In this document: piece by piece, positions 1-64,000 of the stretch
Numbering within the stretch: the stretch's first letter is position 1
How the letters are laid out: every line of letters begins with the position of its first letter
Source: Ctena decussata
Lineage: Eukaryota; Mollusca; Bivalvia; Lucinida; Lucinidae
Direction of reading: 5' to 3'
Length of the DNA: 64,000 nt
Assembly (NCBI GenBank): GCA_963989385.1
Contig: OZ022515.1
Coordinates: 3,938,803-4,002,802, forward strand
The notes under the pieces: model-generated
Databases searched by the model: none
Told to the model about the DNA's origin: nothing
What the model saw: the letters and a program-made list of their open reading frames with translations, nothing else
Program-made: the position numbers and the translations under genes

Positions 1-220
1 AAACCAACAATCTGGTGGTGCACCCACGCAGACACAGATCAGCCTGGGCATCCGCCCAGTCTGATCAGAGTCTTTGCTGTCCTCATGGATGTAGCTTAGA
101 CCCTTAGCTTCCCTTTGAGCACCTAGCGGAGAGTCTGGTCAGATTGGTCGGATGCCCAGGCTGATCTAAGTCTTCGCTGGGCGCAAAACCACATTGTTGG
201 TTTTCTCGCATCACGGCTCA
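1..220. repeat. Fold-back repeat family A, copy 1 (left end cut by window)
   Basis: Imperfect palindrome: the left half carries GCAGACACAGATCAGCCTGG and the right half its reverse complement, and it ends in ttgttggttttctcg...cggctc. Same family as 398-633, 4471-4692 and 10737-10970. Confidence 0.8.
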
Positions 221-397
221 TATATTTTCTAACTATCCTATTTATTCAGCTATAAAAACAACATTTTTTTGCCCTCTCTAGAATGACCCCAAATACCTGA
301 AAAAATCTCCTAACCTTAGAAACCAGTATATGCAGAAACTTGAATTTTCAATTTTCCAGTTGGAATGGCATTGTGTATTTATCAAAAAACTTGATAT

Positions 398-633
398 GAG
401 CCGCGACACGACAAAACCATCAATGTGGTTGTGCGCCCAGCGCAGACTCAGAACAGTCTGGGCATCCGCCCAGTCTGATCAGAGTCTTCGCTGTCCGAAT
501 GGAGGCAGCTGAGACCCTTAGCTACCCTTTAAGCGTTTAGCGAAGAGTCTGATTAGACTGGGTGGATGCCCAGGCTGATCTGAGACCTTACTGGGCGCAC
601 AACCACATTGTTGGTTTTGTCGCGTCACGGCTC
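398..633. mobile_element. Fold-back repeat family A, copy 2
   Basis: This 236-bp element opens GAGCCGCGACACGACAAAAC and closes with the inverted form GTTTTGTCGCGTCACGGCTC. The inner arms (CAGTCTGATCAGAGTC and GACTCT..AGACTGG) also pair, so the whole element can fold into one long hairpin. It is flanked by ATAT on both sides. The short plus-strand frame across it is a by-product of the repeat. Confidence 0.85.
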
Positions 634-639
634 ATATAT

Positions 640-2090
640 TAATAAGACAGGGGTTTCCTTCTCCACAAGTACCCTAGATACGCAAATTAGTCTCCATGTA
701 CTGTAGCTCTATAATGGAATTTGTGCTTCCAAAACAGTCTCGAAGATATAGATCTAATTTATAAAGTTGAATCTAGTTTTTTTGACTATTTTGGAAGGGC
801 AAGAAACTCTCCTCATTTATCGAATGATGCATTCTTTGGCACACTATAACCAAAGAAACAAGGTACCGTATTTGTTTGTAGATAACGCGCTAGCATGTAC
901 AACGCGCACCCCTTTTTCGGCCGTTCTGGGGCTGGAAAAAAGCTAGTTCTGCTGAATAACGCGCATATAGCCTTCTGAATTACAGACTGACATTCTAAAA
1001 CTCGTCCGAGGCCATGTTGTCTACACGTGAAAGTACCGATTCGCTGATTGGTCCGCATCTTTAGACGGGTTTTATATTTTTTTACTCGGGCGAATTCGGC
1101 TGGACTTCTATTAGTAACACTAGTCAAGGTTGAATTCGGTTGGTCCTCTATTAGCAACAATGGTGAAGGTTAATGTAAGCAACAAATAAACACTCGTTGA
1201 GAACTTTGACACTTAAAGCTTGAGTCTTCTCACTGTCACCTAAGTTAATTGGATCCTTTTGTGTTGCTATCACCTCGATAATTGACGCTAATTGACATCT
1301 TTAATTCCAATGACTGGTTCTCTTTGGTCGGTACTAACATCAAAGTTTTCACACCAATTATTGATAGTTAATGTAATTACATCTTTGTTGCAAACAAACT
1401 TAGATTGAATAGAAAAAAATAAAAAAAAACGTATCAAAGCGAAAATCATACATATTTTTACATTTTGTTATCTTTTTTAATATTTTATTTCTGTTTTTGG
1501 TATTTTTTTTATATGTTATTTTAATTAATACTTGCAAAGCTAGATACAGTCATAATCATCTACAGATTTATTTCATCTTAGTTTTAATTCAGATAGCTTA
1601 TTCTGTTAGTATATTTCTTTTCATTGCAGTATTAAGTTTAAACACACTGTGATTCCGATATTTTCAGGTATTTGTTCTGTTCTGTTCTATGTCGGGGAAA
1701 AATACCGCATGCCAGTCTACCTTACTTCGATCAGTTTCCGGCTAAAAAATGTCAACAAATGCACGTTTCGCGTGTTTTGGGGCGTATTTTAATCTAGTTG
1801 ATGCATTTTGGAGATAGAATTGAATAAATATGGTCAAGATCAAGTTGTTATCGGTGTGTGAAAAGCATCGGCTGTGCCAAGCATCGAAAATGGCCATAAA
1901 AAACGATGTTTGGCTTTGGGAAAAAAATCTTGGAAATTTTGTTCTCATGTACAACGCGCACCGGTATTTCGGATAAAGATTCTGATGGGGAAATGTGCGT
2001 GGTATCTATAGCAACTAACGGTATTTGGCATATTTTAAGATACAGGGTTTTTCAACATGCAACTCTTACCAAGCGCTTTTATTTTTCCAG
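640..2090. other. AT-rich non-coding stretch, one 40-bp duplication
   Basis: Presumed intron of the gene ending at 2303. A 40-bp unit starting GAATTCGG is tandemly duplicated at 1091-1171. A 115-codon minus-strand frame (813-1160) crosses this duplication and shows no domain. From 1380 on the sequence is poly-A/T rich. No exon was recognised. Confidence 0.5.
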
Positions 2091-2303
2091 AAACTACGCT
2101 ATGTATTTTGTGGGACCAAGCAGGACAGATTTGACCCACCCCAGGAGTATGGGTACCACAGGCCGGAGCCCAGCGCACCACCATATGGACCCTCTGACCC
2201 TCACATGTATGCCTACATGGATGATGGTTACCCAATGACTGATGTGCCTTATGATAAAGTTAATGAAGATGAAATGAATATGCTTAGGTCAAGCAGAACT
2301 TAA
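2091..2303 (+). CDS. Putative terminal exon of an unidentified plus-strand gene
   Basis: A strong acceptor (cttttatttttccag) precedes 2091 and a phase 0 frame of 70 codons runs to TAA at 2301. The peptide starts KLRYVFCGTK and is rich in Tyr, Pro, Asp and Met. It includes PEPSAPPYGP, MYAYMDDGY and a YDKV sequence of the YxxPhi type, and ends MLRSSRT. This looks like a cytoplasmic tail of a membrane protein, but the family was not recognised. Codon use is richer in C than the surroundings, which favours real coding. An upstream Met at 2025 opens the same frame but lies before the acceptor, so it is probably intron sequence. Earlier exons were not found and probably lie left of the window. Confidence 0.55.
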   Translation, partial: KLRYVFCGTKQDRFDPPQEYGYHRPEPSAPPYGPSDPHMYAYMDDGYPMTDVPYDKVNEDEMNMLRSSRT

Positions 2304-2492
2304 GGCTGTTCCAGTTTTAAAAATGTTTTTGAAAATGAGGCGGGGAGGGACGGTCATTTTTCAAAATGCCAGTTACTCATATGTTGCCTGTTCAAGTTAA
2401 GCATTTGTATACATTTGTGATGTGTATTAGGCTGAAACAAGTTTAAAAGCTGAAGCAGAGCAGCAAATAAGGTGGGGTTTGAGGATAATTTA

Positions 2493-2658
2493 GTGGATAA
2501 CTGTCTTGAAAATGGTCGTTTGGGGAGGTAAATCATCGGTTTTATTGTAACAATTGCGTTTTACGGCTCCGCTGGCGTGTCACCGTAAAATGCAGTTTGG
2601 GACCATAAAACCGATGATCTACTACCTCCCCAAATGGCAATTTTCAATACAGTTATCC
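2493..2658. mobile_element. Fold-back element, about 166 bp
   Basis: The arms GGATAACTGTCTTGAAAATG and CAATTTTCAATACAGTTATCC pair, as do GGGGAGGTAAATCATCGGTT and AACCGATGATCTACTACCTCCCC and, inside, GTTTTACGG with CCGTAAAA. The loop is CTCCGCTGGCGTGTCA. It lies just after the putative exon 2091-2303, in its likely 3' UTR or beyond. Confidence 0.75.
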
Positions 2659-2792
2659 CCATTTTAATGCACTTTTCCATATTTTCCCCTTTCATAATGT
2701 ACTATTTCGCACCCATTTCAAGCGCTGTCAGCAACATAAAAACCAAACGTCAGCCAATGGGAAGAGACGTTACGTAATGACGTCAGGTTTGC

Positions 2793-2819
2793 GACAGTAT
2801 ATTGCAGAATATACTGTCA
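2793..2819. repeat. Perfect 11-bp hairpin
   Basis: GACAGTATATT and AATATACTGTC are exact inverted copies around a short loop. A TGACGTCA motif lies just upstream at 2778. Confidence 0.6.
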
Positions 2820-2929
2820 CAAATTTTTCACATTATCCAATCAGACTTTGCTTTATATTTGTATTTTAAGATAATTTTTCTTATTTCACAATGAAAAACA
2901 TATTTTGTGATTACTCATTAGAATGGTAT

Positions 2930-3430
2930 CTGTGAGAGAGTTTTAATGAGGGTCACAACATATGTTTTATGCAGAAATATAGAAAATTATCCCTGTAACC
3001 CCATCTGGAGCACTGATAATGGAATTAATTAGTTATGATTTAGGAATGATTTTTCATTTCCCATAAAAACATGTTTTGACCTGTCCTGTCATTAGAACAC
3101 TCTCTTAGAGGCAGTTCTAATGAAGAGTGGGGTGCGTTTAAGTGATTTAGGAACAATTTTTCATTCCTATAATCATTCCTATAAAAACATGTTCTGACCT
3201 GTCCTGCCATTAGAACTCTCTCTTAGAGACAGTTCTAATGAAGGGTGGGGTGCGTGTAAGTGATTTTTAGGGACAATTTTTCATTCCTATAGTCATTCCT
3301 ATAAGAATATGATTGACCCATCATTAGAACTGGCTCACTGTGACTGTTCAAATGAAGGGGTGAGTGTTGGGGATGGGCATTGTCACATTGTCACAAGTTT
3401 AATGAAGAGGGTGGTGGTGGGTGGAGGTGT
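2930..3430 (+). repeat. Tandem array, unit about 118 bp
   Basis: Three to four diverged units share CTCTTAGAG.CAGTTCTAATGAAG, then a G-rich stretch, then TTTTTCATTCCTATA and ACATGTT.TGACCTGTCC. Anchor spacing is about 119 and 114 bp. Related sequence (TTAGAACC.TCTC..GGAGACGGTCCTAAT) recurs at 60720-61100. Confidence 0.7.
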
Positions 3431-4185
3431 CACAACATAGCTAAGACACTTCTAGTGGGAGTCACTACATATTCATTTTGTGACTGCTTGCTTGAGAGGT
3501 TCCTATAAGAGGCCACAACATAATGGAGACATTTCAAATCCTAGTGGGTCTACATAAGTATAGTCGCTGAAGTTCCTCAGTTTTGCCAGTAGCCGCCATG
3601 TGTTAGGTTACCATAGAAGGATACTATATTTACTGGCTATAAGACAGAGTTTTCTTCTCCTCCAGGGTTACCCATAATACCTAAATCAGTGTTTGGTTAT
3701 AGTGCTAATGGATGGGGTTTTCAAAACAATCCCAAAAACCTTTATCCTTCTTACAAAATGGATTTGGGTTGTTTCAAACAGAAAAAACAAAAAAACAAAA
3801 CAATAATTACCAAATAAATACGATAATGTGTATACAGAAGGAACAAATGTTCCTAATTAAATTGACACGATATGTGAAACTGGAGAAATTCTTAATGAGA
3901 AGAAACCGAGTGAAGATATTTTTGCGGACACAATAGTCTGGAACACAAGGGACATAACTATTAAAGACAGGGGTGGTTCTATATAAGGAGGATTAACTTC
4001 AACAGTGTCATTCTGTCTCTTGATCACATAGTGTCAACACCTCCAGTCAGCCAATAAAATGGTCATAACTAGTAATTCTGGTCCACTGATTGGTTGCATA
4101 AATTTTCACACCTTTACCTGTACAGGTAAATCTGCTTTGAGATGGGAACCAGACCCCCCGACAGAGAAGTCCTGTCTTTAAAACA
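3431..4185. other. Non-coding stretch, nothing recognised
   Basis: AT-rich sequence with short A-rich runs near 3780; the short frames here show no domain features. Confidence 0.4.
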
Positions 4186-4400
4186 TTGCACAATGTGTCA
4201 ATAGTTATGTCCCTTGTGCAATGTGTCAATAGTTGTGCCCCTTGTGCAGTGTGTCAGTAGTTATGTCCCTTGTGTACCGGATTGCTGGTAATGTCCCTTG
4301 TGTGTTTTAAGAATTTTGTGAGGATCAAAATTATAATCTTTGTGCAATTTGTCAATAGTAATGTCCCTTGTGTACCGGATTATTTGTAATGTCCCTTATG
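4186..4400 (+). repeat. Minisatellite, unit about 30 bp
   Basis: Repeats of the form TTGTGCAATGTGTCAATAGT followed by TATGTCCC, with later units shortened to GTACCGGATT..GTAATGTCCC. Confidence 0.75.
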
Positions 4401-4470
4401 TGATTAATGAAGTTATCTAACATTTTTGATGGATCAACTTTTATTGTCTATTCTCAATACTCAGAGAAAT

Positions 4471-4692
4471 GAGCCACGACACGACAAAACCGACAAAGTT
4501 GCACTGCATCAAGTGCAGACTCAGGTCAGACTGGTCTTCAGCTCAGTCTGACCAAAGTCTTTATTAAGCGCTTAAAGGGTAGCTTAGGGTCTAAGCTACC
4601 TTAATGCGAACAGTGAAGGCTGATCATACTGGGCTGATCTGAGTCTGCGCTGGGCACACAGCCACTTTGTTGGTTTTCTCATGTCGCGGCTC
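4471..4692. mobile_element. Fold-back repeat family A, copy 3
   Basis: Opens GAGCCACGACACGACAAAAC and closes GTTTTCTCATGTCGCGGCTC, with the same internal CAGTCTGACC and CTGATCTGAGTC arms as the other copies. Confidence 0.8.
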
Positions 4693-4699
4693 TAATGTT

Positions 4700-5678
4700 T
4701 TACGAAAATTTTTGATAGCAAGCCAGTGTTTTACTTGTGACACAAATGAATCTCCAGGGCTCGGTCGTTTAGAGCATCCGTAGCTTAACAAAGTGGTTAG
4801 TCGAGCGTTCATTAGGTCTTATAGTACTTATTAAGTCAAATGCATTATTAATTTTTACTGCTAATAACTGTGAGATGCTTCTGCAATGCAAAATCTCCTG
4901 ACGTATTTTTTTGCAAAACATGGCAGAATTGTTATACATTATACATTTGAAATTTGGGCCCAGTACACTAATAAAATCATTTTATTATGATGTGTTTTTA
5001 TTTTTCTCATAAATTTCTAACTTGTGTTCCTGAATTCAAAACAAAATATCCAGGACACACAACATAGCAACAGCTGGAGCTACAGAGGAAATATTTGCTA
5101 GATATTTGATTTTCCGAGCCAATAGATTCACAAATAATAGTAACAAAAATAATTTTCATCGTTGTAAAAGGGTTGCGTTAATCACAGAAATGTACTAATT
5201 GGTAGATGTGAATTTTGATATGTCTATATTGAGGAAAAAAGTCAAATGAAATTTTAAAATTGTGTTTTTATGTGTAAGGGTACCAGGGTTCAGTCTAGAG
5301 AAATAAGTGGGAGAAAAAGTCTTTCTAAGATGATTGACTTTTTCCTATTTTTAGCTGAGGGAGAAGTCAAAATGTATAAAACATACAGAAAATCCAACAT
5401 CTAGGATAAAACTTATCTCTGAAATTCAGAAAATATCACAAAACTTCTCCCTGTCTCATCCCCGGTTAACTATATAAGGCTGTTACGAAAACAAAAAAAA
5501 AGCTGTTACGTAAAAAAAAGTCATAGTTACCAAACAACCTGGTTATGTCATTTGGTGACTGTGACTCTTTTTCATTTTGTAACAGCTCCTTTTCATTTAT
5601 TAACAACCTTGAAAACATAGTTAATGGGTGTGTATCTGAGAACCCTAGGCTGAGCCCTGGCTACACCCCCATGTTTTT
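4700..5678. other. AT-rich non-coding stretch
   Basis: No gene seen. GCTGTTAC and GTAACAGC occur as loose inverted repeats between 5482 and 5587, possibly an old small fold-back element. Confidence 0.4.
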
Positions 5679-8600
5679 AGCTCACCTGAGCCTTTAGGCT
5701 CATAGGTGAGCTTATAGTATAGCCAGGCATCCGTCGTCCGTCCGTCCGTCCGTCGTCAACATTTTCAAACATCTTCTCCTCTGAAACCACTGGGCCGATC
5801 GAAGCCAAATTTTCTATGCAGCCTCTATGGGTTGGGGGAACGAAAGTTTGTTCGCGGTATCTGGGTCACATGACCAAGATGGCCGCCACGCCCATATATG
5901 GTAAAAACCCTTCTCCAGAACCAAAAGGCCTATGACCTTGAAACTTGGTATGTAGCATCGGGCATGCGGGCCCATCATAGTTTGTACAAATGATGACCTT
6001 GCGTTGACCTTGACCTAATTTACGGCATGGTCAACTTTGGTACATTAGGCTTTTATATGGGAAAACGCTTAACCATGACTATTTAAGTCTAAGGTTTAAT
6101 ACTTGGTTTACATGGTCGACTAAATGACCAGATGAAGATATTATGTTACTAAAGGTCAAGGTCATTCAGTCGGACCATCCGTTGTCAAGATTTTCAAACA
6201 TCTTCTCCTCTGAAACCTATGGGCTGATTGAAGCCAAATTGCATATGCAGCCTCCATGGGTTAGGGGAACGAAAGTTTGTTCGCGGTATCTGGGTCACAT
6301 GACCAAGATGGCCGCCACGCCCATATATGATAAAAACCCTTCAAAAATCTTCTTCTCCAGAACCAGTAGGCCTATGACCTTGAAACTTGGTATGTAGCAT
6401 CGGGCATGCGGGCCCCTCATAGTTTGTACAAATGATGACCTTGTGTGACCTTGACCTAATTTACGGCACTGTCAACTTTGGTACGTTAGGCTTTTATATG
6501 TGAAAACGCTTAAACAGTGGATTTCTCAGAAACTATTTAAGTCTAAGGTTTAATACTTGGTATACATGGTCGACTAAATGACCAGATGAAGATTTTATGT
6601 CACTAAAGGTCAAGGTCATTCCGTCGGACCATCCGTCGTCAAGATTTTCAAACATCTTCACCTCTGAAACCACTGGGCCGATTGAAGCCAAATTTCATAT
6701 GCAGCCTCTATGGGTTAGGGGAACAAAAGTTTGTTCGCAGTATCTGGGTCATACTTTCTCAGAAACTATTTAAGTCTAAGGTTTAATACTTGGTATACAT
6801 GGTTGACTAAATGATCAGATGAAGATATTATGTCACTAAAGGTCAAGGTCATTCCGTCCGACCATCCTTCGTCAAGATTTTCAAACATCTTCTCCTCTGA
6901 AACCACTGGGCTGATTGAAGCCAAATTGCATATGCAGCCTCCATGGATTAGGGGAACGAAAGTTTGTTCGCGGTATCTGGGTCACATGACCAAGATGGCC
7001 GCCACGCCCATATATGGTAAAAACCCTTCAAAAATCTTCTTCTCCAGAACCAGTAGGCCTATGACCTTGAAACTTGGAATGTAACATTGGGCATGCGGGC
7101 TTAACATAGTTTATACAAATGATGACCTTGCGTTGACCTTGACCTAATTTACGGCATGGTCAACTTTGGTATGTTAGGCTTTTATATGTGAAAACGCTTA
7201 AACAGTGAATTTCTCAGAATCTATTTAAGTCTAAGGTACAATATGTTGTATACATGGTCGACTAAATGACCAGATGAAGATATCATGTCATTAAAGATCA
7301 AGGTCATTCAGTCCGACCATCCGTCGTCAAGATTTTCAAACATCTTCTCCTCTGAAACCACTTGGGAGATTGAAGCAAAATTTCATATGGAGTCTCAGTG
7401 GGACGGGGGAACGAAAGTTTATATAGTCCGTTTGCTCCCAAGTGCAAACGGGGTTTTGCTTATTTTCTCGAAAACGACGAAAGTTCCATCAAATGTTCCA
7501 ATGTCCTAATGATTCCTATAACTATACATAACAGAACACGGAAAGTCCAAATTTTTGGATGCTTTTGTAAAATATTTTCCATTGACCTTAATGCAAAAAT
7601 TGAGCAGTTTCACTAAAGGGCGTCGTATGCTTGTTAGAACAGCCAAAATATTGTTGATAGGCAATAGCGTAATCTCGTAGTTTACTACAGGTGTGGGCGT
7701 ATATGAATGAAATAGTAAAATGTATTCACCTGTCCGCACGCGTAACGCATGGTATCACTGGTCAGGTGATACTATGTTGTAAATAAATATTGAACTATTA
7801 TATTATTTTGCGAGTAAAATTTGTATGTTTTAAAATTTGATAATATAGGGGTGAAACAAAAAGTAGAAAAAATGGATTTAGAATAAAATTTCAATTAATT
7901 ATGCAAATTTTGTTCTAGGGATAACATACATTGGTCACATGCTCTAACACGTAAACCTAAACGGGAATTCCAACAGCCAATTTTTACTCCCTTGTAATTA
8001 AGAGGTGAAAACGACATATTTTAGGTACTGTTTTTATATAGAAACTTTTTTATGCAAAACCTCACATTTCTGCAAAATTATGATTTTGTTATGTATAGGA
8101 TGAAAATTAAGAATGAGCGATTCGAAAATCTTTTGCCTCTCACCAATTTTGAGAAAATATTGGGGATGCCGTTTGCATTTGGGAGCAAACGGACTATACC
8201 CGGGGTCTGGGTCACATGACCAAGATGGCCACCATGCCCATATATGGTAAATAACTTTCAAAAATCTTTTTTCTCAGAACCAAAAGGCAAATGACCTTGA
8301 AACTTGGTATGTAGCTTTGGGCATGCGGGCCCATCATAGTTTATACAAATGATGACCTTGCGTTGACCTTGACCTTATTTACGACATCGTCAACTTTAGT
8401 ATATTAGGCTTTTATATGGGAAAACGCTTATATAGTGGATTTCTCAGAAACTATTTAAGTCTAAGGTACAATACGTGGTATATATAGTCAAATAAATGAC
8501 CAGGTGAAGATATTATGTCACTGAAGGTCAAGGTCAATTCGTTGGTCTGTCCGTCATCAAGATTTTCAAAACATCTTCTCCTCTGAAACCACTGGTCTGA

Positions 8601-9586
8601 TTGAAGCAAAATTTCATATGGAGTCTAAGTGTGATCGGGGAATAAAACTTTGTTCTCGGGATCTTGACCAAGGTGGCGGCCATGCCCATATATGGTAAAA
8701 ACCCTTCAAAATCTTCTCCAGAACCAAAAGGCGTATGACCTTGAAACTTGGTATGTAGCTTCGGGCACTCAAGCCCATTATAGTTTATACAAATGATCGT
8801 GCGTTGACCTTGACCTAATTTATGACACTGTCAACTTTGGTACATTATGTGGGCTTTTATATGGAAAAATGCTTAAACAGTGGATGTTTCAGAAACTATT
8901 TAAGTCTAAGGTACAATATTTGGTATATATGGTTGACTAAATGACCAGATGAAGATATTTTGTCATTAAAGGTCAAGGTCATTCTTTGACTTTTGTACAA
9001 GGTCATTGAGATTCTGTCACCCGTCAACATTTTCAAATATCTTCTCAAAGGCCACTGGGGTCAGTTGAAGCCATATTTCACATGGAGCTTCACCGGCTTA
9101 AAGGAACCATAGTTTGTTCAGATGGTCTTGGTCACTTGACCAAGATGGCCACCATGCCCATATATGGTAAAAACTCTTCAAACGTCTTTTTCTCGAGAAC
9201 CGAAAGGCCTATAACGTTGAAACTTGGTACCGGTATGTAGCATTGGGCACTCAGGCCCATCATAGTTTATACAAATGATTACTGTATTTCATTATGGAGC
9301 TTTTATACTGGGTCAAAGGAATCACAGTTTGTTCAGATGGTCATGGTCACATGAACATGGTGGCCACCATGCCTATATATGATAAAAACCCTTCAGAAAT
9401 CTTTGTCCAGAAACAAAGGCCCAGTGACCTTATGGCTTGGTATATAGAATTTGGACTCAACATTAATCCCCAAGGGAGGGGGTTATCTGCCCCTGCCCTA
9501 GTGCTATATACATGTATAAAAGCATTAAAATATATACCAGGACCAAGTGTCAGGTGAGCTACAGGACCATTGGTCCTCTGGTTTCT
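5679..9586 (+). mobile_element. Hairpin-head element family C, copy 1 (3.9 kb)
   Basis: Starts with the hairpin AGCTCACCTGAGCCTTTAGG..GGTGAGCTT, then (GTCC)n at 5740-5757, then diverged repeated monomers. Each monomer carries ACATCTTCTCCTCTGAAACC, CATGACCAAGATGGCCGCCA and either GTTGACCTTGACCT or AAAGGTCAAGGTCATTC. It ends CAGGTGAGCTACAGGACCATTGGTCCT, which contains a second small hairpin. The ends AGCTCACCTG and CAGGTGAGCT are inverted repeats. No protein domain occurs inside, so it is non-autonomous. The 84-codon frames at 6143 and 6830 are copies of the monomer, not genes. A separate element is inserted at 7422-8198. Confidence 0.8.
7422..8198. mobile_element. Nested inverted-repeat element (777 bp) in family C copy 1
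   Basis: Terminal inverted repeats of about 30 bp (TATAGTCCGTTTGCTCCCAA and so on) match with one mismatch and bracket sequence unlike the host monomers. Host monomer text resumes after it (GTCTGGGTCACATGACC). The inner arms are also weakly palindromic. No transposase; a MITE-like element. Confidence 0.8.
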
Positions 9587-9589
9587 TTC

Positions 9590-9800
9590 TGCCATATTTA
9601 CAAAAAGGCTTGGCTTTTGTGACTTCATGATAGCTTTATTCGACAAGAAAGGCCTTCCAAAATAATGTCTACTCTAAAAAAAAAATGAATCCCTTTGATG
9701 GGGAGCAAATCCTTACATTTAAATGTTGACTCCCATGGAGAAAGGGGAAGGGCAATGAGGGAAAATGGCACGGTTTACCTTCACCTTAAATGTTTTATAA
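9590..9800 (+). repeat. Dispersed repeat family D, copy 1
   Basis: Shares the order CTACTCTAAAA..GATTTG/CTT.GGGGAGCAAAT..GA.CCCAT.GAGAA.GG..AATGAAAA..ACCTTCACCTTAAA with 19570-19790 and 20690-20920, all in the same orientation. Function unknown. Confidence 0.5.
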
Positions 9801-9889
9801 TAGGTGTATATGTTGAAAAACTGCAACTTCACATTTTAGAACATTATCAAATCTCCTTGTACAGGAAAGAAATGTTCCATAAAAGCTGA

Positions 9890-10285
9890 TGGCTTCTTGT
9901 CAGTCTGTAACAACGCTGATTATTAATACAGAACTAAATGGCTTGACAGTAATTATTTGTTTGAGAAAATTTGAAGTTTCTATTGAAAGAATTTTAGTTT
10001 GTGATATCATTGAAAAATTGGCAGAGGATGGTATACATTGTTTGCCATGCTCTGGAACCAATGACGTCATATATCTATTACCATAGCAACTAAGAGTTCA
10101 TATTGATGTCTAAGTGACGTCACTGAAACCTCATTCCGCCAAGGTACTAACCAGGACAGTTGGCAATTCCATAGTTGCTATGGTAACAGATCAATGACAT
10201 CATCTCACTTATAATTCAAAAGCAACATGGCATACAATGCATGCCATGCTCCTCTCGAATTATAAGTGAGATGCTACCTGAAATT
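9890..10285. mobile_element. Fold-back element with two nested inverted repeats
   Basis: ATCTCACTTATAATTC (10202) pairs with GAATTATAAGTGAGAT (10257). TATTACCATAGCAACT (10077) pairs with AGTTGCTATGGTAACA (10173), and TGACGTCA-like half sites lie in both arms. GGCATACAATGCATGCC forms the central hairpin. The clear part is 10020-10280; the sequence to its left is unassigned. Confidence 0.65.
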
Positions 10286-10539
10286 CATACGATGAAAAAG
10301 TGATTTTTCAACCTATAATTTTTTTCAGAAAGCTTAATTCTGTGTTTATACAACTGCTCCTATAGGCTTAGAGTGATCTTGGTCCTTTGTTTTGCTCGTC
10401 TGCATGTACTCAACTTTACTGATATTTTCACACAGTTAACAGAGGTGTACCGCTGTGGTTGGGGAGTGATGTAGGCCCTGTGACTTCCAAATATGAAGGT
10501 AAAATTATTTGCAGATCATAAGTTTTCATATTTTAAAGT

Positions 10540-10728
10540 TACCCGTGAAAAAAAAAAATAGAAAAATCCATACACCAAATATAATTTCTGTAATTGAAAT
10601 AATAATGGAACAGTTTGGTTTTACAATGCAGTAATGTTTCCAAAAGAAACAGATAGAGAGGCAAGCTGTGTATGCTCTGATCAGACTGGTCCTTAAGGGA
10701 GTTGGCACTGTTTACACACACTGGCCAA
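10540..10728. repeat. Dispersed repeat family B, copy 1
   Basis: Related to 21560-21850 and 31960-32150: TAA..GGAACAGTTT..TTTA, then AACA/AGAATTGCAA..GTGT, then CTGATCAGACTGGTCC. The inner TGATCAGACT core is also shared with fold-back family A. Confidence 0.5.
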
Positions 10729-10736
10729 GTTAATTT

Positions 10737-10970
10737 TAGCTGTGACACGACAAAGCAACAAAGTGGTTGTGCGCCCAGTGAGACTCAGATCAGTCTGGGC
10801 ATCTGCTTAGTCTGATCAGTGTCTTCGCTGTCCGCATGGAGGTAGCTTAGTCCCTTAGCTGGCCCTTAAGCGATTAGCAAAGGGTCTGATCAGACTTTGT
10901 GAATGCCCAGGCTGATCTGAGTCTGCACTGGGGGCACAACAACTTTCTTTGTTTTCTCGTGTTACGGCTC
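10737..10970. mobile_element. Fold-back repeat family A, copy 4
   Basis: Opens AGCTGTGACACGACAAAGCA and closes TTTGTTTTCTCGTGTTACGG plus CTC; internal arms AGACTCAGATCAGTCTGGGC and GCCCAGGCTGATCTGAGTCT are inverted copies. Confidence 0.85.
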
Positions 10971-11223
10971 AATCTTATACAGCAATTTTTGCTGTTGAAA
11001 TTTTAGTTCATTTACAATGTAACATGTATTTTAATTTCTTATTTTTTTTCTTAATTTTGGACTCATTAAGAGTACCATATTGAGGTGGGGCAAATGCAAC
11101 TATAAATGTATTTTATATTATTTTTATTGAGAAATTATATAGGAATTGTAAAATAAATATTGATACTTGTCATTGAACAATAAACTACGTACTAACAACA
11201 GACTGTTAGTGTATTTATTTTTT

Positions 11224-13339
11224 AGCTCACCTGAGCCGAAGGCTCAGAGGTGAGCTTATAGGATGGGAGTCGAGCCGTCGTCCGTCCGTCCGTGCGTGGG
11301 TGGGTGCGTCAACACTTTCAAACATAAATATCTCAGAGACCAGTGGGCCGATTGCAATCAAATTTTATCTGAAGCATCATTTGGGTGGGGGAAAGGCTGC
11401 ATTAGGTTTTGATGCCGATCAGCTCAGAACTCTGGTTTCCATGGCAACAGATAGCCCCCATAGGGTTATAATGGGGAAAATGGCGTCATCACGTTTTCTC
11501 GACTGTTTTTGATTGGATCCTTATCATACTTGCAGGTAATGATGACATACACAAGAGCTTGGATGAGTTCGAAATTTGGCCGGATTCGAGCACAGACTAG
11601 GGAGTTAGCTGCCCTTGAGCGTTTGAAAAAAATCCCATAGGGTTATAATGGGGAAAATGGCGTCATCACGTTTTCTCAACTGTTTTTGCTTAGATCCTTA
11701 TCATACTTGCAGGTAATGATGACATACATAAGAGCTTGGATGAGTTCGAAATTTGGCCGGATTCGAGCACAGACTACGGAGTTAGCTGCCCTTGAGCGTT
11801 TGAAAAAAATCCCATAGTGTTATAATGGAGAAAACAATGTCATCACATATTTTAGAAAAACTTTGTCATCGCTCTATTGCCTACATTTCTCAACGGATTT
11901 TAAAATAACTTCACACAAATGTAGGGCATGACAATATCTCGAGAAAGTTTGACTTTCAGGATGCTGCGCCCAAGGTCAAGGTCACTGTGGCTATTTTTAG
12001 AAAAACTTTGTCATCGCCCTAGCACCTTCATTTCTCCATGGATTTTAAAATAACTTGACACAAATGTAGGGCATGACAATATCTCAAGCAAGTTCGACTT
12101 TCAGGGTGCTGCGCCCAAGGTCAAGGTCACTGTGGCTATTTTTAGAAAAACTTTGTCATCGCCCTAGCACCTTCATTTCTCCATGGATTTTAAAATAACT
12201 TGACACAAATGTAGGGTATGACAATATCTCGAGAAAGTTTGACTTCCAGGGTGCTGCGCCCTAGGTCAAGGTCACTGTGGCTATTTTTAGAAAAACTTTG
12301 TCAGCGCTCTAGCACCTACATTTCTCAATGGATTTTAAAATAAATTCACACAAATGTAGGGTATGACAATATCTCGTGCAAGATCGACTTTCAGGGTGCT
12401 GTGCCCAAGGTCAAGGTCATTGTGGCTATTTTTAGAAAAACTTTGTCATCACCCTAGCACCTTCATTTCTCCATGGATTTTGAAATAACTTGACACAAAT
12501 GTAGGGTATGACAATATCTCAAGCAAGTTTGACTTTCAGGATGCTGTGCCCAAGGTCAAGGTCACTGTGGCTATTTTTAGAAAAACTTTGTCATCGCTCT
12601 AGCACCTACATTTCTCAAAGGATTCTAAAATAATTTCACACAAATGTAGGGCATGACAATATCTCGAGCCAGTTTGACTTTCAGGGTGTTGCAATCATGG
12701 TTTTTGATTAGGTCCTTATCATACTTGCAGGTAATGATGACATACATAAGAGCTTGGATGAGTTCGAAATTTGGCCGGATTCGAGCACAGACTACGGAGT
12801 TAGCTGCCCTTGAGCGTTTGAAAAAAATCCCATAGTGTTATAATGGAGAAAACAATGTCATCACATTTTCATTTTTCATGGGATCCTCTTCATACTTGCA
12901 GGTAATGAGGATATGCATAAAAGCTTGGATTAGTTAGCATTTTGTCTAGATCTCACTACTGATTATGGAGTACCTGCCCTGAGCATCCAAAAAATCAATG
13001 TCGCCACTTTTTCTTGGTTTCTACTGATCCGATCCTTTTCAAACTTGCAGGTAATGAGGAAATGCATAATATCTTAAACAAGTTCAAATTTTGGCCAGAT
13101 CAGGCCAACCACTACAAAGTTAACTGCCCTTGACAGCTCTGTCTATTGTGCTCTTGATCGGATACTTTTTAAACTTGCATATATTAAATGAGGGCATACA
13201 TAATGTTTTGGATGAGTTTAATTTTCAGCCTGATTCGACCACTGACTGTGGAGTTAGCTGCCCTTGAGCATCTTAAATATCCCTATAGGTTTACAGTGTC
13301 TCTCAGGTGAGCAATTGTTGCCCTTTGGGCTACTTGTTT
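11224..13339 (+). mobile_element. Hairpin-head element family C, copy 2 (2.1 kb)
   Basis: Starts AGCTCACCTGAGCCGAAGGC..AGGTGAGCTT, a near-perfect hairpin, followed by GTCCGTCCGTCC. It ends with CAGGTGAGC and the short inverted motif CCCTTTGGGC. Inside are two kinds of monomer: a 180-bp type containing GGTTATAATGGGGAAAATGG at 11460-11840 and 12700 onward, and six 145-bp units at 11846-12700. There is no transposase or reverse transcriptase frame. Confidence 0.8.
11846..12700 (+). repeat. Six 145-bp monomers inside family C copy 2
   Basis: The anchor CTATTTTTAG falls at 11991, 12136, 12281, 12426 and 12571, exactly 145 bp apart, with an earlier diverged unit at about 11846. Each unit ends GCGCCCAAGGTCAAGGTCAC or a close variant. 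Confidence 0.9.
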
Positions 13340-13560
13340 ACTTCAGCTATAAGGTAGAAGGTTAAGTGGGGAAGGGGTGGGGGAAAGGGCTTACAAATAG
13401 GGGGTGGGGTAACCTGCGGCTCCCAAAGTTACCCCAAATTTATTTATCTACTTCAGCTATAAGGTGGAAGCTTAAGGGCGGGAGTGGGGGGGGGGGGGGG
13501 GGGCTTTAAAATAGGGGATGGGTGGTGGGGGAGGGCTTCCAAAATTACTCCCAAATAAAA
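13340..13560 (+). repeat. Tandem duplication with G-rich core
   Basis: Two units of about 110 bp start with CTTCAGCTATAAGGT and carry runs of G. The second contains an uninterrupted stretch of about 17 or more G ending near 13503, which may form G-quadruplex and be unstable in assembly. Confidence 0.75.
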
Positions 13561-14400
13561 AATTGTCTTATTCTGTGAAGGTATTTGCAGGTATTTAACC
13601 TTATTGTACTCTGAACTAAGTGCAATAGGGTTAAAATATGTGCAGTTTTGGCCGTTCTAAGTGCAATAGGGTTAAACATTTGCCATTGAGTATTTATTCG
13701 GCTATAAATTGGGGCTTACTCTATCCACAAGTATGTCAGATATGTAAATTCTCTGTAAGCACCAGACTTTTTGTATAGAGGGCCGGAAACGCAAGGTCAG
13801 AAGTTCTTTTTCAAACTTTCTCCCTTTTTTTGTTGTCACACAAAAACAAGTATTTCGCACTTCATTTGTTCATTTACCATCCCGTTGCCATGGTATTGCG
13901 TTTTACTGTTTTTGCAGAAAAATGCCAAAATATTCAACAGAAGTTCACACTTTCTGCACTTCTATATCTCCTAGAATAGGCTAGGTTTCATCAGAAACTC
14001 TTTAAATCTAAAAACTAGGGACTTATGTTATTAATGTGAAACATAAAACCAACATTGTTCCAATGTCTTTCTATACCTACTGTACTGCAAATGTGGGTGG
14101 GGTAACCAGGTATTGCAAAACACTATTTTTAGGCATTTTTAATCATCATGTTTAAAAAACGCACACTTCTGTGACACATTTGCATACTTTAATGTCAAAC
14201 AGGAGGCTTTCCACTTTTAGAAAATGAAAAAAACTGATTTCAGACGGTAACCATGGGAACAAGCCATACCTTATGCAAAAAAGTAAAAACGGACGGTTAT
14301 ACTATTACCACAGATTTGCAACCATATTAAATGTATTGCAGCTCTAACTTGTGATCTTTCTGCTATTGAGTATGTATTCTACTTGATTTGATGAAAGTTT
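13561..14400. other. Non-coding stretch, nothing clear
   Basis: A short doublet TAAGTGCAATAGGGTTAAA occurs at 13619 and 13660. No exon recognised. Confidence 0.4.
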
Positions 14401-16000
14401 GACATTTTAAGGGTCGGAAAGGCTATTTCTATCCATTAAAAGGGCCCCAAAAGGGGCAAAAATGGTCAAAATTACCATATAAATCACTAATTCTCACTGC
14501 GAATCAACAAAAGATAACACTTATTACTTTTATATTTGTAAGGAAAATACTAGTTTGACATATACTGATAGAAAACATGACGATGGCGGGCCCTAAATTT
14601 CCAGGGATTGCGTCTATAGGGGCCCAAAGGGGATATGTTTGAGGCTCATATTTTACCAACATAATGACCATTTTTCACAATGGAACACATTACAGCATTT
14701 AAAATGATGAAATTGGTTGCAAAGAAAGAGCAGGCTTATATATGCTGCAGGTAAATTTCAAAAGGGGGAGGGGGGGGAGTAGCCCATTCCCTATTGTTTT
14801 AAGGGGCTCTTAAAGGGACAAAAATGGTCAAAATTAACACAAATCACTAAGGGCGCGTTTACACGAGCAAAGTTTCTATGTCACAGAAACTTTAACAAAG
14901 AAAGTATGACAAACATTTTGCGTTTACACGGAGCAAATTATTTGTTAAAGAAAATGTGCCATAGAATCTTTGTCACATAAACTTTGGCAATGAAATATTT
15001 GTTGCAGTGTTCACATGACCAAATATTATTCGTCAAAGTTACCTGCAGCAATGAAACAAAATCTTTGTCACATTTTCCACGCTTGTAGCAATGTTCTTTG
15101 TTACATAATCTTTAGCAAAGTTCTCCGTTTACACGGACAAATTTAATTTATCGAAGTAACTTAAACATATATATTTGTCAAAGAAACATTGTCATATTTT
15201 GGCATTTACACGAGCAATTTTTTCTATGACAAACCTACTTTGTCATAGAAACTTTGGTCGTGTAAACGCGCCCTAATCCTGTCCACGGACCAACATAAAA
15301 CAAAACAGTTTACTTTCAAATTTGAAATGAAAATTTAAGTTTGACACAGACTGATATAAAATATGGCAATGGGTGCCTTACATCTCTAGGTTTGGAGTCC
15401 CAAAGGGCCCAAAAGGAGTCCCAAGGAGCCAGAAAAGGGAAAAATGGAAACTATTTGCCATAAATAATGATCATGCCTCTCAGAGAAACACACTACAGCA
15501 TTTGTCATGTTTAAATAAGTAGGAAAAATATAGTCTTATATATGCTTCTAGTGAATTTGCAATAAGGGATGAGAAACCAAATTTATACCCATTTTAGGGT
15601 CCCAAAAAGGGGCAGAACTCGTCAAAAATTACCTCATATCACTTAATCTCTCTACGAATGAACAGAATGCAGCACTTTTTCCTTTTAAATTGTTATGAAA
15701 ATATTAATATGACATATAGTAATAGCAAACATAGTAATGGGCAGCCCGATTTCTCCTGACTAAGTCTATAGGGACCAAAAAGGGGTATATTTAATAATAT
15801 TCACCCAACATAAAGATCATTCTTCTTATTGGTACACACTACAGCATTTGTCATAATGAAATAGGTTGATAAAAAGCACAGCCTCAGCACAGTCTTAAAT
15901 ATATCGTTGGTAAAGTTGCACTCAAGGGACGGTGAGCCCTGGTTTTATCAATGTAAGGGCCTTAAAACAGCAAAGATGGTCAAAATTTATTACTGTACCT
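14400..16000 (+). repeat. Tandem array, unit about 364 bp, interrupted by a MITE
   Basis: The anchor GGGGCAAAAATGGTCAAAAT or a variant occurs at about 14450, 14813, 15604 and 15960. Removing the 426 bases contributed by the insertion at 14851-15273 and its target duplication makes the intervals 363, 365 and 356 bp. Units share CACTAATTCTC..CGAAT.AACA, TAGTTTGACATATACTGATA and a GGGGCCCAAAGGGG-like block. Confidence 0.8.
14851..15273. mobile_element. 423-bp MITE with TAA target-site duplication (Harbinger-like)
   Basis: The ends GGGCGCGTTTACACGAGCAA and its counterpart ..GTGTAAACGCGCCC form terminal inverted repeats of about 30 bp. TAA flanks both sides (14848-14850 and 15274-15276). The neighbouring tandem unit has the uninterrupted site CACTAATTCTC, which directly shows the empty target. 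The inside repeats TTTACACG and TTTGTCA motifs and encodes nothing. The 3-bp TWA duplication and GGG start fit PIF/Harbinger-derived MITEs, an inference. Confidence 0.9.
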
Positions 16001-16467
16001 GCCGGTCTTTTTTCAAAGTTTCTTTATAAACTTTTTTGTTATGTCATTGTGTTCATGGCATTATAACAAAATTGGAAGAATTGTTACACGCCCGCTAGCC
16101 AATACGATTTCGATTTTCTATGGAAATCCCACTGAAAAAGGCATTTAAACAGTCTTTGAAGGAATCACAGTACCCTGACTTGTGGTTCAAAATCTCACAT
16201 CAGAAGGGGTCAAATTTCAACTTCTTTGTCATGTAGCCTTACCTAAGGCCTTGCTCTAGTGTATGGAGCGCAGAATCTGAGAAATCATAATTCACAAACC
16301 AATTTTAAAATCTTTGAATTTGAGCAATTTTAATGTTACTCTGTGAAAATGAAAAATTACCCCTTGCATATTCAAGCGACCCCTGTAGCATGTGTAGTCT
16401 TAAGAAACCAAAACAAATAAGTTTGTTCAATAGGCAAATGAAAACACTTTTGAAATTAGTAAACTAT
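16001..16467. other. Non-coding stretch before the inverted-repeat element
   Basis: A 70-codon plus frame (16333-16545) runs into the next element and shows no domain. Nothing else recognised. Confidence 0.4.
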
Positions 16468-16471
16468 ATAT

Positions 16472-17350
16472 CGAGGGCTCAGTGCAAGACTGGTTTAACT
16501 CACTATTTTTCACAAATTCACTTTTTTGCAGTTTTGAAAACTTGATGGTCAAATACACATTCTTTGAAAATATGAAGATTCATGTTTTTGCAAAAAATGC
16601 TTTTATTCCTAATTTAAAAATAGTCTATGAGCCAAATGAGCCAAATCTTTAGCGCAAGACTAGTCTAACTTCAGTGAGACGAATTTGATTTTAAAGAGCA
16701 TACCATGGATAAATGGCTAAGTTTTCAGTTTTATAAATTTAGATACAAGTTCTTATAGTCTTTAACTGTTTATAGGTCTAGGTACAGTATTTTCTCAACA
16801 CTTTAGTAAACCGTGTTTCGGTAGTAAAACAAGGAATCTTTTCATTTTAAAATATTTTCCTCATTTTCTTAGTGCAAGACTAGTCTATCTTGAGATAGAC
16901 TAGTATTGCGCTAAGAAAAATTGGATTTGAAGTTAGACTAGTTTTGCACTAACAAAAAAAAAGTTATAGAAATTGTCTTTTTTAAATGTTTAAAGTTGTT
17001 AAATAGCTATTTCACAGCTCATGCTTATTGAGTTTTTGCCTTCAAACTGTAAAAATTGTTAAAATTTGTTTTATAATGACTTATATTTTGCATTTGAAAA
17101 AAAAGTCTATCTCAAGTTAGACCAGTCTTGCACTAAACTTTTCAGCGCAAAAGTAGTCTAAGTCACAAAAACCTAATTGAACAAAAATAAATCAATAAAA
17201 TTGAATAATGTAAGCATTTCTCCCCATATTTTATGTAAATGTGTCAAATTTCATATTAATATTTTGTTTATGTACTGTAATAATCAGTTTTTTGCTTCTC
17301 CTGAAAAGTTTCAAAATATGGAGTTAGACTAGTCTTGCACTAAGCCCTCG
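16472..17350. mobile_element. 879-bp element built of AGTGCAAGACTAGTCTA motifs
   Basis: The ends CGAGGGCTCAGTGCAAGACT and its inverted copy ..AGTCTTGCACTAAGCCCTCG match over about 33 bp and are flanked by ATAT on each side. Inside, the 17-base motif A-G-Y-G-C-A-A-G-A-C-T-A-G-T-C-T-A occurs eight times counting both orientations (near 16481, 16651, 16871, 16896, 16934, 17118, 17144, 17325). At 16871-16912 two copies face each other as a palindrome. There is no coding frame. Confidence 0.85.
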
Positions 17351-17439
17351 ATATGTTCTTAATTTCTGCAATTGCCATAGCAACAGAAGGAATTTCATAA
17401 GTTATAGTTACTCAATGTACATCAGTGTGGTGTAGTAAA

Positions 17440-18290
17440 ATTACTTATTGTAACGCTTGATTAGTGGCACTGAACATACATGCCGGTTTCGCATTTTTTC
17501 CACTTGCAGCAAACTGGACGATACAAGTTTGCTGTTAATCTGTATTTGAAATTTCGGTTGTTTTTCTAAACAAACCACAACGCTTGCGTTTCATTTACAT
17601 GATGACAAAGCTCTCTGTCGCAGACAGAAATCATACATGCATAGGAAAAATTGTCAGAGGCAAAAAGAAAGTATACCCTTCTTCGCTAATCAGTCGTGTC
17701 TCTATTGTATTTAATTAAGCCAGCAACGAACTGCTTTGAGCGGTCAGCCTGTTACGCCTTCAGTTTGCGCCAAAAGCATTGTCGTCATGTAAATGAAAGG
17801 CATACACTGTGGTTTGTTCAGAAAAACAACCGCAAATGCAAATACTGATTTTGCAGAATAATCGTATTGTGCAATATCATGTAAGTTTAAAAACGGCGAA
17901 AGAAACAACTACGTATAGTGTCGGTAGGTAGTCAAGCATGTCATCTGGTAATATTACAATGCCACATTTTTGTACGTTGAGGAAATATACATCGTGTATA
18001 CATCGTGTTTAATTTTAGATCTAAGCAGTGAATAATAAGAAAACTACCACGCATTTAAAGTTGTATCATTTCTTTTGCTTTTGTGTGTAAGCATCGTGCT
18101 TGCCATATGGAACCTTTTTATTATGCAAATGAAACGCAAACGTTGTGGGTTGTTTAGAAAAAACACCAGAAATGTTAAACGCAGATTAACAGCAAAACCT
18201 TATTGTCCATTTTGTTGCACTTGGGCCACGTGTAAAACGGGCATGTATATATACTCGTATAGTACTGCTAGTCAAGCGTTTCAATCAGAA
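17440..18290. repeat. Three-copy inverted/direct repeat of about 170 bp
   Basis: Copy 1 (minus, 17450-17620) carries CAAACCACAACGCTTGCGTT. Copies 2 (plus, 17775-17940) and 3 (plus, 18110-18280) carry the inverted form, ATGTAAATGAAA..GTGGTTTGTT.AGAAAAACA, then AGATTAACAGCAAA. Copies 1 and 3 are nearly full-length reverse complements, so the region can form a long stem. The 81-codon frame at 18075 is copy 3. Confidence 0.75.
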
Positions 18291-18450
18291 GCTTTACTAA
18301 ACCACATTGATCCACCTTGAGTAAAAATAAACCATGCAGAATTTTAGACACGAGCGGTGACAAACAAGTGAAATACGTGATGGAAAATAAAGAATATATG
18401 ATTGCATCACTAACAGTTATGTTTTTTTTAAATACTGTTATATTCCTTAC

Positions 18451-18596
18451 AGAGAGACGCAGTGGTCGAGTGATTGAAGGTGTCCTGCTATAATACAGAA
18501 GGTCACGGGTTTGAATCCCGCATGGGCTAAACAGGACCTGGCAAACTCTCTCCGTCAATCCAGCAGTATATGGGTACATTTCTATATCAGGGAGAT
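18451..18596 (+). mobile_element. tRNA-derived SINE
   Basis: A tRNA-like head has an A box (GTGGTCGAGTGATTGAAGG) and a B box (GGTTTGAATCCCG), the two internal Pol III promoter blocks. The body continues CATGGGCTAAACAGGACCTG. It ends against the next element at 18597. Confidence 0.75.
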
Positions 18597-19404
18597 TATA
18601 CTCAGCGTCAATGAAAACGAACCAGACTTATAATGTCATATATTTCCATAAATTCAATGATCATACTATATCAAACTGACAAAGTAATCATTTCGAGCCA
18701 TGTTGTTGCTTAGCCTAAACATACGGTGTGAGTTTGTGACGTAACGTTAGCTCTGAAATCAAGAAAAAGAAATTCAAGCATCATTTCACATGGCAGAAAC
18801 TCCGCAATGATGCATTTTGCTTAAGAATAGATAGTCTATCAAATCGCCATAGAAAAGAAATCCAGACACCCGAAGGCAACAAAGTAACATGGAGTCGAAC
18901 GTCACTATATCGTAACGTTCATTAAAAATGGATATACAAGGGTAACTTATCTTTTGCAACCCAAAAAACTGAGATCAGTGGTAAAAACTAAAATGCAGAA
19001 GTTTTGTGGGGCAAACTTGAACCATTATCCGGCCCGAGCATAACGTTACAGGTTAAACGTCCACCTTGTTTGCCTAACTCGTCATAATTACGTGGAGGAA
19101 AGGTGGTTTAATGTCAAGAGACCTTCCAAAGAAGGATTCATTTGCAATCAAGTGTCTGACAGAGCACGAAATATGGATTTATTACGCTTTCATTGTGTTA
19201 TTTGATATCGACAGTGTTGAAACACGTCACTATTGACGTCACGCTCGATAGCGCGGGCTGGTTAATGAATTTTATTTGTAAACATCCTATTCCAACACAG
19301 AAATTAAAGATTTAATAAATTGTGTTACATAAATAAACCAAATATTAAACGAACATAATGTGCCATATATCCAAACTGGTGCATTTTCATTGACGCTGAG
19401 TATA
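18597..19404. mobile_element. 808-bp terminal-inverted-repeat element
   Basis: TATACTCAGCGTCAATGAAA at the left is matched in reverse by TTTTCATTGACGCTGAGTATA at the right, with weaker pairing continuing inwards. A TA or TATA target is likely. No transposase; non-autonomous. Confidence 0.8.
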
Positions 19405-19569
19405 TAAGCAGTGACAGTAAGGGATGGGGAACGTCTTTCTTACTCTGTGCCAGGGAAACAGTAGACATTTAACACCCACTGCCCCTATGTCCACTGGGCT
19501 ACTGGAAACCGAAAATCTCATTATATATTTTTATTTTAATGTATGGGTACATTTCTAGCTTCATCCGCC

Positions 19570-19790
19570 ATTATTGCAAATAACACGCCTTTTGTGACTG
19601 CTGTTTGCTTCCCTAGCCAACGTCTGTTGTCCGAAATGGGGTCAACCTTTTAGGTACAAACTTGCTCATAGTGGAGGAAACTTTACTCTTCAAGAGCTGA
19701 CACCATTAAGAAAGGAGGCAAAAATGAAAATGTCGGAGATTCTGTGCCTCCACTTAAAATGTACCTTTTCACCTTAAACAGAGCAGATGT
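19570..19790 (+). repeat. Dispersed repeat family D, copy 2
   Basis: Contains TTTGCTTCCCTAGCCAACG, ACTCTTCAAGAGCTGACACC and AATGTACCTTTTCACCTTAA, aligned with 20690-20920. Confidence 0.55.
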
Positions 19791-20149
19791 GTGCAGTGTA
19801 ATAAGTGTAATTATTGTGAGTCCCAAGTTGTTGCAATCTTCACGGTACACTGTTGTCTAATGTAATAAAAACACGAACAAATAGAGTATCAGATTCAATT
19901 TTATTAAAGATTCGTTAATATTGGCAGAGATTTCCTTCAAGCAGCTTTAATAAAGAAAAATATGCTCATTTGTATAAAAATTTACTATATACTCCACATT
20001 TACCTTCTCTAAATTCACATGAAAAAGTTTGTTCGAGAAACAAATTTGCCCATGTGAATAGAAAGTTTCTCCTAGTATATGTAACAAAGAAAGTAGCTCA
20101 AAAATCAAAACAGTTTGGTTTGAAACAAAACATTTTACAATGTACAAAA

Positions 20150-20605
20150 TATGGAAATATTTACATTCTTGGTGTAATTACTGAAAAGCCCTATAATAAA
20201 CCATGTGAACGTAATGTAGCTTATAATTACATTGAGCCATGCGACGTCACATGACGACGTAACTGACGTAAACATATTATGGTTCTCTACAATCTGATTG
20301 GACGTCGTAGACGTTATGACGTCATTGACACTGTTCCTTTTTTAGCAGAAGAATTGCATGTAAATCTTTTACACCTTCCATTTAGCGCTTAAATAGGGTT
20401 TTTTTTCAAGGTTTTTATGGAAAAGAATGTAAATATAAGTAAGGAACTTATTTTTTTCTGATGTTTATCGAAGTGTAGACTACATTGGGTCACGAGCAAA
20501 TTTATATGGGGTTCATTTACTTTGCACGCGACCCATTCTAGTTAAAACTTCGATAAACCTCAGAAAAATGAATATCATTCCTTAAACAAAGCAAAATTAT
20601 AAACA
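20150..20605 (+). mobile_element. Fold-back element family E, plus copy
   Basis: Two arms (CTGATGTTTATCGAAGTGTA and its inverse ACTTCGATAAACCTCAG) surround ATTGGGTCACGAGCAAA and GACCCAAT-like inverse sequence. The left portion has TTACATTGAGCCATGCGACG and GACGTTATGACGTCATTGAC. The whole unit recurs in reverse at 61280-61745. Confidence 0.8.
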
Positions 20606-20689
20606 ATGTATTAGAACTGAAATGGGTGTTATATGTATATATATTAGTTTTTAGTGATGCAATTCAAAATTAATGTGTATGGATACACA

Positions 20690-20920
20690 TCCATGTTTTC
20701 CATTTTTACAAAGGGAGGGGGGGGGGAGGGTGTTTGTAAATCCATGATTGCTTTCCTGGCTAACAATGCTTTTGCAACATTGGTCTACTCTTAAAGGAAA
20801 GGATTTGCTTCTTGGAGAGCAAATTCGTTCCTTAAAGAGCTGACCCCATTTGAGAAGGAAATAAAAAATGAAAACAACAGAGTTGCTTCCCTTCACAGTG
20901 TACCCAATCACCTTAAACAC
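20690..20920 (+). repeat. Dispersed repeat family D, copy 3
   Basis: Contains GCTTTCCTGGCTAACAATGC, CTTAAAGAGCTGACCCCATT and CACAGTGTACCCAATCACCT. A poly-G run of about 9 precedes it. Confidence 0.55.
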
Positions 20921-20929
20921 GCCACTTCT

Positions 20930-21555
20930 TTTTTCCGCATTTTTAGTAAATACGTGTGCCCTCTACTGTATGTGGAGTGCTGAAACGCCAATTTCTGAAG
21001 TTCATCAATCCGTATTGAATATAGTGGGAAATCGTCAAGTACCACGCGGAATCCTGTATTCTACACAGTGCCGAAATCTTTACTACCGCTGAAAACGTTC
21101 CTCAGTACTCTGCAAGCGCACTCACTCTAACACACTAATGTGCATCACCGCACTGTTGCGGAGAATCGGAACAGTTTCCATTGTTTTATTTTTTCTATCA
21201 ATAACAAGAGCACCGCAATAAGTTAATATACGTTTCTGAGTGTGTTTCAGTACCAGTTAGTACCTCGGGTAAATCTATAGCCCTGACAATCAGCCACACA
21301 TACGCACTATTGTGTGAACAAGAAAAGCTTGTAAATACTAATCAAAGGAATACTCCAATTTTAAGAAAGGGGATGCTACCATTCCCATACTCAGCCCACA
21401 GTCACAGGCGAATGCATATTTCAATAATGCGTCATCAAGATATTCAAAACAATTGCCTAGTAATAGAGTGCACAAAATAGCCGAAGAAATAATCAAGCGG
21501 ATGTAACTGAATATAAGTAAAAATTGAGATGACACAAACCATTTCAACCTCTTCT
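20930..21555. other. Non-coding stretch
   Basis: Short frames on both strands show no domains. Nothing recognised. Confidence 0.4.
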
Positions 21556-21559
21556 ACAT

Positions 21560-21850
21560 TACACTTATCCTGGCGATTATGCTGTCAGATAGATTTTCCT
21601 ATTTACACCATACTTACAAGAGAGAAATACGGTAAACGTTCTAAAAATGGGGACACCTAAAATATTTACCGCAATTGCCAAAAGAATTCAACGCTTTTTG
21701 CCAATGTAGTAGTACATCTAAACTGCAGATAGAATTGCAAACAGTGTATACCCTGATCAGACTTGTCCCTAAGAAGCGGTCTGATCTGGGTTTTCACTGT
21801 TTTCTTAGACCTATATGTCCCAATATTTAGAAGTAAACAGTATTTCATAG
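21560..21850. repeat. Dispersed repeat family B, copy 2
   Basis: Shares CAAACAGTGT..CCTGATCAGACTTGTCCCTA, GCGGTCTGATCTGGGTTTTC and ACTGTTTTCTTAGACCTAT with 31960-32150 in order and orientation. Confidence 0.6.
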
Positions 21851-22005
21851 AATGGAATGACACGAAAATAAGAGCAGTAGAAAACAGTTACCGTAACTAA
21901 TCTAAATTTTGGGACCGGTAGGTCTGAGCAAACAGTGGAAGCCAAGATCATAATGCTACTAATGGGGCAGTCTGACCAGCGCCTTAACTGATTTCCATTC
22001 CATCT

Positions 22006-22350
22006 TCATCTTTTGAACACACCAAAAACAATATGTCCCTCACGGTGGGGGCACATAATGATCAATTCCATATTGAAGAGGGAATTGATTACACAATCGT
22101 GATACCCTATACCACTAACCAACACAAAAAGGCTGAAAGGCCATAATTTTGTAGGCCATAATTTGTCAAAATAAATTTCATGCTCATCTTCAATATGTCT
22201 GAAACATGATTGTAAATTTTCTAATTGATCCATCATAAGCTGTGAGAGGATTGATTACACAGTGTTGCTACTAAAACGTGCGTCAGACAGACAGACATAC
22301 AAACAGGGGTGAAACTTCATGCCCCCTGACTATCGTCACAGGGCATAAAC
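22006..22350 (-). mobile_element. Hairpin-head element related to the ATGCCCC family
   Basis: In reverse it starts TTATGCCCTGTGACGATAGT and CAGGGGGCATGAAG, followed by a GTCTGTCTGTCTG run. It ends with a second head, GTGCCCCCACCGTGAGGGAC. The architecture matches 58681-59450. Confidence 0.6.
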
Positions 22351-22454
22351 ACCAAACTGTAACAGTTTGGGAAATTTACGGTAATTATTCTAAGTATCCT
22401 TATTATTAGAATTTTACGGTATACAACTGTTATCAAAGTCTTTCCTCTAAAACT

Positions 22455-22835
22455 CGCCAGTTATCATTCAAACTGCGACATAACTATTATATAACAAACA
22501 TATTTACATGTCTACATGTCTACCATGACAATGCTCTTCAGCACGTCATATATCATCCCACAAAGCTGGACAAACAGCGGCATAACTATTATATAACACA
22601 CATGTCTACACGTCTACCGTGCCCATCTTCTTGAGCTCGTCAATTAGCATCCCGCATTGCTAGACAAATCGCGGCATAACTAAATTATAACACATATATT
22701 TACATGTCTACATGTCTACCATGCCAATGTTCTAAAGCTCGCAAATTATCATCCCACTAAACTGGACAAACCGCTGCATAGCTTTTATATTACATATATA
22801 TTTTCATGTCTGCATGTCTACCATCCCATGCTCTT
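22455..22835 (+). repeat. Satellite array, unit about 100 bp (left part)
   Basis: Units contain TATTTACATGTCTACATGTC, TACCATGCCCATGCTCT and AATTATCATCCCAC. The TACCAT anchors lie at 22521, 22615, 22717 and 22819. Continues at 25148 after an insertion. Confidence 0.85.
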
Positions 22836-22837
22836 AA

Positions 22838-25144
22838 GGTGGTGATTATCACTGATTTGGGAAAAAACAAACATCCACATAAAATGCAGAAAATACAACA
22901 GATCTTCCCGAAACTTAGCAGATGCCTTCTTTACGTTGTTTCTCACAATTCAGAATTCCAAAATGCAGGACTTGTTGATGATGAAAAAGGATTTATATGA
23001 GAAAGATCAAAGGGTGGGTAATTTTGTGCGCATAAATCTAAAAGAATGACCATCATTTTTGAAAATGTAACCAGGTCTGAACATAAATCAATGCATTATA
23101 TAAAGCGTCCTAGCAAATTATTTTTTCTATTTCTTTTGCACGCAATCAGACTGCGCAGATAAAAATAGGGTGTGGCCTGTTTTCAAATATTAGTCTAAAA
23201 TACACAGAAGAATCTATTTTCAAGGTTGAATAATTTCAATAACACACCTTTTATTTATACTGTGAGTATGATATAGGTATAACTGACCTACCTGTATTTC
23301 ATGAATGCAAAAAGTATACATGCACTGTATCATGGTCAGACATTTGAGAAAAAGCTACTGCTTCTATCTGGTCAACCTTACAATTTGAAAAAGATTTGGA
23401 ACAAATAATTGCTAGGACGCTCTTTTTAACTCATCAAAGTATCTTCAGAGCTAAGTAAATTTTCAAGAACAGATTTTTTTTTCAGATTTCTGTGCAGAAA
23501 ATTACACTTTGATCTTTCCGTATAAAAACACTTTTTAAACAGTATGTCCCTATATTTTGTATTCCAAACTGCAGAGAACAACAAAAATTAACAAGAGGGC
23601 CATGAGGCTCTGAATCGCTCACCTGCGCAATTGGCAAAGTGGCATTTTCTTATGTCTGAAATTGCAAAAATATGCGTTTTGGGTCAAAAGTCAAAGAATG
23701 ACCATGACTTATTGTACTCATTAATCTGCATGTACGCATTAAGACAACCATACATAGCATTTTAGGCCAAAATCTTCAAACCTATCAAAGAAATCTTATG
23801 TTCTGGCATTTTCCCATATTTGACCATGCCGCTAAAAAGGTCAAGGTAAACCCAGTATCATCATTTGAACAGTCTTGGTAGGACTCTAGTACTCCATGCT
23901 ACTTAAACAAGTTTACAGGTCATTGGTGTATTGGTTCTGGAGAAGAAAAATATTAAAAGTTTATACCATAAATGGGTATGGCGACCATGTTGGTCATGTG
24001 ATCTGGGCCGTTTGAAAAAAAAACTTTTGTTCAATCAAGCTCTGGAGGCTCTATATGAAATGTGTTTACAGTTGGCTCTTTGCCTTTTGAGAAAATGTTT
24101 GAAAATGTCAAAATATGAGAGATCTGGGTTAAAGGTTAAAGAATGACCTTGACCTCTTGTACTCATAATTCTTCATGGCCTCATTAAGACAACTGTATAT
24201 ACCAATTTTAGGCCTAAATCTTCAAAACTTCCCATGAAATATTATGTTCTGGCATTTTCCCATATTTGACCTTGCCATAAAAAGGTCAAGGTCAACCCAA
24301 GGTCATAATATGGATAATTTTGATAGTACTTGAGTACCCAATGCCAAGTTTCAGGCCATTGGTCAATTGGTTCTGGAGAAGAAGATTTTTAAAGGTTTTT
24401 ACCATATATGGGCATGGCCGCCATGTTGGTCATGTGCCCCAGACCATTTGAAGAAATTTTTTCCTTCCCTCAACCCCTGAAGACTGTTTATGAAATATGG
24501 TCTACAATTTGCTCAGTGGCTTTTAAGAAGAAGTTTGAAACTGTCAAACAGTTAGAATTCAGGGTCAAAGGTCAAAGAACAACTTTGACCTCTTGTACTC
24601 ACAAATCTTCATGTACCCATTAAGATGACTGTATTATCCAATTTTAGGCCTAAATCTTCAAAACTATCCATGAAATCTAAAGTTCCAGCATTTTTCCATA
24701 TTTGACCTTGCTGTAAAATGGTAAAGGTTTACCCAAGGTCAACATTTTAAATAATCTTGATAGTACTGGGATACCCAATGCTACATACCAAGTTTAAAGG
24801 CCATCTGTCAATTTGTTCTGGAGAAGATTTTTAAAGTTTTTTACCATATATGGGCATGGCAGCCATGTTGGTCATGTGACCTGGACCGTTTGAACAACTT
24901 TTCGTTCCCCCTTCCTCTGGAGGCCACATATGAAATTTGGTCACAATTGGCCCCGCGGTTTCAGAGGAGAAGTTTGAAATTGTGGACGGACGGACGGACG
25001 ACGACGGACGACGGAGCCTTACCATCCTATAAGCTCCCCCGGAGCCGCTGGCTCAGGTGAGCTAAAAATCTGCTAACTTTCAGGGAGATACGATCATTTT
25101 TTATGGTTTAAATCAGATTTTTGTATATACCTCAAATCACCACC
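22838..25144 (+). mobile_element. GGTGGTGATT-ended element family F, copy 1
   Basis: Left end GGTGGTGATTATCACTGATT, right end ..ATCACCACC, flanked by TAA (TTAA/GTAA). It is inserted inside the 100-bp satellite. It carries a family C element at 23590-25063; without it the element would be about 830 bp, matching copy 2 (859 bp). No transposase frame. Confidence 0.85.
23590..25063 (-). mobile_element. Hairpin-head element family C, copy 3, nested in family F copy 1
   Basis: Read in reverse it begins AGCTCACCTGAGCCAGCGGC..GGGGGAGCTTATAGG, then GTCCGTCCGTCC, then four diverged monomers with GACCAACATGG and CATATATGGTAAAAA. The host sequence either side (ACAACAAAAAT and TCTGCTAACTTTCAGGGAG) is contiguous in family F copy 2 at 26697-26725, confirming the insertion. 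Confidence 0.85.
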
Positions 25145-25147
25145 GTA

Positions 25148-25720
25148 AGCTCACCAATTATCATCCCACAAAGCTGAACAAACCGCTACCGAACTCTTAT
25201 ATAACAATCATATTTTCATGTCTGTCTACCTTGATCATACTCATCAATTATCATCCTAAAAGCTGGACAAACCGCTACATTACTTTTATATATAACAAAC
25301 TTTTTACATATCTACATATCTGTCCATGCTCTTCAGCTCGTCAATTATCATCCCAAAGAGCTTGACATTCCTGGCATAACTATTATAATACAAACATATT
25401 TACATATCTACATGTATACCATGCCCATGCTCTGAAGCCCGTCAATTATCATCCCCAAGAGATTGACATACCTGGCATAACAATTATAATACAAACATAT
25501 TTACATGTCTACATGTCTACCATGCCCATGCTCTGAAGCTCGTCAATTATCATCCCAAAGAGATTGACATACCTGGCATAACAATTATAATACAAACATA
25601 TTTACATGTCTACATGTCTACCATGTCAATGCTCTGAAGCTCGCCAATTATCACCCCACAAAGCTGGACAAACTTCTGCATAAAACTTATATAACAAACA
25701 ATAATAAAATATATCTTTTA
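25148..25720 (+). repeat. Satellite array, unit about 100 bp (right part)
   Basis: Five or more units with anchors at 25227, 25417, 25519 and 25618. The first unit continues the sentence broken at 22835 (GCTCACCAATTATCATCCCA). Confidence 0.85.
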
Positions 25721-25927
25721 GACGCAACACCGCCTTGCGAGACCAAACTTTTCCATTCTAAGACAATTACGGCAATTATTTGAGGTGACCGAATTATTAG
25801 CATTTTACGGTATACATGACTTCATGTCAACCATACCAAGTAACAAGGTCCATTATCGCTGTGTACTAGAAAGATGAGTGAACTATTTTACAATAGCTGT
25901 CAGTTATGCTAGTCGCAACAGTATTAA

Positions 25928-26786
25928 GGTGGTGATAATCACTGATTTGGGGCAAAGACAAAAATCTGCATAAAACACTCAAAATACCACTGATCTTTCC
26001 AAAACTTAGCATATTCCTTCTTTATGTTGTTTCTGACAATTCAGACTCCCAAAATGCAGCATTTTTTAAAGTTAAAAATTGTTTTTATAAGGAAAGATCA
26101 AAGGGTAATTTTGTGTGCAATAATCTGAAAAAATAATATTGTTATTGAAAATATACTTAGTGCTGAGAGTTCCTTGTTGCATAATGGAGAGCGAGCTAGC
26201 AATTATTTTTTCAAACTCTTTCACACATTAGCAGGCTGAGCAGATGAAAAAAGATGAGGTCTGTGTCCAAATTTTTTGTCAAAACACACAGGTGAAACAG
26301 GTGAGACTATTTTAACAAGGTTGAACAATTTCATCTACACACCAGTGATCATGTAAGTAATGTATTATTTATACTGTAGGTGTTACATAGGTATGCTTGC
26401 CTACCCTATATTTAATAAATGCATCCAGTGTACATTACCTTGTACGTGTTGAACATTTGAGAAAAAAGCTACCATTTTCATCTGGTCTACATTACAATTT
26501 GAGAAAGAGTTGGAATAAATAATTGCTAGCTCGCTCTTCATTATGCAATAATGCACCTTCAGAACTACCTAAATTTTCAATAACGATGTTAATTTTTTTG
26601 ATTATTGCGCAGAAAATTACCCTTTGATCTTTCCTTATAAAAACACTTGTTTAAGAAGCATGTACGTCTATTTTGTATTCTAAACTGTACAGAACAACAA
26701 AAATAAGAAGTCTGCTAACTTTCAGGGAGATACGTTACTTTTTTATGGTTTTATACAGATTTTTACATTTACCATAAATCACCACC
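25928..26786 (+). mobile_element. Element family F, copy 2 (uninterrupted, 859 bp)
   Basis: GGTGGTGATAATCACTGATT at the left and AAATCACCACC at the right, flanked by ATTAA and TTAA. Internal CTTTGATCTTTCC.TATAAAAACAC and CTGCTAACTTTCAGGGAGAT are shared with copies 1 and 3. Confidence 0.85.
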
Positions 26787-26827
26787 TTAAACAGTGTTTT
26801 ATATAAGAACCTGTGTGATATCTAATC

Positions 26828-27017
26828 CTAATAACGAAGAACTAGTTTGAACGTTTGGGTCGCGGATAGAACTTTAAAAACTGAAGCATTTTTAATGTAT
26901 GACTTCACTTCAGCTAGTGTTGTGCAGTGTGGCAGCCGTGAAACGTCTTCCCGTACATCGTCAATTGGGCCGGTTATATAATTTTGTCCTTTAAGAGCAG
27001 AGGATATATTCCGAAAG
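26828..27017 (-). CDS. Candidate terminal exon, unidentified product
   Basis: On the minus strand the acceptor atatttgtttag precedes a frame of 62 codons that ends with TAG at 26828. The peptide begins FRNISSALKGQNYITG and contains DDVREDVSRLPHCTTLAEVK, then SYIKNASVFKV. The composition looks protein-like and the frame is free of low-complexity sequence. No partner exon was found upstream (to the right), and no family was recognised. It may be the end of a small gene or a relic, and lies just beyond an 859-bp transposable element. Confidence 0.3.
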
Positions 27018-27079
27018 CTAAACAAATATTGGTTTAGACTCATATTCTAGATCATTGCTTTTTATTCATTTTGTACCGC

Positions 27080-27530
27080 TTGTAATACTTATCAGTCTTT
27101 GTAGCAACTGCTTATAAAATTAAGAAACTGCAGTACGTTTTTCTCTGGTTTTCGTCCCTAAATCATGTCAGTGCTACTGATGAGTCTTTAGTAGACAAAA
27201 CTTCGAAGTGTGGCTTAGTTTCTGTCTTTTGAACTTGTTCTCTGCTCGTGAAGGAACTCTTTTGTATTTTCATTACCATATAATGAATACTCCATTTATA
27301 CAACAACTTTCATTTTGTGCACTCACAAACCAACACAACTGCAACAAAATGTACCATAGAAATGCTAAGCATTGGGACAGCTATGACAGAGATAACAGTG
27401 CCGATCCATATCAGACTGCTTCTAAAGGAGCATTATGATCTGCTCCAACACCATTTGCCATTCCATCTGCATCTTATGGACGCAAGACTATATTGTAGGT
27501 GAATAAGAATAGCTTGTTAAGGTGTCCCAT
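27080..27530. other. Non-coding stretch with a family B remnant
   Basis: 27360-27480 carries a family B-like core (AACAGTG.CGATCCATATCAGACTGC). No exon recognised. Confidence 0.4.
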
Positions 27531-27533
27531 TTT

Positions 27534-27604
27534 TTTAACTTATATGGTTATAAATACAATGCATACTATTTTAACTTATATGGTTATAAATACAATGCAT
27601 ACCA
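27534..27604 (+). repeat. Tandem duplication, unit 37 bp
   Basis: TTATATGGTTATAAATACAA followed by TGCATAC occurs twice in succession. Confidence 0.9.
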
Positions 27605-27739
27605 TATATGAAAAATATTATATAAAAATCATATTGTCTATATTCACTCATATAATAATAAGCATTATGTTATATATTTGTAGTGTATACTAACGATCAA
27701 CATCCATACGAGTAAATTGTATATGCTGTTGTTATTGCT

Positions 27740-28225
27740 TTGTAACTGATTTTGTTTTCATCGTTATGTATAATTACCCGATTTTGTGCTTCATCTTTAT
27801 GTGTAATAACCCGATTTTGCGTTTAATCGTTTAGTATAATTACCCGATTTTGCTTTTCATCGTAATGTATGATTGTCCGATTCCTGTTTTCTTTGCTATG
27901 TGTAATTACCCGATTTTGTTCATAATCTTTATGTATATTTAACCATTTTTATTCATGGATATGTATAATTATCCGATTAAGCTCTTATTCGATGTGTGTA
28001 ATAACCCGGTTTTGTTCTTCTTCTATATGTATAATTACTCGATTTTGTATAATTACCGGATTTTTTTCTTCATCATAATGTATAATTACAAGATTTTGTT
28101 CATTGTTATGTATAATTATCTGATTTTGCGTTTCATCGTTGTGCATCATTACCCGATTTTGTGTTTCATCGTGATATATAATTAACCGATTATTCTTTTC
28201 ATTGTACTGTATAATCACCAATAGC
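27740..28225 (+). repeat. Minisatellite, unit about 34 bp
   Basis: About 14 units with the pattern TATGTATAATTACCCGATTT, then TGTTCTTCATCGT. Frames on both strands (27955-28185 plus, 27985-28221 minus) are translations of this repeat and should not be called genes. Confidence 0.9.
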
Positions 28226-29040
28226 CATGTAATAAAAGCTATTCAAAAATAGTTATTATTATAACTTATGTCCTAATGTCATTGAGTACAAACTGTTTCA
28301 CATCTGGATGTGATAAAAATTGAAAATAGGTAACAATAGTTGTTAATTGTTTTTCGTATAAAGTACTTAGTCTGTTGTAACCCTTTTGTAGGTCTAAATT
28401 AGTTAGTATGGTAAAGATAGCTGAGTTGAAACCTATTTGGGAAATAGCTGCTGACTCGGCTTATCACCTGTAATTTATTGTTTGTTGGGATGTCTTTGTC
28501 AATCTTTCCCTTTGATGTTGGGGATAGGGGTTGGGATCTATTTCAGTCAGTTCCTGAGGTAAAGTTACTCTTGAATTTTAAATAAGTGTATTTATCCAAA
28601 TACCAAGTTCGAAGTTAAGTAAACTCCTGCAGAATCCCAAACCAAATTAACAAATTAATATACAATATTTAAAAATAAAAAAAAAAAACTAGTATTCACT
28701 TTCAAGTACATTTTTAAGATGCACTTGTACACTTTCAAGTGGGGAAAATCTGCCATTTTCCATTTTGCATCCCTTCTCAATAGGTGTGACATTTGAAAGG
28801 AGCAAATTCTTTCCTTCGAAAAAGACCTGATTTCGGAATGATTACTTCATTCAGGAAACTAACAGGAAGTCATGAAAATTGTTCTCCATTGTATAAATGG
28901 AGGAAACACATGGAGGTGGACCCTTACACCTTTACATCTGCATAACCACCATAAAACAACCAGAAAAATGGAGCTGAACAACTGTTATCTGCATCTGCTG
29001 ACGTCCTGTATTCAATTTTTGTCGTCTCTCATGTTGTTCG
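28226..29040. other. Non-coding stretch, weak family D copy
   Basis: 28770-28950 has GGAGCAAATTCTTTCCTTCG and AAGACCTGATTTC reminiscent of family D. The rest is unassigned AT-rich DNA. Confidence 0.4.
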
Positions 29041-29045
29041 TTTAA

Positions 29046-31745
29046 GATGGCAACAATTACGTATCGTGGTGTATACAAATATATAAAATGCTGAAAATAT
29101 AACAGATCTTCCCCAAATTTAGCAGACTTTTATCACAATTTTGAGTTTCAAAATGCTTAACTTGTTGATATTATAGAGGGTTAAATATGAAAATAAATAT
29201 GAAACGATCAAATTGTAATTTGCTGCACAAAATTATAAAAAAAGTAACAATCTTTATTGAAAATGTATTTAGGTCTAAAGATACTTCAATGTATTAAGAA
29301 TGATATACTACCATTTTAAACTCACTTGAGACAGCGGCTCCAAGGGAGCTTATAGGGGGGGGGGGATGTCGTCCGTCGTCCGTCTGTTGTCCGTCCGTCA
29401 TATTTTAGACGACTTCTCCTATACAACCGCTGAACTGACTGTAACTATATTTCTTGTAAAGCCTGCAGGGGCTGCGGAACGAAATGTTGTTGAAATGGTC
29501 CTGGTCACATGTCCAGCATGGCCGCCACGCCCATCTTTGATACAAACCTTTAAAAATCTTCTTCTCCAGAACCAATGAGCCGATGGCCTTGGAACGTGGT
29601 ATGTAAAATTAGGTGCACGATTTCTTCAAAGATTGTTCAAATTATGATCTTGGATTAACTCTGGCCTTTATTACGGTAAGGCTATATTTGCTTTTTGGTG
29701 CTTATATATGGGAAAATTCTAGAACATAACATTTCATGGAACTGTTGAAGATTTTTGTATAAAGACTGGGATAAACGGTCATCTTAATAACTACATGAAG
29801 GGTGTGAGTACAAAAGGTCATTCTTTGACCGTTGACCCAGGTCTCTCATATTTCGACAATTTCAAACACCTTCTCAAAAGTCACCATGCCAATAGTAACC
29901 AAATTTCATATACAGTCTCCAGGAGTTTAGGGAACAGATGGACCGATCTCCTTGAAACTTGGTATGTAGCGTTTGGTTCTCAAGTACGACCAAGATTGTT
30001 CAAAGACGACCTTGGGTTGACTTTGGCCCTTTTTACGGCACTGTCAAAAATGGGAAACTTCTAGAAGTTAGAACATACTATTTCATGGAAAGTTTTAAAG
30101 CAATTTGCCTACTACTTGATATGTGCAGTCGTCTTAATGAGTTGATGAAGACTGTGAGTACAAGAGTTCAAAGACATTCTTTGACTTTTGACCCAGAATT
30201 CCCATACTCTGACAATTCCAAACATATCCTCAAAAGAAAAGGGGCAATTGTAACCAAAAATCACGAACAGTATCCAGGAGCTAAGGAAACGAATTTCTTT
30301 TTTTTTAAACGGTCCAGATCACAGATCACATGACCGCCATGTCCATATATGGCAAAATGCTAATTTCATACAGAGCATCCACATGCTGAGGGAAAGAAAA
30401 TTTATTCAAACTGTCAAGGTCACATAACCAACATGGCTGCCGCGCATATTTTAAAAAAAAAACTTCAAAAAATCTTTTTCGCCAGAACCAATTGACCAAT
30501 GGCCTTGAAACTTGGTATCTTGAATTGGGTACTTCAGTACTACCAAGCTTGTTCAAATGATGATCTAGGTCGATCTTGACATTTTTAGGGCAAGATCAAA
30601 TATTGGAAAATGCTAGAATATAAGATTTCATGGAAATTTTTGACGATTTTGCCTAAAAATTTTATATACAGTCATCTTAATGAGTACATAATGATTATCT
30701 CATATTTTGATAATTTCAAACATCTCTTCAAAAGCCAAAAGTCCAATTGTAACCAGATTTCATATAGAGCCTCCTCCTAAGGTTGTGGAAACAAAAATAT
30801 TGTTCAATCAGTCCATGTAACAGGCCCAACATGGCTGCGATGCCTATAGGTGGTATAAATCTTTAAAAATATGCTTGTCCAGAACCAATTCACTGATGGC
30901 CTTGAAACTTGGTATGTAGCATTGAGTACTCAAGTGATTGAAGTGCTACCAAGATTGTTCGAATGACGACCATAGATTGACCTTGACTTTTTCTTACGGC
31001 AAGGTCAAATATTGGACAAAGCTAGAACATAAGATTTCACGGAAAGTTTTGAATATTGAGGCTAAAAATTGGTATATACATTTGCCTTATTGATTACTTG
31101 AAGACTAATGAGAACAGACGATCAAGGTTACTCACTTTTACCCACTCTCATAGTTCGACAATTTTAAACGTGCCCTCAAATACCACAGGGCCAATTGCTC
31201 AGGTGAGCAATCGCTCAGGAGAGCAATTTGGACACTCATGGTTTATTACTCTTTTAGATATTTTGAGATAAAACAGATACAATTGGTAGACTGTGTCCGA
31301 AATTTAGAATATTTTGGAGATGACACAGAGGCGTCTTTTTTCTTAATGTTGCATTATTTTTTACTTTTACACCTGTCTCGTAACACAAATATAGTGTTTA
31401 TACTGTTCTTATCATATAAGTCAACCTACCTACCCTACATGTAATGAATGAATCATTTAATAAAAAAATCCCATCAACCTTATCCGTGGTCGAATATTTG
31501 GGAGTAAAATACCTTCAGACCTAAACGCATTTTTCGATATTGATTGTATTTTGTAAATATTTTGGCCGCATATAATCACTTTTTTGTATATTTCTTATAT
31601 ACAGTCTTGTTCATCAGCATGCCACTCAATTTTATATTGTAACCTGTAGAGATCAGCATAAATTAGACGCCTGTTAAGTTTCGGGGAGATACGTTATACT
31701 TTTATGGTTTTATTCAGATATTTGCACTTATTATAACTAACCACC
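29046..31745 (+). mobile_element. Element family F, copy 3, with nested family C copy
   Basis: The left part (ATATAAAATGCTGAAAATAT, AACAGATCTTCCCCAAATTT) and right part (AGTTTCGGGGAGATACGTTA, then ACCACCTTA) align with copies 1 and 2. The left terminus is eroded. A family C element occupies 29319-31235. Confidence 0.75.
29319..31235 (+). mobile_element. Hairpin-head element family C, copy 4
   Basis: Begins CTCACTTGAGACAGCGGCTC followed by a short G run and GTCCGTCGTCCGTC, then monomers with ACATGTCCAGCATGGCCGCC and TTGAAACTTGGTATGTAGC. It ends CAGGTGAGCAATCGCTCAGG. Frames at 29795-30333 are inside the repeat. Confidence 0.75.
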
Positions 31746-32690
31746 TTACACAGACGTTATGATCTATCATATAATACCAATTTGGCATTTCTCATAGAAA
31801 CACTTTCAATCGCACATCCAAAATTAAACCAATAATACAAAATGTCATATGAAAGATATACATTTCGTGAGCGTTTATAAGAGTTTAAGAGGTCTTTCTA
31901 CTTTTGGGAGCAGCATAATTTCTAAACATTCTATTATTTTTGCACATACCTTAGACATTCTTAAAACCGGGAATTAATAACCGTAACTGTCCTAAAATGG
32001 AACGGTTTAGTTTTATATAACAGTAATGCGTCCAATAGATGCTAATGGAATAACAAACAGTGTTGTTCCTTATCAGAATGCTCCTCAGGCCGCAGTCTGA
32101 TCTTGATTTTCATTGTTTTCTTAGATCTATCTGCCCAAATGTATACATGTAGAATTTTACAGTAATACTCAACTTAAAATTAAATATATAATGCTCAGAT
32201 TGCGCCATGTAATAACTGAGAGTCACTATTTCTGAGCAGGCAAAATCATCCGATTCATACGAATAAAAAGTTCGAAATTATATTCGAGAACTGTCTACCG
32301 ACAATCTTGTTCATTCTGCAGTATCAGACAAAAGGCAGATAAAATGATACATATTTTTGTATTTTTGTAATTAGTGTTACAGGAAAACACCTTTGGGGGA
32401 GAATGTACTATTGTCCATTATAAAGAAAATCGACTTTGAAACAAGGCACCGCAAGCGATACAAAACCCTTGCCTTAGACATGGTCCATTATGAGGTTGCT
32501 AGAGCGATGAAAAAGAATTCCTATATAATGTCACAATTACCTTGCCATACACTAGCATCATGAAAAGCAATTATCCAAAGGACATTGGTCCATAAAAGAA
32601 ATTGCTATGGTAATGGCATTTTTTTTTCTAAAAGTAGCAACTCCGACCTTGGCATTGGATATACAATGCTGGAACGGAAACTTGTTTAAG
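31746..32690. other. Non-coding stretch with repeat family B, copy 3
   Basis: 31960-32150 aligns with family B (AACAAACAGTGTTGTTCC, CAGTCTGATCTTGATTTTCA, TTGTTTTCTTAGATCTATCT). The rest is unassigned. Confidence 0.5.
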
Positions 32691-33900
32691 GTATTGTCAC
32701 ACCTGTGTGAAATAATGTCAAAATTGGTCCATAAATAAAGGCAATGGAGCGATAACTTGAAATCATGTTCACACATCAAATTGACGTATGGTCCCCATCT
32801 TTCATGTACATATTTCCAATAATCTTAAAGATATTAGTAAAATCACTGGACCATGAAATAAAGGTCGATATCACATACTGTTTGGTGCGGTTAAACATCA
32901 GGTATACTGAGCCATTATCAGAAAGAAATCATGTTTGTGCATCAAATAGTCTTCAAGTTATAGGCAAAATCACTAGACCATGATATATAGGTCACTGTGA
33001 CCTACTCTTAGTTTGAAGTCAAACATTCGGTCATACTGAGTCAACGTAACAGTAGATCACATTGACCGTTACTTCATGGTCCAGTGATTTTGTTTTTATA
33101 TCTTGAAGACTTTTCGATGTATGAACATGATTGCCAATGATAAAACCTCAGTATGATCCAAAGTTCATTGGCTTTCCCTTATTTTTTGAAGACCAGTAGA
33201 TGAACGAATATGAATGCTGGCGATAATAACTAAGTATGACAGGATGTTTGAACTCAAAGTAGCAGAGGTCACTGTGACGTATATTTTATGTGCAGTGATT
33301 TTGCCTTATATTTCTAAAACTGTTTCATGGATACAATTTATAATTGGGCTAATGTTTTGGGCTAGCTCTGTGAGTAACCTCATGTTGATTGCTGGCCAGT
33401 GTGACCTATATTTCATGATCCAGTGATTTGCCTCATATTTCTATCACTATTTCATGGATGTGAATACACTTGGTTAAATGGTTTGGGTTGACACTACGAT
33501 GAGTGTCTTTATAGTTGAAGGTCAGCATGACCTATATTTTCATGGCCCATTGATCTAACACTATTTCTGAAATTTGCATTCTACTTGGGTTCCTGGTTTT
33601 GGCTGATCCTGTGAGTGACCTCATATAAATTATAGGTCGGCGTGACCTATATTACACGGTCCAGTGATTTTATCATATTTCTTACACTTTTACACGGAAA
33701 AGTATTTTATTTGTGTTGGTGTGGGATGAAAATGTGAGTGACATCATATTAATTGTAGGTCAGTGTGAAATTTATACATTTGGTCCAGTAATTATCTAAA
33801 ACTTTTTCGTTGACTTTTATTATACTTGCTGTAACTGTACATTCAGAAAGAGTTATAGACCTCAAGTCACTTATACATGTCCCAGACTTATATTTAACTG
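32690..33900. repeat. Tandem repeats in opposite orientations
   Basis: Units carry AAAATCACTGGACCATGAAA and AAGGTC.CTGTGACCTA in forward orientation from 32690 to about 33060. The inverse (GACCTATATTTCATG.TCCAGTGATTTTG) recurs every 120-135 bp from 33070 to 33900. Related forward units recur at 36410-36740. The array begins just downstream of the ROCO-HEPN 3' end. Confidence 0.75.
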
Positions 33901-33962
33901 TTCATTGATCTTGCCACATCTTTGGTGATATTTTAGAGGTTTAAATTATCTCAGAAAAAATG

Positions 33963-33968
33963 TTTATT
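33963..33968 (-). promoter_or_regulatory. Possible polyadenylation signal for ROCO-HEPN
   Basis: On the minus strand the hexamer AATAAA lies 216 bases after the TGA at 34184, in AT-rich sequence. It is a reasonable 3' end signal; no cleavage site can be proved from sequence. Confidence 0.45.
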
Positions 33969-34183
33969 CTGTCAACGCACTTTATCTTATTTAACTTCTG
34001 TACAAAGCATAAGTATACATATACATGCCAAATACTCCAACTTTTGTTTGTGCAGAAGCTGCAATAATTTGCTGAAAATAGGCAAATTTGCACTAATGCT
34101 GTCACTGTCAGAGGTCTCTAATTATTCAATGTCGTGTACTTTCCACCAGTCACACTCATTATGTTTCCGCCCAATTCAACAGC

Positions 34184-34260
34184 TCAGTATGAGTATTTCT
34201 GCACTACGGCTTTGAGCTTTTTCATGGTATCTTCCACGTCTTCCAGGTTCTTAATGGCCT
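34184..34260 (-). CDS. ROCO-HEPN exon 7: C-terminal coiled coil and stop
   Basis: The acceptor tgtattttttgcag leads into a 77-nt exon. AG completes the Glu codon begun by exon 6, then AIKNLEDVEDTMKKLKAVVQ and KYSY are read before TGA at 34184-34186. Joined to exon 6, it extends the helix QKLQLKLKELEE with heptad-like Leu/Val/Ile spacing. The matching phase, helical continuity and stop support it as the true last exon, although it sits 3.5 kb from exon 6. The alternative is that exon 6 is terminal and stops at 37727. Confidence 0.7.
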
Positions 34261-35667
34261 CTGCAAAAAATACATTTATTTTAAACCAGAAGAATCGTTT
34301 GTGCGCAAAAACCAACTTTTATATCGATGTTATGTCAACAGGAATGTGCTCAATTCATTTAATTAAGTATTGGAAGATATTAAAAGAAACATTTTGGCAT
34401 GTTTTTTCTCTACACAAATATATACAAATTGCGATTGGCAAGCATTTGTTTGCGCTAAGTACGTATGTTAAATTGATGTAAAAGTTAGCCATGCTTTGTT
34501 AGTTACAGTATATTTCTGATCAAGATATCGAAACCATCTTCAACAAAACGTCGAATACATTTAAAATATTTAGGTATTAAGGACACAGGCAAACGGTGCA
34601 AGGTCAAATCAGACATCGCAGTTTACACTTTTGCATTATATTCAGAGCAGTTTCAATTGATGAAAAATAAATAAACCTAATATCCCTTAGGAATGAAATT
34701 ATTTCATTTATACGAATATAATACTGGTTAGATCCATCGATTTTGCTCTGAAATCCGAATTATTAACTACTGAACAGTTCCTACCCTTCCAAGATGAAGT
34801 GGAGCTAGACTTAGTTCATAAATGCTTACGAATTGCATTCAGACACACCTTGGCCTCATAAAAAACACTGTCTGACAAACGGAATGTTGAGTTTTCAAAA
34901 TGACTACCGTATATTTTATGTATAACTAGCGCATGAGACTATGCGCGTGTAAAGTTTCGACAAAATTTCCTGACAGTATCGGATGGGATGCAAGAACGAG
35001 TACAATCAAATATACCCGCTGGCGGCCATATCGGTCGACGAATCGAAATTATTTCCAATATACAGAATTAAGACTCAATTTGAAAAGAAAGGCAAAAGTC
35101 ATGAATTGATACAATTAGGTCCCATACCCCGCCTTCAAAACAAAAAAGAAAAGAAGTTTATACACAAACTGCCACAAACTCCCGGCAGTACTAACTAATG
35201 AAAAATATTTATATGTCTGAAACTTCATGTATTTTACAAATGCATAAAACGAATTCTCTGTAATGTTACACAGAATTGGCACGGATCAATACGAGCAGTA
35301 ACGTCGCTTGAAGAACAAATATCCGCCACTGAGCTAAACATATAAGCATTTTTAGATGTTCTACATTGATAAAGACGATGCTGACACCGTCCTTTGATTA
35401 AGTATACATACCCCTGTCTCATTTAAGAATTACAAGACTAGGGTGTGCAATTTAACAAATATATACTCTCTGTACAACGTTTTGATTGCCGATTCTTTTG
35501 GTTAAGACCCAGTTGTAAAATTATTTCAGTCAGTTTTAAAAGTATGTAATCAAGTCAGTAGTATGCAATTTTTATTATGTGTTGCTCGATAGGAAAACAC
35601 TATATAATTAATCCGCGCTCCTAAAGCACCCGTCAGTCTATAAACGGAATTTATTCGGAAGCAAATA

Positions 35668-35844
35668 CAGTTGAACTTCAATGGCTCGAACCCTAATGGC
35701 TCATTTACTCTGCCTGGCTAAAACTCTTTCCCTGGTCCCTAGATGTCACAGTATATAGAAACTAACCTTGGATGACTAGAATTACCTTTGGTTGGAACTA
35801 ATTTTCTTAGTACCAAACCTTTTCGAGCCAATGAAGTTCAACTC
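35668..35844. mobile_element. 177-bp MITE with TA target duplication
   Basis: CAGTTGAACTTCAATGGCTC at the left and its inverse GAGCCAATGAAGTTCAACTC at the right, flanked by TA on each side. A TA target fits Tc1/mariner-type MITEs. No coding content. Confidence 0.85.
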
Positions 35845-36409
35845 TATAATGTTTTGCAGTATCTGATCTGGGTCGTCATTGTTCGCTAGGTTGCTAGGCT
35901 ATTAACAGCCATGTACAATAATTATAGTACATGCGCGCTGTGCGAAATCCTTTGCTAACCAAACTCGTTGCTTTCAAATTGCTGTTTATTAAAAAAAGAG
36001 AAGAAATGCAATTAGCCATCAACGCTAATAGCCATCATATATAAGTTAAATGACCACAATCAAGGCATATTAAAGTCCTTTCCTTATGTTAATATTTTTG
36101 TTGTTATCGTTGTTGTTTTTTTAATATAACCCACAAAGATGGGATAAAATCCTTCTAAAACGAACATTAATAAAACATGCATCTGAAAAGTAAAAAGGAC
36201 CTGTTTGGTCAGCTTATTGCTATTGACTTAATAATCACTGGTTGACATTTGCAACGCCGGATAAACGCTAACTGAAAAACAAGAATCGTCAGATTAAGAA
36301 CGAAAATAAAGTTCGATTTCGCGGGAGCTTGACTTTAACAAGCGCAGGTTTAATATGGACAATACTAGCCAAGTAAAGTGAGAGCAGCTGCAGTGTCAGG
36401 ACCCTATGC

Positions 36410-36740
36410 AATTATGTTCATACATCAAATGGTCTGCAACATATAAGGCGTAATCACTGGACCATGAAATAAAGGTCAATTTCTACTACTGCTAGTTTTG
36501 GGTCCATTTTCTTAGTCATACTAATTCATTATCCCAAGCTATCATGTACATACATCAAACAGTCATCAAGATATAAGGTAAAATCACTGGTCTCTGTGAC
36601 CTTCTGTTAGTTTGAGATCAAATATCCGGACATAATGAGTCATTATCAGAAGGATCATTTTCGTGTTTCAAAAAGTCTTCCAGTTATAAGAATAAATCAA
36701 TAAAACCATGAAATAAAAGTCACTGTTACCTACATTCAGT
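36410..36740 (+). repeat. Tandem repeat units, forward copy of the 32.7-kb array
   Basis: AATCACTGGACCATGAAATA and ATATAAGGTAAAATCACTGG link this block to 32690-33060. Confidence 0.7.
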
Positions 36741-36744
36741 ACAC

Positions 36745-37470
36745 CATCGTAGACGTATCCATCGAGCAAGTGCTAAGGCTCTAGCCCTTGTGGTTACTTA
36801 GAAACTGAGCAAAAAGCTAGAGATGAATATTTTTCTATGTTCAATTTACCGTAAAATACGAAACATGGTCCAAATCGAATCATTGTTTTCCGTATATATT
36901 TCGCAGACGTATTTGTGGAGCAAGATTAAAGACTCTAGTCCTTGCGGTTACCTAGAAACTGCGCTAAACGCAACAGGTGCATATTTTGTCTATCATGTTG
37001 AATCACCATTGAAATATAGGTAACAACCCAATATGCATCGCTTGCTAAAGTAGAACGCCCCCAAATGTGTCTATCTTGCAAGTTAGAAGCTTCTGGCCCT
37101 TGTGGTTAATAAGAAACTGAGCTAAACGCATAAGATGAATATTTTTTTCTATATTCAATTTACCATATAATAAAGGTCAGGACCCAATGTTTATCGCAGT
37201 TTTCTGGAGATCTTCCACGGACCTATCTTTGGAGAAAGCTTGCAGAATCTAGCCCTTTCAGTTACATCGACATTAAACTAAACACAACAGGAGAATACTT
37301 TATTATATGTGCAATCAACCATGAAATATAATATAGGTCATTGCCCAATATACTCGCTGCTTTCAGTAGATCTTCCGCCGACGCATCTATGGAGCAATGT
37401 TGAAGACTCTAGTCCTTGTGGTTACTTAGAAACTGAGCTAACCGCAACATGTGAATATTCTTACAAGGCG
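36745..37470 (+). repeat. Tandem array, unit about 160 bp
   Basis: Five units share GAAGACTCTAGTCCTTGTGG and TTACTTAGAAACTGAGCTAA.CGCAACA. Starts lie near 36746, 36902, 37066, 37216 and 37377. The 66- and 82-codon plus frames here are repeat translations. CACACGCACGCGCA-type sequence follows. Confidence 0.8.
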
Positions 37471-37761
37471 CACACGCACGCGCAGCAGCACGAGAACGCA
37501 CACGCGCACCCGGATGTATACGAAGGGTATTGCGAAAGCATATGTGTATTGAGCTAAAATGTGTATTTTAAATTCTTTCATAAAATTCACTTTTGGAATT
37601 TCTTGTGCTAAAACACTCTTATAGAGGTTGTAAAAGACATCTGCATGAATGCATGATAGTCCTCACTGTATTTCGTGTAACGGAATAGATCAAACGAAAA
37701 TGTTATTTCATAGTGAAAAGCAAAAACTATTGTTGAATGGTGAATGAAATTTTTAAATTAC

Positions 37762-38440
37762 CCTCAAGCTCCTTTAGTTTCAACTGAAGTTTCTGAGCGT
37801 CCTTTGAGGTGAAGACCTGTTTTTTTCTTTCCTCTAATGCTATGCGGTAGCCTTTTGGACCTATCGAGCTTTCGATGTCATCCATTATTGCACTTATTTC
37901 ATCCCAGTAGTTTTCAAATAGACGATCCTCAAGTCGCCCGTCCGCGGAATGGCCGTTAACAAGGTTTCGGCAGATTCGTATACGCTCCACATTGGCTCCA
38001 ACCGATGTGTCCCTTGGCTGAGCAGTCGTTGGTCTACCCCATCCTGTCACAGGTGCTGGAACTGAACTTATGTTTCTAATTAAAGTATATAACAAAGTAA
38101 TATCAAACTGATCAAGGCTGCCTGTGAATTGCCCATTTGGGTCAGGAAATAGAAGGTCTAATTGCTCTTGTCTAAGTTGTCTCAGTGCTCTTAACGTAGG
38201 TTCGTTTGCTAATAGCGCTGCGTAGATGTCGGCGAACCCATGTGGAACATGGCTCAGAAGGATATCTCTAAGACCATCAGCACACACTGTAACCAATACG
38301 TTACAAAGACGTGCAAGGTTAATGTGCTCCTTTGTCATTGGTGCTTCCGCATTTATTTCTTCCATATCAGAGACTGGCATTTTCTCCTGGCCGGCACATC
38401 CACCGACAGCTATTCCCGTTGACTCTCTCTCATCCTGCTC
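37762..38440 (-). CDS. ROCO-HEPN exon 6: DZIP3-type HEPN domain
   Basis: The exon starts after tttatttcag and adds 20 residues (from EQDERESTG) before the first Met at 38380. It ends at GAGG|GTAATT, 679 nt in all. Features from that Met: NLARLCNVLVTVCADGLRDI near residue 21, PDPNGQFTGSLDQFDITLLY around 79-98, VPAPVTGWG around 108-115, and the motif Arg138-NLVNG-His144-Ser. The NxVRH-like spacing R-x5-H is the HEPN active-site or RNA-contact motif. The pattern of these blocks matches the HEPN domain of DZIP3 (an RNA-binding ubiquitin ligase in vertebrates), without RING in this window. If the last intron is retained, translation stops at 37727 after eleven further residues. Confidence 0.9.
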
Positions 38441-39392
38441 CTGAAATAAATGATAGGATATTTAAACAAAACAATATTTGATCTATTTTGGAATGAAAAC
38501 CATTGACAGGGACGAACTATTCTAACCCACAAGACTCAGGGATTTCAAACAAGTCTGAAAGAATCGAACTTATTTCTGCTATGGAAGAACCAGAGCTCTT
38601 TTTCATAATTTGTGATATGATATCTAAATTTATCAGTATGCTTGCTTTTGTCTTCTGTGGATATGCGATCGCCTCATGAGGGGAAAATGGAGTCGATGGT
38701 TTTGCTGGAAGTTCAACATTTTATGACTGAACGTAGAACTACTCCTTTACTTGGTGGCAGCAGAGGGCTGAAATTTTGACAGTGGTACTCTCTAGTGATC
38801 GTTTCCCTGCCTTGATTTATTTACATCCATATAGTAATTTATTAATAATATCAGACGTTTATGCTCACCCTCACTCTTATTATTTCATATTGAACGTTCG
38901 TGATGATCTGTCACCCACACACCGCCTATTTAGAAGAGGGAAAAAACCGAGGTTTTATAGCTTAACATACCTAGCTGCTTCATTAATATGACCTTCGTAT
39001 TTAATCGTCTTCCTACACAAATGATTAAATGAAAGTGTGAATAGATAATTGTTGTGAATAGATAATTGTTGGAGCTATTTAAACATAACAAATATTTTGC
39101 GTTGAAACAGAAGGTGTAAAAAAACATGTAAATGCACTTGCACACATTTTGCACAAAACTACCGTCTTATATGCTAATGCAGATCTAATTTATGTGTATT
39201 TACACTCTATATGCACAGAACTTTTTACTATTAATTCCAGTGCAACAAGTCTGTAGCTGACATTGCTAATGCAGGTTTACTCTGAAATGTCGGAAATCTA
39301 AATTTGACAGATCAGAAGTGTTTTCTAGTATACCAACATGGCTTTGCGTACGATTTAGGCTCTGTGGCACATTAAAATATACTTTTATTTAC
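38441..39392 (-). other. ROCO-HEPN intron between exons 5 and 6
   Basis: No repeat family recognised; AT-rich, with GATAATTGTTG duplicated near 39045. Confidence 0.5.
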
Positions 39393-39956
39393 CATGCCTA
39401 TCCAGCCTCCAAGAAGGTTGTGTACATTCAATAAATGTGACTTTTGGCATTTGTCGCATGCTACAGCTTCTTGGTTGATCATATCACTAACGTCCAGGTA
39501 TCCACCACTGTCTGTAGGAGAGTATCGTGGGCACTGAATACATCGACAAAATTTGTCTGACAATCCCATGGCCTGAAGAATACTTCTTAAGCTTTGAGTG
39601 AGGAATTCCTGAACGGGTTGGCAAACGGCATGGTGTGGTTGTTCTTTATCCACAAAACTCTCTATTCTAGCATGAACAGCATAATTTACAAGAAACAATG
39701 TCAGCTTGTAGAGGCTTGCCTTGTCAAGATTGAACTTACAAACCCCAGAGAATATCAGCTTTCTTCCTTTCTGATCAACTATAGACCACCTAGTGATACA
39801 CATAGCTATCAACTTCTGAAATATCGCTGGTGGTAGAAAGTGGTTCTCTGCAACCATGCAAAATATAGTAGTGCGAGACGAACCTTCCAAATTTGTTATT
39901 AGACGTTTGTCAGCTTCTCTGCGTACCATACAAGGTATGATATAACGTACGTCTTT
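39393..39956 (-). CDS. ROCO-HEPN exon 5: COR-B and Cys/His cluster
   Basis: This 564-nt exon of exactly 188 codons runs from acceptor cttgattccag to donor ATG|GTAAAT. It opens with KDVRYIIPCMVRRE, the usual start of COR-B (xYxxPCxL). LPPAIFQKLIAMCITRW follows, and the usual alternating beta/alpha pattern comes after it. Near the C-terminus is a cluster of possible metal ligands: Cys137, Cys139, Cys142, Cys167, Cys170, His174 and His179 (exon numbering). It ends with the hydrophobic LLGGWIGM. Whether the cluster binds zinc is inference. Joining to exon 6 is in phase 0. Confidence 0.85.
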
Positions 39957-40165
39957 CTGGAATCAAGAAAACCGTAAATTCAAACTCACAAATAGTGCTC
40001 ATTTTAACTAGTTATTGTCAATTATCTCCGCATACTTCACTGAAATGGGTGAAATGTACCTTTTTGAGCCTACATCACGTCAAACTAAGACTTCATGTTT
40101 GCTTCCCTGGACGACGAATCTCTTTCAGTGTTCCTGTTTTGTATTTTGTCCATTTATATCAGAAA

Positions 40166-40339
40166 CGAGAAGCGACTGTAGCGTAGTGGATAACATCCCG
40201 GACTACCAATCCAGGGGTCGCAAGTTCGATCCCCCGCTTCTCCGGTCTTTCGGATGAGACTTTAAACCGAGGTCCCGTCTCCATATGACCTCGTTGTTGG
40301 TGGGACGTTAAACTCGAGTTCACTCACTCACTCACTCAC
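40166..40339 (+). mobile_element. tRNA-derived SINE with 11-bp target duplication
   Basis: TATATCAGAAA lies on both sides (40155-40165 and 40340-40350). The head has AGAAGCG pairing with CGCTTCT like an acceptor stem, a TAGCGTAGTGGATAACA A box and a GTTCGATCC B box. The body reads GGTCTTTCGGATGAGACTTT and AAACCGAGGTCCCGTCTCC, then a GTGGGACGTTAAACTC block and an (ACTC)n tail. The body resembles V-domain SINEs described in bivalves (RUDI-like), which is a recollection not a search result. Inserted in the intron between ROCO-HEPN exons 4 and 5, antisense to the gene. Confidence 0.9.
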
Positions 40340-40764
40340 TATATCAGAAAAGCATTTTAAAATTTTGCCGAAACCGATCCAAACATTATTAAAGCTATTG
40401 AAAATTGGAGCTATTTCATATTATGATAGAGACTCTATATGACCGTGACGCCACTCATCGGTATTAAACTTACACAATTATAACACCTTATTGCTCAATA
40501 AAATTACAGGTAAACCAGAGTCAAGCTAGCTGCTTGACCATAAATAATGACCTTTCCTCACGATATGAAAATTCAAAGAGTAACTACTCTTCAGGAACTG
40601 ACTGAATCAGATCCCAGACCCTATCCCCAACATCAAAGTTCATTTAAGTATATTTTGACCAGTAGTATAGACATTTCAGAGACATTTATGTAAAACTAAT
40701 GTGTGACGCTTAAATATACACTTCATGCGGCATACCTGTACACGAAACAATCAAAAATGTGTAC

Positions 40765-40907
40765 CTCAGTTTCCTCGACGTTTGCGTCTAAGTCATCAGG
40801 AACAGCGACAGGAGCAGCAATAAATAGAAATTTCTCCATCAGACGAATCACGTGCTCATGGTTTGCATACAGACTTGGATCTTCTTTGTTCTTTTCAAAA
40901 ATACCAA
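40765..40907 (-). CDS. ROCO-HEPN exon 4: COR, LMEKF segment
   Basis: This 143-nt exon has the acceptor gttttatag and the donor GAG|GTACAC. It reads GIFEKNKEDPSLYANHEHVI then RLMEKFLFIAAPVAVPDD, ending in an acidic stretch ANVEETE. The LMEKF motif is typical of the linker between COR-A and COR-B, where ROCO proteins switch to the second subdomain. It ends exactly on a codon, matching the phase 0 start of exon 5. Confidence 0.8.
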
Positions 40908-42086
40908 CTATAAAACATATTGGGAAATACGACTCAGGCAATGCATACACAAATAATATCCGTCAATAGTCAACAAATCAACATTTTAACAATACACGGG
41001 AAAACAGTATCAAGCCTAAAGGTTTTCACAATCAAAACCAAAGACAGAAAATGGTTTATAGTTTATGGTTTGTATATTCTCATGTTCGCAATTGAAAAAC
41101 AAAATCTTTTAAAGGGCGAAAAACCATGTTGAAAAACAACATGTACATTCGAGTACGTTTTGTAAAAAAACCTTTAGGAATAATGTTGCCTGTGTATATT
41201 TTATGCAAACAATGATGTATACATAGAAGGTTTTTAACTTTTAAACTTTCAAATTATTAGCGACGAATTCAAGGCCGCCATTAGCTGAAAAGTATTAAAT
41301 AACTGACATTGAAATGTAAGGAAAAAGGCCACCGAACTTCGTCATTCGCCATGTGAAAAACTGATTAAAATACATTAAGTTATTATGCAACGAAATCTCT
41401 TTTATAGAAAAAATGGCTGCATAAACCAAACATTTTGTTGTTAGGTCTGTTATTGATACATTGTTTATGATGTTAAGGCTAGCCCGTTGACCGACTACAT
41501 GGGAAACGGCTGTTTATACGGCTGCTGCTAATAATGTCCATGGTGGTTACTAGTTTTGTGTTTTATTTTCTCACATGGTGTCTTGGGTGGGATATTGGAT
41601 TGCATTGTGTCAGTTCCTATTTACTGTTACAACAGTGCAATAGAATTGTGGCAGGTAAAACAAACATTTTGACAAAAAAGACACAATTAAAAGGTGAAGT
41701 GTGTTAAGTCTAGTACGTTTTTAGTTGATCTTAATATGGGGACTTTCACTACTGTCTCACAAATACTTTGATAATCTTCTTATGTCATGCGCCTGTCTCT
41801 TTGTCTGCACAATCAACAAATATATGGAAGCTGGCCTTTGTAAACTGAGGCTTACTTTCTATAAAAATACTCGAGGACTTTAAGAACGCCTCAACCAAAA
41901 ATGTGACGTATTTCAGTAAATCCGCATTTCAAGTTATTTAGTATAGTTAGGTTTTATTAGAAATTGTACAACTAATCAATTTAAACAAATTGCAGGAATT
42001 TATGTATGTCAAGTGTGACGACCTTTGCACTTAACTGGTCAACGTCACTGCCCCTTAATTTTATTTAAAACGTCCTTATATTACAG

Positions 42087-42196
42087 CTCTTGAAGTCGAT
42101 CTCAGCTTTTCCAGGAAAAACATCCTCCCCCGTAAAAACAAAATTAAGGTCGTCATGACTTCATTTGCTGTCAGACAGCTTAAATTGAAGACTTGA
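42087..42196 (+). other. Weak candidate coding exon
   Basis: After cttatattacag a plus-strand frame reads LEVDLSFSRKNILPRKNKIK, then VVMTSFAVRQLKLKT and TGA. It has an acceptor and a stop but no recognised family. It lies antisense in a ROCO-HEPN intron. It could be a transposon or chance frame. Confidence 0.2.
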
Positions 42197-42820
42197 ACAC
42201 ACAAACTGGGATCCCGAAAAAGTGATTTTCTGAAAAATAACGCATTTTTACGTTTTACACGGCACATAAACAATATTCGATACAAACATCTTACAGATTT
42301 ACTTTCTAAGCATCCGCTAACATCAATAGATGTTTTGATATCACCACCAAACGTCCGTTTTGCCGCGCAAAAATGACGTCAACGTCATTGATTCCACTCC
42401 TAACGGACTCAAAGCTTCACATTTTAACGACACGCGGTTCTAGGGTAGACAACTATGAGACGTAAAATACTGTTTGGGTGAATTGATTGCTGTCGGTTTG
42501 GATGTTTAGTGCCATGTTGAAAATGCTAGTTTTGAATTCCGCGAGCATTTGTTTACCTCGCTTCAATTCAGTAATAATTGTTGAACTAAGTGGCAGACGG
42601 AAACCACTCTATACGCCGAATAAACATTCGGACGGTGCATTATGACCGTTTTGGTGAAATTCCCGCGTTTTTATACACACTTTTATCTTTGTCGCATGTA
42701 TTTAAACAAACAAATTTTAAGATTGTAGCGATGATTATCTTTGATACATGATTGCATTTTTTATCATAAGCTTTATTTTAGCTAATAATACAACAATTGC
42801 AGCATTTCAATTTCTTTCAG

Positions 42821-42922
42821 CTGAGGCGTTTTCAAAGTCCTCGAATATATATTCACTCCTCCTATGGCAGTTTCAAGACGTAGAAAATGTTTGTCTGGCG
42901 ATAAATTTTCAAATTCTCGACC
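42821..42922 (+). other. Weak candidate internal exon
   Basis: This 102-nt segment is bounded by a good acceptor (atttctttcag) and a strong donor (C|GTAAGT). One frame is open throughout and includes SNIYSLLLWQFQDVENVCLA. It is antisense to ROCO-HEPN, with no recognised family and no confirmed partner exon. Confidence 0.2.
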
Positions 42923-43533
42923 GTAAGTAAAATTTGTAACTTCGAGAATTTGTCACGTAATCGTACGGTCAGATACAATGATTGACCTTATGTCAGTTCT
43001 AGGTCAATGTGACCTATATTAAACATTTCATTTATAATGTCGTATCTCTGGCTATATTTTAAAGGTTTGACTTACTCTTAGGAAATATGATTTGTTTTAC
43101 TTTGCAGTTGATCTCACTTCACTTGGCCGGTATTGTCCTGTTTAATCTTTTGTTTGTTATATTAAGGCTCCTATAAGTTACTTTTTTATTGTCTTCTAAC
43201 AATTTTTATTACAAAATACAAACGCCCTATCTCTATTTTAGACATATTATGCAACAAAGCACCTAAATTCTTCGAATTTGTTGCTTCAGACTAGCGATTT
43301 TGAAATGAAATTGTATCTAGTCAATTTCATACGTATTTAGACTCTAACAACAATGCTCATTTTCAACAGGAGAATCCATTTATAAGAAGCGTTTTCGACT
43401 GGATATAAGGAGATATACTTTTTCACACAGAACTATAGATCATTAGAACAATATCTAAGAACACACGGTGAAAGTCCAGTACTTTAAATCAGTTTAAATC
43501 GCGGCTTAACGTTCACTGAAAACTCTGACTAGA

Positions 43534-43650
43534 TCAAGTTTCAACCACACTGTACACGTATTCTTCGACCCAGTTAGAGACTTTGAACACCTTGCCATAT
43601 TGGATGTCAGAGGCATACGCCAAGTCACAGATCCCCACATAAAGTAAGTA
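43534..43650 (-). pseudogene. Possible S1 serine-protease C-terminal fragment
   Basis: A minus-strand frame reads VGICDLAYASDIQYGKVFKV then SNWVEEYVYSVVET and a TGA at 43534-43536. The order GI, Cys, Tyr-x-x-VFxVSNxV resembles the last strand and C-terminal helix of trypsin-like proteases (GVYTRVSNYVDWI). No catalytic Ser block or clear acceptor was seen, so this is at best a fragment. It sits inside an intron of ROCO-HEPN on the same strand. The opposite strand is also open and ends at a good donor (AAA|GTAAGT near 43643), so strand is uncertain. Confidence 0.25.
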
Positions 43651-43848
43651 ACTTAATTAAACCTTTTTTAAATGTTAACGGTTAATCTTCAGATGAGATG
43701 ATGGAGTTAGGACCGTTAGAGCATAAATATTTTAGTACTATTACGATCATCTTGCTTAATATTTGGACAAATACAATAGCTAGAAAATAAAGGCCCTGTT
43801 TTTTTCGCAAACCAAAATCGACAAAAAATCCAGTTTTTTCTCATTTTT

Positions 43849-43884
43849 TATACGCCCGTCGTGACCTCCGTCCGTCCGTCTGTC

Positions 43885-43915
<31 letters not shown>

Positions 43916-45160
43916 CTGTCCGTCTGTCCGCTCCAAATCTCCTTAACCCCTTGAAAGATTTTTTGGAAACTTGGATCAAATGTTTGGCTTATCCGGACGA
44001 TGTGCAGAACTAATACTTCAGTGATGTCCGACAACGGTCAAGGTCACACTTAGAGGTCAAATGTCAAACGGTAAAATTTTGTGTCCGCTCCATATCTTGA
44101 AAACCGTTTAAGATTCCTTGATGAAAGTTTGTATAATTATAAAGCACCATCAGACGATGTGCAGAGAAAAAGAACCATAACCCTATTTTCCCTTTTAACA
44201 AAATAACGCCCCTTTGTAATTTTCGTATAATTATTTCATATAAGCATTGCATCTCAAAAATCGTTGAATATTTCTTCATGAAAGTTTGTATAAATATAAA
44301 GCATCATCAAACAATGTGCGGAGAAAAAGAACCATAACCCTATTCTGTTTTGACCGAATTGCGTCCCTTTGTATTTTTCTTATAGTAATTTCACATAAAC
44401 TTTGTGTCCGCTCCATATCTCGAAAACAGTTTAAGATTTCTTCATGAAAGTTTGTATACATATAAAGCACCATCAGAGGATGTGCAGGGAAAAAGAACCA
44501 TGACCCTACTTTCACTTTTAAAAAATTACGCCCCTTGTATTTTTCTTATTGTAATTTTGTATTAAATTCGTGTCCACTCCATATCTCCTTTACCTCGTGA
44601 AAGATTTTTTTTGGAAACCTGAGTCCAATGTTCACCTTATCGAGGCAAGTTGCAGAACTTGTCTTTCAACAAAGGTCAAGGTCACACTTTAGAGGTCAAA
44701 GTTCAAAAGGTAACATTATTTGTCCGCTCCATATCTCAAAAGATGTATATAGATTTCTTCATAAAAGTTTATACAAATATGAAGCATCATCAGACAATGT
44801 GCAGAGAAAAAAAAACCATAAACCTACTTTCAGTTTTGACGGAATTATGCACCTTTGTATTTTTCATATAGTAATTTCGTGTCTGCTCCATATCTTGAAA
44901 ACCGTTTAAGATTTCTCCATGAAAGTTTGTACAAATATCAGACGATATGCAGAGAACAAGAACTATGACCCTACTGATGGAATTATGCCCCTTTGTGTTT
45001 TTGTGTAGGAATTTCATATTAGCTTCGTTTGTTTTGTAGTTTTATATCTGCCTTATTATTGAAGATTTAAGCTACTGACAAAATTTCTGTCATCTCTTGT
45101 TGTCTTTCCAACTTTAAGCCCCAACGGGCGTATATTGCCCCGCTCAGCGGAGATCTTGTT
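43849..45160 (+). mobile_element. Hairpin/TIR element family G (ATACGCCCGTC)
   Basis: Starts ATACGCCCGTCGTGACCTCC, followed by a long GTCC/GTCT run (43868-43930). It ends with the inverse ACGGGCGTATATTGCCCCGC. Inside, monomers of about 160 bp repeat TCCGCTCCATATCTTGAAAA and GAAAGTTTGTATAAATAT.AAGCA. Two AAGGTCACAC sites occur (44040, 44686). Frames on both strands are repeat translations. Confidence 0.8.
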
Positions 45161-46015
45161 TTCTTATAACATAATAGAATACTCTCAAATGCACTTGAAA
45201 TCAATGTATTTCACCATTTATGGACGATCTGTGCAAGAGAAATCAATTATTTGGAGTTTCGAGGAAAAATATATATGTTGTCTATCTTTTTTTTTTTTTT
45301 TTTTTTTTTCGTTTTTTTCTCGAAATAATAAAAAATGGGGAAAAGTAACTTGTTGCACTTATCCTTTAATTATACCATATTCATGAGTTAATGACACAAA
45401 GTACTATTTCGTGATTACGAATAACTTTTTCGTTTTCATATCGTCCATACTAGCTAAGAACTCAATATGTCTTACCCACAAACTGTCCATACGCTGGTAA
45501 AAGGTGACTGCAAATTAAGAAGTTTCAACAGTCCTACCATTTATCAGAGTGTATAACAATCAAACGTTTGATAAAAATGTATAGTATTAATAAAGATTAG
45601 ACCCTTACCCTGGCCGAATTACATGTGACATCTGGAACTAAAGCAGTCGCAAATTTTATCCAGTCCGACCGAAATACTAACAGGATTAAGTCCTAAACGG
45701 AGTATGAAATCTGTATGTAACTGAAAATTGCTCAGATCCGATTTATTCCACAGACAAATGAAAAATTTTAAATCACAATCTGTATAGGTAAATGCAAAAA
45801 AAAGCAAATATATACAGGTCCACTAAACATCCACGACATTTAATTCAGCATACGTGTGAATTATAAGTACATAGAAGCATTAGATGCATTGTAATTACTC
45901 TTATATAGGTATACTGAGAAGCAAAATCGCATTTTACACTACCCTAATGGTTAATATTTCTCAGACTTTTAATAAAGTCAATGCAATTAAACGATATGAC
46001 AGAAACTTTGCATAC

Positions 46016-46176
46016 CAATGGCTGAGCGACTAATAATTCCAGATTCACAGAATTCTTTCCACTGTTTGTCAAGTGTTGGGATGCGGATTGCAAACCTATC
46101 AGCCGTAATAAAAGTTTTGAGCCCGTCTATCAACCATACTGGGTCCAGTACGACATTGTCACGTAAAAGTTTGTCA
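46016..46176 (-). CDS. ROCO-HEPN exon 3: COR-A, VLDPxWLID segment
   Basis: This 161-nt exon follows a strong pyrimidine tract (ttcttcttttcag) and ends at TTG|GTATGC. After one base that completes Ser, it reads DKLLRDNVVLDPVWLIDGLK, followed by TFITADRF. The VVLDPxWLID...IT motif is the most recognisable block of COR domains, and its position after FLHxxG in exon 2 is as expected. The last base (G) joins TT of the next exon to give Val. Confidence 0.85.
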
Positions 46177-46449
46177 CTGAAAAGAAGAAGAGATATAAGC
46201 TAAAAAACACAATGATTATTTGCATGTATTTAATTAATATCTTTTATCAATAACTCATTAAACAGATATCACACAACAATCATCAATTTGAAACTAACAG
46301 CCTCTAACATTTTCACGGTTGGCATTAAGAAGCATATCTGGTTCAACTAAACTTTGGAATTTAGATCCCGACTTATGTTGTTGCTTATGTTGTGTTTATT
46401 ATCGCTGTCATTGTTTCTGGTCTATCTATTAGTCTGACATTTTGTTCAT

Positions 46450-46890
46450 TACATGTATTTAGGATAGGTGCGTGATCGTCTGCTGGGAAAGAGCTGATCA
46501 CTTGGTAAGTACCTTGACTATCAGTGCTGTTTTTATTGTTCTCCTTTCGCATTTGCTGTTAATGGCAGGATTTGAACATCGATTGTGACGATGCCTTATT
46601 CATCCCTTCTCAACTATTTTAGGTAATTATTGTCGGCTTTCTATTTGTCCTTGACTTTTTGTTTATTGTTTATGATAGGTGCGTGACTATCTGCCTGGAT
46701 CGGGTATATCTCTTGGCTTTTCGCATGTCTTGTTTCGCTTTCGGTGCCATCTTTATGGTTTTCCCTTCGCACCACGTGTTTAGGGCAGGGCTTGTCCATT
46801 TACTGTGGCGATGCCTGCTTAATGTCATCTTATCGATTTTGGATACTCACATTAAAGTTTTGACTTTTAATAGATTTCCTTAACCTTTAA
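46450..46890 (+). repeat. Diverged tandem duplication, unit about 210 bp
   Basis: AGGATAGGTGCGTGATCGTC near 46460 is repeated as TGATAGGTGCGTGACTATC near 46672. Both are followed by TCTCCTTTCGCA/TTCCCTTCGCA and GTGACGATGCCTT/GTGGCGATGCCTG. Confidence 0.7.
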
Positions 46891-47670
46891 ACTGATAATT
46901 ACTTTAGGACAAAGATTGTCACAAAATGTTATAGATGGAATGAAAATCTTAATTTGGCGATATAATAATGGATGTTACTGAAAATAGGTAATGTAATCAT
47001 AAATATACACACCCGTCGATAATTGTTGCAGTCTTGCGTAACCTATCTAACAAACAAATCTATTTAAGTGCACCTAAACCTATAGTGAGATAGATGCTCT
47101 TTTTTGTATTAACTTACTCAGTTTTCGCTACACACGTTTGACACAAAACAACAATGGGTAGATCTCGACAGGCAACAAGCATCCTTCTCTAACTCACATT
47201 CATTGTCTTCCATTTAAAATTAGTTGGTTCAGATTGTTTCCTCTTATAATGCTTAACCCTTTTTTTCTATTTCTATTTCATCAGACATAAATCATTTCAC
47301 TTAAAGAGTTTGTATTACGAATTTCGGAATTTCGGAAGACAATGAATGATCAGCGTTATGTGTAAAGGAGCCTTAAAGCCATTTGAGCACAGTTAATACT
47401 CAAATCAGCCTGCACATGTGTTCTGACCGAGCTGATTTTTTATTTGTAATTTTTTAGGCACCCAGTGTTATTTGGAAAGGGATAACTCTGAACAGGTTGC
47501 GCAGATGCGCCTTTGTAGTAACTGATCAGATATCAGGATTCATACATTATATATGCGAAACAAGACACACAGACCACTTGCGGAGGCGCTCATTTTTGTA
47601 AAACGATAGATGTTTCTGTTTAGATTTTAATTTTAGGATTCCCGTAAAATATTACATCGTAAATCGTATG

Positions 47671-47850
47671 CATGGCTATATTGGTAGCGCAACGGTTGCG
47701 GGATCACGCGTTCGAATGTCACTGGAGGCGAGTCTTCAAAGCCTAAACGGTGCATGGAGCCCTTCATGACTTCCCTTTTATCTCCTGATATGACTAAAAT
47801 ACTGCTGAAAAGGACTTTAAACCAAAGATTCTTCCAACTATTCATCTATT
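47671..47850 (+). mobile_element. tRNA-derived SINE family S1
   Basis: A box TTGGTAGCGCAACGG, B box GTTCGAATGTC. The tail TATGACTAAAATACTGCTGA, AAAGGAC is the family hallmark also present at 63328. Confidence 0.7.
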
Positions 47851-48013
47851 ATAGATCATATATATATGCGCGAAAAGGGAAGACTGATTAGATTGTGAAG
47901 ATGCGCAGGCTGATCTGACTAGTCCTTGTACTCAACCAGGTCTCTTATTCTGATAAGACCGCTTCCAAAACTGTTGAATGTGATAGGACAGAGTCTCTCT
48001 CTCTCTCTCCCCC

Positions 48014-48098
48014 CAACTGGACTCGAACCCACGCCGACTATGACAACTCCGCCTAGCCATTTAGAGACATTAGCTTAACCGATGGCGCCACTACGCTC
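48014..48098 (-). mobile_element. tRNA-like SINE head, family S2, copy 1
   Basis: In reverse: GAGCGTAGTGGCGCCATCGG then TTAAGC (A box) and GTGGGTTCGAGTCCAGTTGG (B box). A (TC)n run borders the far end. Confidence 0.65.
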
Positions 48099-48355
48099 AA
48101 AAGAGAAGTTTCATGGAAGAATGTTACGCTTGATTTCTCTGAATGACCCATCGGATAAGACTATTTTATTAAGTTGTGCTGATACATTCAGGTATATTTA
48201 CATGGAATATCTGGATCATACGATGCCAAAGCTTGGAAATATTATATAATTAAATTTAAGATCTGACAAACTTCAACAGATATTCCGGCCCAGGACCATT
48301 TTTACTGGTACAGGTACATCTGAAAAAAATGTATGGTTGAGTAATAAAGAAGTAC

Positions 48356-48500
48356 CCAACTGGACTCAAACCCACGCCGACTACGACAACTCTGCCTAGC
48401 CATTCAGAGACATTGAACCGATTGCGCCACTTCGATCCTCAAAAAAGAAGTTTCATGGAACAATGTTAAGCTTGACTTCTCTGAATTTCGAGTCCAGTTG
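48356..48500 (-). mobile_element. tRNA-like SINE head, family S2, copy 2
   Basis: Nearly the same head as copy 1 (GCCGACTACGACAACTCTGC on the plus strand), followed by AAGAAGTTTCATGGAACAAT as in copy 1. A short inverse piece GAGTCCAGTTGGGTA lies at 48489, so the two ends can pair. Confidence 0.65.
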
Positions 48501-48750
48501 GGTATACGGACACGTGGTAATATCTAATTTACTTTTAGATGGAATCTTAAACTCCCAAACGAAAACTGCAGGCCGCCAACACTTAAATTGACAGAAAATA
48601 AACGTTTCAAATAGACTCGTCCAGTCTATTGATATAACACCATGTGTCATATCTTTTCTTGTTTAATATTCAAAGCAGTCCTCATAGAAGACAGAGCAAG
48701 TTTTATTCGTTTGTTCAAGAAGATAATTTACCTGTAGGGATTATCAACTT

Positions 48751-48926
48751 ATGGATGGATGGATGACATGCGATTTTACATCCTTTCAATAGTATTTCAG
48801 TCATATCTGGACGATGGGAGGGTGCAAATGAAAGGCTGTGTGCAATTGAACCCAATTTACGATAATTGAAAAGATTCCCACCTCACGCGGGTCTCGGTCG
48901 CTTATCCTACTGGGCTACCGGAACTC
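48751..48926 (-). mobile_element. SINE family S1, reverse copy
   Basis: Reverse strand: tRNA-like head CCGGTAGCCCAGTAGGATAA, then TTGCACACAGCCTTTCATTT, TATGACTGAAATACTATTGA, AAGGATG and an (ATCC)n tail. Confidence 0.8.
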
Positions 48927-48975
48927 CTCAGTATCAAGAGATAGAGATATATCATGCTATCGCTTATCTATACTA

Positions 48976-49174
48976 AAGGATGGATGAATGACGTGTTTTT
49001 ACGTCCTTTATAACAGAATTTAAAACATATCAGGACGATGGATTGGTGATAATGAAAGGCTGTGTGCAATGGAACCCCGTTCATGGTTGAAAATATTCCC
49101 GCGGGGCTTGACCTCGGAACCGCTAGATCAGAAAGCCATCATCTAAGCTTCTGATCGAGCTACCGGGTCTTCTG
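48976..49174 (-). mobile_element. SINE family S1, reverse copy
   Basis: Reverse strand: CCCGGTAGCTCGATCAGAAG head, CCATTGCACACAGCCTTTCA body and AAAGGACGTAAAAACACGTC tail with CATCC. Confidence 0.8.
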
Positions 49175-49384
49175 TATACTACAGGCATCAGTGAAGGTCT
49201 TTAGTAAGTATTTCTTGCTGACAATGGGGGTAGGGGTATGTAGAACTAGGATCTGTGATGTAAGATAATTTATGTTAAGAATAAAATTTCTCTATTGAAC
49301 TATACCCCGCTTTATTTTGGTGTATCTAGAGTTACATGACATAGTACCAAAGAGTCGTTTTGTAATTTAAATGTGTAGATATAA

Positions 49385-49720
49385 ATCATTTCATTTGAAG
49401 GTTTGAAGATATGAAATAAGTAAGCATAATCAAACGTGTACATGTAGTTTGTTCTGCGAAGTTCGGAACTTGGAATTCGGAAATCAGAAGTCGGAATTCG
49501 GAATTGTGAAATAGTATGGAAATGAAAAGTGAGCCAATTGGGCCATCGTAGTTACGTCTGTATATATCAATCATTACATTTGAAGGTTTGAAGATATGAA
49601 ATAAGTAAGCATACTCAAACGTGTAGTTTGTTCTACGAATTTCGGAACTTGGAATTCGGAGTTGTGAAATAGTATGGAAATGAAAAGTGAGCCAATTGGG
49701 CCATCGTAGTTAAGTCAGTC
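49385..49720 (+). repeat. Near-identical duplication, unit about 187 bp
   Basis: TGAAGGTTTGAAGATATGAA and GAGCCAATTGGGCCATCGTA occur in both halves. The second half lacks part of the GGAATTCGGAA cluster. Confidence 0.85.
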
Positions 49721-49772
49721 TTAGTTTTAGACTATTCTAGACTATTTTAGACATTTTTCGGGATAGGATAAT

Positions 49773-49842
49773 CAATGGACGGATGACTGCTGATTGTGCG
49801 TCCATTTCAATGGTATTTTAGGCATATCAGGAGGATGGTAGG
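49773..49842 (-). mobile_element. SINE family S1, 3' fragment
   Basis: TGGACGGATGACTGCTGATT and GTATTTTAGGCATATCAGGA match the tail of family S1 in reverse. The head is missing. Confidence 0.55.
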
Positions 49843-49933
49843 TTTATAAGGCATATGTCATCTGTAGTTAACATTTTAAAATATTTCAAATTTTGGAATT
49901 TTTATATACGAGATATCAAATCATGTCATTAAC

Positions 49934-50055
49934 CTATAATAGACAGTTTCTCCTGTTTGGTGGAGGAACAGGAGATATGCATCCATTTCGGTATCGTTTG
50001 TAATGTTAACATCTAGCCCTCTGTTTATGGTCTTCAGTTCTTCGAGAGCAAGCAC
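49934..50055 (-). CDS. ROCO-HEPN exon 2: COR-A, FLH-G segment
   Basis: This 122-nt exon has the acceptor tttttccacag and the donor ATAG|GTTAAT, so it is too short for an ordinary open-frame search. It enters in phase 0 straight after GRK and reads VLALEELKTIN, then TEMDAYLLFLHQTGETVYY. The spacing of LxxLH, a glycine and an aromatic is the classic COR signature seen in ROCO and LRRK-type proteins. It ends with two bases of a split Ser codon completed by the first base of the next exon. The neighbouring intron carries a mariner relic at 50250-51575. Confidence 0.8.
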
Positions 50056-50249
50056 CTGTGGAAAAATAGGATAAAATGTTGCCATATCAATGTGGGTATA
50101 ATGTAATAAAAATATACTTGTTGGAGGTTAGCTTAGAACGTCTGAACGCAGTGCGGGTATCAAACATGAAATACATGATACAAAGAAATATAACTATTTG
50201 TACAAAGCAGAAGGAGGAAGAGTAAAAGATAAAAATGCTGCAATAAGAG

Positions 50250-51575
50250 GTGTGTTCTAAAACTAATATCAGTGTAGATTTTTTTCGCGAAAATCAAGCC
50301 TTATGGGCTCCAAACTAACTCGTGTTGATAGGGTGATCACTAAAAGCGTACCATGGATAAAAATAATCTTGCTCGCAACTTCACTCCCATGCATTTGGAC
50401 TGTGTACATTTCTTTAAAGCATACACAAAGTGACTGAGAAAAGAGCCAACGACGTGCTTTAAATTGTTACCTTTAAATGAGGTAAGTAGCAACTTGGTAT
50501 AAAACCTGTCGACATTCCCTGTGAGGAATGCGAAATTTATGGAAGGGACCAAATGTCTCAAGACAATTTGCAGGTGGGTAGCTAAATTTAAAAGCGAGCA
50601 GCACAACTTGAGTTTGCTGCTCACACAGGCCGCCCTGCAACAACAACGGCTAAAAGTAACATAAAAAACGTAATACCATACAAATAGATGTCCGATTAAC
50701 AGTGAGGCAACTAGCTCGGTTGACAAACGTTTCCTTGGCACGAGTTCGTGGTATTTTGAAGAAGCATTTAAAGCTTAAGAAAATAAATGCAGGATGGATA
50801 CTCGATTTTTTGACAGATAAAAAAAGAGGACCCGTGTAGAATATGCAATAGAAAAAATCTTCAAAGTAACCAAAATATAGCACAAAGGTTTTCAACAATT
50901 TAGGCTATGGTAATGAGACCTGGTTTTACAATTCTGAACCAAAGCGGAAGTATTCCAACCGAATTTGGGCCAACAGAAATTCGAGACGCCCAAGTATTAC
51001 CAAACGAACACGAACGGTAAAGAAGGTTTTATATGTAATTTTCTTCAATAATAAGGGTCCAGTCATGCAAATGCCTGTGCCAATAGGCAGAACAGTCAGA
51101 GAAATGTTTTAGAAAAATGTTGTACTAAGAAAACTAAAGAAGAACTAGAAAACCTGCCGCCCCAAAACAGGACTTTAGCACCTCAGACTTCTTGCATGAT
51201 GATGCTACCACTCCCAATGCACACATTGTGACCTAGCTTTTGGAGCCAGAGAAGGTCACCGTCCTACCACATCCTCTATTTTTCGCTACACTTGGCTCCC
51301 TGCGACTATATTGTATTCAAAAAAACAAATATCATCTATCTGTAAAGATATACATTTCGAGAAATGCCCTTGGACAGCTGCTTATCAGTATCTGATGGGT
51401 GTCCCCGATGAAGAGTATAAAAACTGCTTGCGAAAATGGATTGACCAGAACAAAGGCGTATTCAGGTCGACGGAGGGTAATTTGAAGAGCAGAGCAAGTC
51501 AAAATGATTAGAACATTTGCCGTTTGCAGTAAGTAGAAACAATGCAAGTGACATTACTTTTGGAACTTCTCTCGC
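50250..51575 (+). pseudogene. Degenerate mariner-type transposase and element
   Basis: Fragments in several frames, broken by stops and frameshifts, follow the order of a mariner transposase. Helix-turn-helix pieces CRWVAKFKS and VRLTVRQLARLTNVSLARV come first, at about 50560-50740. HLKLKKINARWI follows at about 50760, then FNNLGYGNETW, PKRKYSNRIWANRN and PSITKRTRTVKKVLYVIFF across 50890-51045. Next come LHDDATTPNAH and EKVTVLPHPLF, then a C-terminal YQYLMGVPDEEYKNCLRKWI at about 51380-51450. Ends near 50250 and 51575 share an imperfect inverted repeat (TTCTAAAACTAATATCA versus TTCCAAAAGTAATGTCA). It is an old, inactive DNA transposon inside the intron between ROCO-HEPN exons 1 and 2. Confidence 0.8.
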
Positions 51576-52435
51576 ATCTAATGGAATATTTAGTTTTATC
51601 TCATACTAGTGCATGGATAAATCAGACAGGCTGAAGACAGGGACCTTATCCAATTGTCAATGCATGATATATCGAATATAACTACATGTATCTGTAGTTG
51701 TGGCCAGCTAATTGTTGCAAGAATAAAAAAATATGATATTTCGAAATCAACAAAAACGAGGATATTATAGCTATACAATTACCGAAATCTTAATGTGGAA
51801 AAACGAAATAAAGCCACCATGCACCAAATGTTCAGGACACTATAAATTTAAAAACACAGCTGAACAATGATGATAAATATGATGCGACATCTGATTAGAT
51901 AACATAAAAAAATTTGCGGGTATAATCCTATGACAAACTATAAGAGACCCAATGATTTTCCGAGCACTTTGATTCACATTGACTCACATCTAGTTTTCTG
52001 TCGCTGAAAGCGCTTGCTTTGGTGCAAAGTAATATACTATAAAAAGTGAGGTATACTTTCGCATGGTTTACTGTAATTCTGGGAAGAAAAGATCGCATCC
52101 TTAGAGCAAATATTTCGCCTCAACAACTGACAATTTTAGTACAGTTATGCTCCGAATTTAAACATATTTAAATGACGACAATAAAAGTTTAAGAAAGTTT
52201 AAGAGGAGTGCTGACATCCTCAAAGGATCAGTCCGACTTGAAAATATTTGTTTTACCTCTGATATAGTATTTTCTTAACCAAAATGATAACCCAGAGGAA
52301 CGCAAATTAATTCCTATAGACTTTAATTAAATTCTGAAAGAGGATCCACAGACAATAATTAACACATCAAATAAACAAAAATAGCAGATTCTGATTTCCT
52401 GGGTCGGCTCATGCGTGTTGTTGTTATGTTGCAAC
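51576..52435 (-). other. Intron sequence, nothing recognised
   Basis: AT-rich intronic DNA with no repeat family or frame of interest. Confidence 0.4.
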
Positions 52436-52640
52436 ACTGTCCATGACCCTAGCACCGACGTCAACATAACATTTTTTCCAAATTGCTCCTAGTTCTCAAG
52501 GATTTAAATAAACCAGACAATTTATCAACTGTCCACGACCCTAGCACCGGCGTAAGCATAACATTTTTTTCAAAATTGCTCCTTGTTCTCAAGGATTCAA
52601 ATGAACCAGACAATTTATCATCTGCACCATGATGATCAAT
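52436..52640 (+). repeat. Tandem duplication, unit about 93 bp
   Basis: CTGTCCATGACCCTAGCACC and CTGTCCACGACCCTAGCACC begin two successive copies, each with CATAACATTTTTT and GTTCTCAAGGATT. Related to 63680-64000 (CCTAGCAG). Confidence 0.85.
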
Positions 52641-52845
52641 TGAGAAACTTTTTTTATAGCCGCCACAATGCAAAACACAAGTTTCAGTGCAGAGAAAATA
52701 AAGTCTGAATAAAGTTTCCCTGGAATCAATGAAATATCAAAGAAACAAAACTTGCAGACGCGACTGAATTGAGTCTATTCATATACGGCGATGAAATGTC
52801 GCCAAAATGTCATGTTCCCCCTCCCTTCCCCCCACACCATCAGAC

Positions 52846-53420
52846 ACATCAGACACACCATCAACGGCTTTAGCGAAACTCTATTTTCAAACTGAACGCA
52901 CAAAGAAACCAATGATCCCAAACGATTAGATCAAGTATAATATGCACTATGATAATGTACGGGGAGACTTTCTTCGGTTGCTTAAGGGCACTTTACCAGC
53001 CGCACTTAAGAGAAATGAATTCTGATAAAGGATCAGACACACCATCAACGGCTTTAGCGAAACTCTATTTTCAAACTGAACGCACAAAGAAACCAATGAT
53101 TTCAAACGATTTGATCAAGTATAATATGCACTATGACAATGTACGGGGAGACTTTCTTCGGTTGCTTAAAGGCCGTTTACCAGCCGCACTTAAGATAAAA
53201 TGAATTCTGATAAAAGATCCTCTGAAAGCAACAAACGCATCAAGGAAACGCACTTGAACGTCAGTTTTACTAGAACTCGTTTTTCAAACTGACTCAAAAT
53301 GAGGCAAATGAGCCCACAGAATTTTGTTTTTAATTTGCACTATGATGCCGTTAAAGTAAAATAATTTCTGAACAAAGATCCTCTGGTAGCTAGAACTAAA
53401 AAAAAAAGAATGAAATTAGC
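52846..53420 (+). repeat. Tandem repeat, unit about 183 bp
   Basis: CAGACACACCATCAACGGCT recurs 183 bp later with few changes through GTACGGGGAGACTTTCTTCG. A third, diverged unit follows (GCACTATGATGCCGTTAAAG). The 84-codon frame here is the repeat. Confidence 0.85.
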
Positions 53421-54356
53421 AGACCCGGTTTAACTGATTCTATCTATATGCAGTAATATAATGTTCCACAATGCCCTTATTCCTAGCACCTTGTCAGTGC
53501 TGCGGCCCAGTTTCGATACACAAAACTGACATGTGGCAGGTAGCTTATCACCCAACAAAGGTCGGTCTCTTTCTGCACATTCCTACATCATGCATTAACA
53601 CGGATTCTCTCCTTTGAGAACGCCTCCGTAGGTTTTGTTGTTTGGTTGTGGAGGGGGGGGAATACAATATAAGTAGCTACTAAATATTTCAGAAGTGATT
53701 CAAATACCAGATAATATGGCATAACGGCAACAATGGCATACCTTTCCGAATGTGGGATGTTTAAGACAATGTCCTTTCGAACGTAATTATTTGTTAAGAT
53801 AAATTATGAAGGTGGACTATATTCAATGCCGCTAGTGAATGCCAACAACCGATTAACACCGTCAAGTATCGTTAAGGGTGAGCCAGTGTTACAAAGGATC
53901 TGGCATGATAAAGACTGTTCTTGGTCCCTTTTCAAATTCACTTGAAATCACATGGTTTCTACTGCTTATCATTTGAGTAAATGTCGACATAAAGAAATAT
54001 TATGCTATTTTTATTTGAATTCGCAGGATAAGGATTTCTATTATGCATGTGCATTTTTTGTAGTTATAAAGAAAATTGCAAGAAAAGAGCACTTCCTTTA
54101 AATGAATACAACAATAACAGTAGCTTTCAAAGCACTTGATAATAGGCTTCTTTTGATATGCAATCGTAGCACTGAGAACCAGAGGTGCACTGTGCATTAT
54201 TTCATGTTACCCCATTCACGAAGATCGCATGTCGAGATTCTCTAAACAACAAAAAACAAGAAACCAAATGAAATAAACAGATCAATTGAACTCTTTATCA
54301 AATGAATCCATGTGTCCTAACTGAGAAACGGAGTACCTACAGACCAACATATGTTT

Positions 54357-54402
<46 letters not shown>

Positions 54403-56235
54403 GATATGAGCCTCTTTATGTTGCAAAAGTTGGAAATATGTCCCAAAGGTCGCGACTTTAATAACAATATAGACAATAATAATAATAATAATAATACACA
54501 TACAACCCGGCCTCAAGCACATTTTATATTTTCATGGCATGTTAACATATAAAATATAAATATCTTGTCTGTATGCAAAATATGTGCTGGGGGCCAGGCT
54601 GACATATTCTGAAAGCCACAAACTTGTCCAAATTCTTAATTTTCGTAAAAATCATCTCGGGGTAGAGGTATGTTCGCGATTAAAAATCCAAAGTTCTATG
54701 TCTGAACTGACTTGATTTGTGCTTGCTGTTATATTCTAGGTCGGAACTTTGCTGTGGGCATCATCAATAATAAATGAAACAAATAAATCAGAATAACTTT
54801 AAAATTTGCATTTTTGAGTTTTCTGAGGGCCAAATTTGGTACTTATTGTATCAAGTCCTCTGCAAAGGATGAATATGCAAAACTTTGTATACGTCTGTTA
54901 CATTGATCTTTCGTCAGCATTATATCCAGATTATACCAGCTAATCTGTTGCAAAATATTTCATTAAGGAAGGCTGTAAATAGCATAAAATTTAACTTAAT
55001 AAAACAGTACGTTTACAGTCCATGACCTTGACCTTGACCTCTAGGCCACAAGTACGGGGGCTGGTAAAGAATAAGGTTTGAGTGCAGCATATTTCACTAT
55101 AACAAAATTAAACCAAAATCAAACAGAGAATAGTTAAGTTCAGCTCAGGTATTAGACGTTGTGACATACAGTATGGATAACAGCTGGATTTCCTACATTG
55201 TCTTACAGTAATGCAGCCTCGTTTTCACATATAGCGGTTCTAATGTTAACCGGCTTATGCTTCAAATGCAAAACCTGTGTTTACTTATTTTATGGAATGG
55301 TTCCCGGCTTCCTGCAGCAATGACATAATTATTTTATCTTATATAACTGAAATGCAATTATGGAATGTTACCAAAAGATAATTATCTCTCTCATGCAAAG
55401 TATTTTTTGACAAAATGCTGTATTTCCTGTATACTTAGTGCAAGAATTTTATGAACAACTGGAAAAATTCTGATCCCTAGCACAAAAATTATTTCTGATC
55501 TGCTTGGCTCAAAAGGTCAGTATTTTTTTGTTTGTTTTTGGTTTGGATGTAATAGACACTATTAGTGGGTGTTTTCTGGGGGCAGAACCATAGGATTATC
55601 TGAGTCCAGCCTTTAAATTTTGAATAGACATGTGTAGAAATCTGAATGGAAGAACCACCTTAAGTTGATGATATATGTTTAATAGAAATTCCAGACAGAC
55701 CTTATTTATTTCCAGGGCATAGGTTATGAATGTAGACAGTATTTATATCAAAACTTGAGATAAAAATAGGATGGAAAAGCATCTAAATACTTCAAAACAT
55801 TTCGGGGTGTCTTAAGGATAACTGACATGTGCCTTATAGAAATTAATGATTCAAGGGGCTTTTTAGATACAGTTTGTTTTCATTTTAATATAACACCAAT
55901 TTGAAGGCTATGGTTTCATATAGTGAAGTTTTTAGTGCATTGACAGACTATTCATTATGAAATTTGCCCTTGAAATAAGGTCCTTTTACTCAATGGAGTC
56001 AAGCTTAAAGTAATTTGGTATGACGTCATTCCATAGGAAGCCAATGATTGGCTGAGATCTGCTGCTGTTGTATTTATGAATGAGTATTTTAAGCAAGATA
56101 GTAATTGAGAGCGAGGCTTCCTTATCAGCAAGTAAAGTGTCAAATTTCGTTTGAGCTAGCTAGTATGTACACTGATATACCAAACAGTCCCAGTAATGTA
56201 AAAGTATGGAAACAACACAAAAGGGAAAGGCAAAC
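53421..56235 (-). other. Intron sequence with microsatellites
   Basis: Contains (TG)21 at 54359-54400, an (AAT)n run at 54472-54494, a poly-G run near 53650 and GACCTTGACCTTGACCTC at 55024. Otherwise unassigned. Confidence 0.5.
54359..54400 (+). repeat. (TG)21 microsatellite
   Basis: Uninterrupted TG dinucleotides over 42 bases. Confidence 0.97.
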
Positions 56236-56720
56236 TCAATAACCGGTTCTGTTATCTTGACTTCCAATCAGGAGTAGCATTTTGCTTATGTCAACATATC
56301 TATTGCAACCTAGAAGTAAACCTAGTCACATTTAACAAGTTTACATAGTAGTATATTTGAAAACTAAGCCAACAATGCGAGCGTATCATTACACTTCTAC
56401 ACAACTTCAATATTTGTGTCCTTGGACTTGGGTCAGGAGCAGCATCCAGCTGATGTAAATTGATTTATTGCAACCAAAAAGCACACCTGCCTATCTGGCA
56501 AACGTTTCTATTGAAGAATACTGAAAATATTATAAACAATAAACATGACGAAACACTTTGACGCTAATGTTTAAGTTTGTGACCTTGAACCTAGGTCAGC
56601 AGCAACATCTAGATGATGTAAACTGATATGTTGCAACCTAAAAGTAAATCTAAGCACATTCAAATGTTTCTATAGAAAGATATTGGAAATATGATATAAT
56701 GCATGCGTTGTTTGCTTTCC
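56236..56720 (+). repeat. Tandem array, unit about 175 bp
   Basis: Three diverged units share TATTGCAACCTAAAAGTAAA.CTA, then TTTCTATAGAAA.ATATTG and GTGACCTTGAACCTAGGTCA or similar. Confidence 0.7.
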
Positions 56721-56879
56721 AGCCTGTACGCTTCGAGGACCAGCTCACAATCTTTTAAAATTGCTTTTAGCCTTAGTATAACCACTGCACTGCTCGACAG
56801 TTAAAGCTGTGTAAGTAGTCATAGACTTGCCAATCAGGGTGCTTTGCAAAGTAAAGCAACCTATATGGTCGATGTACCT

Positions 56880-57475
56880 GTTTTCGGGTGCGCCAGAATT
56901 CGGGGTATTATGATAGATTATACCGCTTTCTTGTCAGAGACCTCTAAAGATGATTTTTTTTTTGCAAACAGAAAGTTGAATCAGTATGTTTCATCATACA
57001 CTACTTGACGCGCGACAACAGGTTAGTTGTGACGTCATCCATGACGTTGTCGTTAGTGACCGTGGAAGCGGCCATATTGGAAACACTGTAAAGCTTATGG
57101 AAAGTACCGCATAGATGACACGGTGTTTTATTTAATTATGATTTTTTTCTGATAATTCAAAGATCGTTTCTACAGCCTAAAGAATTGCAAGTCTCATCAA
57201 AACAGTTGTTTTCATTAGAATCTGCAGCTGATGCATTTTGAAGGCGACTTCTTTAACACACCCCGAAAACTGGGGCAGTTTCGGGGAGCAGATTCAGCCG
57301 AGCATCTGTGAGGAGTTGATCAAGTATGTAAACACGGCGACATGCTGACATGAAATGTAAGTTACAAATTACTGTACATATATTTTTATGTATACACTGA
57401 CCGTCAGTTTTTGATTTTTGTTTATCACACATTTTTTATGTTGCGACCAAATGTTAATACCCCGAAAACTGGTAC
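56880..57475. repeat. Loose inverted repeat around GTTTTCGGGG
   Basis: GTACCTGTTTTCGGGTG (56874) faces ACCCCGAAAACTGGTAC (57459), and TTATGATAG faces CATCATAATAA. In between is a TGACGTCATCCATGACG segment. Possibly an old TIR element. Confidence 0.5.
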
Positions 57476-58074
57476 AGCCATCATAATAAACAAAGTAAAT
57501 ATTATAATTTTCTACTCTAGGATGGTAATATACAAGTACAAAAAGCAAATACCTATGATACATAATAATAAGCGAAGCAGATAAACATAACGCAAAACTA
57601 TGTCGCAAATATTTAAGAATGTTACCTTTACCATACGACAGTAGCATCATTCTCACTAAGTCAACTAATCTGCTGTAAACACGAAGTAAGCCTTATAACT
57701 TACCAAAAGGTTTCATTGAATTATATTTGAAATACATCTATAAGTAAAAAAATTAAACTTAGCACAAAAGTTGAACGCAAAAGACTACAAATCTAGGTCG
57801 AAAGCATGCTTGGTACAGATTAAAACTTAAAAGCAACATCTTTTAACGTGCCACAGGCAAATCAAACACAACAGAGAGTTTGCAAAATTTGAAATATTAA
57901 ATAAACGTCTGAGAAAAGCTATTTACTCTTTATTATTTTTCGTATGCTAGGGATATAAAAGAAGAGTTTCTACTTGTCAGCTATAAACATAAAGCAGACG
58001 TGCCCTTAAGTATCCCCCACTCTAGAATTCAACCGATCCCTGATGCATATAGTCATATAATAAATAAGTCTAAC
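57476..58074 (-). other. Intron sequence next to ROCO-HEPN exon 1
   Basis: AT-rich, with no repeat recognised; the 95-codon minus frame ending at 57369 shows no domain. Confidence 0.4.
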
Positions 58075-58436
58075 CTTGCGACCAGATTCCTTTAAACGCT
58101 GAACTTCTCTGTCCAGTGGAAGCCACTTTGTTGGTGTTTTCTTTCCCCAACTTGACTGCAGCTTAGCCAGTTCAAATATCTCTGTTTTGAGCTGAGAGAA
58201 AGCTTCGGCATTTTTCTTCGAGTTATCAATTATAAATTCTGTCTCTGACAATATGGCATTTAATGGCGAGCCCGCAATTGCACTTCGAAATTCTCTGAAG
58301 AAATTAGAAACTACGGCATCTCGATTCGCCTTTGGTATTTTGTCACCATGGGTTCCAACAAGTATAACGTGTGGATGAGTTTCTGATTTAACTGCAGTAA
58401 ACATGTAAATGATGTTCAGCCAGAAGATTATGGATT
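58075..58436 (-). CDS. ROCO-HEPN exon 1 in window: C-terminal Roc and start of COR
   Basis: The acceptor ttttcag precedes 58436 and the donor AAG|GTTAGA follows 58075. The exon is 362 nt: two bases completing a codon, then 120 codons. It reads SIIFWLNIIYMF, then VILVGTHGDKIPK, then WLPLDREVQRLKESGRK. The first part matches the Roc core (FWLNxI), the strand before G4 and the THxD guanine-specificity motif. The tail WxxLxxxVxxLKxxGRK is where ROCO proteins pass into COR. The previous exon must end with a single base of a split codon and should carry G1-G3. Reading on past the donor gives a spurious extension to a stop at 58006. Confidence 0.85.
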
Positions 58437-58680
58437 CTGAAAAATGGGTAAATTAGCCTTACACATGGTAAATTACTGTTGCGGCAAATAGGCTAACATT
58501 AATATTAATATTTCAAATGTAAGATGAAAAACGGAAGAGCATGGGGCATGGCTTTAAGCTATGCTGCTCCTGAAAAAAATGGGCATTTAGAAGAATCAAT
58601 ATATGAATAATGTGACTATAAATGTGGCGTGCAATAACATAAATTGAAATAGTTTGATCAGTCGGAACTAACACGAATTT
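58437..58680. other. Presumed intron upstream of exon 1
   Basis: An acceptor-like TTTTTTTCAG on the minus strand at about 58570 opens a short frame to a stop without a donor. It was not accepted as an exon. Confidence 0.4.
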
Positions 58681-59450
58681 TTATGCCCCCAATTTCGAAG
58701 AAGTTGAGGGGGCATATTGCTTCTGGTTTGTCCGTGTGTCCGTCCTTCCTTCCGTCCGTTCGTCACGCGTACCATATTATGAGTAACGTGCAGGCTAGAG
58801 CTTTGAAATTTCACAATACGGATTGTCATCACAAAATAGAGACCCGTATTTTTTTCGTGTCCGAGTTATCTCCCTTTTTGGAGTTATCCCCTTGCGAGAA
58901 ATTCATAATTAAACATTGTCAGCAAGATATCTGAAAAAGTATTTTAGCTACGGACTTGAAACTTTATCAGCTTATTAGAGGTGATAAGAAAATGAGCTAC
59001 TTGACTTTTGAGCAAAATCCGTCGATTTTCGTAGGAGTTATGGCCCTTTGAAAATATCGGCATTTCAAGCAAATCCGTCAATATTTTTCAAAATATGACC
59101 CTTTGAAAATTTTGGCATTTTGGCTTGTCAGCAAGATATTTCAAAAACTCTTTGAGCTGGGATCGTGAAACTTGGTATGCTGATTGGAGGTGATAAGTAG
59201 ATTAACTGATTGACTTAGAACGAATTTCGTCATTTTATCGGAGTTTTGCCCCTTTGAAATTTTGACATTTTAACCTTGTTAGCAAGATATCTCGAACAAT
59301 ATTTGAGCTAGGGTCTTGAAACTTGGTCAGCTGCTTGGATATGACAAGTAAATTGACTGATTGCTTTTTGAATGATTTCCATAAATATTTTCTAGTACTG
59401 ACAATGCCCTTTTAGGATCAGGCATATAGTTGGGGACATAGTGTTAACAA
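58681..59450 (+). mobile_element. Hairpin-head element family H (TATGCCCCC)
   Basis: Starts TATGCCCCCAATTTCGAAGA then AGTTGAGGGGGCATA, a hairpin, followed by GTCCGTGTGTCCGTCC. Three diverged monomers of about 165 bp share GAAACTTGGT.AGCT and AGCAAGATATCT. No coding content. Confidence 0.75.
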
Positions 59451-60640
59451 ACACCTTTTCTAGTTAAAACCTTCTTTGCAGTATGTCGCAACACTCCAAG
59501 TAATCCTCGTTCGAAGTTCGACCGTTTCTTGAGATACTTTATTTCGTAAGTATATGTATATCAGTTCTGCGTTTGGATTTCTTCACCCCCTGTGTGCTGG
59601 CCCACGCCCTCTCTTAGCTTATTACTGTATTGTAAACGTAGTTTTACTAATTTTAAAACAGTCTTGTGTAAATATTGTTTTGATTATCAATACACACTGT
59701 CTCTGAAATTTCACCATGTGGACAAACCCAAATCATAAATACTAACGGAAATGCCGTGTACGTACCACAGTCTTTAAGCAGAGCCTACGAATGGCAGAAA
59801 GAGGTTAAGTAAAAAAAAAACTTTGACGTGTAGAGACTGTTTGTATTGAAATATAGAAAGCTAAATAACATATTTTCTCTTTGTATATAGTCTTATATAT
59901 GGAATGCTACAGGAAATACAGATGAGATTCTAGCAACATTATGCCAACTTTTATGTCATTTGCAAATTGCCCTTTTATTCCAGTTCCTCTTTGTTATACC
60001 AAGCGTGTCTGTACAAACGTGTTGTAAAGTTTCATCGTAATCTGTATTTAATATTTCTTCTTTCGCAGTCTTGATTATGTAGTGTTTTGTGAAAGTGGTC
60101 CTTCCTTGGTAACTTTATGATATAGATATATCATGGGTATTTTCGAATTTTTGGTATTGTGTAAATTACATCATACTGTGATGACCTTTCACTGTCTCAT
60201 GTCACGAGGCGAGACAATTCTATGGCATATGTGCTTTAACATACCTGTCATTATTTATTTATCATTATTGTTCTTTCTATTTTAATGTTTTTGTTGCTGT
60301 TGTTGTTGTTGTTTTTGTTTCACCCTGAGTATGAATATTTCAATTAAAAGTGCAGTTGCATGATGCAATCAGGGGTCAGCGACAAGTGGATATGGCTTAG
60401 TATTTTGTAAGTCTTGTGAAATATTAAGTGATCATGCACGGCAATCTGACCAGTACATATGTACCTGTCATTTCAAACCTCCTAGCTCCAACTTACTTGC
60501 ATAACATGTCAAATCAAACTATGACATGGAAACTGATTGGATTGTTACTGGCATGTGTGACCAAAATCGCCACAAACATTTAACTGGGTATATACACGAA
60601 ATCACATTGACTTGCACTTGCAAAAAATTACTATGATTTA
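59451..60640. other. Non-coding stretch
   Basis: A (TTG)n run occurs at 60290-60320. A 19-nt segment at 59768-59786 has splice-like edges on the minus strand but no coding support. Confidence 0.4.
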
Positions 60641-61270
60641 AGAAACATTTGCATTGCTGCAGATAAGAAGAAAAAACAGGGATAATTTAGGGATAAGTAT
60701 ATGTCACCAAACTGTATGTTGTAGCCTCTCGTTAGAACCATCTCATGGAGACGGTCCTAATAAGGGGATGACAATATATATTTTCATTGAAAAAGAAAAA
60801 ATATTCAATGATTATTTTCAAAAGTCCACCTTATCTGGAACTCTGCCTTTGGAAATATCAATTAAAACATTCTGATATGGAGCTCTGGTTTATAAAATTA
60901 ATATCTACCATTAAAAATGGACTTTCTGTTGTGAAGCTGAGTAGTCACACAGAGCTCTGCATTTGTGAATTTACCGGGAGAAAACAGTAGAAGCTCCATG
61001 TAAGAGGAGTAATAATCGGATTTTTTTCTCATGGCTTTGTTACACCATGGTTCAGATGAGGGGCATAACCTATGTTTTTATGCAGATTTTACAGAAATAT
61101 TAGAGAGTAATTTGTGATAGGGACACCGCAGAGTTCATTGTGGCTATGAACCATAGGTTAACTGTCAAAATGAAAATTATTCCACAGTTCAGCTATGGGT
61201 TAATTTTCGGTTATTAAAAATAGTCACAGTTTCCATTTCATAGAGCCAATACAACGTCTGCAGGTTAATT
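60641..61270. repeat. Diverged relative of the 2930-3430 repeats
   Basis: CTCGTTAGAACCATCTCATG and GGAGACGGTCCTAATAAGG are followed by ATGTTTTTATGCAGATTTTA and ATATTAGAGAGTAATTTGTG, resembling 2930-3000. Confidence 0.5.
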
Positions 61271-61279
61271 ACAGTTTAA

Positions 61280-61745
61280 TTAAGGAATGCATTTCATTTT
61301 TCTGTTGTATATCGAAGTATAAACTGCATTGGGTCGCGTGCAAGGTAACTGAATCCCGAAGTGGTGTATGTAAACTTTGCTAGTGACCCAATGTATTTTA
61401 TACTTCGATAAATACCAGAATAATTAAGTTCATTGCTTACAGTTACATTCTTTTCTATCTTTCATTTGACGTCAAATTTGCATTAGGGGCGTTAGGCGCT
61501 ACAGTTGAAGCAGAAAAAAATACATTTATACGCAGTTTTCTACCAAGAGCGGAGCAGCATCAAAGACGTCATAACGCCGGTTACCTCCAATCAGATTTAC
61601 AGAATCGTGGTTTATTTTGACATTACTTAACAGCATGTAACGTCGCGTGAACCGATGTAGTTATTGAAGCATAAATTACACTACGTTCTAATGGTTTACC
61701 ATAAAGTTTTCAATAAGTGCACTGAGAATGTAAATGTTAGATATT
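61280..61745 (-). mobile_element. Fold-back element family E, reverse copy
   Basis: Reverse complement aligns along its length with 20150-20605: GTTTATCGAAGT-like arms, GGGTCGCGTGCAA, GACGTTATGACGTC-like block, ATTTACATTCTCAGTG. Both copies keep the palindromic arms. Confidence 0.8.
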
Positions 61746-61759
61746 ACAAATGATATAAA

Positions 61760-62990
61760 TTAACATACCCATGACAGGCCAGAATTACAAAGCTCAAGTA
61801 TCTAAGGAAACAGAAAGTATCATAATGGTGAAATGGAAACGACTAAACGGACAATACATACACTGGGTGGTTGCTTAGTCCCGCTAGGCGGTGATTTTTT
61901 CTGACAATCGTCAAAAATTTTTTCTGACAATGGTCCCGGATTTTTTCCCAAATTATCAATGATTTTTTTCTCCTTGACGTCATAACACAAAACTGATGCG
62001 ACAAAATGGTGAATTTTGTCAAATAAACCATTAATTTACAAATATTAAGCGTATTCCTAGTAGATATTAGGCAGATTAGATACAATACAAGTATTAACAT
62101 TGTCAACAGATAAATTAAACCCGGAACTTTTCATCTAGGGTACATCTTGATGAACTGTCCGCTCTGTCTATGTCTTCGAAGTTTACCATAGGGAAAAGCT
62201 ATTTTTAATCATAAATCGGTGTTGGTAAACATATTATATTTCTTTTTGACACTTTACAATAATATGAATGGGTCTGTCAGCAGATTTTAATTTTTCATAG
62301 GTCCCGGATTTTTTCTACAAGCCCCGGATTCGCTCCTACAATAGATTTTAAGCGCCTGTTTTTTTTTTTTTTCTGATAACGCAAACTGCAAAATGAGTAG
62401 TCAGTATGATACTTTATTGCGCATAGATTGAATTGCAAGATTTAAGCATGTCTCAAACTTTAATTGTGATGCATAAATGGAAGACGAAATCATGTTTGGT
62501 CATTAAAACACCAGCCTTTTCATTATATAGAGGCCATTCTATTGCTCCATATATAAAAATTGACAACCGAATATGATGTAGTAAAGAGCTGAGATTAATC
62601 TATAGTGCAGATTATATTTTCCTTTTGGTCCTTTGAGATCATGGAATATATTCTGAGAAGTCAGAAATGATCATACGTTTAGATTCATTTTCTAAACAAA
62701 TTTGAAATATTTTGGTTTTTTTCGACTTATATCAGTCTTTGAGACGACTGCCATGTTAAACCTGCAAATTTACTGTTTTTTTCCTCTGGCTCCTTGTGCC
62801 AGATTTAAAGGGTCACTGATGAGGCTTGAATAGCCGAAACCGCGGTATGGCCCAACTTCTTACTTATGAATGTTTTCTTTGCTCTTAAAGGATCTAAACT
62901 TTTATCATAAAACAATATTCAGTGGCCTTCCCATTAAATTCCCAATGTAGACAAGGCTGCTGTACCAACTGAACGACGTGGCCATATGGT
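61760..62990. other. Non-coding stretch
   Basis: Between 61885 and 62340 GATTTTTTC and GGTCCCGGATTTTTTC motifs recur; an 87-codon minus frame overlaps them and shows no domain. The rest is unassigned. Confidence 0.4.
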
Positions 62991-63004
62991 CGTCCAATAC
63001 CAGG

Positions 63005-63115
63005 AAAGCTCAGCTGGCAGAGCAGTCCTGATCATTGCCCATCTTTTTACTCAGTAGTACCGAGAAGGTTGCGGACTCGAGTTCCGCCAGAGTGTTTTTC
63101 TCGCTTAGGTGACGT
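63005..63115 (+). mobile_element. tRNA-like SINE head
   Basis: A box AGCTCAGCTGGCAGAGCAG, B box GGACTCGAGTTCCGCC with spacing stretched compared with a tRNA, so a SINE or tRNA relic is more likely than a tRNA gene. Confidence 0.6.
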
Positions 63116-63155
63116 AGAAGATTTATATATTTTCTTCAAAATTGTGCGTGCGTGC

Positions 63156-63158
<3 letters not shown>

Positions 63159-63194
<36 letters not shown>

Positions 63195-63200
63195 TGTGTG
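63159..63200 (+). repeat. (TG)n microsatellite
   Basis: TG repeats with one AG interruption near 63193. Confidence 0.95.
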
Positions 63201-63327
63201 TCCATAGCAGCAATCGTTCCATTTGTACTATCCTTGGTGTACAACAGCTATCTGTTCCTCACTATGGCGTAGGTTTTATAAGGCTTGGTAATTCTGAAAG
63301 CAGTGCACATGTCCAGCTGGTGCTTGA

Positions 63328-63530
63328 GCCCCGGTAGCTCAGTAGATTAAACGCTGGCTCGCTGATCTAGCAGTCCCAAGTTCGATCTCCGCTTGAGGCG
63401 AGAACTTCTTTTCAAACATAAACGGGGTTCCATTGCACACAACCTTTCATTATCGTCCTCCCAACGTCCTTATATGACTGAAATACTGTTGAAAAGGACG
63501 CAAAATCGCAAGTCATCCATCCATCCAGCC
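63328..63530 (+). mobile_element. tRNA-derived SINE family S1, full-length copy
   Basis: Head GCCCCGGTAGCTCAGTAGAT with A box, B box AGTTCGATCTCC, body TTCCATTGCACACAACCTTT, tail TATGACTGAAATACTGTTGA AAAGGACG and (ATCC)n. The acceptor ends do not pair, so it is a SINE and not a functional tRNA. Confidence 0.85.
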
Positions 63531-63559
63531 AGCACTTCTCTTGAGGGCCTGTACAATTT

Positions 63560-64000
63560 TGTATACAGCACTGCAAACCTTTAACAAAAAATATTCTGAA
63601 AAGTCAGATTCTTTGAAAGCAAGGAAAACACCAAAGAAATGAAAATAGCATACTCGGTTTAACTGCGGATGCTCATGACTAGTCATGAAATGTGCAACTC
63701 CGGCCATGATCCTAGCAGCGGCTACTGTATTATTAAAATGAGTCGAAATGAAATACAATGTAAGTGGTTCCAAAGGACCAGAACTAATACAATCTACACT
63801 ATGAATGAATACCTGGGGACGATTAAGGGCCGTTACACCAGTTTCAGTGAAGTTTCAATAAAATGTGCAAACCCAGCCATGGCCCCTAGCAGTAGCTGGG
63901 CTACTCTATTTTCAGAATGATTCGAAATGAAATTATTGATTCGAAAGGACTAGAAATTATATAATCTGCACTATGATGGAGTATGGGGAGACTTAACGGC
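63560..64000 (+). repeat. Tandem repeat related to 52.4-53.4 kb
   Basis: Two or more units of about 180 bp share CCATGATCCTAGCAGCGGCT, AAAGGACCAGAACTAATACA and GGGGACGATTAAGGGCCGTT. The last unit runs off the window. Confidence 0.75.

What the first reader, a model, noticed from the sequence alone, without database searches (positions are those of the whole stretch)
34184..58436. ROCO GTPase fused to a DZIP3-type HEPN domain
Seven in-phase exons join Roc (THGD motif), COR (FLHxxG, VVLDPxWLID, LMEKF, YxxPC) and a HEPN domain with intact R-x5-H in one protein. Known ROCO proteins usually pair Roc-COR with LRR, kinase, ankyrin or death domains. A GTPase switch linked to an RNA-binding or RNase-like HEPN output would suit an innate-immune or RNA-surveillance sensor, echoing HEPN effectors in prokaryotic defence. 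The fusion is seen in the sequence; the function is inference.
Basis: partly seen in the sequence, partly recalled or inferred. Interest (0 to 1): 0.88.

Follow-up and report, generated by a model that had tools for sequence, protein, structure and literature searches.

The report
GTPase gene fused to RNase-like domain
A mollusc-like gene really does join a molecular-switch protein related to the Parkinson's protein LRRK2 to an RNA-cutting-type domain; it belongs to a multi-copy family, so a switch-controlled RNA defence sensor can now be tested.

Summary
Confirmed and extended. Seven minus-strand exons (58436 to 34184) join in phase with GT-AG introns and encode 701 aa: Roc C-terminal half, COR, HEPN_DZIP3 with R-N-x4-H (COR-A 1.2e-13, HEPN 1.2e-22). 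The window cuts the gene: two upstream exons supply the P-loop and DFAGQ, completing a 989-aa Roc-COR-HEPN model. The fusion is not a gene-model artefact: 17 of 21 database hits hold COR-A and HEPN in one protein, as do records from two freshwater mussels. In the window's genome 11 of 11 family HEPN exons follow a same-strand COR-B exon. The two halves share one history (distance correlation 0.98); pairwise dN/dS is below 1. Many unnamed relatives add an N-terminal Rab8-like domain with a degenerate P-loop; none was found within 66 kb upstream here. Most likely mechanism, inferred: the Roc-COR cycle gates HEPN pairing and RNA cleavage in innate defence. Ten searches of an open-licence library found no paper on this architecture. 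Function is untested; one of ten paralogous copies compared lost the HEPN histidine.

The parts
58075..58436 (-). exon (third of nine in the full model): C-terminal half of Roc with G4 motif GTHGD, start of COR
   Evidence: tblastn 53-61% identity to the 5 relatives displayed
58342..58356 (-). GTHGD, Roc G4 motif
   Evidence: sequence; most relatives GTHAD or GTHVD
49934..50055 (-). exon: COR-A first part (FLHQTGE)
46016..46176 (-). exon: COR-A second part (VVLDPVWLID)
40765..40907 (-). exon: COR-A end / COR-B start (LMEKFLFIA)
39393..39956 (-). exon: COR-B and tail
   Evidence: 13 such exons listed in the own genome
39447..39542 (-). C-x2-C...C-x2-C stretch, zinc-ribbon-like, in the COR-B tail
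   Evidence: four Cys in the window and in 20 of 21 unnamed family rows (P0017 has Y for the second C); pattern absent in 8 of 8 unionid rows
37762..38440 (-). exon: linker and HEPN_DZIP3 domain
   Evidence: Pfam 1.9e-23 on the open frame 37727-38461; all-helical model, mean pLDDT 82
37949..37969 (-). R-N-x4-H (RNLVNGH), putative HEPN RNase motif
   Evidence: sequence; R, N and H invariant in 23 of 23 rows of A3
34184..34260 (-). last exon: C-terminal helical tail and stop TGA
   Evidence: same exon at 76% over 25 aa in paralogue L022
33963..33968 (-). AATAAA, first polyadenylation-like signal listed after the stop

Best explanation
This is a single animal gene encoding a ROCO protein (Roc GTPase plus COR dimerisation module) whose C-terminal output domain is a DZIP3-type HEPN. 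Shown: the gene structure, complete GTPase motifs, the COR and HEPN domains, the retained HEPN motif, duplication within the genome with both halves kept together, and constraint on both halves. Inferred: the nucleotide cycle of Roc-COR, which in known ROCO proteins drives a monomer-dimer change, brings two HEPN domains together or apart. HEPN ribonucleases work as dimers that share the R-x4-6-H site (recalled), so the GTPase would switch RNA cleavage (or RNA binding) on and off. Also inferred: it acts in innate defence or stress, as one of several duplicated sensors analogous to NACHT-HEPN proteins.
For: Gene. Same fusion elsewhere: COR-A plus HEPN in 17 of 21 hits, Roc also listed in 16 of them; 8 unionid rows carry HEPN with Roc and/or COR. 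Own genome: 11 of 11 family HEPN exons follow a same-strand COR-B exon at 0.9-8.8 kb, 9 of 11 also a Roc exon. One shared history: pairwise distances of HEPN and Roc-COR correlate at 0.976 over 26 rows; family HEPNs form one clade against 3 other HEPNs, support 100/99. HEPN is the best-kept part, mean identity 66% against 51-58% for the Roc half, COR-A and COR-B in 17 unnamed rows. The motif is present in 25 of 25 fused relatives, and R, N and H are invariant in 23 of 23 aligned rows, the window included. dN/dS of the window gene against paralogues is 0.26-0.43 for HEPN (7 usable of 9) and 0.29-0.59 for COR-B (4 of 4). ROCO nucleotide-dependent dimerisation: PMC6337361 passages.
Confidence: 0.5

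Rival explanations
1. The HEPN is a non-catalytic RNA-binding or dimerisation module, and the protein is a signalling scaffold rather than a nuclease switch.
For: One paralogue lost the histidine while its HEPN frame stayed open. The Pfam family is named after DZIP3, an RNA-binding ubiquitin ligase (recalled). No HEPN-RNase structure was matched significantly.
Against: R, N and H invariant in 23 of 23 aligned rows across unionids and the unnamed group; 194 of 202 pearl-oyster DZIP3-type HEPN proteins keep Rx4-6H (PMC9646362 passages).
Confidence: 0.25
2. An active Roc-COR-HEPN protein with a housekeeping, stress or RNA-turnover role rather than immunity.
For: HEPN and COR-B show average purifying, not positive, selection; nothing in the sequence names a microbial ligand.
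Against: Multi-copy on four contigs, with one copy carrying in-frame stops and variable linkers, which is usual for conflict genes (recalled); DZIP3-type HEPNs are repeatedly tied to NACHT proteins in immunity papers.
Confidence: 0.18
3. Two neighbouring genes, ROCO and HEPN, wrongly joined.
For: The COR-B exon can be read through to a stop after six codons; 2 of 13 COR-B exons have no HEPN partner; P0022 and P0023 end in the linker before HEPN; the linker at the join is poorly conserved.
Against: One-protein fusions in 17 of 21 hits and in unionids (all gene predictions); 11 of 11 linkage in the own genome; tail exon also in phase and found in paralogue L022.
Confidence: 0.02
4. The window copy is a pseudogene.
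For: A family copy on C7 has in-frame stops; the L022 copy has a changed motif.
Against: 989 aa open over nine exons with a P-loop, DFAGQ, GTHGD and R-N-x4-H; dN/dS 0.26-0.43 for HEPN.
Confidence: 0.03

Closest known systems
LRRK2 and other ROCO proteins (Roc-COR)
   Same: Roc GTPase followed by COR; the model of relative P0005 matches LRRK2 best (8tzf, E 4.5e-14) and archaeal Roco2 4wnr (5.9e-11)
   Different: No LRR, kinase or death domain found by Pfam at E <= 0.001 in the 989-aa model; output domain is HEPN
Bivalve and cnidarian NACHT-HEPN_DZIP3 proteins
   Same: Same HEPN family with Rx4-6H, multi-copy; an NTPase module linked to HEPN (PMC9646362, PMC8260672 passages)
   Different: NTPase is NACHT and HEPN is N-terminal there (e.g. 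unnamed P0033, HEPN at residues 45-179); here Roc-COR and a C-terminal HEPN
Bacterial AP-GTPase(Roc)-COR conflict proteins with variable C-terminal effectors
   Same: Roc-COR core with an exchangeable C-terminal domain, at least 24 kinds (PMC8195603 section 15, read whole)
   Different: Bacterial, with N-terminal LRRs; HEPN is not among the effectors that the section's text names for this group (its figure and source data were not seen)
Mollusc TIR-ROCO receptors of Aplysia
   Same: Roc-COR in a mollusc immune-type protein (PMC9334734 passages)
   Different: TIR/LRR partners; in the passages seen HEPN occurs only in a separate NLR-like protein

Membership tests
ROCO (Roc-COR) proteins | Roc G-domain with G1, G3 and G4 motifs | tested here: met
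   GNGGAGKT, DFAGQ, GTHGD in the 989-aa model; Pfam Roc 6.4e-12. In the window alone only G4 is present.
ROCO (Roc-COR) proteins | COR directly after Roc | tested here: met
   COR-A 1.2e-13 and 1.8e-13 at residues 389-530
ROCO (Roc-COR) proteins | COR-mediated, nucleotide-dependent dimerisation | not testable with these tools
   needs purified protein
HEPN_DZIP3 (PF18738) | profile score over the curated cut-off | tested here: met
   83.3 bits against cut-off 27
HEPN_DZIP3 (PF18738) | R-x4-6-H motif | tested here: met
   RNLVNGH, R-x5-H
HEPN_DZIP3 (PF18738) | helical-bundle fold like solved HEPNs | tested here: inconclusive
HEPN ribonucleases | RNA cleavage | not testable with these tools
   no assay
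NLR / NACHT-HEPN receptors | NACHT or other STAND NTPase | tested here: not met
   no NACHT hit at E <= 0.001 in the 989-aa model; exons further upstream than the P-loop exon are not fully excluded
LRRK / DAPK kinases | protein kinase domain | tested here: not met
   no kinase hit at E <= 0.001 in the 989-aa model; same caveat for further upstream exons

The most novel reading that the evidence does not exclude
In many relatives (13 of the 17 fused hits list PF00071, and it is N-terminal in those scanned) the ROCO-HEPN protein also carries a Rab8-like domain that has lost the Mg-binding Ser/Thr of its P-loop in 15 of 15 rows with a recognisable loop. Such a degenerate Rab, fixed in cis to a LRRK2-like Roc-COR core, could be an integrated decoy or tether: a microbe that binds or modifies host Rab8-type GTPases would trip the Roc-COR switch and release the HEPN ribonuclease. 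That would be a three-part GTPase-guarded RNase sensor, and a natural Rab-ROCO fusion echoing Rab control of LRRK2. The window's gene itself shows no Rab exon within about 66 kb upstream, so this holds for relatives, not for this copy.
Probability: 0.12. Interest if true: 0.85.

Novelty: new variant of a known kind. Interest (0 to 1): 0.64.

Why it matters
It adds an RNase-type output to the ROCO family, whose human member LRRK2 is a main Parkinson's gene, and gives a small natural system in which the GTPase cycle could be read out as RNA cleavage. It also supplies an animal counterpart to bacterial Roc-COR conflict proteins with exchangeable effectors, and a second kind of NTPase core, besides NACHT, to which the same HEPN has been wired. 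If the Rab-like N-terminus of the relatives acts with it, it links Rab sensing, ROCO switching and RNA attack in one chain.
Full report
Observation. All six introns begin GT and end AG, phases agree at each join, and the chain encodes 701 residues and a TGA, with an AATAAA about 216 bases on. It has no internal stop; the composition-based chance is about 3e-22, which overstates the case because the exons were picked for being open. Pfam on the joined protein gives HEPN_DZIP3 (E 1.2e-22, residues 526-640) and COR-A (E 1.2e-13, residues 101-242). Exon by exon only HEPN is strong (1.9e-23), while the COR pieces are weak alone (0.003 and 0.17), so the COR call gains from the splicing. Archaeal Roc-COR structure 4wnr is found by sequence at E 1.2e-4.

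The window holds only the C-terminal half of Roc; no stop-free fragment of 15 aa or more on either strand has GxxxxGK[ST], and the N-terminal parts of 13 full-length relatives gave no window hit below E 1. The window's genome is held (G000, 1.66 Gb, 245 contigs; window = C18:3938803-4002802). In the next 80 kb tblastn found two more exons on the same strand. One carries the P-loop (GNGGAGKT), C18:4017195-4016880 from an in-frame ATG, or from 4017144 if a TTTCAG acceptor is used; it lies about 14 kb beyond the window. The other carries DFAGQ, C18:4006112-4005567, about 3 kb beyond. Both have GT donors and join in phase to the first window exon. The complete model is 989 aa with Roc 6.4e-12, COR-A 1.8e-13 and HEPN 1.8e-22, and motifs GNGGAGKT, DFAGQ, GTHGD and RNLVNGH. 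Relative P0024 begins at the same residue as the ATG start (38% identity), which favours that start, but P0024 is itself a gene prediction.

Relatives in protein databases. A search with the 701 aa gave 21 hits (only the 7998 candidates sharing most words were scored): 19 with E below 1e-170, 17 carrying COR-A and HEPN together (16 also Roc), two (P0018, P0019) whose listed domains lack HEPN and whose sequences end inside it, and two NACHT-type HEPN proteins. A profile search added P0022 and P0023, which end in the linker before HEPN, and the fragment P0024. A HEPN-region search added eight named unionid proteins: seven from Sinanodonta woodiana and one from Potamilus streckersoni. On direct scan all eight have HEPN over cut-off, seven COR-A (not P0039), six Roc, and P0036 has an OTU domain. 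Among the named hits of these three searches none came from Crassostrea, Mytilus, Pinctada or scallops; that is an absence in searches limited by shared words and length, not proof. The unnamed group is from source 'ena', bears no organism and may represent few species.

Own-genome paralogues. PF18738 matches 38 places in G000 and none of 14 named control genomes. A search with relative P0005 separates those of this family: 11 HEPN exons and 13 COR-B exons (only 39 of 240 first-look candidates were scored, so counts are lower bounds). Every one of the 11 HEPN exons has a COR-B exon upstream on the same strand at 0.9-8.8 kb, and 9 of 11 also a Roc G4 exon further upstream; two Roc-COR loci (C7:92637797, C18:5110525) have no family HEPN exon. 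The C7:92664177 copy has in-frame stops. The stop flagged in the window's own COR-B row lies just outside the exon, where the match runs into the intron (my reading). Since the copies are duplicates, this is not eleven independent fusions; it shows that the two halves stay together through duplication.

Shared history and constraint. In trees of HEPN (29 rows) and Roc-COR (27 rows) the unionid rows separate from the window plus the unnamed group. In the Roc-COR tree the window is sister to the 17 unnamed rows (97/93); in the HEPN tree its place beside or within them is unresolved (82/57). Family HEPNs are one clade against three NACHT/CARD HEPNs (100/99), but those outgroups have long branches and the program warns of false joins. 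Pairwise distances of the two parts correlate at r 0.976 over 26 rows and 0.91 within 17 (0 of 2000 permutations reach either). HEPN is the best-kept part: mean identity to the window 66% in 17 unnamed rows and 50% in 5 unionid rows, against 51-58% and 31-36% for the Roc half, COR-A and COR-B; the linker at the COR-B/HEPN join is only 16% and the C-terminal tail 33%, and the unionid rows lack the tail. dN/dS (NG86, pairwise, no significance test) of the window against paralogues is 0.26-0.43 for HEPN in 7 of 9 pairs (two saturated) and 0.29-0.59 for COR-B in 4 of 4, one of them a 78-codon fragment; the copy with stops was left out. The motif occurs in 25 of 25 fused relatives, as R-x4-H or R-x5-H, and R, N and H are invariant in 23 of 23 rows of A3, which holds the window and 22 of those 25. 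Against this, paralogue L022 reads RNRVNAYS.

Rab-like N-terminus of relatives. 13 of the 17 fused hits list PF00071. In those scanned the first 160 residues or so score as Ras family (e.g. 1e-38 and 1.9e-45), and the family profile matches Rab8A best (4e-19). In 15 of 15 rows with a G-x4-G-[K/R] first loop the next residue is not Ser or Thr; P0018 has GDSYDGQE. DxxG is not recognisable there (my reading). The second P-loop (GNEGVGKS or close) and DFAGQ are intact in most rows; P0016 shows no second loop and P0022 no DFAGQ. No Ras-type N-terminus ahead of Roc is seen in the unionid rows or in the window gene's 66 kb of upstream DNA.

Mechanism. ROCO proteins change between monomer and dimer with the nucleotide, the C-terminal half of COR being a main dimer contact (PMC6337361 passages). 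HEPN ribonucleases act as dimers (recalled). Placing HEPN straight after COR-B through a flexible linker suggests that the Roc-COR cycle controls HEPN pairing and so RNA cleavage. The linker varies in length: 19-residue units occur two to five times in paralogues L008, L032, L033 and L035 and once in the window. This is inference; my confidence in fusion and orthology is above 0.95, in gated RNase or RNA binding about 0.6, and in an immune role about 0.5.

Known work. The HEPN survey lists DZIP3-type fusions to TPR, Zn-ribbon, RING, ankyrin, CARD, NACHT, DEATH and LRR; its table says 'Mostly conserved' in a column whose heading I did not see and take to be the active site; 'Roc' and 'ROCO' do not occur in its text (PMC3710099, passages). 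Bivalve and cnidarian papers report NACHT and HEPN expansions (PMC9646362, PMC8260672, PMC10236652; passages). Bacterial AP-GTPase-COR conflict proteins with at least 24 C-terminal domains are described (PMC8195603, section 15 read whole, the rest in passages). A ROCO review and a brown-algal ROCO paper do not contain 'HEPN' (PMC6337361, PMC11378527; term counts and passages). Aplysia has TIR-ROCO proteins and, separately, an NLR-like protein with HEPN (PMC9334734, passages). PMC7159879 and PMC13015404 were seen in passages; all other papers only in search listings. I found no paper on Roc-COR-HEPN in ten searches of an open-licence library; subscription papers and most preprints are not held. 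Sequence databases already hold such proteins under automatic names.

Verdict. A real, complete and recurrent ROCO-HEPN gene family, most likely bivalve. It is a new variant of a known kind with a plain testable mechanism.

Noticed in passing
relatives such as P0001, P0005, P0015, P0019, P0022: N-terminal Rab8-like domain with a degenerate first P-loop (no Ser/Thr after GK or GR in 15 of 15 rows with the loop) ahead of a Roc with intact motifs: a pseudoGTPase-GTPase tandem.
   Followed up: partly
L008, L032, L033, L035: Linker between COR-B and HEPN carries two to five tandem 19-residue units (VGGCAGQEKVPVPDMEEID-like); one unit in the window gene.
   Followed up: partly
39447-39542: C-x2-C...C-x2-C, zinc-ribbon-like, at the end of COR-B in the window and 20 of 21 unnamed relatives, pattern absent in 8 of 8 unionid relatives.
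   Followed up: partly
G000 C18:5505541-5506155 (L022): Paralogue with open HEPN frame but HEPN histidine changed to tyrosine.
   Followed up: partly
G000 C7:92664177-92664737 (L025): Family copy with in-frame stops, apparently decaying.
   Followed up: no
G000 C11:66242404, C3:3568819, C10:42834239, C17:21515393: Four further ROCO-like places at 27-35% identity in frames of 409-1248 aa (one with a stop), with no family HEPN exon listed near them.
   Followed up: no
P0036, P0039, P0040, P0041: Unionid family members vary at the N-terminus: OTU domain in P0036, a CARD match below cut-off in P0041, and a propeller-like stretch by eye in P0039 and P0040.
   Followed up: no
40170-40340: Intron stretch that by eye looks like a tRNA-derived SINE (B-box-like GTTCGATCC); ARAGORN and Rfam found nothing in the window, and B-box counts are at chance level.
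   Followed up: partly
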